Of a DNA stretch of 64,000 nt, positions 1-64,000 are shown in pieces; position 1 is the first letter of the stretch; each line of letters begins with the position of its first letter. A program made the translations under genes and the position numbers. Under the pieces are notes generated by a model. It had not been told where the DNA came from. It ran no database searches and saw only the letters and a list, made by a program, of their open reading frames with translations. The DNA comes from CBDFMG01 sp965221205 [NCBI: bacterium] (GTDB lineage: Bacteria; SM23-31): positions 620,001 through 684,000 of the forward strand of contig OZ244870.1 of assembly GCA_965221205.1 (NCBI GenBank), read 5' to 3'.

Positions 1-186
1 CATTCAAACGGCTAAATTTACTCAGGATAAGTTGCGATATTATTGCATTATTCGCGAATGTGTTGCCGAATATGAAGGCCGTTTAACACACAAATTTGCC
101 GGTTACATTGAAATGGTATTCGTCCAGAACATTTTAATCTTTACCTGAAAAAATTTGAGATCCGGTTTAATAACCGTAATCACTAA
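1..186 (+). pseudogene. C-terminal remnant of an IS1595/ISXO2-like transposase
   Basis: The window opens inside a reading frame that runs to a TGA at 146-148. A second frame (121-186) reads RPEHFNLYLKKFEIRFNNRN and then a stop. The pattern of a short aromatic/LYLKK stretch followed by EFRFNxRN is the usual C-terminal end of ISXO2-like (IS1595 family) transposases. One frameshift near 120 is needed to join the two parts. The 5' part lies outside the window. The call rests on a short motif only, so confidence is modest. Confidence 0.35.
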
Positions 187-255
187 ATCGATAAATTACA
201 ACAGAATATTACTAATATTTAACGTAATTTCCTTGTCTAGACCTAAAGATTTATT

Positions 256-1509
256 ATGACAACCATAAGCAAAAAAACATTTCTAATATCACTCATTCTG
301 TTTCAAATGTTATTGTTTACTTGTAGCGAAAACAATATTACGAATCCTAATTCACCACCATCATTAAGTATAACCGAACGTGAGGTTATAGGTTTAAGCA
401 ATGATTTCGGCATATCGCTATTCAAAGAAATCAATAAATCCGAACTAATTGACAATATTTTCATATCTCCGTGAAGTGTATCTCTTGCTCTTGCCATGGC
501 CTATAACGGTGCCGATGGTACAACTGAAGAAGCTATGAGAGCCGCACTGAAATACGGTGGTCTATTGCAGCAAGACATCAACAATTCTTTCCGTCATATT
601 ACCGATATGTTAACAGGGCTTGACTCACGTATAGAAATTCTAATTGGAAATTCAATCTGGTTGAGAGAAAAATTTAATGCATTTGTATCTGAGAATTTTC
701 TTGATATAAACAGAACTTATTTTGATGCCGAAGTGACTTTATTAGATTTCACTGACCCACAATCTGTGTCCACTATAAATAATTGGGTAAATAGTAAAAC
801 GAATGGGAAAATTCCAAAAATCATTGAAAATATCAATGATGAAATTGTAATGTTTCTTATAAGTGCAATATATTTTAAGGGAGATTGGACAAATCAATTT
901 AAATCAGAAAACACAGTCGATGGCGATTTTTTTCTGATAGACGGCACAAATAAATTGACGAAGATGATGTCTCAAAAATTCACATTCGAATATATGAAAG
1001 GCAATAATTTTCAGGTTGTTAATCTTCCATATGGAGAACAAGCTTTTAGTATGACAATTATTCTTCCCAATGAAAATGAGAATATCAATAATTTCATCTC
1101 ACAATTAGATAATAATCAATTGCAGCAATGGATTGACGGCATTCAGGAGTCAAATGTTGCGCTCTCTATGCCTAAATTCAAACTTGAATATGATAAAACC
1201 TTAAATGATGTATTAAAAATTCTTGGAATGGAAATTGCGTTTATCCACAATCAAGCTGACTTCTCAAATATAATTTCGCGTGAAGATTTATTCGGTGAAA
1301 ATTTATTCATCGATGAAGTTCTACACAGTACGTTTATTAACGTCAATGAAGAAGGGACTGAAGCAGCGGCAGCAACTTCGGTTGGGATTGGTTTAACGTC
1401 TGCCCCTAATTTTGTAGAACTTAGGATAAACAGACCATACATTTTTTTAATCAGAGGAAAATCCTCCAACACGATTTTATTTATTGGCAAAATAATTGAT
1501 CCTGCTTAA
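256..1509 (+). pseudogene. Secreted serpin (serine protease inhibitor), interrupted by an in-frame TGA
   Basis: Two open stretches (256-474 and 496-1509) share one frame and are separated only by a TGA at 472-474. The reading around it is NIFISP-stop-SVSLALAMAYNGA. Serpins usually have a Trp or Leu at that position, so TGG to TGA is the simplest lesion. The N-terminus has a hydrophobic segment ending in LLFTC, a lipobox-like signal, so the protein would be an exported lipoprotein. Near the C-terminus the hinge EEGTEAAAATS matches inhibitory serpins, followed by RPYIFLIRGKSSNTILFIGKI, the normal serpin end (reactive loop between them). The total of about 418 residues is normal for the family. 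With read-through or an error it would be functional; as written it is a nonsense pseudogene. The target protease is unknown. Confidence 0.85.
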
Positions 1510-1616
1510 GACTCATCTAATATATACGTGGTCCTTCAAACAAGAAATTTTAGCAGTTCTATTGACAATGATGATGAACGATTATTCGTGTAGCTGGCCC
1601 TGAATGTGTCTACGGT

Positions 1617-1940
1617 TTGAATGGAATTAATGAATGGGATAAATATTCCAATGATTCCTATTTATCTATTGTTGTAGATGAGGAAAACAATAAGTGGTTT
1701 GGGAGCATTGATAAACCTGAGCTTCTTAGAATTGATGTATTAGGTGATGCTGTTGAAGTACCTTTGACTTCAGTTGCAACTATAGGTGCAATTTCTGAAC
1801 ATCTCTCTTTTTTAGCAATCCTTTATTGCCAATTTGGCAATAAAAATTTCATAATTTTGCCGATTGATCATTCAATTAATTCTTTTACTTTTCATTTGTG
1901 GTTAACCATGAAAAAATTAGTGGAAGAATTTTTTGAGTGA
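1617..1940 (+). CDS. Short unrecognised ORF with a propeller-like DEENNKWFG motif
   Basis: A 107-residue frame beginning at a TTG and open upstream to about 1594. The segment IVVDEENNKWFGS resembles one blade of two-component-regulator-type propellers (DxxNNxWFGT). The remainder is not recognisable and there is no convincing ribosome binding site. It lies between a broken serpin and a broken YVTN-type fragment, so it is probably another gene remnant and not an expressed gene. Confidence 0.2.
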   Translation: MNGINEWDKYSNDSYLSIVVDEENNKWFGSIDKPELLRIDVLGDAVEVPLTSVATIGAISEHLSFLAILYCQFGNKNFIILPIDHSINSFTFHLWLTMKKLVEEFFE

Positions 1941-2064
1941 CTATTGTATGAAACTATGAAGTGCGGTTGAAATATTTGAATATGTACCCAGCACGAACCT
2001 CACGAATTATTTCAATATTGAAGAGCCTGTTCTCGCACTACTCTTTTCATTTTTGAATTAATAG

Positions 2065-2385
2065 TATTTCAGGCACTTAAAAGTAAGAAGTTTCAAAATA
2101 AATTCTTTTGAAGTCGCCGTTTTCGACGCTGCAACACGGCAGGAAGTTCATAGAATCCCGATAATCGAAGACGTTGTTGACGATGCTGTCGGGAGAATAT
2201 CAGAATCTTACGAAGGAGCAGCGCCGGCTGGGATTCTCATACATTCTAACAATCAGTTTGCGTTTATCACAAACACCCGCGCGGATGTTGTTTCCGTTAT
2301 CGATCTAAACTGTTGGAATGTTGTGACAAGACTCAAATCCGGACGGGAGCCGGACGGAATGGCCTTTTCAAAGCTTTCACTTTAA
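2065..2385 (+). pseudogene. YVTN-type beta-propeller fragment
   Basis: A frame open from about 2065 to the TAA at 2383-2385 contains EVAVFDAATRQEVHRIPI, then AFITNTRADVVSVIDL, NVVTRLKSGREPDGMAFS. These are two blades of the YVTN/SMP-30-like propeller repeat (VSVIDLxTxxVVxxIKxGxEPDG). No start codon, signal peptide or further blades are visible, so this is a C-terminal fragment of a secreted or periplasmic propeller protein. Confidence 0.5.
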
Positions 2386-3084
2386 CCACAGTTTGCACAA
2401 CTACAAAACAAAAAGCTTTCTTGTTGGAATAACAGCCTCTTCGAAAACCTGCTTGTTCTTTAAATACAAGAGAAAAAGCGCAGGAACGTGATCCTGCTGC
2501 TTACACCGTGCTTACAGATCCGCAGTTTAAGATACCTACTGTCCTACCTCAATGAGATAAACTATGCTCAGACAATTGAGATTGAGATTTGGTATTTCTA
2601 AAAAGACAAACCCGCTTTTAATTGAAAAAAGTAAGAGAAAATATTATATTTGTTGTGTATGGGGGTTTTTAAATTAATAATAATTTAATAAACGTTATTA
2701 GAACCGTTTCAAAACAATGTGTCGGTTCGAATCATTTTGGACAGATCGGTTAATTCGGTTTTACCCAGTTTTTCGACTCTTCAACTCTTCTACCCTTTCA
2801 GTAAATTCGTCCTCGCAAACAGATATAATTTGAATCGTGGTCTGTGTATGCTGGTGGAGAGTTATCTGGATTGCTACCTTTATGAGGGAGTTAAACTAAT
2901 AAAAACTTGTATAAGCAAATTGCATTACTTACTTTTTAACACATTAAATCCGAATTATTCTGAAGATACGAACTCAATGAGGAACTAAATAAAGAAAGCG
3001 TTGGCAACTGGCTTCATAGTTGTCAGTATGTTCTTTAATCCCGAAGGAATCACAGAAAACGAAGATTAGGCGCCGACAAATCCC
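2386..3084. other. Decayed intergenic stretch, no supported gene
   Basis: About 700 bases with only short frames. A piece near 2463-2555 reads AQERDPAAYTVLTDPQFKIP and stops; it looks like the tail of a protein but I cannot assign it. A 17-base match (AATCCGAATTATTCTGA) is shared between about 2948 here and about 63492. A frame at 2719-2988 has unconvincing composition and no ribosome binding site. Confidence 0.4.
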
Positions 3085-4588
3085 GTGTTAATGACGCAGT
3101 GGGCAAAAGACGTTTCGCCTGATAATGTGCGCCAAGAATATCCCCGTCCACAGATGGTCCGTTCGGAATGGATGAATCTCAACGGGTTATGGAAGCACGC
3201 AATACAGCCGAGAATTGGTGATCGCCCTGATCAGTTTAACGGCAGTATTCTCGTACCCTTTCCTATTGAATCAGCATTGTCGGGTGTGGGAAGGATGATT
3301 AGTCTGGAGGAGAGTCTCTGGTATCGAAGAACATTTGATGTGCCTCCATCATGGTTCGATAGTCGCGTGTTGATCCATTTTGGGGCAGTTGACTAGAAAA
3401 CGATTGTATGGATCAACGGCCAGAGAGTTGGGGAACACCGCGGCGGTTATGATCCGTTTGAGTTCGACATATCTGCTATGTTGATTGAAGACAGCGAACA
3501 GGAGGTTGTAATAACAGTTTGGGATCCTACAGATGCCGGTTACCAACTGCATGGCAAACAAGTTCTCGTCCCGGAAGGTATCGATTATACATCAACCTCT
3601 GGTATCTGGCAGACGGTATGGATTGAACCTGTACCAACCGTATCAATCGAAAGGTTGAAGATTGTTCTGGATTTAGATGCTGAGGAGGTACATATCACAG
3701 GAAATAGTCGGGGTGCCGGAAGTTGATTTACTATTAGCGCAGAAGTACTTGATGGCTCACGAAACGTTGGAGAAATGAAAGGAAATGTCGATGAGACCCT
3801 GAATCTTCACATCAATGATCCAAAGCACTGGTCACCAGATTCCCCGTTCCTTTATGATCTGAAGGTGGAATTAATAAAGAACCGAAAAGTGGTAGGTCAC
3901 GTTGAAAGTTACTTCGGGATGCGCAAGATATCCCTCGGCAAAGACGAACACGTCATTCTCCGCCTTTTTCTCAATAACAAGCCACTGTTCCAGTTTGGTC
4001 CGCTTGATCAGGGATACTGGCCCGACGGTCTCTATACTGCTCCGACAGATGAGGCGCTCCGGTACGACATCGAGGTTTTAAAGGAGCTTGGTTTCAACAT
4101 GGCGCGCAAACATGTCAAGGTTGAGCCTGCCCGATGGTACTACTGGTGTGACAAACTTGGTCTGCTGGTGTGGCAGGACATGCCGAATGTTTCCGATTAC
4201 GACCGGAGAAACAGACCAGCATATCAAAGAGATGAACGAACAGATATTGAACATTTTCCCCAATCGTCCCTTCAGTTCGAGCTGGAGTTAAAACGTATTA
4301 TCGATGCATATCACAACTATCCCAGCATTGTGATGTGGGTGCCGTTTAACGAGGGCTGGGGAATATTCCTTATTAAGGGATACCGGTGAACTTGTTGCTG
4401 CTTATCTGGAATTGATCGACAATCTAAAAACAGTGGTAAAGTCAGGGCTGTCTGCTGCGGTATATGTTCAAACAACAGATGTTGAATTAGAGATGAACGG
4501 CTATATGACCTACGACAGGGCAATAATTAAGATTGATGGTGAACGTGTCAGGGAATCTCACCGCAGTTTGTACAAATTGATACAATGA
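3085..4588 (+). pseudogene. Glycoside hydrolase family 2 (beta-galactosidase/glucuronidase-like) pseudogene
   Basis: The frame reads WAKDVSPDNVRQEYPRPQMV and NLNGLWKHAI, the characteristic N-terminus of GH2 proteins. It is broken by TAG at about 3394 (GAVD-stop-KTIVWINGQ, normally Trp) and TGA at 3724-3726, all in one frame. The catalytic region includes WVPFNEGWG. Just after it the frame changes and jumps to DTGELVAAYLELIDN, LSAAVYVQTTDVE and NGYMTYDRA, the normal GH2 C-terminus, ending at TGA 4586-4588. Roughly 100 residues that normally lie between these parts, including the usual nucleophile region, are missing. With two nonsense changes, a frame change and an internal deletion, this is a genuine pseudogene and not a sequencing artefact. 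Confidence 0.85.
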
Positions 4589-4860
4589 TACCGAGAGCTC
4601 TCTTGTTCAAATAAACAGAATTTTTAGAGGTATATTTACTTTCTTAAATTAATGAGCGGAGAATTCGGCCTGGTATATGCCTTGTTTACCCGTAGGCAGC
4701 AGTAGATAATGTACGCCACTCATGATACTGGTCAACATCGTGATATGCTTCCATGATGGTGTGATTGTTTCTAAAAACGGAGTTGAGTTTCCTTCTCTAC
4801 CGAGCCGGGGGGATACGATTAATTAACTAAATGTTTGCAAATTACCAACCCAAATGTAAA

Positions 4861-4886
4861 AAGCCCTGAAAAATAATTCAGGGCTT
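4861..4886. terminator. Perfect 10-bp hairpin, probable terminator
   Basis: AAGCCCTGAA, a six-base loop, then TTCAGGGCTT form a perfect stem. On the minus strand the stem is followed by a short T run; on the plus strand it is preceded by A5. It sits downstream of the GH2 pseudogene. It may act in either direction. Confidence 0.6.
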
Positions 4887-5081
4887 AGTGTTTATGATGT
4901 TGATAACAGTTTTATTAAGAAGCTATTTTTCTTACCGATATTTTATATATTCCTTATTCAAAATCGTTCAAATTTTGTACAACTGATTTCTTATTTATAC
5001 AATAGGTAGTAGATAGGTGTCCAATATGTCGTATTGAAAATTTTGAGATTTTGGGATTTATACTTGATCGTGTGAATTTAG

Positions 5082-5131
5082 AATCCAGTAGGCTAGCACT
5101 TGTGGGGATTCAAGTCCCCTCTCTCGCACTA
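5082..5131 (+). pseudogene. 3' half of a tRNA (Leu-like)
   Basis: The sequence contains a T-arm (GGGGATTCAAGTCCCCT) followed by CTCTCGCACTA, which resembles the T-arm and 3' acceptor strand of bacterial tRNA-Leu (expected 5' acceptor GCGAGAG). I find no matching 5' half upstream. The conserved 53:61 G-C pair is altered. Such 3' tRNA halves are commonly left at integration sites, but an integrase is not adjacent. Confidence 0.4.
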
Positions 5132-5414
5132 TTAATAATAACAAGTTAGCTCGAAAATCCTTCCCAATTTAGCAGATGACAGGATTATATGTTAGTATAC
5201 TATCATAGTTTAAAAATATCCATACCATACTATTTCAGAGTTTGATATGGGGGATATCGGGTTACACATAAAACCCTGCTCGACTCTTCAAAAAGTATTA
5301 AGAAAAGTAATAGTGAGAAAGAATTGGGAAGTGTACATCATGTATCGCACTTGTTGTAACATATCAATTAGACAGGTCAGTTAAAGATAGTATAGTAATA
5401 ATGGAGAATATCAC

Positions 5415-7016
5415 ATGAAACGTTCCCTCACAAAAATATCTGTTATACTACTGTTTTTATTTTTTTCATCAATGACAAATGCTCAAGATCAACTTAATTA
5501 TGAAGTGATCGACAGGATTCGTAATGAAGGACTTAACCATTCAAACGTCATGGAATTGGCACGCTATATGATCGATGTATACGGTCCCAGACTTGCAAAT
5601 TCACCTTCTTTTAATCAGGCAGCAGAATGGGCATTGGAAAAATTTCATGAATATGGCATCAATGCAGAAATGCAGGCCTATGGAGAAGTTGGACTTGGTT
5701 GGGAAAATAAATACACGTCTGTCCATATGATCAAACCGCAGTATCAGTCAATAATTGCATATCCCAGAGCCTGGACACGAAGTACGATGGGAAAAGTAAA
5801 AGGAAATGTTGTATATATAAATTCGCAAGAGATTTACTCTCAATCAGACCTCGAACAATATCGTAATAAAATCAGAGGGAGAATCGTTCTCATAGAACCG
5901 AAAAGAGAGCTTAAACCAGATTTCACACCAGACGCTAACCGGTTATCAGATGAAGAGCTCAATGACATGGCACGTCTACGTATTATTCCAAAACCGGCAA
6001 TGGTTACATTAAAACAACATGAATATGATACTATACTACAGGGAAATGTTCGAGAAATTCTGTCAAGGGACCTGCTCAACAACTTTTTTGAAACTGAAGG
6101 AGTAGCAGTCCTGGTCAGTCCTGGAAGACCTCAGGATCAAGCCCAAATAGCCAAAGGTAACGTCAGTCCGGGAGGCGGAAGACCTTTACAAAAGGAAGAT
6201 CCAAAACCGTTGCCACACGTGGCCCTTGCAGTAGAACATTATAATAGAATAGTAAGAATTCTCGAGATCGGTATTGACGTTGAATTGGAGATAGAGGTCA
6301 GAGTCAAATATGATGAAAAAGACCTGCAAGATTATAATATTATTTCTGAAATACAGGGAACAGATTTAGGAGATGAGATTGTGATGCTCGGTGCTCACTT
6401 TGATGCAGCATCTTCTGGAACCGGTGCAACGGATAACGCTGCTGGAAGTTCGGTGGTTATGGAGGCAATGCGTATTTTAAAAGTGGTTGGCGCCGAGCCT
6501 CGACGCACAATCCGCGCAGCTTTATGGGGTGGAGAAGAAGTCGGCCATTTAGGATCAAGAGCATATGTGAAAAAGCATTTTGGAAATCCGGTAACACAGC
6601 AAGTTCTCTCTGATCATGCAAAACTATCTGTCTATTTTAACACAGATTGGTACGGGTTGTTTCGGGGTCTTTTCCTGTATGGAAATGATCTCGTTCGTCC
6701 GATTTTTGAGGAATGGATGAAGCCGTTCCACGATCTTGGATTTACGCATCTTTCGCCGGGTAATAACAGAGGTTCTGACAACATGTCATTTTTATCCGTA
6801 GGTCTTCCAGGATTTCGATTTATCCAGGATGATCTTGAATTTTGGACTACAACTTGGCACACCAGCATGGATGTATATGACCGGTTAGTTGCCGAAGATT
6901 TAATAGCTAATTCAGTCGTTATGGCCGGGATGGTCTATCTTGCCGCTATGCATGATGATTTACTTCCTCGCTCAAATAATATGATGAACAATAATAGACG
7001 ATGGCACAAGAAATAA
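5415..7016 (+). CDS. Secreted M28 family zinc aminopeptidase
   Basis: A 533-residue intact protein with a signal peptide (KISVILLFLFFSSMTNAQ). Residues about 60-115 resemble the N-terminal part of M28 aminopeptidases, followed by a PA-like insert and the peptidase core. The expected M28 residues are all seen: H328 and D330 in GAHFDA, D340 in GATDNAAG, E374-E375 in WGGEEVGHLG, D411 in NTDWYG and H482 in TWHTSMDVYD. It should therefore bind two zinc ions and remove N-terminal residues from peptides outside the cytoplasm or in the periplasm. The start at 5415 follows the purine-rich ATGGAGAATATCAC. A degenerate paralog lies at 17112-18650. No copy of the shared extended promoter is evident upstream. 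Confidence 0.88.
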   Translation: MKRSLTKISVILLFLFFSSMTNAQDQLNYEVIDRIRNEGLNHSNVMELARYMIDVYGPRLANSPSFNQAAEWALEKFHEYGINAEMQAYGEVGLGWENKYTSVHMIKPQYQSIIAYPRAWTRSTMGKVKGNVVYINSQEIYSQSDLEQYRNKIRGRIVLIEPKRELKPDFTPDANRLSDEELNDMARLRIIPKPAMVTLKQHEYDTILQGNVREILSRDLLNNFFETEGVAVLVSPGRPQDQAQIAKGNVSPGGGRPLQKEDPKPLPHVALAVEHYNRIVRILEIGIDVELEIEVRVKYDEKDLQDYNIISEIQGTDLGDEIVMLGAHFDAASSGTGATDNAAGSSVVMEAMRILKVVGAEPRRTIRAALWGGEEVGHLGSRAYVKKHFGNPVTQQVLSDHAKLSVYFNTDWYGLFRGLFLYGNDLVRPIFEEWMKPFHDLGFTHLSPGNNRGSDNMSFLSVGLPGFRFIQDDLEFWTTTWHTSMDVYDRLVAEDLIANSVVMAGMVYLAAMHDDLLPRSNNMMNNNRRWHKK

Positions 7017-7271
7017 ATTTTTTATTACGAATATATTTCTGGACCAATGATACTACTCAATTTTTTATTAAGCAATAAGCTATTTATTGTTTCATAAAGC
7101 GACTCTTATTCAAAAAAAATTGATTTTTACTGTCCAACTTTTTTTACGACGCACACCAGATGTTAAAAATAGTATCGATAATCTACACACTCCTCATATA
7201 TTCTTTTTCAGTAGATTGATATAGAAAATATTGGTTATCTTGGATTAATTCTAAATAAGGGGGTTTGCGTT

Positions 7272-8901
7272 ATGCATAAGCGTAAACATTTTGCTGTTGC
7301 ATGTATCATTTTTTCAAATCTTACATTATTTTATTGCACTGCGGATACAGGAGGATCATTTGTGGTCGAAAGCAGCGACTATGCGGATCTTGTCAGCCTC
7401 TTCAACGAATTTCGTGAGTTCCAGCAGCCGACTTTCATTAACGGTGTCCCCGATTACACAGCAGACGCAATGGAGGCGCAAAAACGCGGCTTGAAGGAAT
7501 TTCAGAGGCGTCTGGCTGACATTGATAAAAATAGCTTGATTGTCTCAAAGCAGGTTGACTATATTTTAGTCTGGTCGGAAATGAACGGACTTGATTTTTA
7601 TCATCGGGTTTATAAACCCTGGTCACGAGACCCTGTCTTCTACCTCCCTTCACAGAGAGGAGCCGGACCTGCCATAAGCATCGAACTTCAGTTTCCCAGT
7701 AGCCTGCCTCTCCCCGATAATAAGATTGATGCATTGAGAAAGCGATTAAAAGCTATTCCTGCTATATACGAACAGGCGAAAAGGTGATCTGGCGATTATA
7801 GCAATCCATTATATTGATCGTGAAGCTGGAAGATATGAAAATCTTGCGAACAGCCTGACAGAACACTATCCTGATCTGGTTCCCGATGCTGAACGAGCCG
7901 CAGATGCAGTGAGAAACTATGGGAAATGGCTCGAAGATAACATAAGCCGGATGACAGTCCCTGCTGGTATTGGGATAGAGAACTACAACTGGTGGTTGAA
8001 AAATGTTCATCTCTTCCCATACACATGGGAAGAATGCCGCACCATAATGGAGCATAAATATAATCGTGTGGTGACCTTTTTGAAATTAGAGGAAAACAGA
8101 AACCGTAACCTTCCCGAGCTTGAGGTGGCAGATACTGATGAGGAATATTACCGTCGCCTGGATATAGCCCTTAATTTCGTTCTTGATTTTCTTCGCGAAG
8201 AAGAAATTTTAACAGTCCCTGACTGGCTCCAGGCCGCAGACTACAGTGATCCGAATGAAGTAAGAGGGCCGCGGCCATCTCCTCCTACCATCGATACAAG
8301 AGCACGTGAACTCGAGGTGCTTCCTGGTGAGGCACATGAGTTTATTGGCCATCTTTTCGATAGACGGAGATTAGAACGTGATGACCGTCCGATCCGTAGT
8401 GCACCGCGCCTGTATAATATGGATTGGATCCGCTCGGAAGGATGGGCATGCAGTCTTGAAGAGCTTTTTATGGTGGCGGGAGTACTTGATAATCGACCGC
8501 GAAGGGGAAGAGAAGTGCAACATCTCATGAATGCTTCACATATGGCCCTTGCACTTCCTGATCTAAAAATGCACAGCAACGAGATAACCTTTACTGAAGC
8601 AAGGCGGTTGAATGCCGAGTTAATGCCGAACAAATGGACATACGAAGATGATAGAAATGTGTGGTACGAACAGCAATCAAACTTGCGTATTCCAGGTTGG
8701 CATACTGCAGGTTCTGTTGTCGGCACAGCCCAATTCATGAAGCTCTTCAGAGAGCGGGCAATGCAGTTGGGAAACGAATTTAACATTCGTGAGTTTATGG
8801 ATGAATTCTTCGCATCCGGAATGATCCCCATGTCTCTTACGAGGTGGGAGATGACAGGAAATGATGACGAAATCAAAGAATTATATTCCGTCATAAAATA
8901 G
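7272..8901 (+). pseudogene. DUF885-like secreted metallopeptidase, one frameshift
   Basis: Two open parts (7272-7787 and about 7790-8901) join if one A is removed from the run in GCGAAAAGGTGA at about 7780: the second part then continues AKGDLAIIAIHYIDREAGRY. The N-terminus is a lipoprotein-like signal (IIFSNLTLFYC). The second half contains LPGEAHEFIGHLFDRRR (a HExxxH variant of the DUF885 HExxGH motif) and IRSEGWACSLEELFM, matching the DUF885 EGWA region. Total length about 540 residues is normal. If the extra A is an assembly error the gene is intact. It follows the M28 gene in the same direction, suggesting a common role in extracellular peptide breakdown. Confidence 0.72.
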
Positions 8902-9034
8902 TTTATACATAATTCACTTGTATTGATTTAATGTGCTCATCGTTTCACCGATGTGCCATCAATCATAATTTTACAATATTGGTTTATCGTCAACTCCCTT
9001 CACTTTCAGAAAAATTTCAATCTGAAATATATAA

Positions 9035-9101
9035 GGTTCTCAAATTGCACAGCACGGAAAGTAAAATAACACTTGTAAATGTTAAATGCTTAAAGTAATA
9101 T
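9035..9101 (+). promoter_or_regulatory. Shared extended promoter, copy 1 (drives M24 gene at 9133)
   Basis: -35 TTGTAA at 9073-9078, 17-base spacer, -10 TAATAT at 9096-9101. The upstream box (from GGTTCT at 9035 through CACAGCACGGAAAGTAAAA) is a diverged copy of the consensus described in the findings. Confidence 0.7.
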
Positions 9102-9132
9102 TTATCACCAAAAAGCAATAGAGGAGCAAGTC

Positions 9133-10563
9133 ATGATATCTCGAATATTGGTGTTTTTAATACTTGTGATGTTTACAGTACCTTTTGCCAATTGCCAGGC
9201 TCAGGAAATGGACGACCTGAAGGAATGGAATAATCAGATACGCCGGGAAAAGTTTGACCTCGTTCTACCCCAAGCCATGAAAAAGAACAATATCGATATG
9301 TGGATCCATGTGATGAGAATAGCAATTCCTGATCCCTTTGGTGCAGAAGAACTGGGCAGTACCTCCGGTGTTTTCATCTTCACGGACCGTGGCGGTGATC
9401 GGATTGAACGCGCGGTTCTTGGACGTCGCTGGGGAGCTTCACAGCGTGAAAGGGGAGAGGTTGAGATGTTGGTTGAAAAATATGGAGTTTACGACATAAT
9501 CCACGACCCAGTTTTTGTGCAGCAACCGGTGGTAATCCCGATGACAGAATATGATTACCGATTTAAGGGCCTCAGAGAATTTGTTGAAGCACGTAATCCC
9601 AAACGCATTGCTATAAATTACAGGGAAAACCTGGGAACGTGGGCGACTTCCCCCAGAGCAAATGACGGTATTTCGCATATAGATTACCTCCTCTTAACGA
9701 AAGAGCTCGGTGAAAACTATGCCGACAGGCTGGTCTCGTCTGAATATGTAATGATGGATTACCAAATAACTCCGGTGCCGAGCGAAATCGAACTCCTTAA
9801 GAAAATGCGTCAGGACGAAGTTGAACTTGCAAAGAAAGCCTTTGCTGAAATCGTGCCAGGTGTAACCAGAACTCGCGAGCTGGGTGAAACCGGAAATTAT
9901 CAGGTGGATGTAGTTGTCTTTCGCCGGATGAGTACAGGATTGTCCCAAAGAGGAAGGAGTGCAGGCTGGGAAAACAGCGTGGTCCAGGGAGGCGACGTCG
10001 TTGCAGCACCAAGCCAGGGAATGTTCGCCTATGTGCTCCGTGACGGAGAGACTGAACCGCCTCCGGAAATCCAAAAACTCTGGGCAGAATACCTGAAAAT
10101 CAAAAAGATTCTGGTGGAGACCATTAAGGCTGGTCGTACTCCTCGTGAAATAATCCAAAACTACACCAGGAAATTTGAGGAGGAAGGAATTATTGTCAGG
10201 GATCCCCAATTACATATGGTTCAGCCAAAGAACAATTTTCCTGTTTATGCCATAGGCTATGATCCTGACAATACCCAAATTGCTATCGACTGCCATGGCA
10301 TGGGAAAAGGAGCGCGTGAGAGGAAGCACGATATTTATTTTGGCCCCAGGATTGGTTCTAATGGTCCGGAATGGACTTTAGATATACCACTTTCACCCAA
10401 TCACCACTTTGTTTTAGAATATTTCTTCTATATGCCGTCTCCTACATCCAACGAACGTGAAGACCAGTATTTATTATTTTGGGATCATGAGCAGGCAATT
10501 GCAACCGGACGTGGAGTCAAGTATTTATCTCCACCGCAAAAAGAGCTTTATCTCATTAAATGA
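9133..10563 (+). CDS. Secreted M24-fold protein lacking metal ligands
   Basis: A 476-residue protein with a signal peptide ending near AFANCQAQ. The N-terminal half is the creatinase/prolidase N-terminal domain and the rest has the pita-bread fold sequence pattern. In the canonical relative at 40719-42092 the metal pair is FIDWG...ATDIKRFAYVL. Here the same place reads GGDVVAAPSQGMFAYVL (about residues 287-303), so the D-x10-D pair is gone. A His in DCHGMGKG and a Glu in FVLEYFFY remain, but the last Glu is replaced (LFWDHEQAIATGRG). It is likely not a standard Xaa-Pro metallopeptidase. Creatinase is a known metal-free member of this fold, so a different hydrolase activity or a binding role is possible. 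Start supported by GAGGAGCAAGTC before the ATG. Confidence 0.82.
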   Translation: MISRILVFLILVMFTVPFANCQAQEMDDLKEWNNQIRREKFDLVLPQAMKKNNIDMWIHVMRIAIPDPFGAEELGSTSGVFIFTDRGGDRIERAVLGRRWGASQRERGEVEMLVEKYGVYDIIHDPVFVQQPVVIPMTEYDYRFKGLREFVEARNPKRIAINYRENLGTWATSPRANDGISHIDYLLLTKELGENYADRLVSSEYVMMDYQITPVPSEIELLKKMRQDEVELAKKAFAEIVPGVTRTRELGETGNYQVDVVVFRRMSTGLSQRGRSAGWENSVVQGGDVVAAPSQGMFAYVLRDGETEPPPEIQKLWAEYLKIKKILVETIKAGRTPREIIQNYTRKFEEEGIIVRDPQLHMVQPKNNFPVYAIGYDPDNTQIAIDCHGMGKGARERKHDIYFGPRIGSNGPEWTLDIPLSPNHHFVLEYFFYMPSPTSNEREDQYLLFWDHEQAIATGRGVKYLSPPQKELYLIK

Positions 10564-10605
10564 GTTCCTCCAAACACAATCGTCACTTAATGAAGGAGAC
10601 TCAAT

Positions 10606-11799
10606 TATGTCTACTCGACAAGTTTTATTTGGATTTTTTCTTTGCCGTTGTTGGGCTTCTCAAGTTCAGCAACGGCCAAGGATTTTAGGTCCCTCTGAAA
10701 AAGCTCCTGCATGATCCGCAAAAACAAATTCGACTACGTGCTCCCAAAGGCCATGCGACGCAACAACATCGATATGTGGATCGTCATTGATTCTGGTCGC
10801 GGCACCGATCCGATGATACTCGACTTTGGCATTGAGAGCGCCTATGGTCAGAGCTTTTACCTCTTCTTCGATCGATTGTCTATGATCGCGACCCAAAACG
10901 AATCACTTTGAATTACCTCGATACTCTAATTTGGGGAGGAGCGCGCACCGCAGACGGTCTTTCCTACACGGATTATAAATTTCTCGTGAAGGAATTGGGC
11001 GAAAAGTATTCTGAACGCTTCGTGTCCGCGCAAAATCTCATCGCCGATTTTCACGGCGAGCACGTCGCTGGCGAAATCATCGAGTTCTTCAAGGTCGGTG
11101 ACATAACACGAAAAGGAATTGAACGTGCCTTGTCCAACGAGGTTGTCACGCCCGGTAAGACGACCTACCACGATGTCGTCTGGTGGTTGGAGGAGCAACG
11201 GGAAGCGATGGGTTTGCGCAGAACCTGGGTTTCAAGTGCAGCATTTCCACAAGCACCTAGTTTCAAGGGGTATCAAACCATTATCGTATGGATGGGATAA
11301 GGAACGCGTCATCCAGCGAGGCGATATTCTGTTTATCGATTGGGGACTCAATCGCAACAATATTCTCCACCGATATTAAGCCGTTTCTCCTATGTCCTCA
11401 AAGAAGGGGGAACTGGTGGCGCCGCCCGGTGTCCTTAAGGCTTTTGGAGAGGCCAAGAAAGTCCGCGAGATCATTCGAAAAACGTTCGCTCGGGAAGAAT
11501 TGGCCGGGATCAATTAGGTGATCTCAAACAAATCATTCGAGACGCCGGCTATGTCTACACGGAAACAGAACGTGCCAGTGACGTTCCGGGTATCGAGGTG
11601 CATGTCGGGATGCATGGCATGGGCAACGTCGCCCACGAAGTAGGGGCCGGGATCACCATGGGTGAAAAGGGCAAATACGAAGTCATGCCTAACGCCTTCC
11701 TTTTCCTGGAATTCAGACCGGCGGACGAATGGAACGGAAAAAAGATCACTGTCGCCATCGAAGAGAACGTGCTGGTCACGGAACGCGGCATCGAAGGAA
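10606..11799 (+). pseudogene. M24 peptidase pseudogene, decayed duplicate of 40719-42092
   Basis: The leader (ATGTCTACTCGACAAG) and most of the body closely match the intact gene on the opposite strand at 40719-42092, but several frameshifts break it into pieces (10711, 10908, 11119, 11598). About 130 bases between the equivalents of FYLFYD and RSIVYDRD are missing, with short sequence similarity (TTCGAT/CGATC) at the joint. The 3' end is also cut: the gene stops matching after VTERGIE and joins directly to the promoter of the next M24 fragment. The canonical metal residues are still recognisable in pieces (FIDWGLNRNN). Ribosome binding site GAAGGAGACTC precedes the ATG. Confidence 0.85.
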
Positions 11800-11802
11800 T
11801 AC

Positions 11803-11831
11803 TTGTAACAGTAAATTGCTTAACGTAATAT
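11803..11831 (+). promoter_or_regulatory. Shared promoter core, copy 2 (before the M24 fragment at 11864)
   Basis: -35 TTGTAA at 11803-11808, 17-base spacer, -10 TAATAT at 11826-11831. The upstream box is missing because the fused end of the preceding pseudogene lies there, so the core was retained while the box was deleted. Confidence 0.65.
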
Positions 11832-11863
11832 TTATCACCAAAAGTTAAACGAGGAGCAAGGCC

Positions 11864-12051
11864 GTGATAACTCTAATTATGGTATTTTTAATAGTTTTGA
11901 TGTTCTCCATACCTAATGCCATAGCACAGCGGGGAGGAGAATCCTTTAACCTATTTCCGCAGCATACGATAGAGACCGACAGGGAAGTGCTCCGTCTTAT
12001 ACGAAACGAAAAACTTGACCTTATTCTACCGGGAGCCATGCGCGACAATAT
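11864..12051 (+). pseudogene. N-terminal fragment of an M24-fold paralog
   Basis: Starts with a signal peptide (LIMVFLIVLMFSIPNAIAQ) and continues REVLRLIRNEKLDLILPGAM, matching the paralogs at 39241-40636 and 18870-20282. After GAMRDN the sequence switches abruptly to a piece of an unrelated nuclease gene (see 12052-12276). GAGGAGCAAGGCC precedes the start. About 60 residues of M24 sequence remain. Confidence 0.75.
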
Positions 12052-12276
12052 AATGAAGAATAAATCGAAATTTCGTTTCGATAATCCTTAACAGTTCGTT
12101 TATAATTACTGTGATTTTTTACAACATCCAGGATTTGTTTAAGAGCTTTTGACAAGTCTTTCCGCTTATTAAAAAGAAAAATTGCTGTTTTCGTGTCTCT
12201 CCAGCATGTGTATCCAAGCAATTGATCAATTTTTTTAATAGAATATTTCTCTCCATCCCAAAACGCACACTCCGCT
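12052..12276 (-). pseudogene. Displaced fragment of the PD-(D/E)XK-like gene of 46148-47407
   Basis: About 225 bases match 46206-46439 closely, in the same strand orientation, with a few substitutions and small indels. It covers the C-terminal coding part (ECAFWDGEKYSI...IDQLLGYTCWRDTKTAIFLF). It sits between two M24 fragments that point in opposite directions. Neither end shows an insertion-sequence terminus; short matches at both ends suggest joining by microhomology. Confidence 0.8.
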
Positions 12277-12628
12277 TCGGGTCACGCTCTGCAACAAATT
12301 AAGTTATTTCGTCGTAGACGGAAAAGTCATGAGTGTTATAATCATAGTTGGTAATTGCTCGGGAAAGTTCGCGAGAGCCATAAATATTATATAACCGAAG
12401 GTCGATCAAAATTCCCGAAACATTGGATCTTGATCTCCGGCACGGGTTACATGAATCCACATGTCCACATTATTGTCGTGCATTGCTCTCTGCAGAATAA
12501 GGTCAATCTTTTCTTATAAGATCAAGGACTTCCCCGCCGGTCTTTGCCGTATGTACACCAGGTTGTACATTGGCAACAGATACGGTAAACATTGCAGAAA
12601 TGAAAAATAGCATTGTTCTAGTTATCAT
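12277..12628 (-). pseudogene. Inverted N-terminal fragment of an M24-fold paralog
   Basis: On the minus strand the ATG at 12628 begins ITRTMLFFISAMFTVSVANV, then QPGVHTAKTGGEVLDLIRK, closely related to the start of 18870-20282. Stops and frameshifts follow, but MHDNNVDMWIHVTRAGDQDP, YDYNTHDFSVYDEIT and FVAERDPK are still readable. The match ends at 12277, where the nuclease fragment begins. A matching promoter copy lies upstream at 12796-12824. Confidence 0.78.
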
Positions 12629-12795
12629 TACGTGCTCCTCTATTGATTGCTTGTGGCTTTTTAGAAAACATTTATTAGCTGAAGGCTTCGAGTGTGGATA
12701 AACTTTGTGACGTCATGATTTTCATAACTGTCTGATCATAAACCATATACAACCAGGATGTGCGGCGTCACAACTTTAAGGGCACTAGTGTTTAG

Positions 12796-12850
12796 ATAGT
12801 AAGAAATGCATCTAGCCTTTGCAAGAGTTAATTATTATCCTCCTTTGAAA
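12796..12850 (-). promoter_or_regulatory. Shared extended promoter, copy 3 (for the inverted M24 fragment)
   Basis: On the minus strand: -35 TTGCAA at 12824-12819, 17-base spacer, -10 TACTAT at 12801-12796. The upstream part (AAAGGAGGATAATAATTAAC) is a weak version of the shared box. It still faces the dead gene at 12628. Confidence 0.55.
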
Positions 12851-13331
12851 GAGATTAATAGGGATTATAAGAATTATAATGCCAAATTAACACTTGGTCC
12901 TTTTTCTCGAAGAGCATTATAAGTGTACCCTGCATAAAGTTTACAGCAAGCAGGAGCTCGTCAAATGAAACCCGTTGATGACTATTCATGCATATTGTCC
13001 ATAAGTTTATTAGTCATTTCTAGTTATTGATTAAAGATAAAATATTAGTACTTTTTAGTAATATGAAACTACTTTTATATTGTTTTTTTGCTTATATTCC
13101 CTTATAGTAGAGCGATTTAATATGAAAATTATTATGTCATTTTTTAATCATTTTCATATCTATCCAATTAAAAGTTTCCAGATATTATACAATGCAATGA
13201 CTAACCAGTCAGGCTTTTTCATGGTTAGCGGACTTCAGCCGAAAAACAAGAAATTCTATATAAATCTCTTTCATTGGATTGATATGAGGAATACCAGAAA
13301 AAATCCATAGGTTTGCTATCAACTAGAGGAT
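12851..13331. other. Intergenic region before the sulfatase
   Basis: About 480 AT-rich bases. A frame at 13080-13310 has no recognisable content. The sulfatase has AACTAGAGGATATG just upstream of its start. I see no shared-promoter copy facing the sulfatase. Confidence 0.4.
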
Positions 13332-15191
13332 ATGAAAATGAGCGTTATGAAGCGACGTGATTGTTTAAAAGCTCTTGGCGCGAGTGCCGCTTTATTGGTA
13401 GTGCCGGACCACATGAAAGATATGAAATTGTTCTCGGCTGATAAAGAGACTCTCAGGCCGCCAAATGTAATTTTGATTATTACCGATGATCAAGGTTACG
13501 GAGATTTAGCGTGTCATGGCAATTCGATAATTCAAACGCCAGCTATTGATCGCCTCTTCACCGAAAGTATAAGACTGAAAAACTATCATGTATCACCGGA
13601 ATGCTCACCTACGCGTGCAAGTTTGCTTACAGGGCGCTATAGCAACAGAACAGGAGTATGGCATACAGTAATGGGACGGTCTCTCCTGCGAAAAGATGAA
13701 ATGACCATGGCGGATGTATTTCAGTCGAACGGTTTCAAAACCGGGATATTTGGCAAGTGGCACCTTGGAGATAATTACCCGTTCCGACCGCAGGACCGAG
13801 GTTTTGATGAAGTAGTAATCAATGGAGGAGGAGGCGTAGGAAATACGCCCGACTACTGGGATAATGATTATTTTGATGATACTTATTGGCGCAACGGAAA
13901 GCCGGAGAAATTCCATGGTTACTGCACAGATATTTGGTTTGATGAGGCCATGAAATTTGTTGAAACCAATAAGAATGATCCATTCTTCTGTTATTTGACT
14001 ACAAATGCTCCACACGATCCATTTCATATCGAAGATAAATACAGTACGCCATATCTCGATCAAGGTGTTCCGGACTACCGTGCGCAATTTTACGGAATGA
14101 TAACGAATATAGATGAAAACATTGCCAAACTGGAGTCGAAATTAAAAAAACTTGGCATTAGAGACAACACGATTTTTATATTCATGACCGATAACGGGAC
14201 TTCAGGAGGAGTCAGCACCGATGAGAACAGATTCCCGACAGGAGGTTTCAACGCGGGTATGCGTGGGCAAAAAGGTAGTGTATATGACGGCGGACATCGG
14301 GTACCGTGCTTTATTCGCTGGCCGGATGGAATTGGTGGTGGTGGCAGTGATGTCAATCGCCTGACAGCGCACATCGACATTCTTCCCACCCTGATCGAAT
14401 TGTGCGAGTTGAAAACAACGGAGGAGGTACAGTTTGACGGAACGAGTATAACGCCATTGTTAAAAGATGCGGTAACGAACTGGCCGGACCGAATAATTAT
14501 TACCGATAGACAGCGAATTGAGCATCCTGAAAAATGGAGAAGAAACGTTACAATGACCGACCAATGGCGTCTCGTCAACGGTATGGAGCTTTATGATATG
14601 AATATGGACCCCGGCCAAAAAAATGATGTTGCCGAACAATATCCTGATGTTGTTGCAAAATTACGCAATGCATATGAGAGATGGTGGAACGATGTCTCAG
14701 AACGATTTGACGAATTTTGCGAAATAATCATTGGTTCCGACAAAGAAAATCCCGTCCGACTGACAAGTCATGATCTTCATGACGGTCAGGAAGGTAGAAC
14801 AGTGGTCTGGGATCAGCCTCTCGTCCGTGAGGCTCTTCAGTCTAGTGGATTCTGGGCAATAGACGTAGCACAAACAGGTACATATGAATTTGTATTGAGG
14901 CGATGGCCTGAGGAAATCGATAAGCCAGTAAATGCCACTATCCCTGAAGGTGGACCAATTCCCGGGGGTATACCTTATCCCAAAGGTAGAGCCATTAATG
15001 TGACCAATGCCCGGATCAAGATTGCAGAAGTGGAAAAGACCAAATCGGTCTCTGAAAATGAGACTGCCGTACTTTTCCGGCTTCAGCTCCAAGCTGGCAA
15101 AACACGACTGCAAACCTGGTTTACCGATGATAAAGGACAATCTCGCAGCGCATACTATGTTTATATCAGATACCTTTCACAGGGAGAGTAA
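13332..15191 (+). CDS. Secreted sulfatase (arylsulfatase A family)
   Basis: A 619-residue protein with a twin-arginine-like start (MKRRDCLKALGASAALLVV). The core begins RPPNVILIITDDQGYGD, giving the metal-binding aspartates. CSPTRASLLTGRY is the sulfatase C-x-P-x-R motif whose Cys is converted to formylglycine. GIFGKWHLGD and the later TDNGTSGG are the other conserved active-site segments. It hydrolyses sulfate esters, probably of polysaccharides, outside the cytoplasm. The C-terminal 130 residues (after about 490) form an additional beta-rich domain found in some of these sulfatases. The protein needs a formylglycine-generating or anaerobic maturase enzyme, which is not in this window. Confidence 0.92.
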   Translation: MKMSVMKRRDCLKALGASAALLVVPDHMKDMKLFSADKETLRPPNVILIITDDQGYGDLACHGNSIIQTPAIDRLFTESIRLKNYHVSPECSPTRASLLTGRYSNRTGVWHTVMGRSLLRKDEMTMADVFQSNGFKTGIFGKWHLGDNYPFRPQDRGFDEVVINGGGGVGNTPDYWDNDYFDDTYWRNGKPEKFHGYCTDIWFDEAMKFVETNKNDPFFCYLTTNAPHDPFHIEDKYSTPYLDQGVPDYRAQFYGMITNIDENIAKLESKLKKLGIRDNTIFIFMTDNGTSGGVSTDENRFPTGGFNAGMRGQKGSVYDGGHRVPCFIRWPDGIGGGGSDVNRLTAHIDILPTLIELCELKTTEEVQFDGTSITPLLKDAVTNWPDRIIITDRQRIEHPEKWRRNVTMTDQWRLVNGMELYDMNMDPGQKNDVAEQYPDVVAKLRNAYERWWNDVSERFDEFCEIIIGSDKENPVRLTSHDLHDGQEGRTVVWDQPLVREALQSSGFWAIDVAQTGTYEFVLRRWPEEIDKPVNATIPEGGPIPGGIPYPKGRAINVTNARIKIAEVEKTKSVSENETAVLFRLQLQAGKTRLQTWFTDDKGQSRSAYYVYIRYLSQGE

Positions 15192-15294
15192 AACAACTTT
15201 TTATAGTTTTTATTATTGCCCCTGTTTTCCCCGTTTCAACGTTATACTACAAAAATCATTGTGACTAAAAAATCAATGCCAGTTTATCACTAAA

Positions 15295-16236
15295 TCATTT
15301 TGTCTGAGTTAATTCAGTCTGTTTCAAAAACGTCTCCGGTATTGATTCTATCTCACGAATTTCAATATTACGGTAGAAGACTTCACTACCTTCCGATTGT
15401 AATTCAATCTTCCCACGTGTTAGAGGCAGATAATTTTCATCATCTACCCAGTTTTTTGCATTCTCCAAAACCATAACCACATGACTATTGACGATATGAA
15501 GGCTCTTGTCCCCCAAACAAATCAACTCGACGGTATTCCATTCTCCATGAGGTTTTTCATAGTCGAGAATTCTTCGACATCTGTTCGGTTCAAATTGGTC
15601 TCCGCTTCTAAACTGCCTGTATTCTGCGGTTGGATTATAAATCCACTGGGTATCACCATAATCATTATCTCCAGAACGATCTTCCTTGGTTTCTGATGAT
15701 CTGATATCCATACTAACTCCAGCCAGAGGATGAAAGTCCCCAACATCACCTTCCTGAACCTGCAATTCTGGTGCTTTCATCCAAGCATTATAAAATTGGC
15801 CGTATGGTTCCTGAGCATGATAATGTATTCCACTATCCCTTCTTCTGTTTAATCGTGGTTCATGCTTTTTTTCACCCCATTTAAACTCTATTTTCAAATG
15901 GTAATTTTCAAATTCCTCTTTTGTGCTTATCCCACCAAATATCTCGCCTGATATATGAAGTATGGGTGCTTCATTCGATTCCTCAACCGTAAAGACATTT
16001 AAAGGGTCCTTATTTAAGCCGATCGGTGTCCCATCTTTAGGATACCCGGTCAGATTAACACTTGCATGTGGAACGCCTACAAAAATATTCCATTTGCTTA
16101 AATCCTTGTCAAGTAGTGTTATCCACTTATTTTCTGCATCTATTTGTGGTTTTTCCAAACCACAACCGACTAAGGTTCCGCATATGGAAACTATAAAGAC
16201 AATTAGCATAGAATAAACCAACCTGAATGTAAACAT
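15295..16236 (-). CDS. DUF1080 (3-keto-disaccharide hydrolase-like) lipoprotein
   Basis: A 313-residue protein with a lipoprotein signal (VFIVSICGTLVGCG). The domain begins with WITLLDKDLSKWNIFVG and includes FENYHLKIEFKWGEKKH, RDSGIHYHAQ, and ends with KIELQSEGSEVFYRNIEIREI. These are standard DUF1080 features, a concanavalin-like fold that includes 3-keto-glycoside hydrolases. It faces the sulfatase convergently. A shared extended promoter lies upstream at 16330-16402. With the Gfo/Idh/MocA oxidoreductases in the window it fits a 3-keto-sugar degradation scheme; that link is inference. Confidence 0.88.
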   Translation of the reverse strand: MFTFRLVYSMLIVFIVSICGTLVGCGLEKPQIDAENKWITLLDKDLSKWNIFVGVPHASVNLTGYPKDGTPIGLNKDPLNVFTVEESNEAPILHISGEIFGGISTKEEFENYHLKIEFKWGEKKHEPRLNRRRDSGIHYHAQEPYGQFYNAWMKAPELQVQEGDVGDFHPLAGVSMDIRSSETKEDRSGDNDYGDTQWIYNPTAEYRQFRSGDQFEPNRCRRILDYEKPHGEWNTVELICLGDKSLHIVNSHVVMVLENAKNWVDDENYLPLTRGKIELQSEGSEVFYRNIEIREIESIPETFLKQTELTQTK

Positions 16237-16329
16237 AATTGTAATTCTCCTAGTTTGGTCAATATAATAACGACTTATTAATAAAGTGCTCTTTGTATAT
16301 CACCATAATATTTCATACTAATTGAGTTA

Positions 16330-16402
16330 AAATCAAGAGACACATTTTGCAATTCCAATTGTTTTCTGCTCCCAGGGCACGTATGATTTGCGAACCTTTA
16401 AC
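16330..16402 (-). promoter_or_regulatory. Shared extended promoter, copy 4 (drives DUF1080 gene)
   Basis: Minus strand: upstream box starts GGTTCGCAAATCATACGTG and ends CTGGGAGCAGAAAAC; -35 TTGGAA at 16358-16353; 17-base spacer; -10 TGATTT at 16335-16330. Confidence 0.7.
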
Positions 16403-16456
16403 AGTAAGTCTAAATCTATCCAAAATGTTCCGGATCCTTACAATTCACTCTCAATT

Positions 16457-16790
16457 TTACCAGCCATTATAACTCGACGCGAAAATTCCTTTAGAACTTA
16501 AATAAAATATTGAAAGTCTTCTCGTATATGTTTGGTGATCTACCATGAATGGATATGTATGAAATCTTGTTTTCATTATTATTGTTGCTATACCATAATT
16601 TGATTCGGCTAAATGTGTCATATGTTCGCCAAATTCACGAGCCTCTTTATCAAGTTTGTGGTGATAATCACTTTCCGGCATTGCCTCAGTAACTTCCAGT
16701 GTAAGCTCTGTCATTGTATCCCATGCTTTAGTTATTGCAGCTTTTGTTATAAGCTGTGTTGAGGCATGACCTGCCGTTAATAGAACAAAA
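16457..16790 (-). pseudogene. DinB-like protein fragment
   Basis: The minus-strand frame reads AWDTMTELTLEVTEAMPESD, then KEAREFGEHMTHLAESNYGI. This resembles the start of DinB/DUF664 four-helix proteins (FGEQLAHIAxxN, with the metal His in the MxHL element). The frame then degenerates (SIFYLSSKGIFASSY) and stops at 16457. The usual remaining hundred residues and further His ligands are absent. A degenerate upstream box (GTTCACAAATCGTACATC, 17033-17062) lies upstream in the right orientation, but I cannot find a clear -35/-10 pair with it. Confidence 0.45.
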
Positions 16791-17111
16791 TCATGTTAAA
16801 AGACATCTAATGATGACGTATGTATTCATATTATTCTCTCATTTCTATAATAGAATTAATGATGATCTCTTTTGATGTTTAATCCCATATTAACATTTGA
16901 ATATGAAAAGTACAAATGAGTCTTTTTTGATCATAAGACCACAGGGAAGAGGCAATCCCGATAAGTCTATCTGTAACTATTAAATAATTACGGATTGAAT
17001 AAAGATTGTCTTAGAGACGAGATTTTAATTTGATAAAACACTCTTCGGGATGTACGATTTGTGAACTTTTTCAATGGTCATCTGCTATCATTCAACAGCT
17101 CAAACGCCGCA

Positions 17112-18650
17112 TTACCACGGTAACGGTGCAATTCGGGGAAGTTTTTCATCACGCATTGCAGCATGATACGCAAATGTTGCCAAGACGACAGCAGCTTGCG
17201 TTAAACCCTCAGGATAGAGGCGTTCATACACATCCATATTTGTGTGAGCGTTCCAGTCATCGATCTCTTTTCTATCATGGTTAAAATAAAAGCCAATCAA
17301 ACCAACTTCTTTGTATGCTTCATGTGCAGATCCTGTGGTGAAAAGATGTGACATCCCAAGGTTACGCAGCGGTTTTATCCACTCGGTAATTATCCCTCGG
17401 ACAGCTTCATTTCCCATGATGGAAACACCCCGTATACTGCCGGGACCGATATCAACATTAAAATACGCAGAAAGATTATTATAATCTTTTTTGTACTCTT
17501 TTGTTTCCAGGTCAGCAAAGTTTTTACGGACATGGCTCCGGTTACCAATTAATCCTATTTCGTGACCGCCCCAGAGACCAACACGAATAGTCCTCCGGGG
17601 CTTAACCCCGATCGCCTTAAGAATACGTACCGCTTCCATGGCAGTAACCGATCCGGCAGCGTTATCTATGGCGCCGGTTCCGACATAATCAGACTGGAGA
17701 TGACCGCCTACTATAACTATTTCATGCGCCAGATCTGTACCCGGAATCTCAGCAATGACGTTATGATCGACGGACTCTCCTCTGTAAACGGTCGTCCTGA
17801 TCTCGATTTCCATCTCGACAGGAATATCCTTTTCGAGGATTCGCATTATCCGGTTATAATGTTCCACTGCCAAGACCAACTCCGTAGGCTGGAGGGGCTT
17901 ATCTTCCCACGGCCTCTCTATTCCATTGTAATTTCCGGGAGAAACTGAGCCATAATAATGCTGTTCATCTGGGTGTACAATAGCCACAGCACCTTCTGCA
18001 AACACAAAATCAATAATGTGCTTTTTCAGTTCACTGAGATCACGTCTGCGACGCTCTTCTGAGACTCGAGGACCAATGGCAATGGGGATTTTCTCCATCT
18101 CATCGAGCCGCTCGTCTGTCCATGTCAGCGGATTTGCTTCAAAATGAGGCGAGATTTCCTGTTCCGGTTTTATGAATATAATACGATCTCTTAATTTTCC
18201 CCGGTATTGTTCCAGATCAGCTTCCGAGGAAATTTCATCAAAATTCATGGAGAAAACGTCCGCCCGGACCTTTCCATCAGTACCGGTCGTCCACGGTGCG
18301 GGATACCCGATGACTCGCATATATTGGGGGGTCATCATATGGATAGACGTGTATGCATGCCCCCAACCGTTACCGAACTCATACGGTTCAAGCTTAGCAT
18401 TCGTGAGACCATACTCTATGAGTCGGCCTCTTGCCCATTCTGCCGCTGCACGGTATGAAGGTGTTTTCTCATTCCGCGGCCCAAATACATCTGTCAACCA
18501 GCTGGCATTCTCCATTACTTCAGAATTTTCAAAAGCTTCTTCAGTGAGCTCCTGCACAACACCCCAGTATACCGGTTCCTGTGCAGATACGGCAGGTAAT
18601 AATATAAACACCAATAATAGACTTAGTATAAAGGTATAATGAACTTTCAT
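17112..18650 (-). CDS. Secreted M28-family protein with altered catalytic residues
   Basis: A 512-residue protein with a signal peptide (FILSLLLVFILLPAVSAQ), full-length relative of the M28 gene at 5415. The zinc-site region reads GGHLQSDYVGTGAIDNAAG, so the conserved HxD is H317-L-Q319. The catalytic Glu pair reads WGGHEIG, giving H363-E364. The Asp in YFNVDIG and the last His in AHTNMDVYERL remain. The general-base Glu is thus replaced by His and the supporting Asp by Gln. Family knowledge predicts severe loss of normal aminopeptidase activity; a binding role or altered chemistry is possible. It is divergently arranged with the M24 gene at 18870, each with its own copy of the shared promoter. 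Confidence 0.85.
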   Translation of the reverse strand: MKVHYTFILSLLLVFILLPAVSAQEPVYWGVVQELTEEAFENSEVMENASWLTDVFGPRNEKTPSYRAAAEWARGRLIEYGLTNAKLEPYEFGNGWGHAYTSIHMMTPQYMRVIGYPAPWTTGTDGKVRADVFSMNFDEISSEADLEQYRGKLRDRIIFIKPEQEISPHFEANPLTWTDERLDEMEKIPIAIGPRVSEERRRRDLSELKKHIIDFVFAEGAVAIVHPDEQHYYGSVSPGNYNGIERPWEDKPLQPTELVLAVEHYNRIMRILEKDIPVEMEIEIRTTVYRGESVDHNVIAEIPGTDLAHEIVIVGGHLQSDYVGTGAIDNAAGSVTAMEAVRILKAIGVKPRRTIRVGLWGGHEIGLIGNRSHVRKNFADLETKEYKKDYNNLSAYFNVDIGPGSIRGVSIMGNEAVRGIITEWIKPLRNLGMSHLFTTGSAHEAYKEVGLIGFYFNHDRKEIDDWNAHTNMDVYERLYPEGLTQAAVVLATFAYHAAMRDEKLPRIAPLPW

Positions 18651-18707
18651 TAATATGACTCCTGGTTAAGTTTACGCTGTTAGGACAGTGCGGACACTTT
18701 GTGTTCA

Positions 18708-18752
18708 ATAATAAGGTAAGTAATTTGTTTTTACAAGTGTTTTCCTAATCCA
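18708..18752 (-). promoter_or_regulatory. Shared promoter, copy 5 (drives M28 gene at 17112-18650)
   Basis: Minus strand: -35 TTGTAA at 18736-18731, 17-base spacer, -10 TATTAT at 18713-18708. It is preceded by GGATTAGGAAAACAC, so only the proximal part of the upstream box is kept. It is back to back with copy 6. Confidence 0.65.
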
Positions 18753-18763
18753 TTGAGCATTTA

Positions 18764-18829
18764 GGTTTACAAATCGTACAGCCCGGGAAGTAGAAAACAC
18801 TTGTAAAAGTAATATACTTAACGTAATAT
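18764..18829 (+). promoter_or_regulatory. Shared extended promoter, copy 6 (drives M24 gene at 18870)
   Basis: Upstream box GGTTTACAAATCGTACAG followed by CCCGGGAAGTAGAAAAC; -35 TTGTAA at 18801-18806; 17-base spacer; -10 TAATAT at 18824-18829. This is one of the best-conserved copies. Confidence 0.75.
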
Positions 18830-18869
18830 TTATCACCTTATCACCTTCTAATCAAAAGAGGAGAATGTT

Positions 18870-20282
18870 ATGATAACTCGAATACTGTTAATTTTAATTT
18901 CTGTGATGTTCACCGTTCCTGCTGCCAGTGCACAACCGGGTGTGCATACGTCAAGGACCGGCGGGGAAGTTCTTCGTCAGATGAGAAACGAAAAACTTGA
19001 TCTTATTCTGCCGGGGGCAATGCGTGACAGTGATGTTGACATGTGGATTCACGTGACACGTCCCGGAGATCCTGACCCGCTTGTTCCGCAATTTGGATCA
19101 ACATCGGGTTATTTGATTTTTACCGATCGTGGTGACAGAATCGAGCGGGCTGTGTTTGGTGGAGCAGGAGCGGTTGAAAAAATTGACGTTTACGGCTCTC
19201 CGGAAATTGTTCGAGCTGTTACCGGATATGACTATGGCACTCTGGACTTCTCCGTTTATGATGAATTAACAGAATTTGTTGCCGAACGGGATCCCAAAAC
19301 GATTGCGGTTAATTATTCCTCATGGATTTCTTCAGCAGATGGTATTTCGCATACCGAATATTTGAAATTGGAAAAAATATTAGGTTCTAAATATTCTCAA
19401 AGAATTATTTCTGCAGAGAACGTTATTTCTGAATTTCTGGCAAGAAGAGTTCTTAGGGAAGTAACTGCACTGACCAATACATTGGAAACGCGTCGTCAGA
19501 TTGTTGCAGAGGCTTTAACGCTTATTATGCCGGGCGTAACGACACGGGAGGATATAGGCTGGTGGACGAGGGAGGAAGCCTATAAACGACATTTAACAGG
19601 ATTTAGTACGAGCGGTGGCGGCCCTAGTGTTTCCTATTCAGCCGTTTCAGATCTATCCGAGACACGTTCTCCTCACTATGTATACCAGCGTGGCGATTTT
19701 ATTGTAGTCGGTGCTCCGGTTCGATATATGGATTTTGGGACAGATACTAAAACATACGCATATATTCTGAGAGAAGGGGAAACACGTGCTCCTGAAAGTA
19801 TTCAGTATGCCTACGATCAGGCAATAGCTGGTCAATGGATTATGAAGGACCATATGAAAGTCGGCATGACTGCCGGAGAATCTTTGGATGCAATGGTCCA
19901 AGCCATGGAAAAGGAAGGCTACATATATATACCCTCTAATGATATTGGATCGGAAGATCAAATGAAAATAAAGAAAGTACTTGCTACTACTGATAAATCG
20001 GGATTTACCATCGATAATCACGCTTTTGGTAATAATCTTAATAATGGTGATTCCGACATAATAAATCGTATCGGACCCTCAATGTCGTCATTTCGGCAAG
20101 ACCGGCACCATTTGGTGATCCAGGAGAACAATTTCTTTGCATTTGAATATTTGGTCTATACGAACCTGCCTGAAAGACCCGGTTTTCCAATTACCATCAA
20201 TGTTTGCAATGTTCAAATTATATCCAACCGGGGAGTTGAATGGCTCCAGCCGCCAAATGAGAAAATTGAACTGATCTATTGA
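18870..20282 (+). CDS. Secreted M24-fold protein lacking metal ligands
   Basis: A 470-residue protein with a signal peptide (LLILISVMFTVPAASAQ). It aligns along its length with the M24 paralogs in this window. At the first metal pair it reads GDFIVVGAPVRYMDFGTDTK, so the second Asp is present but the first is replaced by Gly. The His (IDNHAFG) and one Glu (FAFEYLVYT) remain. The final Glu region reads NVCNVQIISNRGVEWL where the canonical copy has AIEENVLVTERGIEWL, so that ligand is lost. It is unlikely to be a normal dimetal aminopeptidase. GAGGAGAATGTT precedes the start. Confidence 0.85.
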   Translation: MITRILLILISVMFTVPAASAQPGVHTSRTGGEVLRQMRNEKLDLILPGAMRDSDVDMWIHVTRPGDPDPLVPQFGSTSGYLIFTDRGDRIERAVFGGAGAVEKIDVYGSPEIVRAVTGYDYGTLDFSVYDELTEFVAERDPKTIAVNYSSWISSADGISHTEYLKLEKILGSKYSQRIISAENVISEFLARRVLREVTALTNTLETRRQIVAEALTLIMPGVTTREDIGWWTREEAYKRHLTGFSTSGGGPSVSYSAVSDLSETRSPHYVYQRGDFIVVGAPVRYMDFGTDTKTYAYILREGETRAPESIQYAYDQAIAGQWIMKDHMKVGMTAGESLDAMVQAMEKEGYIYIPSNDIGSEDQMKIKKVLATTDKSGFTIDNHAFGNNLNNGDSDIINRIGPSMSSFRQDRHHLVIQENNFFAFEYLVYTNLPERPGFPITINVCNVQIISNRGVEWLQPPNEKIELIY

Positions 20283-20290
20283 AAATATAG

Positions 20291-20353
20291 GTTTACAAAT
20301 CACAGCTCAAGGAGTAGAAAACACTTGTGAAAGCAATATCTATCTCTTATTAT
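20291..20353 (+). promoter_or_regulatory. Shared extended promoter, copy 7 (before the GH51-Gfo/Idh unit)
   Basis: Upstream box GTTTACAAATCACAGCTC then AAGGAGTAGAAAACAC; -35 TTGTGA at 20325-20330; 17-base spacer; -10 TATTAT at 20348-20353. It precedes the GH51 gene at 20615 by about 260 bases, leaving a long leader. Confidence 0.65.
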
Positions 20354-20364
20354 TCACCACAAAA

Positions 20365-20382
20365 TGTCCAACTTGTTCTGAC
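20365..20382 (+). repeat. Possible insertion-sequence terminus, copy A
   Basis: TGTCCAACTTGTTCTGAC. Nearly the same word occurs at 30391-30406 and, inverted, at 32187-32199. No transposase is adjacent here, so it may be a scar between the promoter and the GH51 gene. Confidence 0.35.
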
Positions 20383-20614
20383 AACGTACACTTTTTTAAC
20401 ATAATATTCATGTAGATAATCTGTTATGATCAATTGATGTTATGATAGAGAAGAATTATTGTCAGTTACTCAAGATTTTAACAAAACCTGTATGACATTA
20501 CTGTAGAATTACTGTAGAATTCGTTGAATTTTCAAACGTTTTTGTCAGAGTGGAATTTCATGTTTATTTGGTTATCTATAAATCGAAAACTAAGATTATA
20601 GTAACGAGGGTAAT

Positions 20615-22145
20615 ATGAAAAAATTGACGGCCACAACATTTTGTCTGGTACTATTTCTTGTCATGACAATAAGCCTGCCTGCACAAAATCAGCAAAACAA
20701 AATTGTTGTCAACGTTGATCTCGGCTCAGAAAAAATCAGCAGGCATATATATAGACATTTCGCCGAACATTTAGGAAGCGGTATTTATGGTGGAATATGG
20801 GTGGGAGAAGACTCACCTATACCCAATACACGTGGGATAAGAAATGATGTTGTTGAGGCGCTGAAAGAGTTGAATATTCCTAATGTCAGATGGCCGGCCG
20901 GTTGTTTTGCCGATGAATATCACTGGATGGATGGTATCGGGCCCCGTAATGAGAGACCTCCCATGATCAATACGCATTGGGGTGGGGTTACAGAAGATAA
21001 CGGTTTCGGAACGCATGAGTTTATGGATTTGACCGAGCAACTCGGTACGGAACCCTATATAGTAGGAAATGTCGGCAGTGGTACGGTACAGGAAATGTCT
21101 CAGTGGGTTGAGTACCTGACTTCGGATGCGAAAACTCCTATGACCGATCTGAGGAAAAGAAATGGGAGGGAGAAACCCTGGAGAGTGAAATATTGGGGAA
21201 TCGGCAATGAGAATTGGGGATGCGGCGGCAGCATGAGAGCTGAATATTATGCCGATTTATTACGTCGATTTTCGAGATACACTCGTAATTACGGAGATAA
21301 TGAGCTTTACAGAATAGCCGGCGGTGCTACAAACATAGATTACGATGAAGTAATATTAAAGGAGCGAAGAGCAAGGAGCGCAATACAGGGTTTTTCGCTT
21401 CATTACTATACAAGACTTCGCAGTTTGTCGCCAAATCATTCTGCAACCGATTTTGGTGAAAAGGAATGGTTTTACATGCTCAGTGAATCTTTAAAAATAG
21501 ATGATGTGATATCTCAAACCGGAAAAAAGAATCGATTTAATCGTGGATGAATGGGGAAATTGGCATGATGTCGAACATGGGACAAATCCGGGATTTCTCT
21601 TCCAGCAGAACACCTTAAGGGATGCGCTTGTAGCAGCTACTACTCTTGATATATTCAATAAACATGCTGATCGTGTCAAGATGGCAAATATCGCTCAGTT
21701 GGTAAATGTATTGCAGGCATTGATATTAACGAATGAAGAACAAATGGTCTTAACTCCTACATATTATGTATACAATATGTATAAAGTTCATCATGACGCA
21801 ACATTGCTGCCTTTAGACCTGCAGACTGAAGATTATGCAATAGATGGGATAGCAATTCCTGCGATCAGCTCATCCGCTTCAACAGATGACAACGGGCGCA
21901 TTCACATTTCCCTGAGCAACCTTAATCCCAATAAGGAGCTTGAGATCGCCTGCGAGATCCGTGGATTTAAAAGTGTTGCAGGCATCAGTGGAACGCTATT
22001 AACTGCAAACAGAATTAATTCCTACAATGACTTTGGTAAATCGGAAGAAGTACATACGGTTGAGTTTAGTGGATATGAAAAAAAAGGCAACACGATTACC
22101 GTAAAATTGCCTCCCAAGTCGGTAGTAATGTTGGAGATTATCTAA
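20615..22145 (+). pseudogene. Secreted alpha-L-arabinofuranosidase (GH51), one frameshift
   Basis: Two parts (20615-21550 and from about 21530 to 22145) join if one A is removed from the A6 run at about 21523-21528, restoring [19 protein letters not shown]. The first part has a signal peptide ([14 protein letters not shown]), [40 protein letters not shown] and [11 protein letters not shown] with the acid/base Glu. The second part has the nucleophile Glu in VDEWGNW and the family text [18 protein letters not shown]. It removes arabinofuranosyl groups from plant-type or algal polysaccharides. Total length is normal, so an error in the A run is as likely as a true mutation. The Gfo/Idh gene follows by about 100 bases in the same direction. 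Confidence 0.9.
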
Positions 22146-22247
22146 ACGAAAGAATGCATGAATGGATACAGGGTATATTGGACAAAGGAATGTAATATAC
22201 TAAGAATTATGAATATTTATTACTAACCTTTTCAAGGAGAATTCAAT

Positions 22248-23642
22248 ATGATTAACAACATGAATGATAAGAAATCCCAGCATACTATATCTCGAAGAAA
22301 TTTCATCGGTAAAACTGCTGTTGCGGCGGGTGTGTTTACTATAGTCCCAAGCCATGTTTTGAGTAGTCCCGGACGAACAGCTCCCAGTGACAAATTGAAT
22401 ATTGCATGTTGTGGTATTGGTGGTAAGGGAAGATCTGATATCTCTGGTGTCAGTTCTGAAAACGTTATTGCTTTATGCGATGTTGATGAGACACAAATAG
22501 AACGTTTCACAAATTATGCTATGCGAACAGAAAGACCTGATTTATTAGAATTGTATGATAAAGCAAATAAATATCGTGATTTTCGTGTAATGCTTGAAAA
22601 AGAAAAAAGTATTGATGCCGTCGTCATAAGTACACCGGATCACAATCATGCGGTCATAGCCATGACGGCAATGAAAATGGGAAAACACGTATTCTGCCAG
22701 AAACCGTTAACGCACACCGTATATGAAGCCAGAATGCTCACGAAAGCGGCGAAAGAGTATAACGTTACTACACAAATGGGAAACCAGGGACATGCGAGTG
22801 AGGGCGCCCGTCTTATTAATGAATGGATAGAGGACGGTGCTATCGGTGATGTCCGTGAAGTGTATATCTGGACAAATCGGCCGGTATGGCCGCAAGGTAT
22901 TGAAGCGCCACAAGAAATACCGTCAGTGCCGCCGACTTTGGACTGGAACCAGTGGTTGGGACCAGCAAAGTACCGTCATTATCATCCCGCATATTGCCCA
23001 TTTGTGTGGAGAGGTTGGTTTGACTTTGGTACAGGAGTAATAGGTGATATGGGTGCTCATTTTGTTGATCAGCCTTTTTGGGCATTGAAATTAAATGCCC
23101 CGGCTACTATCTCGGCATCATCAACAAAAATGACAAACGATTCCTATCCGTTAGCATCAAAAGTCCATTACACTTTTTCGGCAAGAGGTACAATGCCTCC
23201 CGTTAAGCTCACATGGTACGATGGCGGATTAACAGCGCCCCGTCCTGAAGAACTCGAACCGGGTCGTCGTATGGGTAATAAAGACGGAGGAGTTCTCTTC
23301 GTTGGAGACAAGGGTAAGTTAATGCACAACATTTATGGTGAAAACCCTCGATTGATACCTGAAACTAAAATGAAAGATTATACACTTCCTGAAAAAACCA
23401 TACCCAGATCACCCGGTATCCATTTAGAATGGATAGAAGCATGCAAAGCCGGAAAAAAGTCAACTACTGATTTTAGCTATTCAGGCCCACTCACTGAAAC
23501 CATGCTACTCGGCAACATTGCAATACGTATGCAGGAAAAATATACAATTTTGGAATGGGATCATAAAAAAATGGAAATAACCAATCTGCCGGAAGCAAAC
23601 AAGTATCTCCATAAAAAATATCGTGATGGATGGTCATTGTAA
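22248..23642 (+). CDS. Gfo/Idh/MocA family oxidoreductase, Tat-exported
   Basis: A 464-residue protein with a twin-arginine signal (SRRNFIGKTAVAAGVFTIVP). The NAD(P)-binding fold follows (LNIACCGIGGKGRSDI), then IDAVVISTPDHNHAVIAMTA and GKHVFCQKPLTH with the family's EKP-type Lys (here QKP). The C-terminal half contains PAYCPFVWRGWFDFGTGVIG and GDMGAHFVDQPFWAL. This is the exported subgroup typical of Planctomycetes and FCB bacteria. It is probably a sugar or inositol dehydrogenase, possibly producing 3-keto sugars; the substrate cannot be read from sequence. Ribosome binding site AAGGAG precedes the ATG. It is co-directional with the GH51 gene. Confidence 0.9.
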   Translation: MINNMNDKKSQHTISRRNFIGKTAVAAGVFTIVPSHVLSSPGRTAPSDKLNIACCGIGGKGRSDISGVSSENVIALCDVDETQIERFTNYAMRTERPDLLELYDKANKYRDFRVMLEKEKSIDAVVISTPDHNHAVIAMTAMKMGKHVFCQKPLTHTVYEARMLTKAAKEYNVTTQMGNQGHASEGARLINEWIEDGAIGDVREVYIWTNRPVWPQGIEAPQEIPSVPPTLDWNQWLGPAKYRHYHPAYCPFVWRGWFDFGTGVIGDMGAHFVDQPFWALKLNAPATISASSTKMTNDSYPLASKVHYTFSARGTMPPVKLTWYDGGLTAPRPEELEPGRRMGNKDGGVLFVGDKGKLMHNIYGENPRLIPETKMKDYTLPEKTIPRSPGIHLEWIEACKAGKKSTTDFSYSGPLTETMLLGNIAIRMQEKYTILEWDHKKMEITNLPEANKYLHKKYRDGWSL

Positions 23643-23647
23643 TATAT

Positions 23648-23800
23648 GAAAACTGTAGTCGTTATAAAAGTAGAAATGCAAATCTGCCTATCGTGCTATT
23701 AATAATTGTCACCATTGCTCTTTTATTATTATTTTTGCCTATGGGCATGTTTATATTGGTCTATAAATACCGCTATTATAATGATAGCGCCGATTAAAAA
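23648..23800 (+). repeat. Displaced copy of the permease/binding-protein junction
   Basis: Parts of this stretch match 26152-26290, the junction between the ABC permease and the substrate-binding gene. Matches are AAAACTGTAGTCGTTATAA near 23653 and a longer run from GCCTATGGGCATGTTTATA to AATGATAGC near 23737-23790. The middle is shortened. It is a noncoding scar directly downstream of the Gfo/Idh stop codon, probably from an internal duplication or from recombination that relocated this operon. Confidence 0.6.
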
Positions 23801-23804
23801 ATTT

Positions 23805-25037
23805 TCATGTAATTTTAGGAGTGTTTTCATTCCCGGGGCCAAAATGCTTTAACATTACCAGATTTTCTGATATACTGGTATTCGTGATGACAACACCACT
23901 TCTGGCAGCATCATTTGTTACAAAAAATTCATCTCGTGTCAGCTCTCCATACCTGATTTTTATGGGTGTTTCTACATCCCAAACGCCAAGTTTTCCTCTG
24001 CCTTGTGTGAGGATGAGTCCATACGCACATTCATCCTTAATTGTCACGGTACGGCCCGGATAAACCGTTAATTCCATGGCGGCAAAATCATCAGAATTAT
24101 ACGCCACCCACAATTCCTGATATCCAGCGTCATCCATTGTTTGCCTGTCATCTACCGGGAGACACGGCAGAAAATGTTTTTTCTTGAATTCAGGGTTTGT
24201 ATTCGCTTCCCAATCCAGCATGCTTATTAAATAATCATAATCATAATGGTATTCTTCAGGGACATTTTTCACCAGCAGATATCTGGGGACAAATCGTCCT
24301 TCTACCAGAGACTGAAAAATTGAGAGTACGTCAGAAGCTCCTTGCGGCTCATACGTCACTAATGATCCTGGAGCATGGAGAATCCCCGGAGGAATATTCC
24401 AGGCGGTTCCAGGTTCTAAACGATATGCTTTTGAATAATCTAAAATATGATTATCCCCACTGTCCCATTGTTTAAGACAATGAATTACATCATCTGGAGT
24501 TGTACCGGGTTCTAAACCAAAAAAGGTGTTGGGAAAACTATTCTCGAAAAGATTTAATTGAGGAGGGAAATAATATGCTTCAGGTTTCCCGAGCATACCA
24601 ACTTTTTCAGCGTGTTTATCCATCTGGTGCATATGATGCGGAATTGGCCCCAGATTGTCAAAAAATTTGCAAAGCATCATCCATCCCTGGTATTTTTCCA
24701 TAATTTTCTTCCCCAAAAACTCATTGCCCAAGAGACTAATGGAATCCCTGAAAAGAACCTTATCAATCCTTGAATTCTCTTCGTAAACAAGATAACTTAA
24801 TCCTTCATCTTCTGGAGTACCAGGGCCGTTATCTGCAACTGTTGTGGAAGAAAACCACCGTTCATCTATTCCACCTCGATGTGCTCCGCATGCATACAAG
24901 TCACGTGGATCTAATTTTAATCGTCCTCCCGGTCGCACAAAAGATCGAGGCACCCAGCAGGGTGCTAATCGTACAATACCTTCGCCCTGTTCAAGCGCAG
25001 TCTTTATGACGGATGTTTTCATTGTACCTGTTAACAT
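23805..25037 (-). CDS. Cupin protein resembling type I phosphomannose isomerase
   Basis: A 410-residue protein. GPIPHHMHQMDKHAEKVG carries a cupin-type HxH metal motif followed by KPEAYYF, and later AWNIPPGILHAPGSLVTYEP resembles the second cupin element of ManA-type isomerases. The C-terminal region (VYPGRTVTIKDECAYGLILT, QGRGKLGVWDVE) is a second cupin-like fold. There is no signal peptide, so it is cytosolic. It follows the ABC sugar transporter on the same strand and may isomerise an imported sugar; that is inference. GGGAGACAATCTCC precedes the ATG. A shared promoter copy lies at 25069-25130. Confidence 0.65.
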   Translation of the reverse strand: MLTGTMKTSVIKTALEQGEGIVRLAPCWVPRSFVRPGGRLKLDPRDLYACGAHRGGIDERWFSSTTVADNGPGTPEDEGLSYLVYEENSRIDKVLFRDSISLLGNEFLGKKIMEKYQGWMMLCKFFDNLGPIPHHMHQMDKHAEKVGMLGKPEAYYFPPQLNLFENSFPNTFFGLEPGTTPDDVIHCLKQWDSGDNHILDYSKAYRLEPGTAWNIPPGILHAPGSLVTYEPQGASDVLSIFQSLVEGRFVPRYLLVKNVPEEYHYDYDYLISMLDWEANTNPEFKKKHFLPCLPVDDRQTMDDAGYQELWVAYNSDDFAAMELTVYPGRTVTIKDECAYGLILTQGRGKLGVWDVETPIKIRYGELTRDEFFVTNDAARSGVVITNTSISENLVMLKHFGPGNENTPKIT

Positions 25038-25068
25038 GGAGATTGTCTCCCAAGCATTTTAATTGAAA

Positions 25069-25130
25069 ATAGCAAGGTGTGAAATTTACTTTTAATAGCA
25101 TTTCATACACCATGGGAGGCACGATTTGCG
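25069..25130 (-). promoter_or_regulatory. Shared extended promoter, copy 8 (drives cupin gene)
   Basis: Minus strand: box GATTCGCAAATCGTGCCT then CCCATGGTGTATGAAAT; -35 TATTAA at 25097-25092; 17-base spacer; -10 TGCTAT at 25074-25069. The -35 is the weakest of the set. Confidence 0.6.
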
Positions 25131-25245
25131 AATCTTTAATAATAAGTTTAAAATTTGTCCGCAATGGCTAAAACTGAAATACACAATCGATAAAAGTTAT
25201 AAAGCAAGAGATTATTTTCATGCTTCTGTTTACTGTTGAATATCA

Positions 25246-26214
25246 TTATCTGCTCAGCGGATAGAGAATTTTCTGAATGTGCGGTTCATCAAAATTTTGT
25301 GTGGTTGCAACCGTTACACCTGTATCGATCCGTTTTTCGAGCTGCTTGCCATTGATAGCGTCAACAGCGGATTTCACTCCTAAATATCCCATCGTAAACG
25401 GGCTCTGTACAATAAGAGCCTGAATCACTCCCTCTTTTAACGATTCTATCTCGTTTGGAGAAGCATCAAATGCGACCAGCTTTACTTTTTCCTGGACATT
25501 TCTGGAACGTAACGCCTGGGCTGCGCCTATTGCGCACGCCTCATTTGCGGCGAATATACCTTTGAGACCCGGATGTGCTGTTAGAACATTTTCGGTTATT
25601 GCCATTGCTGTTGCGACATCAGATTGACAGTATTGTACGGCTACAAGATTGATATTCGGATACTTCTTCAACCCTTCTATGAAACCTTCTTCACGCCAGA
25701 TCGACGTTGCAGCGCCGGGGATAAACGGAAAACACGCAACATCACCTTCTTCGCCTATCAGTTCTGCGAGAACATCGGCGGCTTTTTGTGCTCCATATAT
25801 ATTATCAGTCGCTATAAAACTGAGAGGCACATCTGAATCGAGACCGGAATCAATGGTAATAACCGGTATCCCCGCGCGGTCCGCTGCCTCGATTGGAGGT
25901 ATCAACGCTTTTGTATCACTTGCAGCCATGACTATAGCATCGACCTGCTTGTTAATGTAATCTTCAATTATACCGATTTGGCCGGCAATATCAGTTGGGA
26001 CACCGGGTCCTTTCCAGATCACATCGACATCAAATTCCATCGCTGCAGAATCCGCTCCGGCTTTGACCGTGAGCCAAAAATTTTGTGTCAGACCATTTGG
26101 AGAAACAAGTATCTGAAGTCTTTCCGATTTTCCCCTTCCGCAATACATAAAAACTGTAGTCGTTATAAGGGTAAAAAATACGAATCGGCCGATCATACTT
26201 CTAATCTTTATCAC
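25246..26214 (-). CDS. Sugar ABC transporter substrate-binding lipoprotein (RbsB-like)
   Basis: Periplasmic binding protein of the ribose/galactose type (Peripla_BP_4): LQILVSPNGLTQNFWLTVKA, GIIEDYINKQVDAIVMAASD, GIPVITIDSGLDSD, and GIFAANEACAIGAAQAL. I prefer the GTG at 26214 because TAATAAAGGAACAAAG gives a good ribosome binding site and this start leaves a short gap to the permease stop at 26228, whereas the longer frame overlaps it. The signal ends in VFMYCG, a lipobox. It is the third gene of a minus-strand ATPase-permease-binding protein unit. The sugar specificity is unknown. Confidence 0.88.
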   Translation of the reverse strand: MIKIRSMIGRFVFFTLITTTVFMYCGRGKSERLQILVSPNGLTQNFWLTVKAGADSAAMEFDVDVIWKGPGVPTDIAGQIGIIEDYINKQVDAIVMAASDTKALIPPIEAADRAGIPVITIDSGLDSDVPLSFIATDNIYGAQKAADVLAELIGEEGDVACFPFIPGAATSIWREEGFIEGLKKYPNINLVAVQYCQSDVATAMAITENVLTAHPGLKGIFAANEACAIGAAQALRSRNVQEKVKLVAFDASPNEIESLKEGVIQALIVQSPFTMGYLGVKSAVDAINGKQLEKRIDTGVTVATTQNFDEPHIQKILYPLSR

Positions 26215-26227
26215 CTTTGTTCCTTTA

Positions 26228-27214
26228 TTATTGCCTATGGGCATGTTTATATTGGTCTATAAATACCGCGACTATAATGATAGCACCGATCGCTATCTGC
26301 TGCCAGAAAGCGGAAATATCTAACAAATTACTCCCGTTTCTCAGAACACCCATTATGAGCGCTCCAATAACCGCACCGAGAACTGTTCCCTCTCCGCCGC
26401 TCAGACTTGCGCCGCCGATAACACACGCAGCGATAACATCCAGCTCCCAGCCGGTTCCTGCTGTCGGTTGACCCGACCGCATTCGAGACGAAAGGATAAC
26501 TCCTGCCGATCCGCACAACAATCCGCAAAAAGTATAGATCATTATAAGGTATTTTTTAACGTTCACTCCAGAAAGCCGTGCTGCTTCAGAGTTACTGCCT
26601 ATTGCATAGGTGTATCGTCCCATTCGTGTGTAACGCACTATACCAAAACCGATCAGGACAACGATGAGCGTAATAATGACAGGGACCGGAACAACTCCAA
26701 ATACCCGGCCGCCGCCGATAAATGCATACGCCTCAGGTATAGAGACGATTTGTACTCCCGCGCCACCGGTTATAACCAATGCGATTCCTCGAGCTATTCC
26801 CATCATACCCAACGTAGCAATAAACGGCGGAATCCGTCCTTTTGCAATCACAAATCCGTTGAAAGTCCCACAAAGCGTGGCAATGGTAATTCCGCTCAGT
26901 ACCGATATGAATAACGGAAAACCCGCTACCACAAGTGATGTACATACTACCCCGGACAGCGCAAGAAGAGAACCGACCGAAAGGTCTATTCCGGCAGATA
27001 TTATGATCATCATCTGTCCAACCGCCATGATGGCTATAACCGATATCTGCAAACCGATAGCAAATAAGTTTTCAACGGTAAGAAAGTAAGGAGAAAGAAT
27101 AGATAATACTATACAAAGCATTACCAAACTTACAAAGGATGCAAGTTTTCCGAACAGCACCCTGAATGAATAACGATCCAGTCTGTTTTTGCTGTCAATA
27201 TCGGCCATAAGCAC
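26228..27214 (-). CDS. Sugar ABC transporter permease (RbsC-like)
   Basis: A 328-residue polytopic protein of the BPD_transp_2 family. Recognisable segments are IMAVGQMMIIISAGIDLSVG, GTFNGFVIAKGRIPPFIATL and ELDVIAACVIGGASLSGGEG, which are diagnostic for ribose/xylose-type permeases. About nine to ten hydrophobic segments are visible. It forms the membrane channel with the ATPase encoded just upstream at 27261-28823 and the binding protein downstream. A second start at 27208 (MADIDSKN) is equally possible. Part of its 3' region recurs as a scar at 23648-23800. Confidence 0.92.
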   Translation of the reverse strand: MLMADIDSKNRLDRYSFRVLFGKLASFVSLVMLCIVLSILSPYFLTVENLFAIGLQISVIAIMAVGQMMIIISAGIDLSVGSLLALSGVVCTSLVVAGFPLFISVLSGITIATLCGTFNGFVIAKGRIPPFIATLGMMGIARGIALVITGGAGVQIVSIPEAYAFIGGGRVFGVVPVPVIITLIVVLIGFGIVRYTRMGRYTYAIGSNSEAARLSGVNVKKYLIMIYTFCGLLCGSAGVILSSRMRSGQPTAGTGWELDVIAACVIGGASLSGGEGTVLGAVIGALIMGVLRNGSNLLDISAFWQQIAIGAIIIVAVFIDQYKHAHRQ

Positions 27215-27260
27215 GTGTTACAATCTAAAGAAATTCGAGTTTTTATTTATGAATATACTT

Positions 27261-28823
27261 CTATCGTCTTCCAACGGCACTATAATAAAGAATCTCTTCC
27301 TGAGTAGCTTTTTCACGAGGTGTTTCATGAGTGATCTTACCACTGCTCATCACAAGAATCCTGTCACATAACGCCAGTAATTCAGGAAAATACGAAGAAA
27401 TAAAAATAATTGCTTTACCATTCATCACTAAACGGTTCATAAGCTGATAGACCTCAACCTTTGCCCCAACATCCACACCCGTCGTCGGTTCATCGAAAAT
27501 GAGAACTTGAGCATCCGTTGCTATCCAGCGGGCGACAACAACCTTTTGCTGATTTCCTCCACTGAGATATTGAACGTTCTGATTCTGATTTACGGTTTTT
27601 ATTGTAAGGTCTTCAATGTATTTTTCTACCAGGACCGATTCTTTCTTCCTATTCAGAAAGGGCCCAGAACAGTATTGCTGCAAACTTGCGAGTGTGATGT
27701 TGGCTTTAACCGACATATTCAGGGCAAGGCTGTATAGTTTCCGGTCTTCGCTGAGATAACCTATGCCAAGTTTTATTGCGTCTGCGGGAGATTCGATTCG
27801 CACTTCTTGCCCCCGAAGATATATCCGGCCTGAATCTCCTGAGTCTGCTCCAAATATAGTTCGTGCAAGTTCGGTCCTCCTCGCGCCGACAAGCCCGGCA
27901 ATACCGACGATCTCTCCTTCCCGGATAGAGAACGATATAGTATCAAGAATACCTTTACTACATAACGCATCGACGCGAAGGAGCTCCACACCTTTAGGAA
28001 CGATCGTTTTTGGAAACAGCTCTTCCACGTCTCTTCCGACCATCATTCGTATTAAGGTATCCATTGAAGTGGATGGCGGAACTGTTCCGACCAATTGTCC
28101 ATCGCGTAATACATTGACCCGGTCACCTATTTCGGCAATTTCTTCAAGGCGGTGGGATATGTATATAAATGCCACTCTTTGAAGTTTGAGCTGCCTGATA
28201 ATATTAAATAGTTGTTTAATCTCCTGATCCGTCAGTGATGCTGTCGGTTCATCGAGAACAATAATATCCGCTCCCGCCGACAGAGCTTTTGCAATCTCTA
28301 CCATCTGGCGGAGTGCAATTGTCAGATTTTTTGCTGATGTCTTTGGAGAAACCGGCAGGTTGAGGGTCTCCAATAACGCTTCGGTCTTTTCATACATCGT
28401 CTTCCGGTCAATAATTCCCAGTCCCCAATGGAGCAGAAATTCTCTGCCTAAATATATGTTCTCCGCAACGTTCAGATGGAGTGCAAGATTGGATTCCTGG
28501 TAAACCATATTGATACCCAGATCCAATGCTTCACGGGGATTATTTATTTCAATCTCTTCGTCCCGTATAAAAATTCTGCCTGTATCTTTCGGATAAACAC
28601 CGGTCAAAATTTTCATTAATGTTGATTTGCCGGCTCCGTTTTCACCCAGTAAGACAAGCACTTCTCCGGAATTCAATGTTATCGACACGTCATCCAAGGC
28701 GAGAACTCCGGGAAAATGCTTTGAAATATTTTCCATTTTCAAGAAGGATTTCTCACCTTTAAATCTTTTTTGACCGGCTTTAGAATACATACTTTTAGTC
28801 TTCGTTATAGATAAATTTAACAT
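27261..28823 (-). CDS. Sugar ABC transporter ATPase, duplicated domains (RbsA/MglA-like)
   Basis: A 520-residue protein with two ABC domains in tandem. The first has LLGENGAGKSTLMKILTG (Walker A), the Q-loop MVYQESNLA and IIVLDEPTASLTDQE (Walker B). The second has a degenerate Walker A (GIAGLVGARRTELARTIFG), the signature LSGGNQQKVVVARWI and VLIFDEPTTGVDVGAK. This asymmetry is normal for carbohydrate-uptake-2 transporters. The start at 28823 follows TAGAGGAAA; a later Met (MENISKHFPG) is possible. It is the first gene of the unit with the permease and binding protein. Confidence 0.93.
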   Translation of the reverse strand: MLNLSITKTKSMYSKAGQKRFKGEKSFLKMENISKHFPGVLALDDVSITLNSGEVLVLLGENGAGKSTLMKILTGVYPKDTGRIFIRDEEIEINNPREALDLGINMVYQESNLALHLNVAENIYLGREFLLHWGLGIIDRKTMYEKTEALLETLNLPVSPKTSAKNLTIALRQMVEIAKALSAGADIIVLDEPTASLTDQEIKQLFNIIRQLKLQRVAFIYISHRLEEIAEIGDRVNVLRDGQLVGTVPPSTSMDTLIRMMVGRDVEELFPKTIVPKGVELLRVDALCSKGILDTISFSIREGEIVGIAGLVGARRTELARTIFGADSGDSGRIYLRGQEVRIESPADAIKLGIGYLSEDRKLYSLALNMSVKANITLASLQQYCSGPFLNRKKESVLVEKYIEDLTIKTVNQNQNVQYLSGGNQQKVVVARWIATDAQVLIFDEPTTGVDVGAKVEVYQLMNRLVMNGKAIIFISSYFPELLALCDRILVMSSGKITHETPREKATQEEILYYSAVGRR

Positions 28824-28988
28824 TTTCCTCTACATCCAGAACATTTCCCGTATTCACTCAGACTGGTTATACAGGAATATGTGATTACAACGGACCTTTT
28901 CTCTTCTCTGTTTTTAAATAATGCGGAAAAACTGAAGTAAGTGGTCGCATATCGTCAAAACAAGCGCTATTTTTCCAGCAACGCATAA

Positions 28989-29720
28989 TTATTTTATGGC
29001 ATGCCATTCGGTTATTGAGCCGTCCAAATGTTTTAATCCATTTTCGGTAAAAACCATTACATGCTGCAATAGCATCTCAGTTCCGTTCTCACCCCACCCC
29101 TGAGCGGCAACACGGGTAGGTGCAGGATCAAGGGAAAAAAACGTGTTATAGTAAAGTTTATGATTTTGCAAAACTATTGCGGTTGGATAATTTACCGGAG
29201 AAGAGGTCATCCCTGCAAGGTAAGATTGCTTTGAGAACATAAAACCGCCTTGAAGGAATCTTCTTATAAACATCGGTGGCGGATGAAATACCATTGTAGT
29301 CGTTATTATCCCTTCTTCAAGCGGTATATTTTGTGCAGCATCAAAGATCTCTTTACCTGTTCTTCTTATTTTAAATTCTTTCGAAAATGTTTCATGTAAT
29401 CTGTTCACTTTATTCAACGTTTCTTGCAGATTCTCCGGGACATCCTTTTTCACCATCCTGCAAGATATACGCAAACCTTTTCGTATCAGTCACAAGACCG
29501 AGAAGCATAATATCCGCATCGACCCCAACAATATCACCCCGCCGGATAATGATATCGATGCCGTTACCAGTTTTTCTGTGGTGAAGTATTCTGCCGGATC
29601 GTCATATATTTCAATTAACTCCGGCCGCCTTTGAACTTGGTCAGATCGAGCATACTATGCCTTAACCACCAATTAAGGCCGTTTGTCGCTATAACATCGG
29701 GTATAATTACTTTAGGCAAT
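28989..29720 (-). pseudogene. M24-fold paralog, decayed
   Basis: The C-terminal 161 residues are open (28989-29474), and upstream frames read GVDADIMLLGLVTDTKRFAY plus ILQDGEKDVPENLQETLNK. The D...D spacing and TDTKRFAYIL match the canonical M24 metal pair at 40719-42092. At least three frameshifts are needed, one in the A5 run of GGTGAAAAAGG near 29450. N-terminal parts are absent or unreadable beyond 29720. Later ligand regions (HPPPMF, MLLQHVMVFTENGLKHL) diverge from the other paralogs. It is the eighth M24-type copy in the window. Confidence 0.65.
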
Positions 29721-29874
29721 GTTATACTTTAAGACTTGAAAGTAAGCTAGTACTAAACTCATATTTAATCTTTTTCACTTATTTTCCCCAATAAATCTCT
29801 TATTTCCCGTAGGAGCTCATTAATTTCTGATATTCTTGTAATCATATTTTGAATGATGTAAGATATTTCTAAGT

Positions 29875-30110
29875 TTACTCGACAGCAGATGATACTGCCC
29901 CAGGCATATCGTGAAAAATCTTACCCTGACGGTCATTGCGAGTATTATACTTGAATTGAGCCTCTGCTATGTAGAGTGGCATGTATTGAAGTGAGTATTG
30001 ATGATTGGTTCCATACCATGCTTGCTTAACCAGTAACCTTCAACGCTGTTTGTATGGACATCCCCACAAACATATTCCTTTCGCTGAATGATTTACTTGT
30101 TTATGTGGTA
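29875..30110 (-). pseudogene. IS1595/ISXO2-like transposase C-terminal remnant
   Basis: Minus-strand pieces read NHSAKEYVCGDVHTNSVEGY, then WYGTNHQYSLQYMPLYIAEA and QFKYNTRNDR. The H..EY..GDVHTNxVEG and the C-terminal FxYNxRN are signatures of ISXO2-like transposases. Two frameshifts are needed. No terminal repeats are evident next to it. Confidence 0.55.
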
Positions 30111-30138
30111 GGATGTTCCCTACATGGTTATAGACCCC

Positions 30139-30387
30139 CTATTTGTCCGTATGAATTTCACTACGATCTATTTCAATCGACATTGTACTGAACAGCTTCC
30201 AGGATAAGCTATACCGTGAGTAATCATCCATTACCGAAGCGAGGTAATACCAATCCCTCTGCCAGAGCTCATTTATTCGAACAGTTGGACGAGTGAACGT
30301 ATCTCTTGCTGCTATAACACTATATGCGGGACTGGTGATCAGATCACACAAATATACAACAAACTGTCTCTTAACTTTAAGCCTCAA
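30139..30387 (-). pseudogene. rve-type (IS3/IS481-like) transposase fragment
   Basis: An 82-residue frame contains RPTVRINELWQRDWYYLASV and VMDDYSRYSLSWKLFSTM. The PNELWQTDxTYL...VxDxYSR pattern is the first part of an rve (DDE) integrase core. Upstream and downstream parts are absent. The word GTCCAACTTGTTCTGA at 30391-30406 lies just upstream and may belong to the element's end or to a nested copy. Confidence 0.6.
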
Positions 30388-30390
30388 TCA

Positions 30391-30406
30391 GTCCAACTTG
30401 TTCTGA
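30391..30406 (+). repeat. Possible insertion-sequence terminus, copy B
   Basis: GTCCAACTTGTTCTGA, 16 bases shared with 20365-20382 and, inverted with one mismatch region, with 32187-32199. Confidence 0.35.
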
Positions 30407-30444
30407 ACCCCTACAGTCATTAATATTGATCCATTGGGGCAATT

Positions 30445-30600
30445 ATGAACGGAACTACACAGGGATGCATACTGATTGCACGGAATTATGCTACAATGAA
30501 CGGAGAGAGGGTGATAGCGGCGTCAAAAGCAGTGTTCGATGATTTTATGAAACGGATGGACGGTGTGGATGAATTTGAATTGGAGATTCATGATGTTTAA
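30445..30600 (+). pseudogene. C-terminal fragment of an unidentified protein
   Basis: A 51-codon frame, GTTQGCILIARNYATMNGER then VIAASKAVFDDFMKRMDGVD and EFELEIHDV. Coding-like composition but no ribosome binding site and no family I can name. It lies among transposase remnants and is probably the tail of a deleted gene. Confidence 0.25.
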
Positions 30601-30608
30601 TTCAACTA

Positions 30609-31130
30609 TCAATGTTTAGATTTTCCAATACCAAATCCTGCTGCCATACCTAATAGAAAAGCAAGAATTTCTGCAAAATAATTTTCAATAAAATAAAATC
30701 TGTTTGTAAAATGAAAAAATAATAAAATGATAATTAATAATATAGCAGTACCTAAATAATATCCAAAAAAATTATAACGTCTTTCACTTTTGCTGCGTTC
30801 CGTTACTCTATCGTGATCTTTATCGATTTGCTCTAATATTAAGTCAACATGTTCTGATTTGAGAATTCCCTCTTAGTGGACTTCTTGGAGAACCTTCTCT
30901 AAAAATAGCTGTAAGTGAAGAAGAAATTTCTTGTATTAAGTTTTTTTTGCTTCAGGAGGTATTTCTGCCTTTTTTAATATTTCTTTTATGGGTGCAGGAA
31001 GATTAGAAGTTTCGGATGTTTCTTCTGATGGATCACTTTGTTTTCTTTTAGAAGAAGAACTCTCATTTTTTATCAGGAGGCATTCTTTTAAACATATTAT
31101 CAATTGTGATCTGGATACAATATAAGGCAA
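30609..31130 (-). pseudogene. DUF2335-like membrane protein, frameshifted
   Basis: Minus strand: the first part (31130-30936) ends NLPAPIKEILKKAEIPPEAK. A second frame reads LIQEISSSLTAIFREGSPRS, and a third reads ILKSEHVDLILEQIDKDHDR, then two hydrophobic helices (YLGTAILLIIILLFF and AEILAFLLGMAAGFGIG), ending at 30609. This order of charged N-terminus and two C-terminal transmembrane helices fits DUF2335 predicted membrane proteins. Frameshifts fall at an A8 run (about 30945) and near GGGAATT (about 30870). Single-base errors could explain both. The family call is tentative. Confidence 0.45.
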
Positions 31131-31141
31131 AGACTAAAAGA

Positions 31142-31420
31142 CTATCTGACTTCTATAAATGAAAATTTGTCAGGTGAAAAAAGTCTATTAAAAGAATTTT
31201 GAAAATAAATATTAGATAGTTCTTGAAAAAGTTTGTTCATATCAACATCTTCAATCAATCCTGCTTTATTTAATGACCTAATTTTGCTGATTGAATTATA
31301 AAATTCTTCATTAGACTCTTCCCAAGATTCTTTTTCACTCTGAATATCAAAAATGTCATCTAAATAGTCCTCAACATATCGAAATAGTGAAGGATAACTT
31401 CTAATAGAATAGGCCAACAT
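31142..31420 (-). CDS. Small hypothetical acidic protein
   Basis: A 92-residue frame (MLAYSIRSYPSLFRYVEDYL...) with AATAAGGAGTAAAAG directly before the ATG, a good ribosome binding site. It ends 11 bases before the start of the DUF2335-like gene, so the two probably form one unit. The protein is acidic and helix-rich with no membrane segment or known motif. Such small partners occur beside toxin-type or defence genes, but no function can be claimed. Confidence 0.5.
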   Translation of the reverse strand: MLAYSIRSYPSLFRYVEDYLDDIFDIQSEKESWEESNEEFYNSISKIRSLNKAGLIEDVDMNKLFQELSNIYFQNSFNRLFSPDKFSFIEVR

Positions 31421-32081
31421 CTTTTACTCCTTATTATTCCGAGTTTTTCAATTTTGTAAAATGGCGAAATCAAATATTAAAATAGTAATCTACTATAATT
31501 ATACCGGCAAATAATATGCCAATTCAATACAACATAACATTAGACTATAAGTATACCATGATGTAGGAAAATAATTCCAATTTTTCGACGAATATTACAC
31601 ATTTTGCTGAGTTATTTTCTACAGTATTAAACGGCACAATTACGGCTTTCTTGACTGATTTTTTGCTTTATTCTAAAAAAGCATAGCAAATCTTCATTCA
31701 TGCAACAAGAAAATGATCATTAGTTAGTATTTTTTGTTCTGGAATTTGAGTCGTTTTGATGTTCACTAATGCATCCGGCGCGACTTTATAACCGGCGTTG
31801 TCTCTGTACGTTAAACACAGGTTAATATGTTGTAAGTTCCGTTTCAATACTGATTTTAAATTGTGTGGTACAAAGGCTGGCCGCTTATCGACATAAAATA
31901 AGCGAAAATTCTAAGGATTTTCAACTATTTTTTTCTTTATCTCACCGTGAAAAGGATTGCTTTCAAGGATTGCTTTCCGTGCTCAGGTCTTGTGCTAATT
32001 TATAATAATAAAATTTTATGTCAAGCACTATTTTTTATTTTTAGTGAAAACGGGGGGTTGTAATTAAAAAATATGCTTTTG

Positions 32082-32097
32082 TGTGACGTAAGTCACA
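32082..32097. promoter_or_regulatory. CRP/FNR-family-like palindrome
   Basis: TGTGACGTAAGTCACA has the exact TGTGA-N6-TCACA form of a CRP operator. It lies about 160 bases before the IS110 remnant in noncoding DNA, so any gene it once controlled is unclear. Confidence 0.35.
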
Positions 32098-32186
32098 TAA
32101 TGTTAGGGTTTTATGGAACTTTTTATTTTGATTGCGATTAATGTAGTGAGTAAGAATTGTATGGTCAACTATTTTTTTGTACGTCG

Positions 32187-32199
32187 GTCAGAACAAGTT
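32187..32199. repeat. Possible insertion-sequence terminus, copy C (inverted)
   Basis: GTCAGAACAAGTT is the reverse complement of the AACTTGTTCTGAC core at 20370-20382. Confidence 0.3.
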
Positions 32200-32257
32200 A
32201 CCATGTTATAAAAGGGGACATACACTGAATCATAAAATTTGTGTATAGTCAAAAAAA

Positions 32258-32331
32258 GAGGCCACCTTTAAGTTAAATTCTATTATTAAACGTGACCGCT
32301 GAGCGTCACATAACTTATAGGAGGCAGCCTC
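32258..32331 (+). ncRNA. Long imperfect hairpin upstream of IS110 remnant, possible bridge-RNA relic
   Basis: Nested complementary segments: GAGGC (32258) with GCCTC (32327-32331); CCACCT with AGGAGG (one mismatch); AAGTTA (32270) with TAACTT (32311); and an inner GTGACCGC-TGA-GCGTCAC stem at 32292-32309 with one bulge. The structure is directly before an IS110-type transposase frame. In IS110-family elements the bridge RNA is encoded in the noncoding end next to the recombinase gene. The identification as bridge RNA is inference; the hairpin itself is plain in the sequence. Confidence 0.4.
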
Positions 32332-32333
32332 AT

Positions 32334-32513
32334 ATACAGAAGATAATAGATTACAGAGTAAAAGACAACACGATTTTTGTTGGATTGGAAGATCCGAAAA
32401 AGACCTAGAAGCTCTGTGCTCGGAGCAACAGAATGGTAGTCCATGAAGTCAGCATACCATCCGACTATGAGAATTTAATCCGCTCTATAAGAAACAATTA
32501 TCCCGGCTGCAAT
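32334..32513 (+). pseudogene. IS110-family transposase N-terminal fragment
   Basis: The frame reads IIDYRVKDNTIFVGLEDPKK, T-stop-KLCARSN, then RMVVHEVSIPSDYENLIRSI and RNNYPGC. This is the start of IS110-type (DEDD) recombinases, where the first Asp region is IFVGLEDSKKTWKLCVRS. The Trp is a TAG, and the expected ATG is ATA at 32334, with AGGAGG eight to fifteen bases upstream. After about 32513 the sequence becomes the antisense of hamB, so about 85% of the transposase is missing. Confidence 0.65.
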
Positions 32514-33671
32514 AGTAATGATTTGTTCTTCGAAATCACTGAGATCATAACCACCGAAAAGGGCAGAAATACGATATCCAAGAGGGCCGAAATGATCACC
32601 AAAGGTCAGTTCGACCTCCGCTGCTAAAGCCCGTGTAGGAACAAGGTATAATACTCTTTTCTCAGAATCTCTATCTAAAGAACGTAAGATTGCCATTTCG
32701 GCTAAACGAGTTTTCCCGGCACTTGTCGGTAGAGAAATGACGGCATTTTGGTCTTCATTAAGAATATGAGGGCCAAATTTTAATTGCGAGCACCACAATT
32801 CAGACACAGGTTTATTCCCAGCAACAAGCAATCTAGAATATTTCTCAATTATATCTGTGTTTCCTTGATAGTTAGCAAAGGTGGTGTGTAAACTACGTTT
32901 ACTGAGAGTTTCATACACAAGTCTCAATGTTCGGGTAATCAATGCCCCAACAGTATCTCCGCATGCATCGTATCCTTGGGCAGCAAATGATAATAAATTC
33001 AATGAATTGCTTATTTCATCTTCTTGACCAGAACGAATATAATCCATCATATGCATAGCTGCATGTATAGTTGTTCTCTCAGCAGCCAGAAATGTAAAAT
33101 CTGCTAATACCGAATCATCTTCATAGTCATTGAGATCAGGTAGTGGATTTTTATTCCAGATATCATTTATATATTGGCGTAATCCCATAAATTGCTTAGA
33201 CAAAAACAAGCAGGAACAGGCACAATACACACTCCTGTCTGACGGTTGAACACCTTTAAGATATTTCTCAGCAAGTACAATTGCATTAGCCTCATATCCA
33301 GCCAAGTAATACATTAATGCAGAGAGAACCGCTTGGTTTTCATTGTAACGAATATCCGGTCCATTCGGGAGATTTTTGTGTTTTAGAAGGTCGCTTACTT
33401 GCTCAAAAAGAACTGCGGCCTCATGAGAATATACGACTGCTTCAGTTTCAGCTACAAATCGAGATGCATTTAAAAAGTAATGTGCTGTATATTCTAATTT
33501 TGATAATGAATGAGTGTATTTCGGCTCATCTTGTCTCTCTGCACTAAGTTCTAGCCTCAATCTTCTCGTAATCAGCTCAGCAAAGTGCTGAATGTATTGG
33601 CGACTAGTTAATATACTATGTGCTTGCTGATTCCCCCAGCTGAGAACATTTTCTATGTCTTTGGTCGGCAT
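32475..33671 (-). pseudogene. hamB: HamB-like defence helicase, C-terminally truncated
   Basis: The ATG at 33671 (MPTKDIENVLSW) overlaps the end of the upstream hamA frame, as in coupled genes. A helical region of about 300 residues is followed by Walker A LPTSAGKTRLAEMAIL (about residue 315) and YLVPTRALAAEVE (motif Ia). The frame ends at the next segment, FEEQIITIAAGIIV, where motif II should follow, and the last residues (SYRAD) are read from the antisense of the IS110 fragment. So the DExx box and the whole second RecA domain are missing. The DUF1837-type neighbour upstream supports Hachiman/AbpAB assignment. As written it cannot be an active helicase. Confidence 0.6.
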
Positions 33672-34421
33672 TCGTGTGTCCGATTTATTAGTTCTTTGGG
33701 GTCCTCGACAACAAACGCCCAGCACCATAAAGGTTCAACATTATTAACTTTGATATGTCAATAAAGTGTGAATCTTTCCAATATTTTTCAGGTGTAACAA
33801 TAAAGATAGCTCCAACCTTCTCAAACCTCTTGCCATGGTAATCTGTAAGCATCATATTGACTCTAAGGCACTTTTCGACATTACCCTGTTGTTCAAGAAT
33901 TGAAAGAATCTGGTGAAGTAAAAACACTTGCTTTGATCATTTATCGATTGGTCAATAGTATTATATGCCTCCTTTATGGCTGTAGTAATTTCACCAGTTC
34001 TAAGCTTCACTTCCACCAACAGCAACGCATCTGGACCATCATTTCTGAATATAAATCCTACTACGTCCTCTCCATGTGGACTAGGTTCTCTAGCAAGGCG
34101 AAAACGGAGTTTAGGAAATGGTACTTCGAAATCAGTATTAGCTTTTACGTACAACTGGCATAATACTTCTCCGAAATTTCCCTTTAGAGTCTCTTCTTTC
34201 TGAGGGAATGTATTAGATTGGAGATAATCAAAAACTGCATCCATACCAGCAGCAGAGTAAAGTTCTTTAAAAGTTGTAATAGGTAAATAACTTTGAGCAA
34301 GTTCTCTTTTTAGAATATCTATAAAGTCGTCAGATATTTGGATTGGTTTGATAGCCCAACCGCTGGCTTTATCCGCAGCACTTACCTCCCAGACCTGCAG
34401 ATTAGAAATGAAGTCATTCAT
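33653..34421 (-). pseudogene. hamA: HamA-like (DUF1837) defence nuclease, frameshifted
   Basis: The open N-terminal part (34421-33852) contains LKGNFGEVLCQLYVKANTDF and then GEDVVGFIFRNDGPDALLLV-EVKLRTGE, a D...E-x-K arrangement as in restriction-like folds (D about 119, E-x-K about 137-139). The continuation KVFLLHQILSILEQQGNVEK...FIVTPEKYWKDSHFID is in another frame, and a third frame ends EPLWCWAFVVEDPKELINRT before a TAG at 33653. Two single-base losses explain this: T5 where the displaced copy at 37071 has T6, and ATTGACATATC versus ATTGACCATATC. HamA degrades DNA when licensed by HamB in Hachiman; the family assignment is by motif and gene order only. Confidence 0.58.
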
Positions 34422-34576
34422 GTTGTTCTCAGGGCTTTGTTCTGAGATTCACAAAATTGGATAAAAGTTAGAAAATGTCGAACTGCATTTCTGAATTTTT
34501 TCCGTAATTTTTATTTAGAATAGCAACATCATACGACAAGGACAGCATTGAATAGATTCTTTTATTATCATTATTT

Positions 34577-35848
34577 TCAATTTCTTTTCCTGGCAGCTTC
34601 AAACTCCTCGAAAAAGCAACCTTCGAAGTAGAATTTATCCATAACCAGATCTCGAAACTTTTGGTCTTGCAGCATTTCATAAGTTACACCTTTAAAGCGA
34701 AGTTCAACATTCATTCCTTTAAAAATAGACTCAATTGGGCCAATACTATTGTGAAGTTTCATTGTTAATACTTTTTTTAACCTTTCTTCAGAATTTGAAC
34801 TTTGGCCAATAAGCTTTATCCATTCCTGGGGCGGATTATCTTTAATGTTTGGCAATATTTCATTGACAAGGTCATCAACTGTTTTTTTAAGATCCTTTTT
34901 AAGCGAGTCCTTGCTCTTTTTTTCGAAATCAACTATCATCCTCTTAAGTTTTTTAACCGCTTCTTTAAAGGATTGTCTATTTTCTCGAAGTATGACAGTA
35001 CCATATTTAGGTAATACTACGAGATTATCTTTGATTAATTCCTTTTTATATTTATTAATGCTCCCAATTTTTTCACGAATATCTTCTGAGAGTTCATTAA
35101 ATACCTTGAATCGAGCTTGTAACAGTCTCTGTATTTTATCGTTTTTCGCAAAGAATGAGCTTTTCAGTGGGATAGTTCTTCTTTTAAAATCGCACCCGAT
35201 TAACTCGAATTCTACGAACTCGACCTTGGAGTTAAATACTCGAACTTTTCGCGCAATGTCGAATGCTACAGGAGGATCTTTATCAACATTTTCTGCAATC
35301 TGTTCAATTTGCTTTGTTGGTACTTTTTCTAATCCGATTTTTTGGGCATATAACTTATCCTCATCAAACTCATCTTTGTCCAATACACTTGTTGTCTCCG
35401 ACTGTTCAACATCTTCAATGATTCCTACTTCTGTTGCGATTTCTTCAGGAATATAATCCAGAAGAATACCATTTGTTTTTGGTTTATCATCTGCGCCCGA
35501 TTCTATTAAAAGCGGAGATGGAGAGAATATTAGTGTTCTATTATCTGAGATTACACACCCTATTCTTATACCCGGTTCATGACCTACGTGTGCATTAAAT
35601 CCAATTGCTTGTGCTGTCTTCTGAAGTTTTTGTAGAGCATGAATACTACCGTAACCGATACGAATTATTTCCTCATCCACGTCTAATATTATTTGAACGG
35701 CTTCAGGTTGAAGCATGAACCATTTCTTTATAAACTCCTCTGCAATACCAGTTGATAGACCAGGAGCAACATATGTCAGCCTTTTTTCTGCAGATTTTAT
35801 TAACTCTTTGATCAAAGATTCAGTGACATTGGAGAAGCATTGCATCAT
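34577..35848 (-). CDS. PLD-like domain protein of unknown function in the defence cluster
   Basis: A 423-residue intact protein. The N-terminal 120 residues (ESLIKELIKSAEKRLTYVAP, then IRIGCVISDNRTLIFSPSPL) resemble one half of a phospholipase D-type nuclease fold, but no HxK motif is visible, so it may be a sensing or inactive domain. Residues 160-200 are acidic. The second half is lysine-rich with coiled-coil-like helices (KEAVKKLKRMIVDFEKKSKD). It lies between the methyltransferase remnant and hamA on the same strand and may belong to either system. No signal peptide. I do not recognise a named family for the full protein. Confidence 0.6.
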   Translation of the reverse strand: MMQCFSNVTESLIKELIKSAEKRLTYVAPGLSTGIAEEFIKKWFMLQPEAVQIILDVDEEIIRIGYGSIHALQKLQKTAQAIGFNAHVGHEPGIRIGCVISDNRTLIFSPSPLLIESGADDKPKTNGILLDYIPEEIATEVGIIEDVEQSETTSVLDKDEFDEDKLYAQKIGLEKVPTKQIEQIAENVDKDPPVAFDIARKVRVFNSKVEFVEFELIGCDFKRRTIPLKSSFFAKNDKIQRLLQARFKVFNELSEDIREKIGSINKYKKELIKDNLVVLPKYGTVILRENRQSFKEAVKKLKRMIVDFEKKSKDSLKKDLKKTVDDLVNEILPNIKDNPPQEWIKLIGQSSNSEERLKKVLTMKLHNSIGPIESIFKGMNVELRFKGVTYEMLQDQKFRDLVMDKFYFEGCFFEEFEAARKRN

Positions 35849-35998
35849 TTGCTCATTTCGTTATAAATACTCTATTGATGACATCCTTTTAGTATTCTTT
35901 TATTAACCTGACCAAATATTTTGGGCCATTTTTCAGCATACTATTGCTAATTTACTCTTGTTTATTCTCTGATTTTCTGATATGACATTCCAAGAGTA

Positions 35999-36957
35999 TT
36001 AATCTTCATTTATACCTATTCTATACTTAATATCGTAGTTAATTACAAAATCAAATTCTTCATCAGTAAATCCATAATGTTCAGCTAATACAGAGTCAAT
36101 TTCATTAATTATTGGTTTAGAATGTTTCGGATAATACTCATCGAATATTACTTTTCCAGTTGTCTTGTAAGTACATTTTTTCCTGTATGAATGTTTTTTG
36201 TAATCTTCCATTAAAATCTGACATAGATTTACTAATTTTTCTTTTATGGTTGGTTGCATTTCTCCGATTCCAATAGGGAAATTATGTATTCCCCTAGTTG
36301 TAAAATCTCTGCAATTTGACAATAGAATAAACCACCAATAGAACAAATTACTCTTTATTGCTGATGTAATAGCATTTGAATCCATTTCAGTAAGAATGTA
36401 TATTTTTTTAACATGAGAAGATATTTTTTCTCCATCACGTTCATTCCAAAAAAATGGAATAAAATTCATCGCTCTAATCCAATATAGTGGAACATTGTGA
36501 TAATAAACAGGAAATTTTGAATGTGACGTTAACGCTTGTTCAATTGTAGTGAATCTTAATATATGTTTCAAAATATTCTCATCTAATTTACTGCCTAATT
36601 TAGGAAGCGTGCCACTTCTTATAAACTTTTCTACTTCTGTAAATGATAAATAATGTGTTCCTATTCTGTGCATACCATCTGTTGTATTTTGTCGAATATA
36701 TATTTTTGTTTCCCTTAGAGTTTTTTTGTATAATATATATTGTAGCTCGAATATCTTCTAACCCATCAAACAGTTTTGAAGGTCTATCATCAAAATTGGC
36801 GAACCAGAAATTACTATTTTGATGAATGAGTTCCTTTTGAATCGATTCCATCCTATCTGTACAAATTAAAGGTAACTGAACTATCATGCTTGACCTACTT
36901 TTATTTGTAAGTAGTTTGATACATCTTTCAATAGTAAATGCATAAATATTTCCGCAA
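35999..36957 (-). pseudogene. C-terminal half of an N6-adenine DNA methyltransferase, frameshifted
   Basis: Reading from 36957: NIYAFTIERCIKLLTNKSRS, SMIVQLPLICTDRMESIQKE and NFDDRPSKLFDGLEDIRATI. Then a frameshift in an A7 run at about 36721-36727 and KIYIRQNTTDGMHRIGTHYL continues to PIINEIDSVLAEHYGFTDEE-FDFVINYDIKYRIG. These are features of large Eco57I-type / class I N6 methyltransferases (target-recognition and C-terminal part). The N-terminal half with the NPPF motif is absent because the gene is fused to an amidohydrolase fragment at 36957/36958. It is probably the first gene of the defence cluster, now promoterless or using the captured promoter upstream. Confidence 0.68.
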
Positions 36958-37022
36958 CTTTCCAATCTCATGAGTACCGCCGTGGTGATTGTTGCCGACT
37001 TGCTCGTTTGCAAAGGAGTCAT
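36958..37022 (-). pseudogene. 21-residue amidohydrolase fragment fused to methyltransferase
   Basis: MTPLQTSKSATITTAVLMRL followed by E is a near copy of residues 1-21 of the amidohydrolase tail at 45018-45227 (MTPLQASKSATITTAVLMRL). The upstream leader with GCAAAGGAGTCATGATT is also shared with 45204-45240. The fusion gives a chimeric frame that starts in amidohydrolase sequence and continues as methyltransferase. Confidence 0.75.
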
Positions 37023-37041
37023 GATTTGATTATTGAGTGGT

Positions 37042-37377
37042 AAAATGATCAAAGCAAGTGTTTTTTACTTCACCAGATTCTTTCAATTCTTGAACAACAG
37101 GGTAATGTCGAAAAGTGCCTTAGAGTCAATATGATGCTTACAGATTACCATGGCGAGAGGTTTGAGAAGGTTGGGCTATCTATATTGTTACACCTGAAAA
37201 ATATTGGAAAGATTCACACTTTATTGACCATATCAAAGTTAATAATGTTGAACCTTTATGGTGCTGGGCGTTTGTTGTCGAGGATCCCAAAGAACTAATA
37301 AATCGGACGCACGAATCACGAATGCCGACTAAAGACATAGAAAATGTTCTCAGCTGGGGGAATCAGCAAGCACATAG
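37042..37377 (+). repeat. Inverted displaced copy of the hamA-hamB junction
   Basis: About 335 bases correspond to the reverse complement of 33608-33941 with about a dozen differences, including different single-base indels. It carries the hamA end (KCFLLHQILSILEQQGNVEK, EPLWCWAFVVEDPKELINRT) and hamB start (MPTKDIENVLSWGNQQAHS). It is inserted between GAGTGGTA and CATAGTAAAG, which are adjacent at 45240-45256 in the uninterrupted version. CATAGTA is also present at the hamB end of the copy, so microhomology joined the right side. Confidence 0.85.
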
Positions 37378-37438
37378 TAAAGAATTCATATAGCTTTTGC
37401 AAGTATTATCCACTCCTCTGGCTGTACTAATTGCGAAC
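37374..37438 (-). promoter_or_regulatory. Shared extended promoter, copy 9, with insertion at its -10
   Basis: Minus strand: box GGTTCGCAATTAGTACAG then CCAGAGGAGTGGATAATAC; -35 TTGCAA at 37402-37397; 17-base spacer; -10 TACTAT at 37379-37374. The displaced ham fragment starts at this -10, so transcription from here would run antisense through it toward the chimeric methyltransferase frame. Confidence 0.7.
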
Positions 37439-37554
37439 CTATGCAAATAGGGCATGAGTAGGTAAAGAAGAATATTATATTTGGAGTATTACGTTGGTCA
37501 TACCAATTAAATTCGACTAAGTTTGCATTAGATTAACATAGACACTTTATTAAC

Positions 37555-38976
37555 CTACAAACTCCAGCCTTCTCGAAACGTCGGCTTGATATATTTATCT
37601 GCTTCCGGTGCGTTGGTAGCTTTCATATTCGGACCATCCCAGTATATTTTCTTACCTGTTCTGAGCGCCACATTACCCAGCAACACTGTTTCAGTTAATG
37701 GTCCGGAATAGTCGAAATTTGAACTGGCGGGATTTCCTCCTTTGCAGGCGTTTATCCAATCTTGATGATGTCCTGGAACTCGTGGAATCGTCTTCGGAGG
37801 CCGCTTATATGCAATCATCTTCGATTCAAGAATTATTCTCGGTGTACCGCCCCAGCCACCACACTTTATTACACCCTCGTCACCAACAAAGTAGACACCT
37901 TCTCCTCCCATTCTACGGCCCTCTTCCAGTTCATGTGGTCGAGGAGGCATCAAACCGCCGTCATACCATTTCAATGTGACCGGAGGCATATTCCCACGGG
38001 CTGGAAACTCGTAATGGTACATTGCCCCCGCAGGAACCGTTTCGTCATTCAACCTTGTTGAGCTGGCTTCCACGCTGGTGGGACAGCCCAGATTAAGGGC
38101 CCAAAAGGCAGGGTCAAGGTTATGACAGGCCATATCGCCTATTGCTCCTGATCCAAAGTCCCACCAACCACGCCAGTTGTATGGTGCATAAGCCGGATGA
38201 TAGGACCGGTAAGGGGCCGGACCGAGCCACAGATCCCAGTTTAAAGTCTTTGGCACCGGTGGACTCTCTTCAGGTCGGTCCACCATATCTACCCATGATA
38301 ATCCTCCATCTATTGTCCAACCATGGACCTCTCGTACCTTACCGATCGCTCCGGCCCGAATCCATTCTACCGTTATGCGGATCGCATCACCTGAGTGACC
38401 CTGATTACCCATCTGAGTCACCACTCCTGCTTTTTTGGCGGCCTCTGTTACCATTCGTGTCTCAAATATTGAATGGGTAAGAGGCTTTTCGCAATACACA
38501 TGCTTGCCCCGTTCGATGGCTGCCAGACAGGCTGCTGCATGTACATGGTCGGGAGTGGATATCACAACGGCATCGATACCTTTCTCTTTTTCCAACATCT
38601 CACGGAAGTCCTCATAGCCGGTACAACCGTTGTATGTCCCTGATTTTCTTTGTTCGGCATAGCGCTGTTTTACAATTTCAAGTGCAGGTTTCAGTCCCCT
38701 GCTACGCTCATTACCACTACCCTGTTCAACATCACATATGGCCATAACATGCACATCCTGTTTTTCGAGTAAGTTCTTCAGATTTCCTGTGCCCATTCCA
38801 CCCGTACCGATAAAGGCTACATTAACCTTCTCGCTCGGTGCTGTATGATCAGGCACTCCCAGAACAGAACGAGGTACGATCGTGAACGCCGCTGCTGTCG
38901 CTGCAGAACTGGCCATAAATTTACGTCGGTTAATTATTTGACCACGATGTTTGATATTTCCGCCTTTACTTTTCAT
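37555..38976 (-). CDS. Gfo/Idh/MocA family oxidoreductase, Tat-exported
   Basis: A 473-residue protein with a twin-arginine signal (NRRKFMASSAATAAAFTIVP). Core features are VNVAFIGTGGMGTGNLKNLL, IDAVVISTPDHVHAAACLAA and RGKHVYCEKPLTHS with the catalytic-type EKP Lys. The second half has NWRGWWDFGSGAIGDMACHN and PVTLKWYDGGLMPPRP. It is a paralog of 22248-23642 with the same exported subgroup architecture. It likely oxidises a sugar or cyclitol in the periplasm; the substrate is unknown. It has its own copy of the shared promoter at 39168-39233. Confidence 0.9.
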   Translation of the reverse strand: MKSKGGNIKHRGQIINRRKFMASSAATAAAFTIVPRSVLGVPDHTAPSEKVNVAFIGTGGMGTGNLKNLLEKQDVHVMAICDVEQGSGNERSRGLKPALEIVKQRYAEQRKSGTYNGCTGYEDFREMLEKEKGIDAVVISTPDHVHAAACLAAIERGKHVYCEKPLTHSIFETRMVTEAAKKAGVVTQMGNQGHSGDAIRITVEWIRAGAIGKVREVHGWTIDGGLSWVDMVDRPEESPPVPKTLNWDLWLGPAPYRSYHPAYAPYNWRGWWDFGSGAIGDMACHNLDPAFWALNLGCPTSVEASSTRLNDETVPAGAMYHYEFPARGNMPPVTLKWYDGGLMPPRPHELEEGRRMGGEGVYFVGDEGVIKCGGWGGTPRIILESKMIAYKRPPKTIPRVPGHHQDWINACKGGNPASSNFDYSGPLTETVLLGNVALRTGKKIYWDGPNMKATNAPEADKYIKPTFREGWSL

Positions 38977-39167
38977 TTAAAATACCCTTTCTTTCATGTA
39001 TAGATGCTGGAATAACTTTTACCTGGATTTCCTCATATAACATTGTATATAATTTACCCCCATCTTTCGCAAGTTCCCGAGATTACTTAAGATTTACTAT
39101 GGTGATGGGTGACAGTCTCATGTGTCCTTACTTTACGTCGTCAGATCATTTGGACATGCTGAGTTAA

Positions 39168-39233
39168 ATAGTAAAGGATGTAATTTGCATTTACAAGCAT
39201 TTTCTACTCCCCGGGCTGTACGATTTACGAAGC
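39168..39233 (-). promoter_or_regulatory. Shared extended promoter, copy 10 (drives Gfo/Idh gene at 37555-38976)
   Basis: Minus strand: box CTTCGTAAATCGTACAGC then CCGGGGAGTAGAAAATGC; -35 TTGTAA at 39196-39191; 17-base spacer; -10 TACTAT at 39173-39168. It begins right at the stop of the M24 gene at 39241. Confidence 0.75.
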
Positions 39234-39240
39234 TTTATGC

Positions 39241-40636
39241 TCAATGGATCAGTATAATTTCATCATTCGACGGCTGAATCCATTCCACTCCCCGGCTTGT
39301 TACAATCTGAGGATTTGAAAAATTAATGGAAATTGGATAACCGGGTCTTTCAGAAAGGTTCGTATGGACCGCATATTCAAAAGCAAATATGTGATTCTCC
39401 TGAATCGTCAGATGGTGAGTATCTGGACGAAATGCAGAAATGGAGGGTCCGATATCGCCAGTATTTGTATGAGCATGAAGATCAAGATAGAATCCTGACT
39501 TATCAGTATCAGCGAGCGCTACCTGTATCTCCTTATAGTCTTCTGTACTGACATCTGTAAAAGGTGTAAATGTGTAGCCAGCCTCTTCCATGGCTGCAAC
39601 AATAGCCTTCAAAGATTCCCCGGCGGTCATGCCGACTTTTACATGTTTCCGAATAATTTCCTGGGCTTTTTTCCCCTGATCCCATGCATACTGTATACTC
39701 TCCGGAACTTCTGTTTCCCCTTCTCTCAGAATATATGCATGAATTTTAGTATCTACCACAAAGCCCAAATAGCTATATTCAACACCAAAAGCGAAAAAAT
39801 CTCCACGCTGATAAACATAGTCAGGGTGATTGATCCACCACCTGGCATTCGGTGGATCAATACGTTTGGATTTAAATGAATAGTAAATCCGACCACCTGC
39901 TTCTCCGATTGTCGTTTTACCCGGTACGATACTGCGTAATTTTTCTAAAGCACGCTGGCGAGCAATTACCAATGTATGGGTCTGCGCTGCAATTTCCCTG
40001 CTCGTCTTTCTTACTATGAAATCTGTAATGACATTCTCTGCAGACACTATTCGCTGTGAATATTTAGGACCTAAAATTTTTTCCAATTTCAGATATTGGG
40101 TATGTGAAATCCCATCTGCAGCAGGAAGCCAATCGGAAAAATTTACTGCAATTGTTTTTGGATCGCGTTCGGCAACAAATTCTGTTATTTCGTCGTAGAC
40201 TTCGGGAATCGTAAAAATCTGCCTTGGATCAAGGTTGTTATAATTATAACCGTCCAAAGCCATTCCGACTTCACGAGAGCCATATATGTCTATATTTTCA
40301 ACAGCACTTCTTCCAAAAATACCGCCAAACATAGCCCGCTCGATCCTGTCTCCCAGATCGGTAAAGATCAAATAACCACCGGTTGATCCAAAATGTTGAT
40401 CCATAGGGTCTACAATTTTGTCTGCTGCGAGCCCTTCTTCTTTACGAGTGACGTGAATCCACATGTCCACGTTATTGTCACGCATGGCTCCCGGTAATAT
40501 AAGGTCGAGTTTTTCGTTTCGTATAAGACGAAGGATTTCCAAATCGGTTTCCGGTGTGTAACCTTCTATCTGTGCATTGGCATATAGATAGAGTGGACAT
40601 CACAGAAATAAGAATTATCATAACGCGAGATACCAT
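39241..40636 (-). CDS. Secreted M24-fold protein lacking metal ligands, frameshift in signal peptide
   Basis: The body (40542-39241, 433 residues) is intact. The likely start is the ATG at 40636 (VSRVMIILISVMSTLSI), preceded by AAAAGAGGAGCGCGTC; one base must be added or lost near 40575 to join it to ANAQIEGYTPETDLEILRLI. At the metal sites it reads FFAFGVEYSYLGFVVDTKIH, so the first Asp is missing and the second kept. His (LDLHAHTN) and one Glu (FAFEYAVH) remain, and the last Glu region reads NFSNPQIVTSRGVEWI. This matches the pattern in 18870-20282: a shared loss of D1 and E2. It is the second gene of an M24 pair on this strand. Confidence 0.82.
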
Positions 40637-40667
40637 GACGCGCTCCTCTTTTGATTATTGATGATAA

Positions 40668-40718
40668 ATATTACATTAAGCAATTTACTGTTACACGTGT
40701 TCCCTTCTCGTCAGGCTG
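40668..40718 (-). promoter_or_regulatory. Shared promoter, copy 11 (drives M24 gene at 39241-40636)
   Basis: Minus strand: -35 GTGTAA at 40696-40691, 17-base spacer, -10 TAATAT at 40673-40668. Upstream CAGCCTGACGAGAAGGGAAC is a diverged box that abuts the stop codon of the preceding M24 gene. Confidence 0.62.
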
Positions 40719-42092
40719 TTATCGAATCAGGAGCACCTTATCTTGCGGCGGGTACAACCATTCGATGCCGCGTTCCGTAACCAGCACGTTTTCTTCGATG
40801 GCGACAGTGATTTTTTTTCCGTTCCATTCGTCCGCCGGTACGTAAATTCTGAATTCCAGAGAAAGGAAGGCGTTAGGCATGACTTCGTATTTTCCCTTTT
40901 CACCCATGGTGACCCCGGCCCCCACATCGTGGGCGCGGTTGCCCATGCCATGCATCCCGATATGCACCTCGATACCCGGGTCGTCACTGGCGCGTTCCAC
41001 TTCTGTATAGACATAGCCGGCGTCTCGAATGATTTGTTTGAGATCATCTAATTGCTCCCGGCCGGTTCTTCCCGAGCGAACGTTTTTTCGAATGATCTCG
41101 CGGACTTTCTTGGCCTCTCCAAAAGCCTTAAGGACACCGGGCGGCGCCACCAGTTCTCCTTCTTTGAGGACATAGGCGAAACGCTTGATATCAGTGGCGA
41201 AATTGTTGCGATTGAGTCCCCAATCAATAAACATGACATCGCCTCGCTGGATGACACGTTCCTTATCCCATCCATCGATAATGGTTTGATACCCCTTGAA
41301 ATCAGGTGATTGTGGAAATGCTACACTTGGAACCCAGGTTCTGCGCAAACCCATCGCTTTACGGTGCTCCTCCAACCACCAGACGACATCGTGGTAGGTC
41401 GTCTTACCGGGCGTGATAACCTCGTTGGACAAGGCACGTTCAATTCCTTTTCGTGTGATTTCAGCAACCTTGGAGAATTCGATGATTTCGCCGGCGACGT
41501 GCTCGCCGTGAAAATCAGCGATGAGATTTTGCGCAGACACGAAGCGTTCGGCATACTTTTCGCCCAATTCCTCTTCGAGAAACCTGTAATCCGAGTAGGA
41601 AAGACCGTCTGCTGTGCGCGCTCCTCTCCGCATTGTGGGATCGAGATAATTCAAAGCGATTCGTTTCGGGTCGCGATCATAGACAATTGATCGAAGTAAA
41701 TCTCCACCTCTAGATAGGTGATCTACCTTTCCCGGGAAATCGTCGTAGACACCGCACATTTCAGCCAGATCAGAACTGCCGGGGCCACCGAGGGAATACC
41801 TTTCGATGCGGTCATCACCCCCATCGTAGAAGAGGTAAAAGCCCTGACCGTAGGCGCTCTCAATGCCAAAGTCGAGCATCATCGGATCGGTGCCGCGACC
41901 AGAATCAATGACGATCCACATATCGATATTGTTGCGTCGCATGGCCTTTGGGAGCACGTAGTCGAATTTGTTTTTGCGGATCATGCAGGAGCTTTCCCAG
42001 AGGGACCTAAAATCCTGGGCCGTTGCTGAACTTGAGAAGCCCAACAACAACGGCAAAGAAAAGATCGCAAATAAAACTTGTCGAGTAGACAT
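40719..42092 (-). CDS. Secreted M24 metallopeptidase (Xaa-Pro aminopeptidase-like), canonical ligands
   Basis: A 457-residue protein with a signal peptide (LFAIFSLPLLLGFSSSATAQ). Ligands expected of M24 are present: D290 in FIDWGLNRNN, D301 in ATDIKRFAYVL, His in IGMHGMGN, Glu in SLEFRIYVP and Glu in AIEENVLVTERGIEWL. It probably binds two metal ions and cleaves Xaa-Pro or dipeptide substrates outside the cytoplasm. It is the only paralog here with the full set in an intact frame. A decayed near-duplicate lies at 10606-11799 on the other strand, in the same order relative to a second M24 gene. GAAGGAGACTC precedes the start. Confidence 0.88.
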   Translation of the reverse strand: MSTRQVLFAIFSLPLLLGFSSSATAQDFRSLWESSCMIRKNKFDYVLPKAMRRNNIDMWIVIDSGRGTDPMMLDFGIESAYGQGFYLFYDGGDDRIERYSLGGPGSSDLAEMCGVYDDFPGKVDHLSRGGDLLRSIVYDRDPKRIALNYLDPTMRRGARTADGLSYSDYRFLEEELGEKYAERFVSAQNLIADFHGEHVAGEIIEFSKVAEITRKGIERALSNEVITPGKTTYHDVVWWLEEHRKAMGLRRTWVPSVAFPQSPDFKGYQTIIDGWDKERVIQRGDVMFIDWGLNRNNFATDIKRFAYVLKEGELVAPPGVLKAFGEAKKVREIIRKNVRSGRTGREQLDDLKQIIRDAGYVYTEVERASDDPGIEVHIGMHGMGNRAHDVGAGVTMGEKGKYEVMPNAFLSLEFRIYVPADEWNGKKITVAIEENVLVTERGIEWLYPPQDKVLLIR

Positions 42093-42227
42093 AATTGAGT
42101 CTCCTTCATTAAGTATATATTCCCCATACCAATTCTATAAATGAGATAGATTGGGATGGTGTTGATATATGACGCTTTTTTAAGATGTGATATACTTGGT
42201 CAGAACTTATTGGGAATTACACTATAA

Positions 42228-42288
42228 ATAGTAAGGCATGTAATTTGTTTATACAAGTATTTTTTGATCCTCTGGTTGTACGATTACT
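42228..42288 (-). promoter_or_regulatory. Shared extended promoter, copy 12 (drives M24 gene at 40719-42092)
   Basis: Minus strand: box TAATCGTACAACCAGAGGAT then CAAAAAATAC; -35 TTGTAT at 42256-42251; 17-base spacer; -10 TACTAT at 42233-42228. Confidence 0.7.
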
Positions 42289-42588
42289 TACCAGAATACG
42301 AAAAAGGCAGCAGAGGTCGTTTAGATAGATGTTTTCTGTAGACATTTCTATCTGTGTGGCAGGGATTTTCTTGTTAAACAGGTATCAATGTACTGTATGT
42401 AGACAGTATGTCTATCTGCTTCCTAAGCGTGAGTTTGGAGCAATGTCACTTTTCTGTACATTTGGGAAGTGACACAATCATGTTTTTCCAATTTAAGAAG
42501 GGGCATTGGGGTAAGAATTATATGTTGAAGGCTCCTTGGGACGCATGGGTATCGCGGTAGATATATCAAACCTCTCTACTTATCCACA
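42289..42588. other. Intergenic, no gene seen
   Basis: About 300 bases between convergent-side ends. It contains several short related words (TAGATAGATG, TCTATCTG, TGTCTATCTG) that could form weak hairpins. No open frame of note. Confidence 0.4.
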
Positions 42589-45021
42589 TTAGTTGTTCGA
42601 GGTCTCCTGGATGATCCGGTCGTACACTTCGCGCGCCTTGTTATAGGAAGCTTCAGCGATGGCTCGTTCTTCCTCACGAATCAGGGGATACTTCATGGTC
42701 CAGCATTGATCAACTGCGCGCCGGCACCACTCGGCACTACGCTTCGAGGCACGTATCGGCTTACCATCTACAAGCACGAAGATAGGATTTGTATGTGCAC
42801 TTGGATAGATCCTGAGTGCAACCCAGCTCGATTGCTGAACAGGATGGGTGAAAGATAACTCGTTCCAACCACCGTCGGCAAGTATTTCCCGTGTTTCCAC
42901 AGAGATTCCGTTGACGATAAGCTCCACCGGAACTTTACGTGTTGCCCCAATACGGGCACGCTCAAGATGCCAGTAAGGCTGTTCATGCATTTTCTTCGAT
43001 GCTATGCGTGCCCCGGTTTCGTCTCGCTCCAATGGGAGATAGGCGGCAGCCCTGGCGGTAATCCGTACCGGCTGTGCGCGCTCAAGGGACACCTCACTGC
43101 CGTGTGTGCCCAGCTCTTGATTGTTAATGAAGAAGTCGATGATATGGGATCGTCCTTCAGAGACGTAGCTCCGTCCTTTACGGATCGCTTCCACGTAACT
43201 GTCGTAATCTAGACCCCTCTCCTGCCGGGCATAACTGCGTGCCAGCCCCACACGCTCATCGAAAATGCAGGGGAAATCGGTTTCTCCGCTCAAACGTGTC
43301 CTGAATCCGGTATTGAGGGTGTGGTACCACATATTCAGCTCCCACGGCGCGGGCGTATCGCCGGCAGAGTAAAAATCTACCGCATCCTGAGTGACCGTAA
43401 CGATATATTCATTCGCGCCGATACCGTCCATTTTAGGCATCACATAGTTGGGGAGATCATCGGTGGGGGTCACCGGCTCTAATCCCCATCCGGAGTGGGC
43501 ATATCCCACGACACCGCCTTGCCCCTTTGCCCATTGCAAAACAGGCAAGGTCCAGCTGGGCCATTCTTCGATAGTGGACGTGCCCGGATAGTCGTCTTCC
43601 TGTAATCGGAGAAGGCAGACATGACCGGCATGGGAGGAGGGAAATCCCGAGACCTCCACATCGTAGCGCAGAATGTTCTGTCCGGTAGAAAGAGGATGCA
43701 CCTTGCCAGTAAAGAACGTTTTCTGATGATACCAGCAGGGGCCCCAGGTTAAGACACTGGCCACATTTAAATCTTCACCCAGAACCTGACGCCACATGTG
43801 TTCCGGCCGTACGCCTTCTTCGGGGCTTTCGTAATGGCTGCATCCGGCTGCGTGTACATGATGGTCCGCGCTATACCATCCGAGACTGGCCATATGAATC
43901 CATCGTTTCAGTTGAAACGAGACTTCAAACGTTTCCACATCAGGTGGAACTACGATTTGCTTCGTCTGAGGAATGTATTCCGGTCCTCGGGTAAAGGTTA
44001 TATCATAGGTACCCGGCGGCAGCAATACATGCTCGCCATCGGTCCGGTAAACTTGAGGATGAAAGAAGAAATCGGGATAGGTATCACTCGCTGCGACCCG
44101 ACGTGAAGGCAGAGGATAGATCCCTGTTAGCCGTTTAACAGGGGAGGGAATAGAAAACTTTTCTCGAAATCCTGCGAGTGCAGGGGCGTTATATTCACTG
44201 CGCGCCAGCCTTAACCGGTAATCGGATGGTAACTCCTCGCCGTCTGTTATCCGCTCTAACCCATCCGAAATTACAAACGAAGCCATTACCGGCGCGCCGT
44301 CATCGTCTTTTACGTTGAAGATTACGCTCACTGAAGGACGGCAGTTAAACAGGATATCGATGGCATTACGAAATCCGATATCCTGGGAACCCTGGCCGAT
44401 ATGAAACCCTATATTTGCTTCCCGCTGCCCTGCGTCTTTGCTGTAAATTTGTACGATAGCATACTCCAGTTTGAGTCCGGAGAGGTTAGACAGGAGCGGC
44501 CGGTTTCGATACATCGAGAGTTCCAAAAAGCGGTTGGCTACTTGTCCGGGCGTGAGGATATTTTCGGTTTTCACACGCGGCGAGTCGGTCGAGCGATGGA
44601 GGAGAGGACGTGCGTTGGTGCTCTCTACCTGCAACCTCGCTGTGACGCCGGCATTGTTATGGACTTTGATCAGAAAACTCTTCCATCCCCCTTGAACCAA
44701 CTCTGCTGTACCAGGTCCACGTACTACCATGACGCGCCCTTCGGGGTTGATATTCACCATGGCCAGGCAGTACGGATCCAGAATCTGCTGGATACGTCTC
44801 GTCGTCTCTTCGTTCAGGGCGTTGACCCGCAGCGCCCTGAGACGCGCTGCATCTTCGGTGGATAACGCACTGCCTAAAAAGGAAAGCGCTTCGTCGAGTC
44901 TGAGGGCCTGTGCCAGCAGGGGCTGAGGTTCGACCCCGGACACGTTGGGCAGGGATTGTGCATAGACCGTGCTCGGTACTAATAAGCCTGCCAGTATGAT
45001 CCAAAGAAATAGCTTCTTCAT
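42589..45021 (-). CDS. CehA/McbA family metallohydrolase (PHP domain), secreted
   Basis: An 810-residue protein with a signal peptide (LFLWIILAGLLVPSTVYAQ). Residues up to about 370 are beta-rich (carboxypeptidase-regulatory-like, TYDITFTRGPEYIPQTKQI). The PHP-type hydrolase domain starts GWYSADHHVHAAGCSHYESP and includes LTWGPCWYHQ, GGVVGYAHSGWG and LSGETDFPCIFDER, giving the expected metal His and Asp residues. CehA-type enzymes hydrolyse esters and carbamates, but the natural substrate here is unknown. The start codon overlaps the stop of an amidohydrolase fragment (ATGA), which suggests that both were translated from one message driven by the promoter at 45249. Confidence 0.85.
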   Translation of the reverse strand: MKKLFLWIILAGLLVPSTVYAQSLPNVSGVEPQPLLAQALRLDEALSFLGSALSTEDAARLRALRVNALNEETTRRIQQILDPYCLAMVNINPEGRVMVVRGPGTAELVQGGWKSFLIKVHNNAGVTARLQVESTNARPLLHRSTDSPRVKTENILTPGQVANRFLELSMYRNRPLLSNLSGLKLEYAIVQIYSKDAGQREANIGFHIGQGSQDIGFRNAIDILFNCRPSVSVIFNVKDDDGAPVMASFVISDGLERITDGEELPSDYRLRLARSEYNAPALAGFREKFSIPSPVKRLTGIYPLPSRRVAASDTYPDFFFHPQVYRTDGEHVLLPPGTYDITFTRGPEYIPQTKQIVVPPDVETFEVSFQLKRWIHMASLGWYSADHHVHAAGCSHYESPEEGVRPEHMWRQVLGEDLNVASVLTWGPCWYHQKTFFTGKVHPLSTGQNILRYDVEVSGFPSSHAGHVCLLRLQEDDYPGTSTIEEWPSWTLPVLQWAKGQGGVVGYAHSGWGLEPVTPTDDLPNYVMPKMDGIGANEYIVTVTQDAVDFYSAGDTPAPWELNMWYHTLNTGFRTRLSGETDFPCIFDERVGLARSYARQERGLDYDSYVEAIRKGRSYVSEGRSHIIDFFINNQELGTHGSEVSLERAQPVRITARAAAYLPLERDETGARIASKKMHEQPYWHLERARIGATRKVPVELIVNGISVETREILADGGWNELSFTHPVQQSSWVALRIYPSAHTNPIFVLVDGKPIRASKRSAEWCRRAVDQCWTMKYPLIREEERAIAEASYNKAREVYDRIIQETSNN

Positions 45022-45227
45022 TGTTCTTTCTCCTTCCCTAGATACCCCTTTCCGCCTTTCATGACGAATTCGACATTTTCGAGTATAGTGATGTCATCCG
45101 GCGGATTTCCTTTGCCGGCGATTATGTCAGTGTATTTTCCTGTTTCTATACTGCCTATCGATCTTTCCAATCTCATGAGTACCGCCGTGGTGATTGTTGC
45201 CGACTTGCTCGCTTGCAAAGGAGTCAT
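45018..45227 (-). pseudogene. C-terminal fragment of an amidohydrolase (imidazolonepropionase-like)
   Basis: 69 residues: MTPLQASKSATITTAVLMRL, then SIGSIETGKYTDIIAGKGNP and PPDDITILENVEFVMKGGK. This is the standard C-terminus of metal-dependent amidohydrolases (SAT...A..LG...GSIExGKxADIIAxxGNPLxDI). All metal-binding segments are missing. It may act as a short translated leader for the CehA-like gene. A copy of its first 21 codons occurs at 36958-37022. Confidence 0.82.
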
Positions 45228-45248
45228 GATTTGATTATTGAGTGGTAC

Positions 45249-45314
45249 ATAGTAAAGAATTCATATAGCTTTTGCAAGTAGTATCTACTCCTCGGGCTAT
45301 ACGATATGCGAACC
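45249..45314 (-). promoter_or_regulatory. Shared extended promoter, copy 13 (drives amidohydrolase tail-CehA unit)
   Basis: Minus strand: box GGTTCGCATATCGTATAGC then CCGAGGAGTAGATACTAC; -35 TTGCAA at 45277-45272; 17-base spacer; -10 TACTAT at 45254-45249. It is the uninterrupted relative of copy 9. Confidence 0.75.
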
Positions 45315-45414
45315 TTTTAGCAAATTAAAAGTATCTGCTTATTTAAGAAATAGAGAACCTCGAATACTCGTTCAATTGCTATTACCACAGTCACGAAGAA
45401 CAGAGTTTAAGATC

Positions 45415-46066
45415 TCAATGCAGGATCCAGAAAAATACACCGATTAACAAACCCACTACCAGCCATGACGCAAGAAAACCAAGCACACTCATACGGCTCG
45501 GTTTCATAATTTCAAGATCGGGATGATCGACCAAAACCGATCGAGAGGCTGGTTTGGTACTATCAGGAAGAGTAAGCGGTTCAACTTCCGGTTCATCCGG
45601 TAATACCGGAGTATCACCAAATAACACATTGTAATTACGTCCGCTAAAAAACGGAGGAGCAATATATATTAAATCAATACTTTTGCTCGGTAATTGTCTC
45701 ATTACGTATAAATTGTCTCCAAAAAAGAGTCTATTTGAACCGGTTGGGAAAAGTGGATTTTTTTCGAATTCATCACTGTGTCCAAAATCTTCTCGAAATA
45801 CTTCTTGAAATGGTAATCTGATTTTCGAAAAAGCATGTTCAAATTTTGTTATTTTTGTTTGCTTCCTGCGTGTTTCGACTTCCCAGCCAAAGGGAGCTTC
45901 ATCTAAGGGGATCGCACCAAACCGGACAGGCAGCTCATAAAATTCTTTTTGTTCTGGAATATCAATTTCTTCAATTTCTGGTTCAAAAAATTTTAATTCA
46001 TCTCCTTTGAGTTTATTTTTATCCGTTTTTTCCTCTTTCAGTATCAAAAAACTGGTCTAATTTCAT
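45415..46066 (-). pseudogene. N-terminal DNA-methyltransferase fragment fused to an unrelated membrane tail
   Basis: The probable start is the ATG at 46066 (MKLDQFFDTE), with a frameshift in the A6 run near 46028 leading into the long frame from 46047. Residues about 105-145 read NRLFFGDNLYVMRQLPSKSI and DLIYIAPPFFSGRNYNVLFG. Beta-class N6 methyltransferases have DPPF/DPPY there; here GAT has become GCT, giving APPF. After FGD the family text stops and a proline-rich segment leads to a C-terminal membrane helix (LGFLASWLVVGLLIGVFFWI). This is a chimera of two genes joined near 45610, so it is unlikely to methylate DNA. Confidence 0.65.
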
Positions 46067-46147
46067 ATTTTATTTTTTCATTAATAATTCAAAATCCGTT
46101 TCTAATTCCACAGTTTCTTCGCCATTATGACAAATCACTGTTCCGAT

Positions 46148-47407
46148 TTATGTGGGCACTTCAAAAACAAGAACAGTCAGAGTCAATTCTCTATTTTTAT
46201 CATCATTATGATGAAGAATAAATCGAAATTTCGTTTCGTTTTGATAATTCTCAACAGTTCGTTTATAATTTCTGTGATTTTCTACAACATCCGGGATTTG
46301 TTCAAGAACTTTTGACAAGTCTTTCCGCTTATTGAAAAGAAAAATTGCTGTTTTCGTGTCTCTCCAGCATGTGTATCCAAGCAATTGATCAATTTTTTTA
46401 ATAAGATATTTCTCTCCATTCCAAAACGCACACTCCGCTATAAAAATATTCTTACCTTCATTTTTAATAATAATATCTGTTTTTCCTCCACAATTGAAGG
46501 TTTCAGCTGTTGCCTGTCCTTCGAATTGAGCGTTTAACTGAACCAAAAAATGTGTTCTTAAACCTTCTTCGTTCATACTTCTAAAATGCTTTGGACTTTG
46601 TTCCATTACTTTTGACATATTCGAAACTATACTTAATATATCTTCATAAATTGCAATATCTAATTCAGGTTCAGGCACAAAACTTTTATTTAAGGGAACA
46701 GGTTTTTCAACTGTTACTTTCTTTCTTATAACAGGCACAGAATATGTGTTTGGAGTATTCTTCTTTCTCCGTATCGGAACGTTCAATTTGGCAGCAATAT
46801 TTGAATCCTTTAGTACTTTATTCCTTCTAAAGTTCAACTTCCCTTCTAGCCTGTTTTTAAACTGATCGTTGAACTGTTTTACTTCAGATTCGCATTGTCT
46901 CAAGAGATTACTTATATTATTTAGATTTTCTTGATATGCTTTCTTGATATCTTCTTCATTAACATCTCTATCAGGAGGGTATACAACAGAGAAAACAATA
47001 TTATTAGATTGAATATATCCTTTAGGATACCAAAATTGAAAAGATATTTGACAATCAAAAACAGTAGAATCTCCCTCAAATGGAATGAAATATCGAACCG
47101 CTGAGCCTTCTATAAAACATGGCTCGTTCCTATTCAATATTGGTCTGTCAAAATCTCCACGAACATCTATTCGTCTTGTTTCTGTCTCAGCAGTTACTTT
47201 ATCTTCTAACATTCCTGGAATTGTAATTACGTACCTATCAATCAAATATTGTACTACATCACGGACTTTTGTTTTTAACAAATAATCTGAACTTAGAGAA
47301 TCTATTTCTTGAAAAGCACCTGTTTCGATCTCCTCAAAATAAAACCTTAATTCTCTGCCACGAAATAATGATTCTTTTTCACCGAAGAATATTCCTTTAT
47401 CGAACAT
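46148..47407 (-). CDS. Restriction-endonuclease-like (PD-(D/E)XK) protein, ECA in place of ECK
   Basis: A 419-residue intact protein with AGGAGCGGACA before the ATG. The N-terminal 250 residues are not recognised. The C-terminal region has GKTDIIIKNEGKNIFIAECA-FWNGEKYLIKKIDQLLGYTC and WRDTKTAIFLFNKRKDLSKV. The D (about 312) and E-x-x (about 324) match a PD-(D/E)XK fold, where the family usually reads ECKFW; here GCG encodes Ala at the Lys position. The same GCG occurs in the displaced fragment at 12052-12276, so it predates that copying. It is next to the methyltransferase fragment on the same strand, suggesting a former modification-linked system. Confidence 0.6.
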   Translation of the reverse strand: MFDKGIFFGEKESLFRGRELRFYFEEIETGAFQEIDSLSSDYLLKTKVRDVVQYLIDRYVITIPGMLEDKVTAETETRRIDVRGDFDRPILNRNEPCFIEGSAVRYFIPFEGDSTVFDCQISFQFWYPKGYIQSNNIVFSVVYPPDRDVNEEDIKKAYQENLNNISNLLRQCESEVKQFNDQFKNRLEGKLNFRRNKVLKDSNIAAKLNVPIRRKKNTPNTYSVPVIRKKVTVEKPVPLNKSFVPEPELDIAIYEDILSIVSNMSKVMEQSPKHFRSMNEEGLRTHFLVQLNAQFEGQATAETFNCGGKTDIIIKNEGKNIFIAECAFWNGEKYLIKKIDQLLGYTCWRDTKTAIFLFNKRKDLSKVLEQIPDVVENHRNYKRTVENYQNETKFRFILHHNDDKNRELTLTVLVFEVPT

Positions 47408-47980
47408 TGTCCGCTCCTGCCATTATTTTACCCGACACAATAATATCATCACATTACTTTTGACGACCTGACAACTCAATGAATATATGCGAATTCTTGT
47501 ATGTCGTGGATGGAATTTTCGTAATTTTGATTTTCGGGAATGGGCTCAATTTTGGTACTGTCTTGCTTAAATCTCTTGTACCCAGCATCGCCATCGATAG
47601 CCCGGGTAACTTTATGGTATTGTTGTATTTCCGCGCTTAGAGTAAATACAATGAATAACATAAGCAAAACGTATTTACTAAATTCAGTACATATTTAATA
47701 TACGATGTATTTAACTTATGGAAGATAGGATTAATATCTTTTAACCAGTTTACTCAATTTTTCTTAATTTTTTAACTTTCTAACGTATTGATTTTCGTAT
47801 CGATTGTTTTGTTAATCATTTTGAATTTTAGAATAATTTATTTTCTTACTTTAAATCCTCCAAAAAAACCTTTCCTGCAGCCTCAGAGGTGCCTCTGTAT
47901 ATTATATCAATACAAGGTACTCAGGTAAAAAACAGACTAAAGCGCATTTTGATTAATAAATGATATGGATTATCGTTTCT
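47408..47980. other. Intergenic, one doubtful small secreted frame
   Basis: A minus-strand frame at 47476-47667 (LMLFIVFTLSAEIQQYHKVT...) begins with a signal-like hydrophobic stretch but ends after 63 residues; it may be the start of a deleted secreted protein. CAGAGGTGCCTCTG near 47883-47896 is a short perfect palindrome. Otherwise AT-rich DNA with nothing supported. Confidence 0.35.
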
Positions 47981-48271
47981 CTAGTTATATCTAAATTTCT
48001 TTTCTTTTAAGGTACAATAGGAAATGATTTTTGCTAACACTATGGTACTGTAAGCGTCTTTCTTGTGCACATGACCAGAACCCCTCTCAACCGTTACTAT
48101 GACGGCGTCGTCCCGTGATGAACGAGTTGTTATGATCGACCGTACGGCACTTCTGCGATCTCGCATCCCTTTTCGCTTACTACCACAATAACGCTCGTTA
48201 CATTCGATTTCTCCAGAAAGTTTCTTAAATTCCTGACTCAGAAAATCACAAATTTCCTGACGGTAACGCAT
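47981..48271 (-). pseudogene. ISXO2-like (IS1595 family) transposase fragment
   Basis: The frame reads LSQEFKKLSGEIECNERYCG-SKRKGMRDRRSAVRSI and later AVIVTVERGSGHV. The family text is LSGxIExDESYFGGxRKGKRGRGAAGK. The DESYFGG motif is altered to NERYCGS, so catalytic Asp is lost. Both ends are missing. Confidence 0.6.
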
Positions 48272-48286
48272 CTAGTTTCCTCGTAC

Positions 48287-48553
48287 CTACCTGTATCCAT
48301 AACCAAGATCTCCGGCAGCCGTATTAACAGGAACCTCAAGAGAAAAATAATGCAAAATTGTCAGATCATCTGTAAACTTTATAAAACTGTATTTGTAAAA
48401 ACAATCTCTCCATATCTTGAATTGATTGGTCCCATCCGCATTCATTATATAAATTTGAGGACTCCCGTCTCTATTGGAAATAAACGCAATCTTTGACCCA
48501 TCCGGTGACCAGCTTGGAAACTTGTCTGATGAATGACGAGTTATATTGAATCG
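48287..48553 (-). pseudogene. TolB/PD40-type propeller fragment
   Basis: [20 protein letters not shown] followed by [20 protein letters not shown] is one PD40 blade. It is fused in frame behind the integrase fragment, and then turns into unrelated sequence. It marks the left boundary where base composition changes to the AT-rich native type. Confidence 0.6.
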
Positions 48554-48859
48554 ACCCTCAACGCCGCAACCGTGCAGTTCGAGATCGTCCTGTATTACAG
48601 TGTCGCCATCGTTTCCGTTCCTCGCTTGCCGACCGGCTTCACGCCGCCTCGGCGTCTCCCGGCATGAGGTGAGCGCCAATGCTGTCGCCGGTCCGGCGGG
48701 CGCGACCGCAGCCTTCTCGACATCCCGCACGAGATGCGCATAGCTGGCAGTGGTTCCAATCTTCGCATGACCGAGAAGCCTGTCGATCATCGTCAGGCTT
48801 TCACCGAGCGCCAGCGTCCAGGAGGCATAGGAATGCCTTTCGTGTTCATGAATGTCCAC
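48554..48859 (-). pseudogene. Tyrosine recombinase (integrase) C-terminal fragment
   Basis: [20 protein letters not shown], then [20 protein letters not shown]. This is the end of a phage-type integrase with the RHSxAS and LLGHxxxxTTxxYAHL motifs including the catalytic Tyr. The N-terminal and middle parts are missing. The DNA is GC-rich like the adjacent restriction-modification genes, so it probably arrived with them and may have mobilised the island. Confidence 0.72.
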
Positions 48860-48885
48860 AGGCCCTAATAGTTTCCGGACAAGAA

Positions 48886-49569
48886 TTAGATATCTTGTTC
48901 GAGCACCTGGCCGTGATCTCTAAGCCAGCTTCTCGCCTTTTCCATCGTTGGCGCGTGCGTTCTAACGACATTCCAGAATCGGGGGGTATGATTTGCCTCG
49001 ATCAGGTGAGCGAGTTCATGCACAATGACATAATCGATTACAAGCATGGGCGCTTTAATCAGCCGCCAATTTATGGTCACGTTGTCTTTGACAGTGCATG
49101 AACCCCAGCGGAAGCGACTGTCCACGATCTTTGCGCTGGCAAAATCCACCCCGAGAGTAGCCGCAATGGATTTTACCTTTGGAAGAATTATCTCTTTCGC
49201 TCGCTCGATGTACCAGTTACGAAGGACATTTCTTCGTTCGCCCATCAGGGAAGTCGGGATCAAGAAACGCTGTTCGAAGCGTATCTCTGTCGATTCGGTC
49301 GAGATGACTTCGACCTGGTACTCGCGGCCAAGGTAAAGTGCGGATTCGCCGTTCACCAACTCCTTGCCGGGCGGATGGGGCCGCTCTACGTATTTCTGGG
49401 CGTGCTTCTTCTTCTCATAAATCCACTGACGTTTCGACTCGACAACTTCCCGAATCGTCTCTTCGGAGATGGACTCGGGGGCGTGGACGACCACGCTGCG
49501 GTCCCGTTCGACGGTGATCGTCAGCTTCTTACGTTTTGGTGATCGTTTGATTGTGTAGGCCGTATCCAT
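48886..49569 (-). CDS. YgjP-like (DUF45/M48) metallopeptidase
   Basis: From the ATG at 49569: [20 protein letters not shown], then [20 protein letters not shown] and [25 protein letters not shown] is the zinc motif, and the WGSC and NWRL segments are typical of YgjP/DUF45. The longer frame to 49839 runs into hsdR and lacks family similarity. The 227-residue length is right. This family is often the last gene of type I restriction-modification operons; here its start lies within a few bases of the hsdR stop (49572). Its role in these operons is not established. Confidence 0.88.
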
Positions 49570-49571
49570 GC

Positions 49572-52500
49572 TTACTCCGCGCAGAGAATGATGTCGTTGT
49601 TCTTTTCCGCGATCTCCATCACACGGCAGATTATTTGGGCATACTTGTGCTCCATGTTCGGGAGCGCTGCGAACGGCGAGTGGAAAAGCGTATCCTGAAT
49701 CTCTTCCTCTAGTTTGTTGCGCGCTGGAGTGCTTTCCCAAAATCCCGTCAAGTTCAACTCTCGCTCGACCACCAGCGAGACCTCCTTCGTCAACGCGACC
49801 AAGTGGCTGATTTTGTCGTCCTCGCTCAATCCGTAACACGGAATCGGTTCCGCAACCTTTAATTCGTCAGCGTCCTTGACCATGTCCACACCAAACAGCT
49901 CGCGTCGATACATACGGAAGAACGGCATCTGCTTCTTCCTATGGAGGCCATAGGTTGGTTCCTTGCTGTAATTGATGATTCTTGTTCGTAGCTTCTCCAG
50001 CTCTTTGTAAATCTTTGTCCAGTTGTCCTGGAAGTCCTGCAATATCTGCGCGAGCGCTGCCGCGAAGGATGCTTGCAAATCCGGGTCGTCATCCAACTCA
50101 ACGTCGAGGTGGTGGCGAATGGCATGTTCAACCTCTGCTGCTTTCGTCTTTGTGCGGCTGCGTTTGCCAACGTCCTTCTGAAAGTCTTCGTCCAAAATCG
50201 AAATCGGTCGGACCTTTTGGTCAATGTTCTTTGACTCCAGGTATTTGTCTGTGATTGCGCGCAGCTTCGGCGGGATGCCTTTCATGCTCAGGCGTTCATC
50301 CCGGAAGTGCTTGCCGGCAAGCATGTTGATTTCAGAGAAGGCGTTGTAATCGTTCATAAACTCCAACGCCTGTCGCGCGGGGAAAACAAGGTTCAGGCAT
50401 TTCGTAAACTTTTTAAATGCCTGCATGTAGTCAAAGCGCAGGTCCTCGTCGTAAAACACGTCAAAGAAGGCATCGTGGTCGGTCAGATCCGTCAGGCCAT
50501 GCTGTTCAAGCAACGTCGAAATCGCGGCATGGCTATTCTTGAGATTGCGCAACTCCTCTTCCGGAAAGCTGAGGGCATCAATGATTTCCTTCCGCTCCCG
50601 CTCGTCATAAATGTCGATTGCCTTCTTGAGATGATGCCCAACGCCAACGTAATCAACCACAAAGCCTTTGTCCTTTGTGTCGCCGCCGACCCGGTTCACC
50701 CGAGCAATAGTCTGCAATAAATTGTGGTCGGTGGCGACCTTATCCAAATACATGACCTGCTCCACGGGAGCGTCGAAACCCGTGATGAGCATGTTGTTGA
50801 CAACGAGGATGCCCATGTCCCCGATCACGCCTTCATCTTCACCCCCGAACGCCATCTTGAAGCTCTTGATGCCGCGCTCGTGCCTGGTCTTGTCGGCGTA
50901 CTCCTTCAAGTGCAGCGGGTCGTTGTGTCCGCCGGAGATCACGACATCGGTTTGCAGCTTCTTGAGCTGTTCCAGGTCAAGACCATTCGGGTTTGATGTT
51001 TCCAGCGCGGTAACGGCTGCACCCAGGGCGGTGTCGAGGTGCTTTTTGTAGCGGACCGCTGCCTCGCGCGATGCGGCCACCACCTGGGCTTTGTAGCCGT
51101 TCGGGAAGACATGGGTCAGGTAGTGTCTGACCATATCTTTGGCCTTGGCTTCAATCGTGGGCTCTGCTTCCAGGTAGGCGTCTCGTGAACCGTAGCCAAG
51201 GATTGCAAGTCTTTGCCGAAGGTCGTAGTCGCTGAACACATCCGCGAACGCCGCATCCATGCCTTCCCGGTCGGACACTTCTGCGTTGTGGGTGCGGCCT
51301 TCATAGACGATCTCCAGGGTGACGCCATCGTCGATGGACTGCCGCATGGTGTACGTGTCGATGTAGTCGCCAAAGACGCGCTCGGTCTTGTCAATCGGCG
51401 TGCCTGTGTAGCCAATCTTTGCAGCGTTCGGGATTCCCTTGTCGAGATTTGCCCCGAGCATCTTGTATTGGGAGCGGTGGGCTTCGTCGGTCATGACCAG
51501 GATGTACGGACTGTCATTCAGCTGCAGGAAGGTCTCGGTCAGGTCCGCTTCGCGGAACTTGTGGATCATGGCCATGACCAGGTCCGAGGTGTCGGCACGG
51601 AGCAGTTCCTTCAGTTCGCGGATGCTGTTAGCCGTCTTCACGGTAAACCCGATGCTCTGGCTTGTCTCGCTCAACTGGCTTTCGAGCTGCGTCCGGTCGG
51701 TGACGAATACCACTTTCCAGTGTGCCAGTTTCGCGTGGCGGTACATTTCACGCACCATGAACATCATGGTCAGCGATTTGCCCGAGCCCTGGGTGTGCCA
51801 GATGATGCCGCTCCGTTCGCGCGGGCTGGCGCCTTCCATCAGGCGTTTGACCGCGCGTTTGACCGCGCGGAACTGCTGATAGCGCCCGACGATCTTGATG
51901 GTCTGACCTTTGTCGTTGGTCGAAAACAGGGTGAATGTCCGAATAAGATCGAGCAGGTTGTCCTTATCCATCATCCCGGCGACCAACCGCTGCTGGTCGT
52001 TCGGGCTGCCTGCGCCATGCTCAAGGTCATTGAGTGTTCTCGGGTAAGGGTCGGCCCAGCGGTAAAAATGCTTTTCGCTGTGCGTGGTGATCGTCCCGAA
52101 CCTGGCTTCCTGGCGGCATGTGGCGACGATAAACTGATTGAAATAAAAGAGCGGCGCGCTTCCTTCACCTTGGGCACCGCGCTGCTCGCTGTAGCGCAGC
52201 ATCTGGTCGATGGCCTCGGGGATGGCGTCCTTCACCGTGGGCAACTTGCACTCAATCAGGACGACGGGAAGGCCATTCACGAACAAAACGACATCCGGGA
52301 TGATGTGGTGCTCGGTGCCCAGGATACGGACCTTGAATTGGCAAACGGCAATGAAGCGGTTGTTGTCGCGGTTCTTGAAATCAATGAACCGCACGGTCGG
52401 GCTTTTCTCGCCCGTTTGCCGGTTTTCGCTGACGCTCGTGTTCTCCAGAAGCAGGTGAAACACGTGCTTGTTGTTCTCGATCAATCCCGTGCCGGGGAAG

Positions 52501-52757
52501 TTCGCGGTGAGTTGCTTGACGACTTCCTCAACCTGCCCCTCTTCCAGCCACGGATTGATAACCTTGAGCTGTTCTCGCAGCACCGGCAGCATGACGACTT
52601 CGGTAAAATTCTCCCGGAACGTGTCGCCGGGGTTCTGATTCTTGCCGGTCAGATCAATGATGTCCCAGCCCAGCCCCTCAAGCTGCTCAAGGAGCGGTTT
52701 CTCGACGTGATTGCGTTCGTCGAGTTTGATGTGCCTGGGAGTCTTCCTGGTGGTCAT
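49572..52757 (-). CDS. hsdR: Type I restriction enzyme R subunit
   Basis: A 1061-residue intact protein. The N-terminal nuclease has PDVVLFVNGLPVVLIECKLP, the D...ExK of the PD-(D/E)XK fold (E about 169). Motor motifs are WHTQGSGKSLTMMFMV (Walker A, about residue 322), TDEAHRSQYKMLG (DEAH, about 421), and GYTGTPIDKTE. The C-terminal helicase half includes LLQTIARVNRVGG. It translocates and cuts unmethylated DNA with HsdM and HsdS. It overlaps hsdS by four bases (ATGA). Base composition is clearly higher in G+C than the rest of the window. Confidence 0.95.
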   Translation of the reverse strand: MTTRKTPRHIKLDERNHVEKPLLEQLEGLGWDIIDLTGKNQNPGDTFRENFTEVVMLPVLREQLKVINPWLEEGQVEEVVKQLTANFPGTGLIENNKHVFHLLLENTSVSENRQTGEKSPTVRFIDFKNRDNNRFIAVCQFKVRILGTEHHIIPDVVLFVNGLPVVLIECKLPTVKDAIPEAIDQMLRYSEQRGAQGEGSAPLFYFNQFIVATCRQEARFGTITTHSEKHFYRWADPYPRTLNDLEHGAGSPNDQQRLVAGMMDKDNLLDLIRTFTLFSTNDKGQTIKIVGRYQQFRAVKRAVKRLMEGASPRERSGIIWHTQGSGKSLTMMFMVREMYRHAKLAHWKVVFVTDRTQLESQLSETSQSIGFTVKTANSIRELKELLRADTSDLVMAMIHKFREADLTETFLQLNDSPYILVMTDEAHRSQYKMLGANLDKGIPNAAKIGYTGTPIDKTERVFGDYIDTYTMRQSIDDGVTLEIVYEGRTHNAEVSDREGMDAAFADVFSDYDLRQRLAILGYGSRDAYLEAEPTIEAKAKDMVRHYLTHVFPNGYKAQVVAASREAAVRYKKHLDTALGAAVTALETSNPNGLDLEQLKKLQTDVVISGGHNDPLHLKEYADKTRHERGIKSFKMAFGGEDEGVIGDMGILVVNNMLITGFDAPVEQVMYLDKVATDHNLLQTIARVNRVGGDTKDKGFVVDYVGVGHHLKKAIDIYDERERKEIIDALSFPEEELRNLKNSHAAISTLLEQHGLTDLTDHDAFFDVFYDEDLRFDYMQAFKKFTKCLNLVFPARQALEFMNDYNAFSEINMLAGKHFRDERLSMKGIPPKLRAITDKYLESKNIDQKVRPISILDEDFQKDVGKRSRTKTKAAEVEHAIRHHLDVELDDDPDLQASFAAALAQILQDFQDNWTKIYKELEKLRTRIINYSKEPTYGLHRKKQMPFFRMYRRELFGVDMVKDADELKVAEPIPCYGLSEDDKISHLVALTKEVSLVVERELNLTGFWESTPARNKLEEEIQDTLFHSPFAALPNMEHKYAQIICRVMEIAEKNNDIILCAE

Positions 52758-53992
52758 GCACCGACCTCCGCTTCTATGAGTAGCGGGGTGACGGGAACCT
52801 TGCCGGTAAGGAGGTCCTGCATCAGGGCAGTTTTGAGGGCACGCAACTTTTCTAATGAGGATTGCAATGCATGAACCTGGTCAGCCGCCATCTCTATAAT
52901 TCTGTAGAGTCTGTTAAACTCCCCTGAGGTTTTTGGCCAAGGGATAAGAAAACTCCGAACTTGCTGATAGTTCAAACCTTCCCGATTGCCTCCAGCATTT
53001 AACCGAGCAATCTGATTCTGGCCGATGCTTGACTCGAGAATCGCTGCCAGTACTCCAGCCTTGGCCTCCGTTACATCGTAAAGTCTTATGGTGCAGACAT
53101 GCTGGTTGACGTTAGCTCGACCGGCGATTTTTGGAGTTCGACAACAACGACCTATAGAGGCGCCTGTGATGTTTAGAAGTACATCATGCTCATAGACTTC
53201 ACTCCGTTGCATCGACAAATGAATTCGTTCAGGGATGTGTACAATGTTATCGAGTAGAAGTTTGCCAAAATGCACATCTTGACTCCGAATGAACAGAACT
53301 CCATCGGTCGCGTATATGCTTTTTCCACCCCTGGGAGTGACTCCACTTCCTACGTATCCAGCGATATCATCAATAGTGAGAACTTTCCACTCGGCCGGAA
53401 TCCACCCAAGCGGTGAGTCTTTGAATTCGTGGGTGTCTTCGGAGCGAAGGTTTCCGTCTTTGTCGATTCCGCGCGTGAGCAGATCCTGCATTAGGCTGGT
53501 TTTGATGCGCTGCTGTTTGGCTATCAACGCTTCGGTCTGGTCAATCGCCTGATCGACCGTCGAGAGTATTTCGGCGATCTTGGTTTGTTCGGTTGGCGGT
53601 GGAGTCTCAACTTCGATCTTGTATAGCAAATCACGCGATAGGCTTGGAACCCCGGTGGCCTCATTCAATTGCCGTAGGTCGAGGTTCTGCAGAAAATAAA
53701 AAAGCCAACGTGGCGTAGTGTCGTTGAAATCGCTCAAAAAGTATGCGGTGTCAATGGCCCAGAATCGACCAGTTACAAAATGAACGCGGTCAATCGTTCC
53801 CTTTCGCCCGAGGATGATTGACTCTCCATCGTGAAGAAACCCATTGCCATAACGCTCAGTACCACCAGTTCCGACAACAGGATACAGCCCGTCGGCTGAG
53901 AGAACTTCTTTTGGCGACTTTCCGTAATTAATTGTGGCAAGATCACGTAGCGTCTTGCAGACCCAACCTTGCGATATGAGTTTTGCCATCAC
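52754..53992 (-). CDS. hsdS: Type I restriction enzyme specificity subunit
   Basis: A 412-residue protein with two target-recognition domains. TPPPTEQTKIAEILSTVDQA and IDQTEALIAKQQRIKTSLMQ form the central conserved helix, and LRALKTALMQDLLTGKVPVT the C-terminal one. It chooses the recognition sequence for HsdM/HsdR. The start is GTG at 53992 or ATG at 53989; the latter overlaps the hsdM stop (TGATG) and is preferred. The second TRD region (TSGVTPRGGKSIYATDGVLF-type text) differs in base composition from the helices, as is usual for horizontally exchanged TRDs. Confidence 0.93.
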   Translation of the reverse strand: MMAKLISQGWVCKTLRDLATINYGKSPKEVLSADGLYPVVGTGGTERYGNGFLHDGESIILGRKGTIDRVHFVTGRFWAIDTAYFLSDFNDTTPRWLFYFLQNLDLRQLNEATGVPSLSRDLLYKIEVETPPPTEQTKIAEILSTVDQAIDQTEALIAKQQRIKTSLMQDLLTRGIDKDGNLRSEDTHEFKDSPLGWIPAEWKVLTIDDIAGYVGSGVTPRGGKSIYATDGVLFIRSQDVHFGKLLLDNIVHIPERIHLSMQRSEVYEHDVLLNITGASIGRCCRTPKIAGRANVNQHVCTIRLYDVTEAKAGVLAAILESSIGQNQIARLNAGGNREGLNYQQVRSFLIPWPKTSGEFNRLYRIIEMAADQVHALQSSLEKLRALKTALMQDLLTGKVPVTPLLIEAEVGA

Positions 53993-56674
53993 GCCATGAA
54001 CCCCAATCCCTTGAAGACTTCATGCAACTCTCCGAGGGTATCCTGCCGCTTCCTCTCAATTATCTGGCTGCTCAGCGCGTATTTGCTCCACAGATTCTCG
54101 ACGCCTGAAACCAGGTGGCGCATCTCTGCATTGAGGTAGCGTTCGAGTTCGGTGCTGGCGATATCGTAGAGCTTCTTGTGAGGATGAGGTGCTTGGCTTC
54201 GTCGTCGGTTAGCTGGCCGTTGATTGTCTCCAGTACCGTGTCAATTTTGGCGATACGCTCTTCAAGTGCAGCCTTGTCTTTGTTTAAGGCATCGATCTTT
54301 TTCTTGTCGGTCTTGTTACCTGGGTCGAGCCTGGCAAGCTGGGCTTTGACTTGCTGGTTAAGTTCCCGGTTCTCGGTCTTGAATCCTTCGCCGCCAAGCC
54401 GTTTGAGTTGGATTTTGAGTTCCAATTCGCTGTTCTTATTCTTCAACGAGGCTTTGCTGACCCTGATTTGATTCTCGATTTTCTTGATGGCGGTATCCTG
54501 TGCCTTGAGGTCATCAAGCTCCCGCTTGGCAGATATACCCGAACTGTCCTTCAGATCGTCAATGAGGGCTTTCAGGGCCTTCTTGATGACCGTGGCCGTT
54601 ACCTTTTCATCTTCGTCGGGCTCATAGGCGGCGACCTCGTGCGCTGTTTTCACAGTCTCGGCCAGCTCGGTTTGCAGTCCACCGATACGGGCTTCCAGTT
54701 CTTCAATGACGTCCGCATCGCTCTGGAAAAACGCGTCGGTCAGATATTCGTCCGGGATGAGTGTGTGGTGCCAGCCTGTTGAGACAATGGTTTTCAGGTC
54801 GTAGCGATTTTCCTGCCACCAGTTGACAAACACGCCTGCGCTCTTGAACTCGTCCAGAATACCCAGAGGAACGAGCTTCTCCTTGAGTGTGGTCAAAAGA
54901 TCATTCCGTACTTCCGGCATTTTCCGACCGCCGTGATTGGCGCGCTCAAGCTCGGCGAAGTCGTCACGGGCGACGCTCCACCATTGCTCGAGGGCATTGC
55001 GGTGGATATCCAACGTCTGCACGACCGGGTGGTCAACTTCAATGAACCCCTTTATGTCAGCCTTGCTTGCAATCAATTCCTTGAATGCGAGGTATCCCGG
55101 TCGGTCCGGCTTGAATAACGTTTCGGATTGGAGGCCAAACTTGTTGAACTCGTCACTTCGCGCTGCAACCTCAGTTTCAGGGATGCCGCCGATGAGATGG
55201 GCCTGCACGTCCTCCGGTTCCGGCTCGGGTGTGTTGTCCACATAGCGCCGAATGTTCAGGTTGTAGTCGTGCCTGCCGGCGACCTCCGACTTTTCCACGA
55301 GTCGGCTGTATTTCGGAATCTCGCGTTTTTTGGAGAACACGAAGTCGATTTTCTCCACGTCCTCCGGCCGCAGCTTGTTTTGGTTTTTTCCTTCGGCAAA
55401 CTCGCGGTCTGCGTTAATGAAAAAAACTTTACCGCGCAAATTGTCAGGCTTCTTCTTGTTGCAAACGAGCACACAGGCAGGAATACCGGTCCCATAAAAA
55501 AGCCCCTGCGGCAGACTGATGATCGCCTCGATCACGTCGTTCTTTATCAACCATTCCCGGATCAGCCTTTCCTTGCCGCCGCGAAAAAGCACGCCGTGGG
55601 GCATGATGGTGGCCATGTGGCCATCGCCCTTGAGGCTCGCCAGCATGTGCTGGACAAACATCAGGTCGGCTTTCTTGCCGTTTTCCGGACACCACTCGCG
55701 GAAACGGCTGGTGAATTCCATGCCGGCGCGGCTGTAGTTCTGCGAAAAAGGAGGATTGGCCAGCACCCGGTCGAACCTGCGTATCTTGCCGTTTTGCAGG
55801 ATCTGCGGGTCTTCCAAGGTGTCGCCGTTCTCGATGGTGAACCGCGTGATGTTGTGGAGGATCATGTTCATGTTGCAGATCGACCAGGTGGTGCCGTTGG
55901 AGTCCTAGCCGTAGAGCATCAGATCATTGGCGTCCTCGCCCTGCTCCTCGACGTACTGATGCGCCTGGATGAGAAAGCCGCCGGAGAGCCGGCGGTCGGG
56001 TCGTATATCTCGTTGCCGGCGGCGGGCTTGGTAAGCTGTACCAGCAGGCGCACAACCTCCGCAGGGGTATAGAACTCGCCTCCTTTCGTGCCTGCGCTGT
56101 CCGCGAAGTATTTGATCAGGTACTCGTAAGCTGCGCCGAGCAGGTCGGGAAACTCGAAATTGTCGTTGACCAAAACGAACCCAGGCTGATTGAAATGATC
56201 GAGCAAGTCCTTCCACTTTTGATCCGGTATCTTCGTCCTGCCCTTGACGGCGTTGAAATCGATGTTGTTCTTCAGCACCCCGGCCAGGGAGTCGTTCTCG
56301 TCCTCGACTGCGGCAATGGCCTTGTTCAGCATGTTGCCGATGTCGTGCTTGAGGTCCTTGAGTGCCGGAACCAAGTCGCCGTTTTCATCCCTCCATGTCT
56401 CGTGCCAGCGAGCACGAACGGGGACGAAGAAGGTCTCGCCGTAGGAAATCTTGTCCTCAACGAGTTCCAATAGATCAGGCCCGTCTTGGAGATTGGCATA
56501 TTTCACTCGTACCTGCTTACGTTTACGGTCGAACTCGTCGGAGAGCCGTTTCAGGAACAGCAGGCCGAAGATGAATTCCTTGAACTCGGAGGCATCCATC
56601 TTGCCGCGCAGGATGTCGGCAGCTTTGAACAGGAAGGATTCGAGTTGGGCTAAGGTGATTTTTTCATTCGTCAT
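53989..56674 (-). pseudogene. hsdM: Type I restriction enzyme M subunit, three lesions
   Basis: The N-terminal part (56674-55990) holds [20 protein letters not shown] and EIYDPTAGS. Here the expected GSGGFL is disrupted by a net two-base gain (CTCT) near 55985. The frame continues [20 protein letters not shown], then LYG-stop-DSNGTTW with TAG at about 55905 where families have CAG (Gln). The long open part has RRFDRVLANPPFSQNYSRAG with the NPPF methyltransferase motif. A third lesion near 54170 shifts the frame; the correct end KKLYDIASTELERYLNAEMR...HEVFKGLGFMA reaches TGA at 53989. It would methylate adenine in the target site. Unless these are assembly errors, the type I system has no working methylase. 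Confidence 0.9.
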
Positions 56675-56811
56675 ACCGCTCCACCCAACGTACTGGTCTG
56701 ATGATTTGTCGAAAGTGTGTTGTTCACCAAATGCGAGCGGCTTCTGCCTCGTCCATTTTTTCCTGAGCTTGCCGTTCTCTTCCTGCTCATGCCACGCTCA
56801 CCTGTTACACC

Positions 56812-56958
56812 GCGCATAAATTGTGGTTGACTGGATATCCCTTCTGGATTATAACACCACGAATATGAAAAGGGACATCCTTTCAAGAATACCGTTGTCC
56901 GTAATCTGGGACAATCATGAAGAGTAAACTCTCTGATATCAAAAACAATACCTTTCAT
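56812..56958 (-). pseudogene. Pyruvate-formate-lyase-activating-type radical SAM fragment
   Basis: The first 49 residues (KGIVFDIREFTLHDCPRLRT, VFLKGCPFSYSWCYNPEGIS) match glycyl-radical enzyme activases. The CxxxCxxC cluster motif reads C-P-F-S-Y-S-W-C, so its middle Cys is Tyr. At about 56812 the sequence joins the GC-rich island, marking the right boundary. Confidence 0.68.
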
Positions 56959-57421
56959 ACGTCTTTCGCAAAGCTGTCAATATTTCATTAAACATCAGCA
57001 GGTTCTATGAATTCAGGAATGACTCAACAGAAGTATGCACGTAACCATAACATTCAAGCGCTACAAACGTTACTGCCAAAAACACTATATCTCAAAGAAA
57101 TTTCGGGCATCTCGGATACCGTTTCCAGCGTTGGTTTGTATTAATAATCTATACTGACGTATCCAAAAGCGATAGCAGTTTGCGTGTAGAAAGAAATCAC
57201 CATTGAATTTATTGCTAGTATTCTATTTGAAATTAAATATTTAAAACCTAACAAAATAATTATTAAGGAACAAATATAATTTCGCATATAGTAATTATGC
57301 CATTGAAGGAGATATCTTTCTTTGTCCGTTTGACTTCTTCTTTAAGTCTTTCCTCATTAGACTTAATTATTCAAATTTTTAGTAAGAAAATATGAATTTG
57401 TTCTCATTGTTCACGAAATCC
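56959..57421. other. Intergenic, no gene seen
   Basis: About 460 AT-rich bases between the activase fragment and the RidA gene. No frame, repeat or promoter that I can support. Confidence 0.45.
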
Positions 57422-58027
57422 TTACTTGACGACCTCTACAATCATCTCAATTTCTACTGCCATGCCTCGCGGCAAAGATGCCATGCCCACCGCAGCGCGT
57501 GCATGCCGTCCCCGATCTCCAAACACTGCCACCATCAGATCTGAAAATCCATTGATCACCTTCGAATGTTCTACAAACGATGTATCTGAATTGACCATGC
57601 CTAGAACCTTTACAATTCGTTTCACTTTATTCAAATCCCCCAATGTTGCTTTCAAAACTGCAAGCTGGTTGATTGCCGTCAACCGAGCCGCCTCGTAACC
57701 TTCCTCTATATTGAGATTTCCACCAAGTTTACCTGTGATTTCGCTGCCGTCTGAGCGTGTAGGTCCTTTACCTGCCAAAAACAAGAGGTTGCCTGTCATG
57801 ACAGCATTGACATAGTTGGCAACCGGTTCCGGGGACTGCGGCAAGGTAATATCTAATTCCGCAAGTTTTGCTTCAGCATTGAACGTATTGGTTGTGGCAT
57901 CATCTTGCTGCGTTGATGGTTTTTGGCAACCTGTGAAGAAAAAATGTATCAAGATCATACAACTGATTATTGATTTAGTTCGGTTACAGTTTGGTTTTAT
58001 TCGTGTGTAAAAAGAATTGGATGTCAT
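57422..58027 (-). CDS. RidA/YjgF family protein with lipoprotein signal
   Basis: A 201-residue protein. The N-terminus has a hydrophobic stretch ending MILIHFFFTGCQKPS, a lipobox, and the RidA domain covers residues about 52-201. VNAVMTGNLLFLAGKGPTRS, KLGGNLNIEEGYEAARLTAI, and RHARAAVGMASLPRGMAVEI match the family, including the Arg that contacts the substrate carboxylate in RidA enamine/imine deaminases. The extended NxxxxLxxxxG form and export are typical of the YjgF-like subfamily in secreted contexts. It precedes nothing on its strand; upstream is the M19 gene 80 bases away, so the two are likely co-transcribed. Confidence 0.85.
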   Translation of the reverse strand: MTSNSFYTRIKPNCNRTKSIISCMILIHFFFTGCQKPSTQQDDATTNTFNAEAKLAELDITLPQSPEPVANYVNAVMTGNLLFLAGKGPTRSDGSEITGKLGGNLNIEEGYEAARLTAINQLAVLKATLGDLNKVKRIVKVLGMVNSDTSFVEHSKVINGFSDLMVAVFGDRGRHARAAVGMASLPRGMAVEIEMIVEVVK

Positions 58028-58109
58028 AGGGTTATCTCCTTATAACTAATTTTAGTAATATCATACATTAACTACATAGACAACAGTGAAATCAATTATT
58101 ACATGGTAT

Positions 58110-59255
58110 TCAGTTTTTTAACACCTCGCGGAAGTACCGGAGCCAGTTTAATCCTAAAATCTTCTCGATATCTTCGAATCGATAGCCACGTTTGTCCAAT
58201 ATACGGGCAACAATTTTGTAACGGTCAGGCGTATCCAATTCAGGGATCCAGGGCGGCCAACGGACTTCATAGGATGGCTTAAATTGTATCAGACGAGGCT
58301 CGTACCAATTTTCACGCGTCGCATAGGATGAAATCCCTTGAATTGCAAAATCTGCTGCCAATCCTACGTGGTCTATTCCGCCTCTTTTCACCGCATGGTC
58401 GATATGATCAACGTATGTTTCAATAGTTGTCTCCCCACCGGGATCCGGTCCTATCATGTAGCCAAGCCCAATAATTCCCATCACCCCACCTTTATCGGCC
58501 ATGGCTCTAATCTGCTCGTCGGTCTTCGCCCTAGGATGTTGAGGATACAGGGTCTCACACATTGTATGGGTAAAGCATGCTCCTGGATTACTGAATTGAA
58601 TTCCATCTAAGGTTGTTTGACGGCCACAGTGGGAGAGATCTACTATGATACCCAATTGGTTCATCCGTTCGACTGCAGCAACACCAAATTCAGACAGCCC
58701 GGCGTTCGTCCGCTCAGTGCAGCCATCTCCAAGAAGGTTTCGTGAGTTGTACGTCAACTGAATACATCGAGTACCAGCCTGGTACAAAATATCAAAATTG
58801 TCGACGGAATTTTCGATCATCGTTGCATTTTGAAAACCAAACATCACGGCCATCTTACCCTCCTGCTTCGCTCGTTCGAAATCCACGGCAGAGGCAGCCA
58901 TTATGAGCTTGTCAGTATTATCTTGTATACGCTGACCCCAGTCAGTCAACGCTTTTAGAGCTGCTTCCAGATTTTCCGAAGGCAATGAAGTTTGAATTCC
59001 AGTATAACCTGACTGCTCTACAGCCTCGTATGACTTTTCATTCCAATCACTTGTGATAACCAAAGCATCTATCACGATTGCGTTTTTGTAAATCTGATCA
59101 ATTTGGTTCGAATTCTGAGGATTTCGCACTTTAGGTTGCAAGGGGATAGCTGTAGAATTATTATGAACTGTGTCTAAATTAACATCTGCTGGTAGACCCT
59201 GCAATAATACACTAAGGGGCATTATTTTCAGAAAGTCTCTGCGTTTTAAATCCAC
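58110..59255 (-). CDS. M19 (membrane dipeptidase) family protein with altered metal site
   Basis: A 381-residue protein with a Tat-like start (KRRDFLKIMPLSVLLQG). The second half is clearly M19: VERMNQLGIIVDLSHCGRQT, CFTHTMCETLYPQHPRAKTD and GGIDHVGLAADF. The two His ligands (SHC, THT) and the later Asp are present. The usual N-terminal HxD (in DGHNDL) reads VIDALVITSDW, and the bridging Glu of GxEGA reads GFQNA. So part of the binuclear zinc site is missing. It may belong to an uncharacterised M19 subfamily with this pattern. It is encoded upstream of the RidA gene on the same strand. Confidence 0.83.
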   Translation of the reverse strand: MDLKRRDFLKIMPLSVLLQGLPADVNLDTVHNNSTAIPLQPKVRNPQNSNQIDQIYKNAIVIDALVITSDWNEKSYEAVEQSGYTGIQTSLPSENLEAALKALTDWGQRIQDNTDKLIMAASAVDFERAKQEGKMAVMFGFQNATMIENSVDNFDILYQAGTRCIQLTYNSRNLLGDGCTERTNAGLSEFGVAAVERMNQLGIIVDLSHCGRQTTLDGIQFSNPGACFTHTMCETLYPQHPRAKTDEQIRAMADKGGVMGIIGLGYMIGPDPGGETTIETYVDHIDHAVKRGGIDHVGLAADFAIQGISSYATRENWYEPRLIQFKPSYEVRWPPWIPELDTPDRYKIVARILDKRGYRFEDIEKILGLNWLRYFREVLKN

Positions 59256-59578
59256 ACCTTTCTCCTTTTATTTTTTGATGTACAGCATGACTTCCTGCTC
59301 CAAACAAATTTGCTATATCAGAATAATATAAACAAAATATATGTACATTACAAATTTTGACATTGAAATTTACCGACATGAGTCAGGATGTGTCATAAAT
59401 TATCTCATTTGTTGTAATTATTCGAGTGTATTAACACATCAATGTGATAACCACGCTAATTTTTACCAGGTCTATCAAGGTAATTGTAACTTAATCAGCA
59501 GCGCATAATCATTAAGGTCGCAGTTTCGAGATTTCAAGAGTTTAACTTCGACTTACTTTCCACTTTAGTAGAAAGTAG
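59256..59578. other. Divergent intergenic region
   Basis: AT-rich DNA between the M19 gene and the propeller gene. No gene seen. The right end carries the shared promoter copy 14. Confidence 0.5.
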
Positions 59579-59607
59579 TTGTAAAAGCAAAATATATCTT
59601 TTATTTT
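59540..59607 (+). promoter_or_regulatory. Shared extended promoter, copy 14 (drives propeller gene at 59709)
   Basis: -35 TTGTAA at 59579-59584, 17-base spacer, -10 TATTTT at 59602-59607. The box upstream (CTTTCCACTTTAGTAGAAAG) is the most diverged copy, sharing the GTAGAAA part. Confidence 0.55.
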
Positions 59608-59708
59608 TTTATCCAAGCTGGAAGTCAGATGCCTTTCGCTAATTTTAGTCAATTGGCTAATTAGATACACAACCTCTCAATATTTATCAAAAATAGAGGC
59701 GAGGTAAA

Positions 59709-62700
59709 ATGTTAAAAGTTATTTTAATATCCTTTTATATCGTTATATCGTTGATGATTTTGCCATTATCCGACAGCGAAAATACTCATATAAAAATTGA
59801 TCAACAGTTGACCGAACTGCAAAAGGTTCCTGACTCAATTGGCGAAAAAACTAATCCTGATGCAAGAGCACGTTATGAGTGGATGCGGCTTCGTAATCCA
59901 CAAAGTAATATAATCCCTCAAAACATTAGATCAAAAGAAACAGCCTTCGCCTCAAAAATACCAAGTAAAGAGAATTATGCAGCAGTTCTAAGAAAATCTG
60001 GTAATTTAAACAATAGCAATGTATTCGATTGGCAGCCACGGGGGCCCTATAATATTGGTGGGCGTACACGTGCTCTCGCTATTGACGTTACAAATGAGAA
60101 TGTGATTTTAGCTGGTGGCGTTTCGGGTGGGATGTGGCGGTCTACTGACGGTGGTGAGTCCTGGACTAAAACAACAACCCCATCTCAGTTACACAGCGTT
60201 ACCTGCTTAGCTCAAGATACCCGACCGGGAAAAACAAATATTTGGTATTATGGAACTGGAGAATCTAGAGGAAGTACTACCAGGCTCGGGTTTCTGGGAG
60301 ATGGTATTTTCAAATCTACAGACGGTGGCAGAACATGGTTTAATTTACCTTCAACATCTTCAAATACTCCACATATCTATGATGCGTTCGATCGTGTGTT
60401 GAATGTCGTAACAGATCCTACTAATAAGGAAGAAGATGTAGTGTATGCTGCAACGTGGCATGGAATATATCGTAGTAACGACGGTGGAACGACATGGCAA
60501 GGAGTATTGGGGAATCCGTTTTCCTCATCTCGCCCATCATTTTGTTCCGATATTGCTCTTGTACCATTACTATCCAACACTTTAAATAAAAACACATCTT
60601 CTCATCATACTGAATCAAGAAATAGCAGTATCCCTATTGAAATTAGTCAAAACAAATCTGTGAAAATATCTGTTGACAGTATTAAAAATAGTCAAGCATA
60701 CCAAGATGCTTTAACTAGTTTAGCTCCTGCACCAAATTTGACATTTTATACCGGAGAAGGATCTGTTAACACATACAGCTACGACGAAACTTCCGATATG
60801 CTTACTATTACAAGTAGTATTCAAAATGACGGTTCTTCTTCTGCTCATAATGTTGTAATGGACTGGTATCTTTTTGGCGATACAAATATTGATATTTATC
60901 TTCTTGGAACAGTAATTCAAGACAGTTTAGACAATGGTTTTTTTAGAAATAAAACGTTATCGGTCACGCTAAGTGACATTAATGAATTACCTGAAGGGAC
61001 ATATTATATCGGTGCTGTAATAGATCCGTTTGATTTCGTTGAAGAATTGGATGAAACAGACAACATTATAACATTTGATGAACCAATAACCTATTTAGCT
61101 CCAGGAGGCAGCGTCATAATAGCTGCGTTAAGTGATGATGGGGAAAAGAAAGGAATTTGGCGATCTACGAATGGGATTGATTGGACCAATATAACGCCTT
61201 CAAATTGGCCCGATGTATATAATAGAAATGTTATTGGCATTGCTCCCTCAAATGAAAACGTTGTCTATTTCCTTGCTGAGACACCTGGATTCGGATATTA
61301 TAATGAATATGACGATACATGGCATAGTATTTGGAAATACACATACGTATCAGGCAATGGCAGTGGTAGTGGAGGTATATGGGAGAACAGGTCTGACAAT
61401 GTACCTCAATTCGGAGGTCAAGCAGGGGATTTTGACTCACAAAGGGGTTATGATTTGCTCATAAAAGTAAAACCCGATGATGAGAATGTTGTTTTTATCG
61501 GAGGAACAAATCTGTACAGGTCAACCGATGGATTTGCATCGAATACTAACACAGCCTGGATCGGTGGTTATTCTACGGCGAATGACTTCTCACTGTATGA
61601 TAACCATTTCCCGGATCAACACGCACTTGCATTTTACCCATCAAATTCTCAGAGTATGGTATCCGGGCATGACGGAGGAATTAGCAGAACTGGAAACAAT
61701 CTTGCGTCAGACGTATCGTGGACGTTCTTAAACAATGGATATATAACAACCCAGTTCTATACTGTTGCTGTTGACCAAAACAGTCCCGGAGATCCAATTA
61801 TTATGGGAGGTATGCAGGACAATGGCACAGCAAGAATAAATAAGTTGGGGGACAAATGGGAAAAAGAAATTGATGGTGGTGATGGGAGCTTTGCTGCAGT
61901 AGACGGCACAAGAAATTCACTGTATACTTCGCTTCAATACGGAAATATCACCAGACAAGTATATAATGAAGATCATACGACTATTGCATTTGCTCGAGTT
62001 GATCCGATTGGAGGGCAACATTATCTTTTTATTAATCCGTTTGTTTTGGATCCAAATAATTTAAACATAATGTATGTTGCAGAAGGAGACCGAATCTGGA
62101 GAAACAGCGATCTTACCGGTATACCCCTTATAACCAAGGAAAGGCTCCTCGAATTTCCTCCTCCTCCTTTTGAAAAAACCGATGTCAATTGGGAGGTTCT
62201 TACCAATGCAGCGATTTCCGGATCTGTGATTACAGCACTTGGAGTTACTACTCTACCTAGTGACCGAGTGTATTATGGAACACATAGGGGCAAAATATAT
62301 CGTTTAGATGGCGCTAATCTTGGCAATCCATTGCCTTCAGAAGTAACTTCCGGATCATTCACACCTGGTGCATATGTTAGCTGCTTGGCAGTAGATCCAG
62401 ATGATGGTGACAGGGTGATGGCCGTGTTCTCAAATTATGAGGTGAAAAGCCTGTTTTATACAACGGATGGCGGCGTGTCCTGGACAGATGTAAGTGGAAA
62501 TCTTGAGGAGCATTCAGATGGTACAGGAAATGGTCCATCAACACGATGGGCAGTGATACACCCAACAAGAGGAATAACAGATTATTTTGTTGGTACCAGT
62601 ACTGGACTATACTCGACACGTCAATTAAATGGTGCGAACACACTGTGGGTACAGGAAGGTATTTCTACCATCGGAAACGTTATTGTAAGTATGATTGATA

Positions 62701-63104
62701 ATCGACCTTCCGATGGGTTGCTTGTTGTTGCCACGCATGGTAATGGCGTGTACAGTGGGTACACAAACCAAGGTGAAATAATAACAAGTGTAGAAGAGGA
62801 AACGATTCCTGGTAATTTCACGCTGCATCAGAATTATCCAAATCCATTCAATCCCACGACAACAATAGCATACACGCTTGCAAAACCCAGCAGGGTAGAA
62901 ATAAGAATATATAATATTGTTGGTCAACGTGTAAAAACGTATGATCAACGTATGCAGCCCTCAGGAACGTTTAATGTACGATGGTCTGGTGTCAATGACA
63001 ATGGGAGTCGGGTTGCAAGTGGCACATATATTATTCGCTTAGAAGCTGTAACTTCAAATGGGGAAAACACCGTGTTGACGAAAAAAATGACCCTCTTGAA
63101 ATAG
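59709..63104 (+). CDS. Large secreted BNR/sortilin-type propeller with CARDB and type IX sorting domain
   Basis: A 1131-residue protein with a signal peptide (VILISFYIVISLMILPLSDS). From about residue 112, PRGPYNIGGRTRALAIDVTN opens the first propeller, with Asp-box repeats such as STDGGESWTKT and RSNDGGTTWQG. Residues about 342-450 form a CARDB-like domain (LTITSSIQNDGSSSAHNVVM, VEELDETDNII). A second propeller follows (YRSTDG, TDGGVSWTDVSG). The last 90 residues are a FlgD/type IX-like sorting domain with NYPNPFNPTTTIAYTLAKPS and VASGTYIIRLEA. It is exported and likely anchored or released by a type IX-like secretion system. The ligand is unknown; the fold occurs in sialidase-like and sortilin-like proteins. 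Confidence 0.87.
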   Translation: MLKVILISFYIVISLMILPLSDSENTHIKIDQQLTELQKVPDSIGEKTNPDARARYEWMRLRNPQSNIIPQNIRSKETAFASKIPSKENYAAVLRKSGNLNNSNVFDWQPRGPYNIGGRTRALAIDVTNENVILAGGVSGGMWRSTDGGESWTKTTTPSQLHSVTCLAQDTRPGKTNIWYYGTGESRGSTTRLGFLGDGIFKSTDGGRTWFNLPSTSSNTPHIYDAFDRVLNVVTDPTNKEEDVVYAATWHGIYRSNDGGTTWQGVLGNPFSSSRPSFCSDIALVPLLSNTLNKNTSSHHTESRNSSIPIEISQNKSVKISVDSIKNSQAYQDALTSLAPAPNLTFYTGEGSVNTYSYDETSDMLTITSSIQNDGSSSAHNVVMDWYLFGDTNIDIYLLGTVIQDSLDNGFFRNKTLSVTLSDINELPEGTYYIGAVIDPFDFVEELDETDNIITFDEPITYLAPGGSVIIAALSDDGEKKGIWRSTNGIDWTNITPSNWPDVYNRNVIGIAPSNENVVYFLAETPGFGYYNEYDDTWHSIWKYTYVSGNGSGSGGIWENRSDNVPQFGGQAGDFDSQRGYDLLIKVKPDDENVVFIGGTNLYRSTDGFASNTNTAWIGGYSTANDFSLYDNHFPDQHALAFYPSNSQSMVSGHDGGISRTGNNLASDVSWTFLNNGYITTQFYTVAVDQNSPGDPIIMGGMQDNGTARINKLGDKWEKEIDGGDGSFAAVDGTRNSLYTSLQYGNITRQVYNEDHTTIAFARVDPIGGQHYLFINPFVLDPNNLNIMYVAEGDRIWRNSDLTGIPLITKERLLEFPPPPFEKTDVNWEVLTNAAISGSVITALGVTTLPSDRVYYGTHRGKIYRLDGANLGNPLPSEVTSGSFTPGAYVSCLAVDPDDGDRVMAVFSNYEVKSLFYTTDGGVSWTDVSGNLEEHSDGTGNGPSTRWAVIHPTRGITDYFVGTSTGLYSTRQLNGANTLWVQEGISTIGNVIVSMIDNRPSDGLLVVATHGNGVYSGYTNQGEIITSVEEETIPGNFTLHQNYPNPFNPTTTIAYTLAKPSRVEIRIYNIVGQRVKTYDQRMQPSGTFNVRWSGVNDNGSRVASGTYIIRLEAVTSNGENTVLTKKMTLLK

Positions 63105-63185
63105 GTTGTATTTTTCAATTTATGAGACTACTTTATGAGACTACTAATATAGTGATACTTATCTTTTAAGATAAAAGGATATTTT

Positions 63186-63317
63186 ATGAGGTTAATGAAA
63201 ATTCTTGATATTGCAAATCAAATTGAAAAGAGTTCATTTTTGAAGTTAATTGACACTATCTCAAGTGATCTAAGAAAATCAAATACAAGCATTGACATAT
63301 TAAATACAGTAGATTAA
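63186..63317 (+). CDS. Small ORF of unknown function
   Basis: 43 codons (MRLMKILDIANQIEKSSFLK...) preceded by AAAAGGATATTTT. It is coding-like, with helices and a serine-rich middle, and could be the first part of a deleted gene. No family recognised. Confidence 0.3.
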   Translation: MRLMKILDIANQIEKSSFLKLIDTISSDLRKSNTSIDILNTVD

Positions 63318-63365
63318 ATAAAAGTTTATTGTGTTAAAAGATGTGGAATGTAAAAGGGAATGATT

Positions 63366-63412
63366 AGCAGAGCTTGAAGGACTCGAACCTGCGACCCACT
63401 GATTATACGTCA
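63366..63412 (-). pseudogene. 3' half of a tRNA
   Basis: Minus strand: TATAATCAGTGGGTCGCAGG, TTCGAGTCCTTCAAGCTC. It resembles the 3' anticodon-stem side, variable loop, T-arm and acceptor of a tRNA. One T-stem pair is mismatched and no 5' half is present. It may be an attachment-site relic. Its 'partner' fragment at 5082 is from a different tRNA. Confidence 0.35.
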
Positions 63413-63555
63413 AATATATCCTTTCGTATTAAACTCAATATAAACAGATGCCTAGGTGTAGATAAACACATACCGTACTATTGAACACAATGAATCCGAA
63501 TTATTCTGACGACCACTACGTTTCCCATCGAAACGTTATCTTTGGAGAATGAGTC

Positions 63556-64000
63556 ATGGAGTGTAAAAAAATAATCCAATCCTTATATATCATACTGTTA
63601 CCATTTTGCCTCTCAAGCACGTCTGATATATTCGGACAGCAGCTTTCTCAGGATATCTTACAACATTTTGTATACCGTTCGATTGGCCCGACCCGTCAAG
63701 GCGGCAGGGTAGTAGATTTTGCCGTGCCATTACAGGAACCGTATACCTTTTATGTTGCAACGGCAACGGGTGGATTGTGGAAAACTATTAATAACGGTCA
63801 TTCTTTTGAGCCTGTATTTGATAATAAGAATGTAATATCTATTGGTGACATTGCGGTATCCCAATCTGATCACAATATAGTCTGGGTAGGTACCGGTGAA
63901 CCCAATGGCAGTGGAAGTGATCCCGGAGTTCCCTACTGGGGTGACGGAGTATACAAATCTACCGATGGAGGGATGACATGGGAAAATATGGGATTAAGGG
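63556..64000 (+). CDS. Secreted BNR/sortilin-like propeller protein, partial (runs off the window)
   Basis: The first 148 codons of an open frame with a signal peptide (SLYIILLPFCLSSTSDIFGQ). FVYRSIGPTRQGGRVVDFAV opens the propeller, then TFYVATATGGLWKTINNG, WVGTGEPNGSGSDPGVPYWG and GVYKSTDGGMTWENMGL. This is the common secreted VPS10/sortilin-like family of FCB and Planctomycetes bacteria, normally about 1000 residues. TTGGAGAATGAGTC precedes the start. The gene is co-directional with the propeller gene at 59709 and may have a related role. Confidence 0.85.
   Translation, partial: MECKKIIQSLYIILLPFCLSSTSDIFGQQLSQDILQHFVYRSIGPTRQGGRVVDFAVPLQEPYTFYVATATGGLWKTINNGHSFEPVFDNKNVISIGDIAVSQSDHNIVWVGTGEPNGSGSDPGVPYWGDGVYKSTDGGMTWENMGLR

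What the first reader, a model, noticed from the sequence alone, without database searches (positions are those of the whole stretch)
9035..59607. One extended promoter repeated 14 times with an invariant 17-base spacer
In front of 14 transcription units (starts near 9035, 11803, 12796, 16330, 18708, 18764, 20291, 25069, 37374, 39168, 40668, 42228, 45249, 59540) the same arrangement recurs in gene orientation: a box close to GGTTCGCAAATCGTACAG plus CCCGGGGAGTAGAAAAC, then TTGTAA-like -35, exactly 17 bases, then TAATAT/TACTAT-like -10. It drives M24, M28, DUF1080, GH51, Gfo/Idh, cupin, CehA-like and propeller genes. I find none before hamAB, the nuclease/methyltransferase genes or the type I island. 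The box upstream of -35 is far longer than a normal UP element, so it may be an operator or activator site defining a regulon for secreted/catabolic genes. Spreading of a promoter with duplicated genes explains the M24 copies but not the unrelated genes.
Basis: seen in the sequence. Interest (0 to 1): 0.85.

Follow-up and report, generated by a model that had tools for sequence, protein, structure and literature searches.

The report
Repeated upstream-box promoter, probable regulon
Ten genes or gene remnants in this bacterial stretch are preceded by copies of one 70-base control region, a long conserved box joined to an ordinary promoter, most likely the docking site of an unknown regulator for a group of mainly exported-looking enzymes, spread in part by copying of one enzyme gene family.

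Summary
The repeat is real. A 69-70 bp module (box GGTTCGCAAATCGTACAGCCCGRGGAGTAGAAAAYAC, then TTGYAA-N17-TAnTAT) occurs complete at nine places and half at a tenth. All 16 point at the next gene. Held out of the scoring matrix, 10 of 12 boxes as they stand (three from other genomes) beat everything in 2 Mb of simulated sequence; the other two have small indels and do so only once aligned. Identity among copies before different genes is high from box to -10 and falls off on both sides. The box also occurs twice in a contig resembling the window's DNA, binned in another genome, and once, without promoter, behind an M24 gene in an Aminicenantes genome. No terminal repeats, target duplications, attC cores or RNA covariation were found. 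Best reading: a sigma70-type promoter with a regulator site over about -72 to -21, spread with M24 peptidase genes and by promoter capture. The 17-base spacer is ordinary. Regulator, signal and genome-wide copy number are unknown; the window's genome is not held. 'Secreted regulon' is only suggestive.

The parts
9035..9104 (+). complete element (box + TTGTAA-N17-TAATAT) before M24 a (9133-10563); one extra base in the box
16327..16396 (-). complete element with one extra base in the box and weak hexamers, before the DUF1080 / 3-keto-disaccharide hydrolase gene (15295-16236)
18764..18832 (+). complete element before M24 b (18870-20282); highest-scoring copy
18704..18753 (-). promoter part only (TTGTAA-N17-TATTAT), divergent, before M28 (17112-18650); shares the gap with the 18764 box
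20290..20356 (+). complete element lacking two box bases, 8 bases after the M24 b stop, before the GH51-like gene split into two ORFs (20615-22145)
25066..25134 (-). complete element with poor hexamers before gene 23805-25037 (no family found)
37371..37439 (-). complete element before a type IIG restriction-enzyme fragment; an inverted hamAB fragment (37043-37379) lies directly behind the -10
39165..39233 (-). complete element, 8 bases after the M24 c stop, before a Gfo/Idh-type oxidoreductase (37555-38976)
40665..40733 (-). promoter with only the 3' half of the box (from about 40721); the 5' half is M24 d coding end; before M24 c
42225..42293 (-). complete element with diverged box start before M24 d (40719-42092)
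45246..45314 (-). complete element before an amidohydrolase C-terminal fragment (45227-45018) and the CehA/McbA-type gene (42589-45021)
11795..11837 (+). promoter part only, fused to the end of an M24 pseudogene; precedes M24 fragments
12793..12830 (-). promoter part only (TTGCAA-N17-TACTAT) before an M24 fragment (12648 downward)
59567..59609 (+). promoter part only (TTGTAA-N17-TATTTT) before the 1131-aa secreted-type protein (59709-63104)
17040..17068 (-). degenerate box without a promoter, behind the M28 stop

Best explanation
A family of sigma70-type promoters that carry one shared regulator site. Counting the -10 as -12 to -7, the conserved stretch runs from about -72 to -21: the box (-72 to -37), the -35 hexamer, and the -35-side half of the spacer; the other half of the spacer is freer and the -10 is conserved again. 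I infer that a sequence-specific protein binds just upstream of and over the -35 and activates (or represses) initiation, so that the genes behind the copies (M24 and M28 peptidases, DUF1080, GH51-like, Gfo/Idh, CehA-like and others) form a regulon. The set grew in two ways: by duplication of M24 genes with their promoter, and by capture of the promoter by other genes through duplication and rearrangement. Shown: sequence, position, orientation, bounds and recurrence outside the window. Inferred: protein binding, direction of control, transcription start and signal.
For: Held-out matrices separate 12 of 12 boxes from 2 Mb of simulated sequence when indels are aligned and 10 of 12 as raw letters with all M24-linked boxes left out together. 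A matrix from four boxes before non-M24 genes scores four boxes before M24 genes at 20-43 bits, and the reverse at 18-35. For six copies (two of them before M24 a and d, which are only distantly alike) mean pairwise identity is 0.27-0.38 upstream of the box, 0.56-0.68 in it, 0.73 in the -35, 0.64 then 0.40 in the two spacer halves, 0.77 in the -10, 0.67 for the next three bases and 0.26-0.35 beyond. 16 of 16 places are oriented with the next gene, 14 of 16 do not overlap coding sequence, and none lies at the three convergent junctions, one of which has no gap (my gene list). Two boxes precede M28 and M24 genes in G001:C315 (E 7.6e-6 and 9.1e-6 per genome), the second with a recognisable -10 and a leader like the window's M24 leaders by eye; one lies behind an M24 gene in G017 (E 1.5e-5); 25 genomes were searched.
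Against: No transcription, binding or regulator data. The G017 box and the G001 M28 box have no good -10 at 17 bases (by eye), the G001 M24 copy has a poor -35, and 17040-17068 is a box without promoter. The box has only weak dyad symmetry (p 0.038 for one of five half-lengths, uncorrected) and no direct repeats, so it does not look like a classic dimer site. In the 20290/39233 pair the element is no more conserved than the M24 coding ends (70% and 71%), which descent alone could give. Of 120 pairs of upstream regions only 21 reach an alignment score of 44 (null maximum 45). A plain sigma70 scan finds no excess of promoters at 36000-46000 (19 found, 19.7 expected), though it does at 8000-27000 (75 against 50.1), and it lists few of these sites because the hexamers are off consensus.
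Confidence: 0.58

Rival explanations
1. Shared descent only: one M24 control region was copied with duplicated genes and captured by neighbours; the box is inherited sequence without a dedicated regulator, and the promoters are constitutive.
For: M24 promoters 9035, 11766, 18764 and 40733 are alike well into the leader; M24 gene copies are 91-96% alike in places; 45314 and 37439 are duplicates including the leader; the 18773 and 20290 regions are alike to 106 bases past the box register; element and coding are equally conserved in one pair.
Against: Among six copies both flanks are at 0.26-0.38 identity while the box stays at 0.56-0.68, and the box is recognisable in another genome (G017).
Confidence: 0.22
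2. A dispersed mobile repeat (MITE- or REP-like, or a recombination site bounding gene cassettes) that happens to carry a promoter.
For: Copies recur between successive single genes at 45-37 kb in cassette-like order; some boxes lack a promoter; the hamAB fragment is joined exactly at a -10 with the shared bases TACTATGT.
Against: No terminal inverted repeats (best 7 of 20 on the consensus), end repeats of 3-6 bases in 9 copies against a null 95% point of 6, no fixed attC-type core, all oriented with genes, no match of the consensus in the plasmid collection, and no true match of three exact patterns in viral contigs.
Confidence: 0.1
3. The ordinary strong promoter class of this organism: the -35-side conservation is a general extended -35 and the box binds RNA polymerase alpha or a nucleoid protein, with no regulon.
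For: Five promoter-only copies share the -35 and spacer start; similar promoters without box occur in G484 and G483.
Against: The box is not A/T-rich as an UP element would be (recalled) and centres on CCCGRGG; model R1 finds no copy at E<0.001 before the ribose transporter, type I restriction or M19 genes.
Confidence: 0.07
4. A structured RNA or riboswitch in the leader.
For: Consensus arms TTnGCAA and TTGYAAA flank the box and pair in 71% of cells against 37-50% when slid.
Against: No covariation above shuffles (103 of 500 reach the observed score), no consensus fold, no Rfam match at E up to 0.1, and one arm overlaps the -35, upstream of the expected start.
Confidence: 0.03

Closest known systems
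sigma70 promoters with an activator or operator site next to or over the -35 (class I/II activation, recalled)
   Same: Hexamers, mostly 17-base spacer, conserved block upstream of and over the -35, shared by several transcription units.
   Different: The block is about 50 bp without clear dyad or direct repeat; I recognise no known regulator motif in it (no motif library was available); no binding or expression data.
Promoter propagation / putative mobile promoters (Matus-Garcia et al. 2012; seen only as a reference in passages of PMC9208149)
   Same: Homologous promoter sequence before unrelated genes within one genome.
   Different: Here copies are mostly 25-45% diverged and bounded by functional limits, and no insertion-sequence ends are found; the paper itself is not held, so its criteria were not applied.
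Horizontal regulatory transfer (Oren et al. 2014; described in passages of PMC5890482)
   Same: Intergenic control regions replaced apart from the gene.
   Different: As described there it concerns replacement of an intergenic region at a locus; here copies are spread within one genome.
M24 peptidase arrays of Aminicenantes (L066, L074)
   Same: Same M24 family, five genes per locus.
   Different: There the genes are in tandem and two of the four spacers in each locus are only 25-31 bases, so probably partly operons; in the window most M24 genes have their own promoter.

Membership tests
sigma70-type promoter | -35 and -10 hexamers about 17 bases apart | tested here: met
   17 strictly best at 11 of the 14 listed sites, tied at 2, not supported at 1 (25134). 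TTGYAA / TAnTAT match TTGACA / TATAAT (recalled) at 4-5 of 6.
sigma70-type promoter | transcription starts 6-8 bases after the -10 | not testable with these tools
   no RNA data
regulon with shared operator | same site before several unrelated genes, position fixed relative to the promoter | tested here: met
   nine complete copies in register, three of them with a one- or two-base indel in the box; matrices from unrelated genes cross-predict
regulon with shared operator | site conserved at orthologous promoters in relatives | tested here: inconclusive
   present before M28 and M24 in G001:C315, whose composition resembles the window; not seen before the M28 genes of G021 or G364
regulon with shared operator | a cognate regulator binds it | not testable with these tools
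   no binding data; window genome not held
MITE / insertion-sequence derivative | terminal inverted repeats and target duplications | tested here: not met
   best 7 of 20 for the ends; direct repeats 3-6 bases in 9 copies, null 95% point 6
integron attC cassette site | core GTTRRRY / RYYYAAC at fixed positions (recalled) | tested here: not met
   one stray GTTRRRY and two stray RYYYAAC in 9 copies
structured RNA element | covarying base pairs | tested here: not met
   no Rfam match
mobile promoter | near-identical promoter copies before non-homologous genes | tested here: inconclusive
   homologous copies before non-homologous genes, but much diverged except the 45314/37439 pair (69 of 77)

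The most novel reading that the evidence does not exclude
A long (about 50 bp) non-palindromic site over the -35, read by an undescribed type of regulator, serves as a portable control cassette: it broke ancestral M24 peptidase operons into singly controlled genes and was then captured by unrelated exported-enzyme genes, building a genome-wide scavenging regulon in an uncultured lineage without a transposase.
Probability: 0.15. Interest if true: 0.7.

Novelty: new member of a known kind. Interest (0 to 1): 0.42.

Why it matters
If true, the box gives a handle on gene control in a lineage without a held genome: a 35-base query that would list the regulon once a genome is available, and a site for pulling out the regulator. 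The mixture of gene duplication and promoter capture within 64 kb would also be a compact case for studying how bacterial regulons grow.

Tried and rejected
Whole-genome counting was impossible: no genome is held for the window. Exact 23-base box pattern: no match in genome contigs or viral contigs. A 17-base pattern found one viral contig, where it lies inside a phage gene and I take it as chance. Weak R1 matches in G006, L090 and L107 lie inside ORFs. G013 looked like a third outside genome and was used to train R2, so its R2 E-values are circular; with R1 it had E 0.039 per genome in a search of 25 genomes, held out it scores 13.7, and 16.2 with the window-only matrix, no better than other matches at 15.7-16.1, of which L090 and L158 lie inside ORFs and L152 and L153 were not examined; I dropped it. 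RNA hairpin, MITE, attC: rejected. My second structure test was placed one column off and is not used. The first held-out test used rows in which I had aligned small indels, and for most boxes left out only the box itself; the stricter repeat loses 16396 and 20290. Lineage: the M28 gene is closest to Aminicenantia genomes (72% in G364), but the ribose transporter ATPase is 33-51% alike in the 19 of 34 genomes with a match, so the lineage stays open. Genome searches with the models: 25, 53, 142, 39, 341, 297 and 40 genomes, overlapping sets; only the top candidates of each genome were scored, and itself warns that an empty answer shows nothing. Box and intact downstream gene seem to go together, but numbers are too small to claim.
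Full report
Observation. The listed places were read and aligned. The unit is a box, GGTTCGCAAATCGTACAGCCCGRGGAGTAGAAAAYAC, followed in register by TTGYAA, 17 bases, TAnTAT. A sequence-only model of ten copies (R1) finds 16 places in the window at E below 0.001 with filters off: nine complete, one (40733 -) with half a box, five with the promoter part only (11795 +, 18753 -, 2901 +, 59567 +, 12830 -), and one degenerate box alone (17068 -). Three of the nine have a one- or two-base indel in the box. A spacer of 17 is strictly the best fit at 11 of the 14, tied at two, and not supported at 25134; it is the normal sigma70 distance (recalled) and not remarkable in itself.

Chance. Because the model was built from the copies it finds, I held boxes out. 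With indels aligned, and paralogues left out for five of them, all 12 boxes tested (nine of the window, two of G001, one of G017) score 15.8-49.9 against a highest value of 8.7-14.4 in 2 Mb of first-order simulated sequence. In a stricter repeat with raw letters, no gaps, and all seven boxes before or behind M24 genes left out together, 10 of 12 score 15.8-46.3 against a simulated maximum of 9.5-12.1 and a rest-of-window maximum of 6.9-9.7; 16396 (-5.7) and 20290 (4.6) fail because of their indels. Matrices from four boxes before M24 genes predict four before other genes, and the reverse. BLAST of the window against itself joins upstream regions of unrelated genes without any model.

Bounds. 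Of 120 pairs of upstream regions, 21 reach a local score of 44 (null of about 300 random pairs: 95% point 23, maximum 45). Four pairs before unrelated genes align from 3-7 bases before the box to positions 66-76, that is, to the -10 or a few bases on (16396/39233, 25134/39233, 37439/39233, 39233/45314). Others are shorter or shifted: 18764/45314 covers -1 to 52, 39233/42293 8 to 69, 42293/2870 28 to 94, 18773/20290 15 to 106. The M24 promoters 9035, 11766, 18764 and 40733 are alike well beyond the -10, as expected for copied genes. The identity profile of six copies (9035, 16396, 25134, 39233, 42293, 45314) is 0.27-0.38 upstream, 0.56-0.68 in the box, 0.73 in the -35, 0.64 in the -35-side spacer half, 0.40 in the other half, 0.77 in the -10, 0.67 for three more bases and 0.26-0.35 beyond. 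This is the shape of a control region under constraint, with a protein footprint over the box, the -35 and the start of the spacer.

Position. On a gene list that I made, 16 of 16 places point at the next gene; 14 are within 330 bases of it, 2870 and 17067 are not; 14 of 16 do not overlap coding sequence (40733 and 11766 run into an M24 end); none lies at the three convergent junctions, one of which has no gap. The genes behind complete boxes are M24 a, b and d, DUF1080, a GH51-like gene split into two ORFs, a Gfo/Idh enzyme, a CehA/McbA-type gene, one gene with no family, and a broken restriction enzyme (M24 a by alignment). By eye most have export signals, but so do several genes without the element, so I do not claim enrichment.

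Outside the window. In 25 genomes that hold M24 relatives, R1 finds two copies in one 3.9-kb contig of G001, before an M28 gene and an M24 gene (E 7.6e-6 and 9.1e-6), and one in G017 (E 1.5e-5). The G001 contig resembles the window in tetranucleotide use more than its own genome (0.85 against 0.74), as does L070 of the same genome (0.86 against 0.78). Eight other pieces of that genome reach 0.61-0.81 with the window and 0.72-0.89 with their own genome, and 5-kb pieces of the window reach 0.55-0.82 with the rest of it, so mis-binning from a relative of the window's organism is likely, not proved. The G017 contig fits its own genome (0.93 against 0.68). The G017 box begins about two bases after an M24 stop and just before a GH3 gene; a -10 at 17 bases would fall inside that gene if it starts at the ATG at 3848, as its signal-like N-terminus suggests. 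In near relatives by M28 (G021, G364, G010, G014) no box was found (only top candidates are scored). G013 was dropped as chance level.

How it spread. M24 matches occur seven times in the window counting fragments, and several copies carry or abut the element. The 45314 and 37439 copies share promoter, leader, a start codon and about 20 codons of an amidohydrolase C-terminal fragment (PF01979), ahead of a CehA-like gene in one place and fused to a restriction-enzyme fragment in the other. In the second, some 330 bases of an inverted hamAB fragment lie exactly behind the -10, with TACTATGT shared at the joint; that could also be an assembly error. These are examples of promoter capture by duplication.

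Verdict. Most likely a regulated sigma70-type promoter family with an unknown regulator (0.58), grown by duplication and capture; descent without a regulator is the main rival (0.22). Mobile-repeat, cassette-site and RNA readings have tested features against them. In print I searched for mobile promoters, regulatory rewiring, conserved intergenic promoters and Aminicenantes promoters (listings only, and passages of two papers) and saw nothing that describes this box; the library lacks most subscription papers.

Noticed in passing
37043-37379 (+) and 33614-33942: A 330-base inverted copy of a hamA-end/hamB-start fragment, 95.6% identical, inserted exactly behind the -10 of the 37439 element, with 8 shared bases at the joint; could be real or an assembly error.
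   Followed up: partly
45018-45227 (-) and 36958-37022 (-): A C-terminal fragment of an amidohydrolase (PF01979) starting at its own internal Met stands behind two copies of the element; one copy is fused in frame to a type IIG restriction-enzyme fragment.
   Followed up: partly
10585-12648: M24 pseudogene and fragments on both strands, 91-96% identical to parts of 40719-42114: recent copying and decay.
   Followed up: partly
32475-34421 and 46148-47407: Hachiman HamA/HamB-like genes (HamB covers only about a third of its profile) and a PDC-S54 candidate defence protein.
   Followed up: no
28824-32475: A 3.65-kb stretch, 35% G+C, longest open frame 166 codons, no Rfam match.
   Followed up: no
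496-1509: A nearly full-profile serpin (E 8e-97) in a bacterial genome.
   Followed up: no
L086 (G001:C315) and L070: Contigs binned in a 'Verrucomicrobia' MAG whose composition fits the window better; possibly mis-binned pieces of a relative.
   Followed up: partly
L066, L074: Aminicenantes loci with five tandem M24 peptidase matches each, two of the four spacers only 25-31 bases.
   Followed up: no
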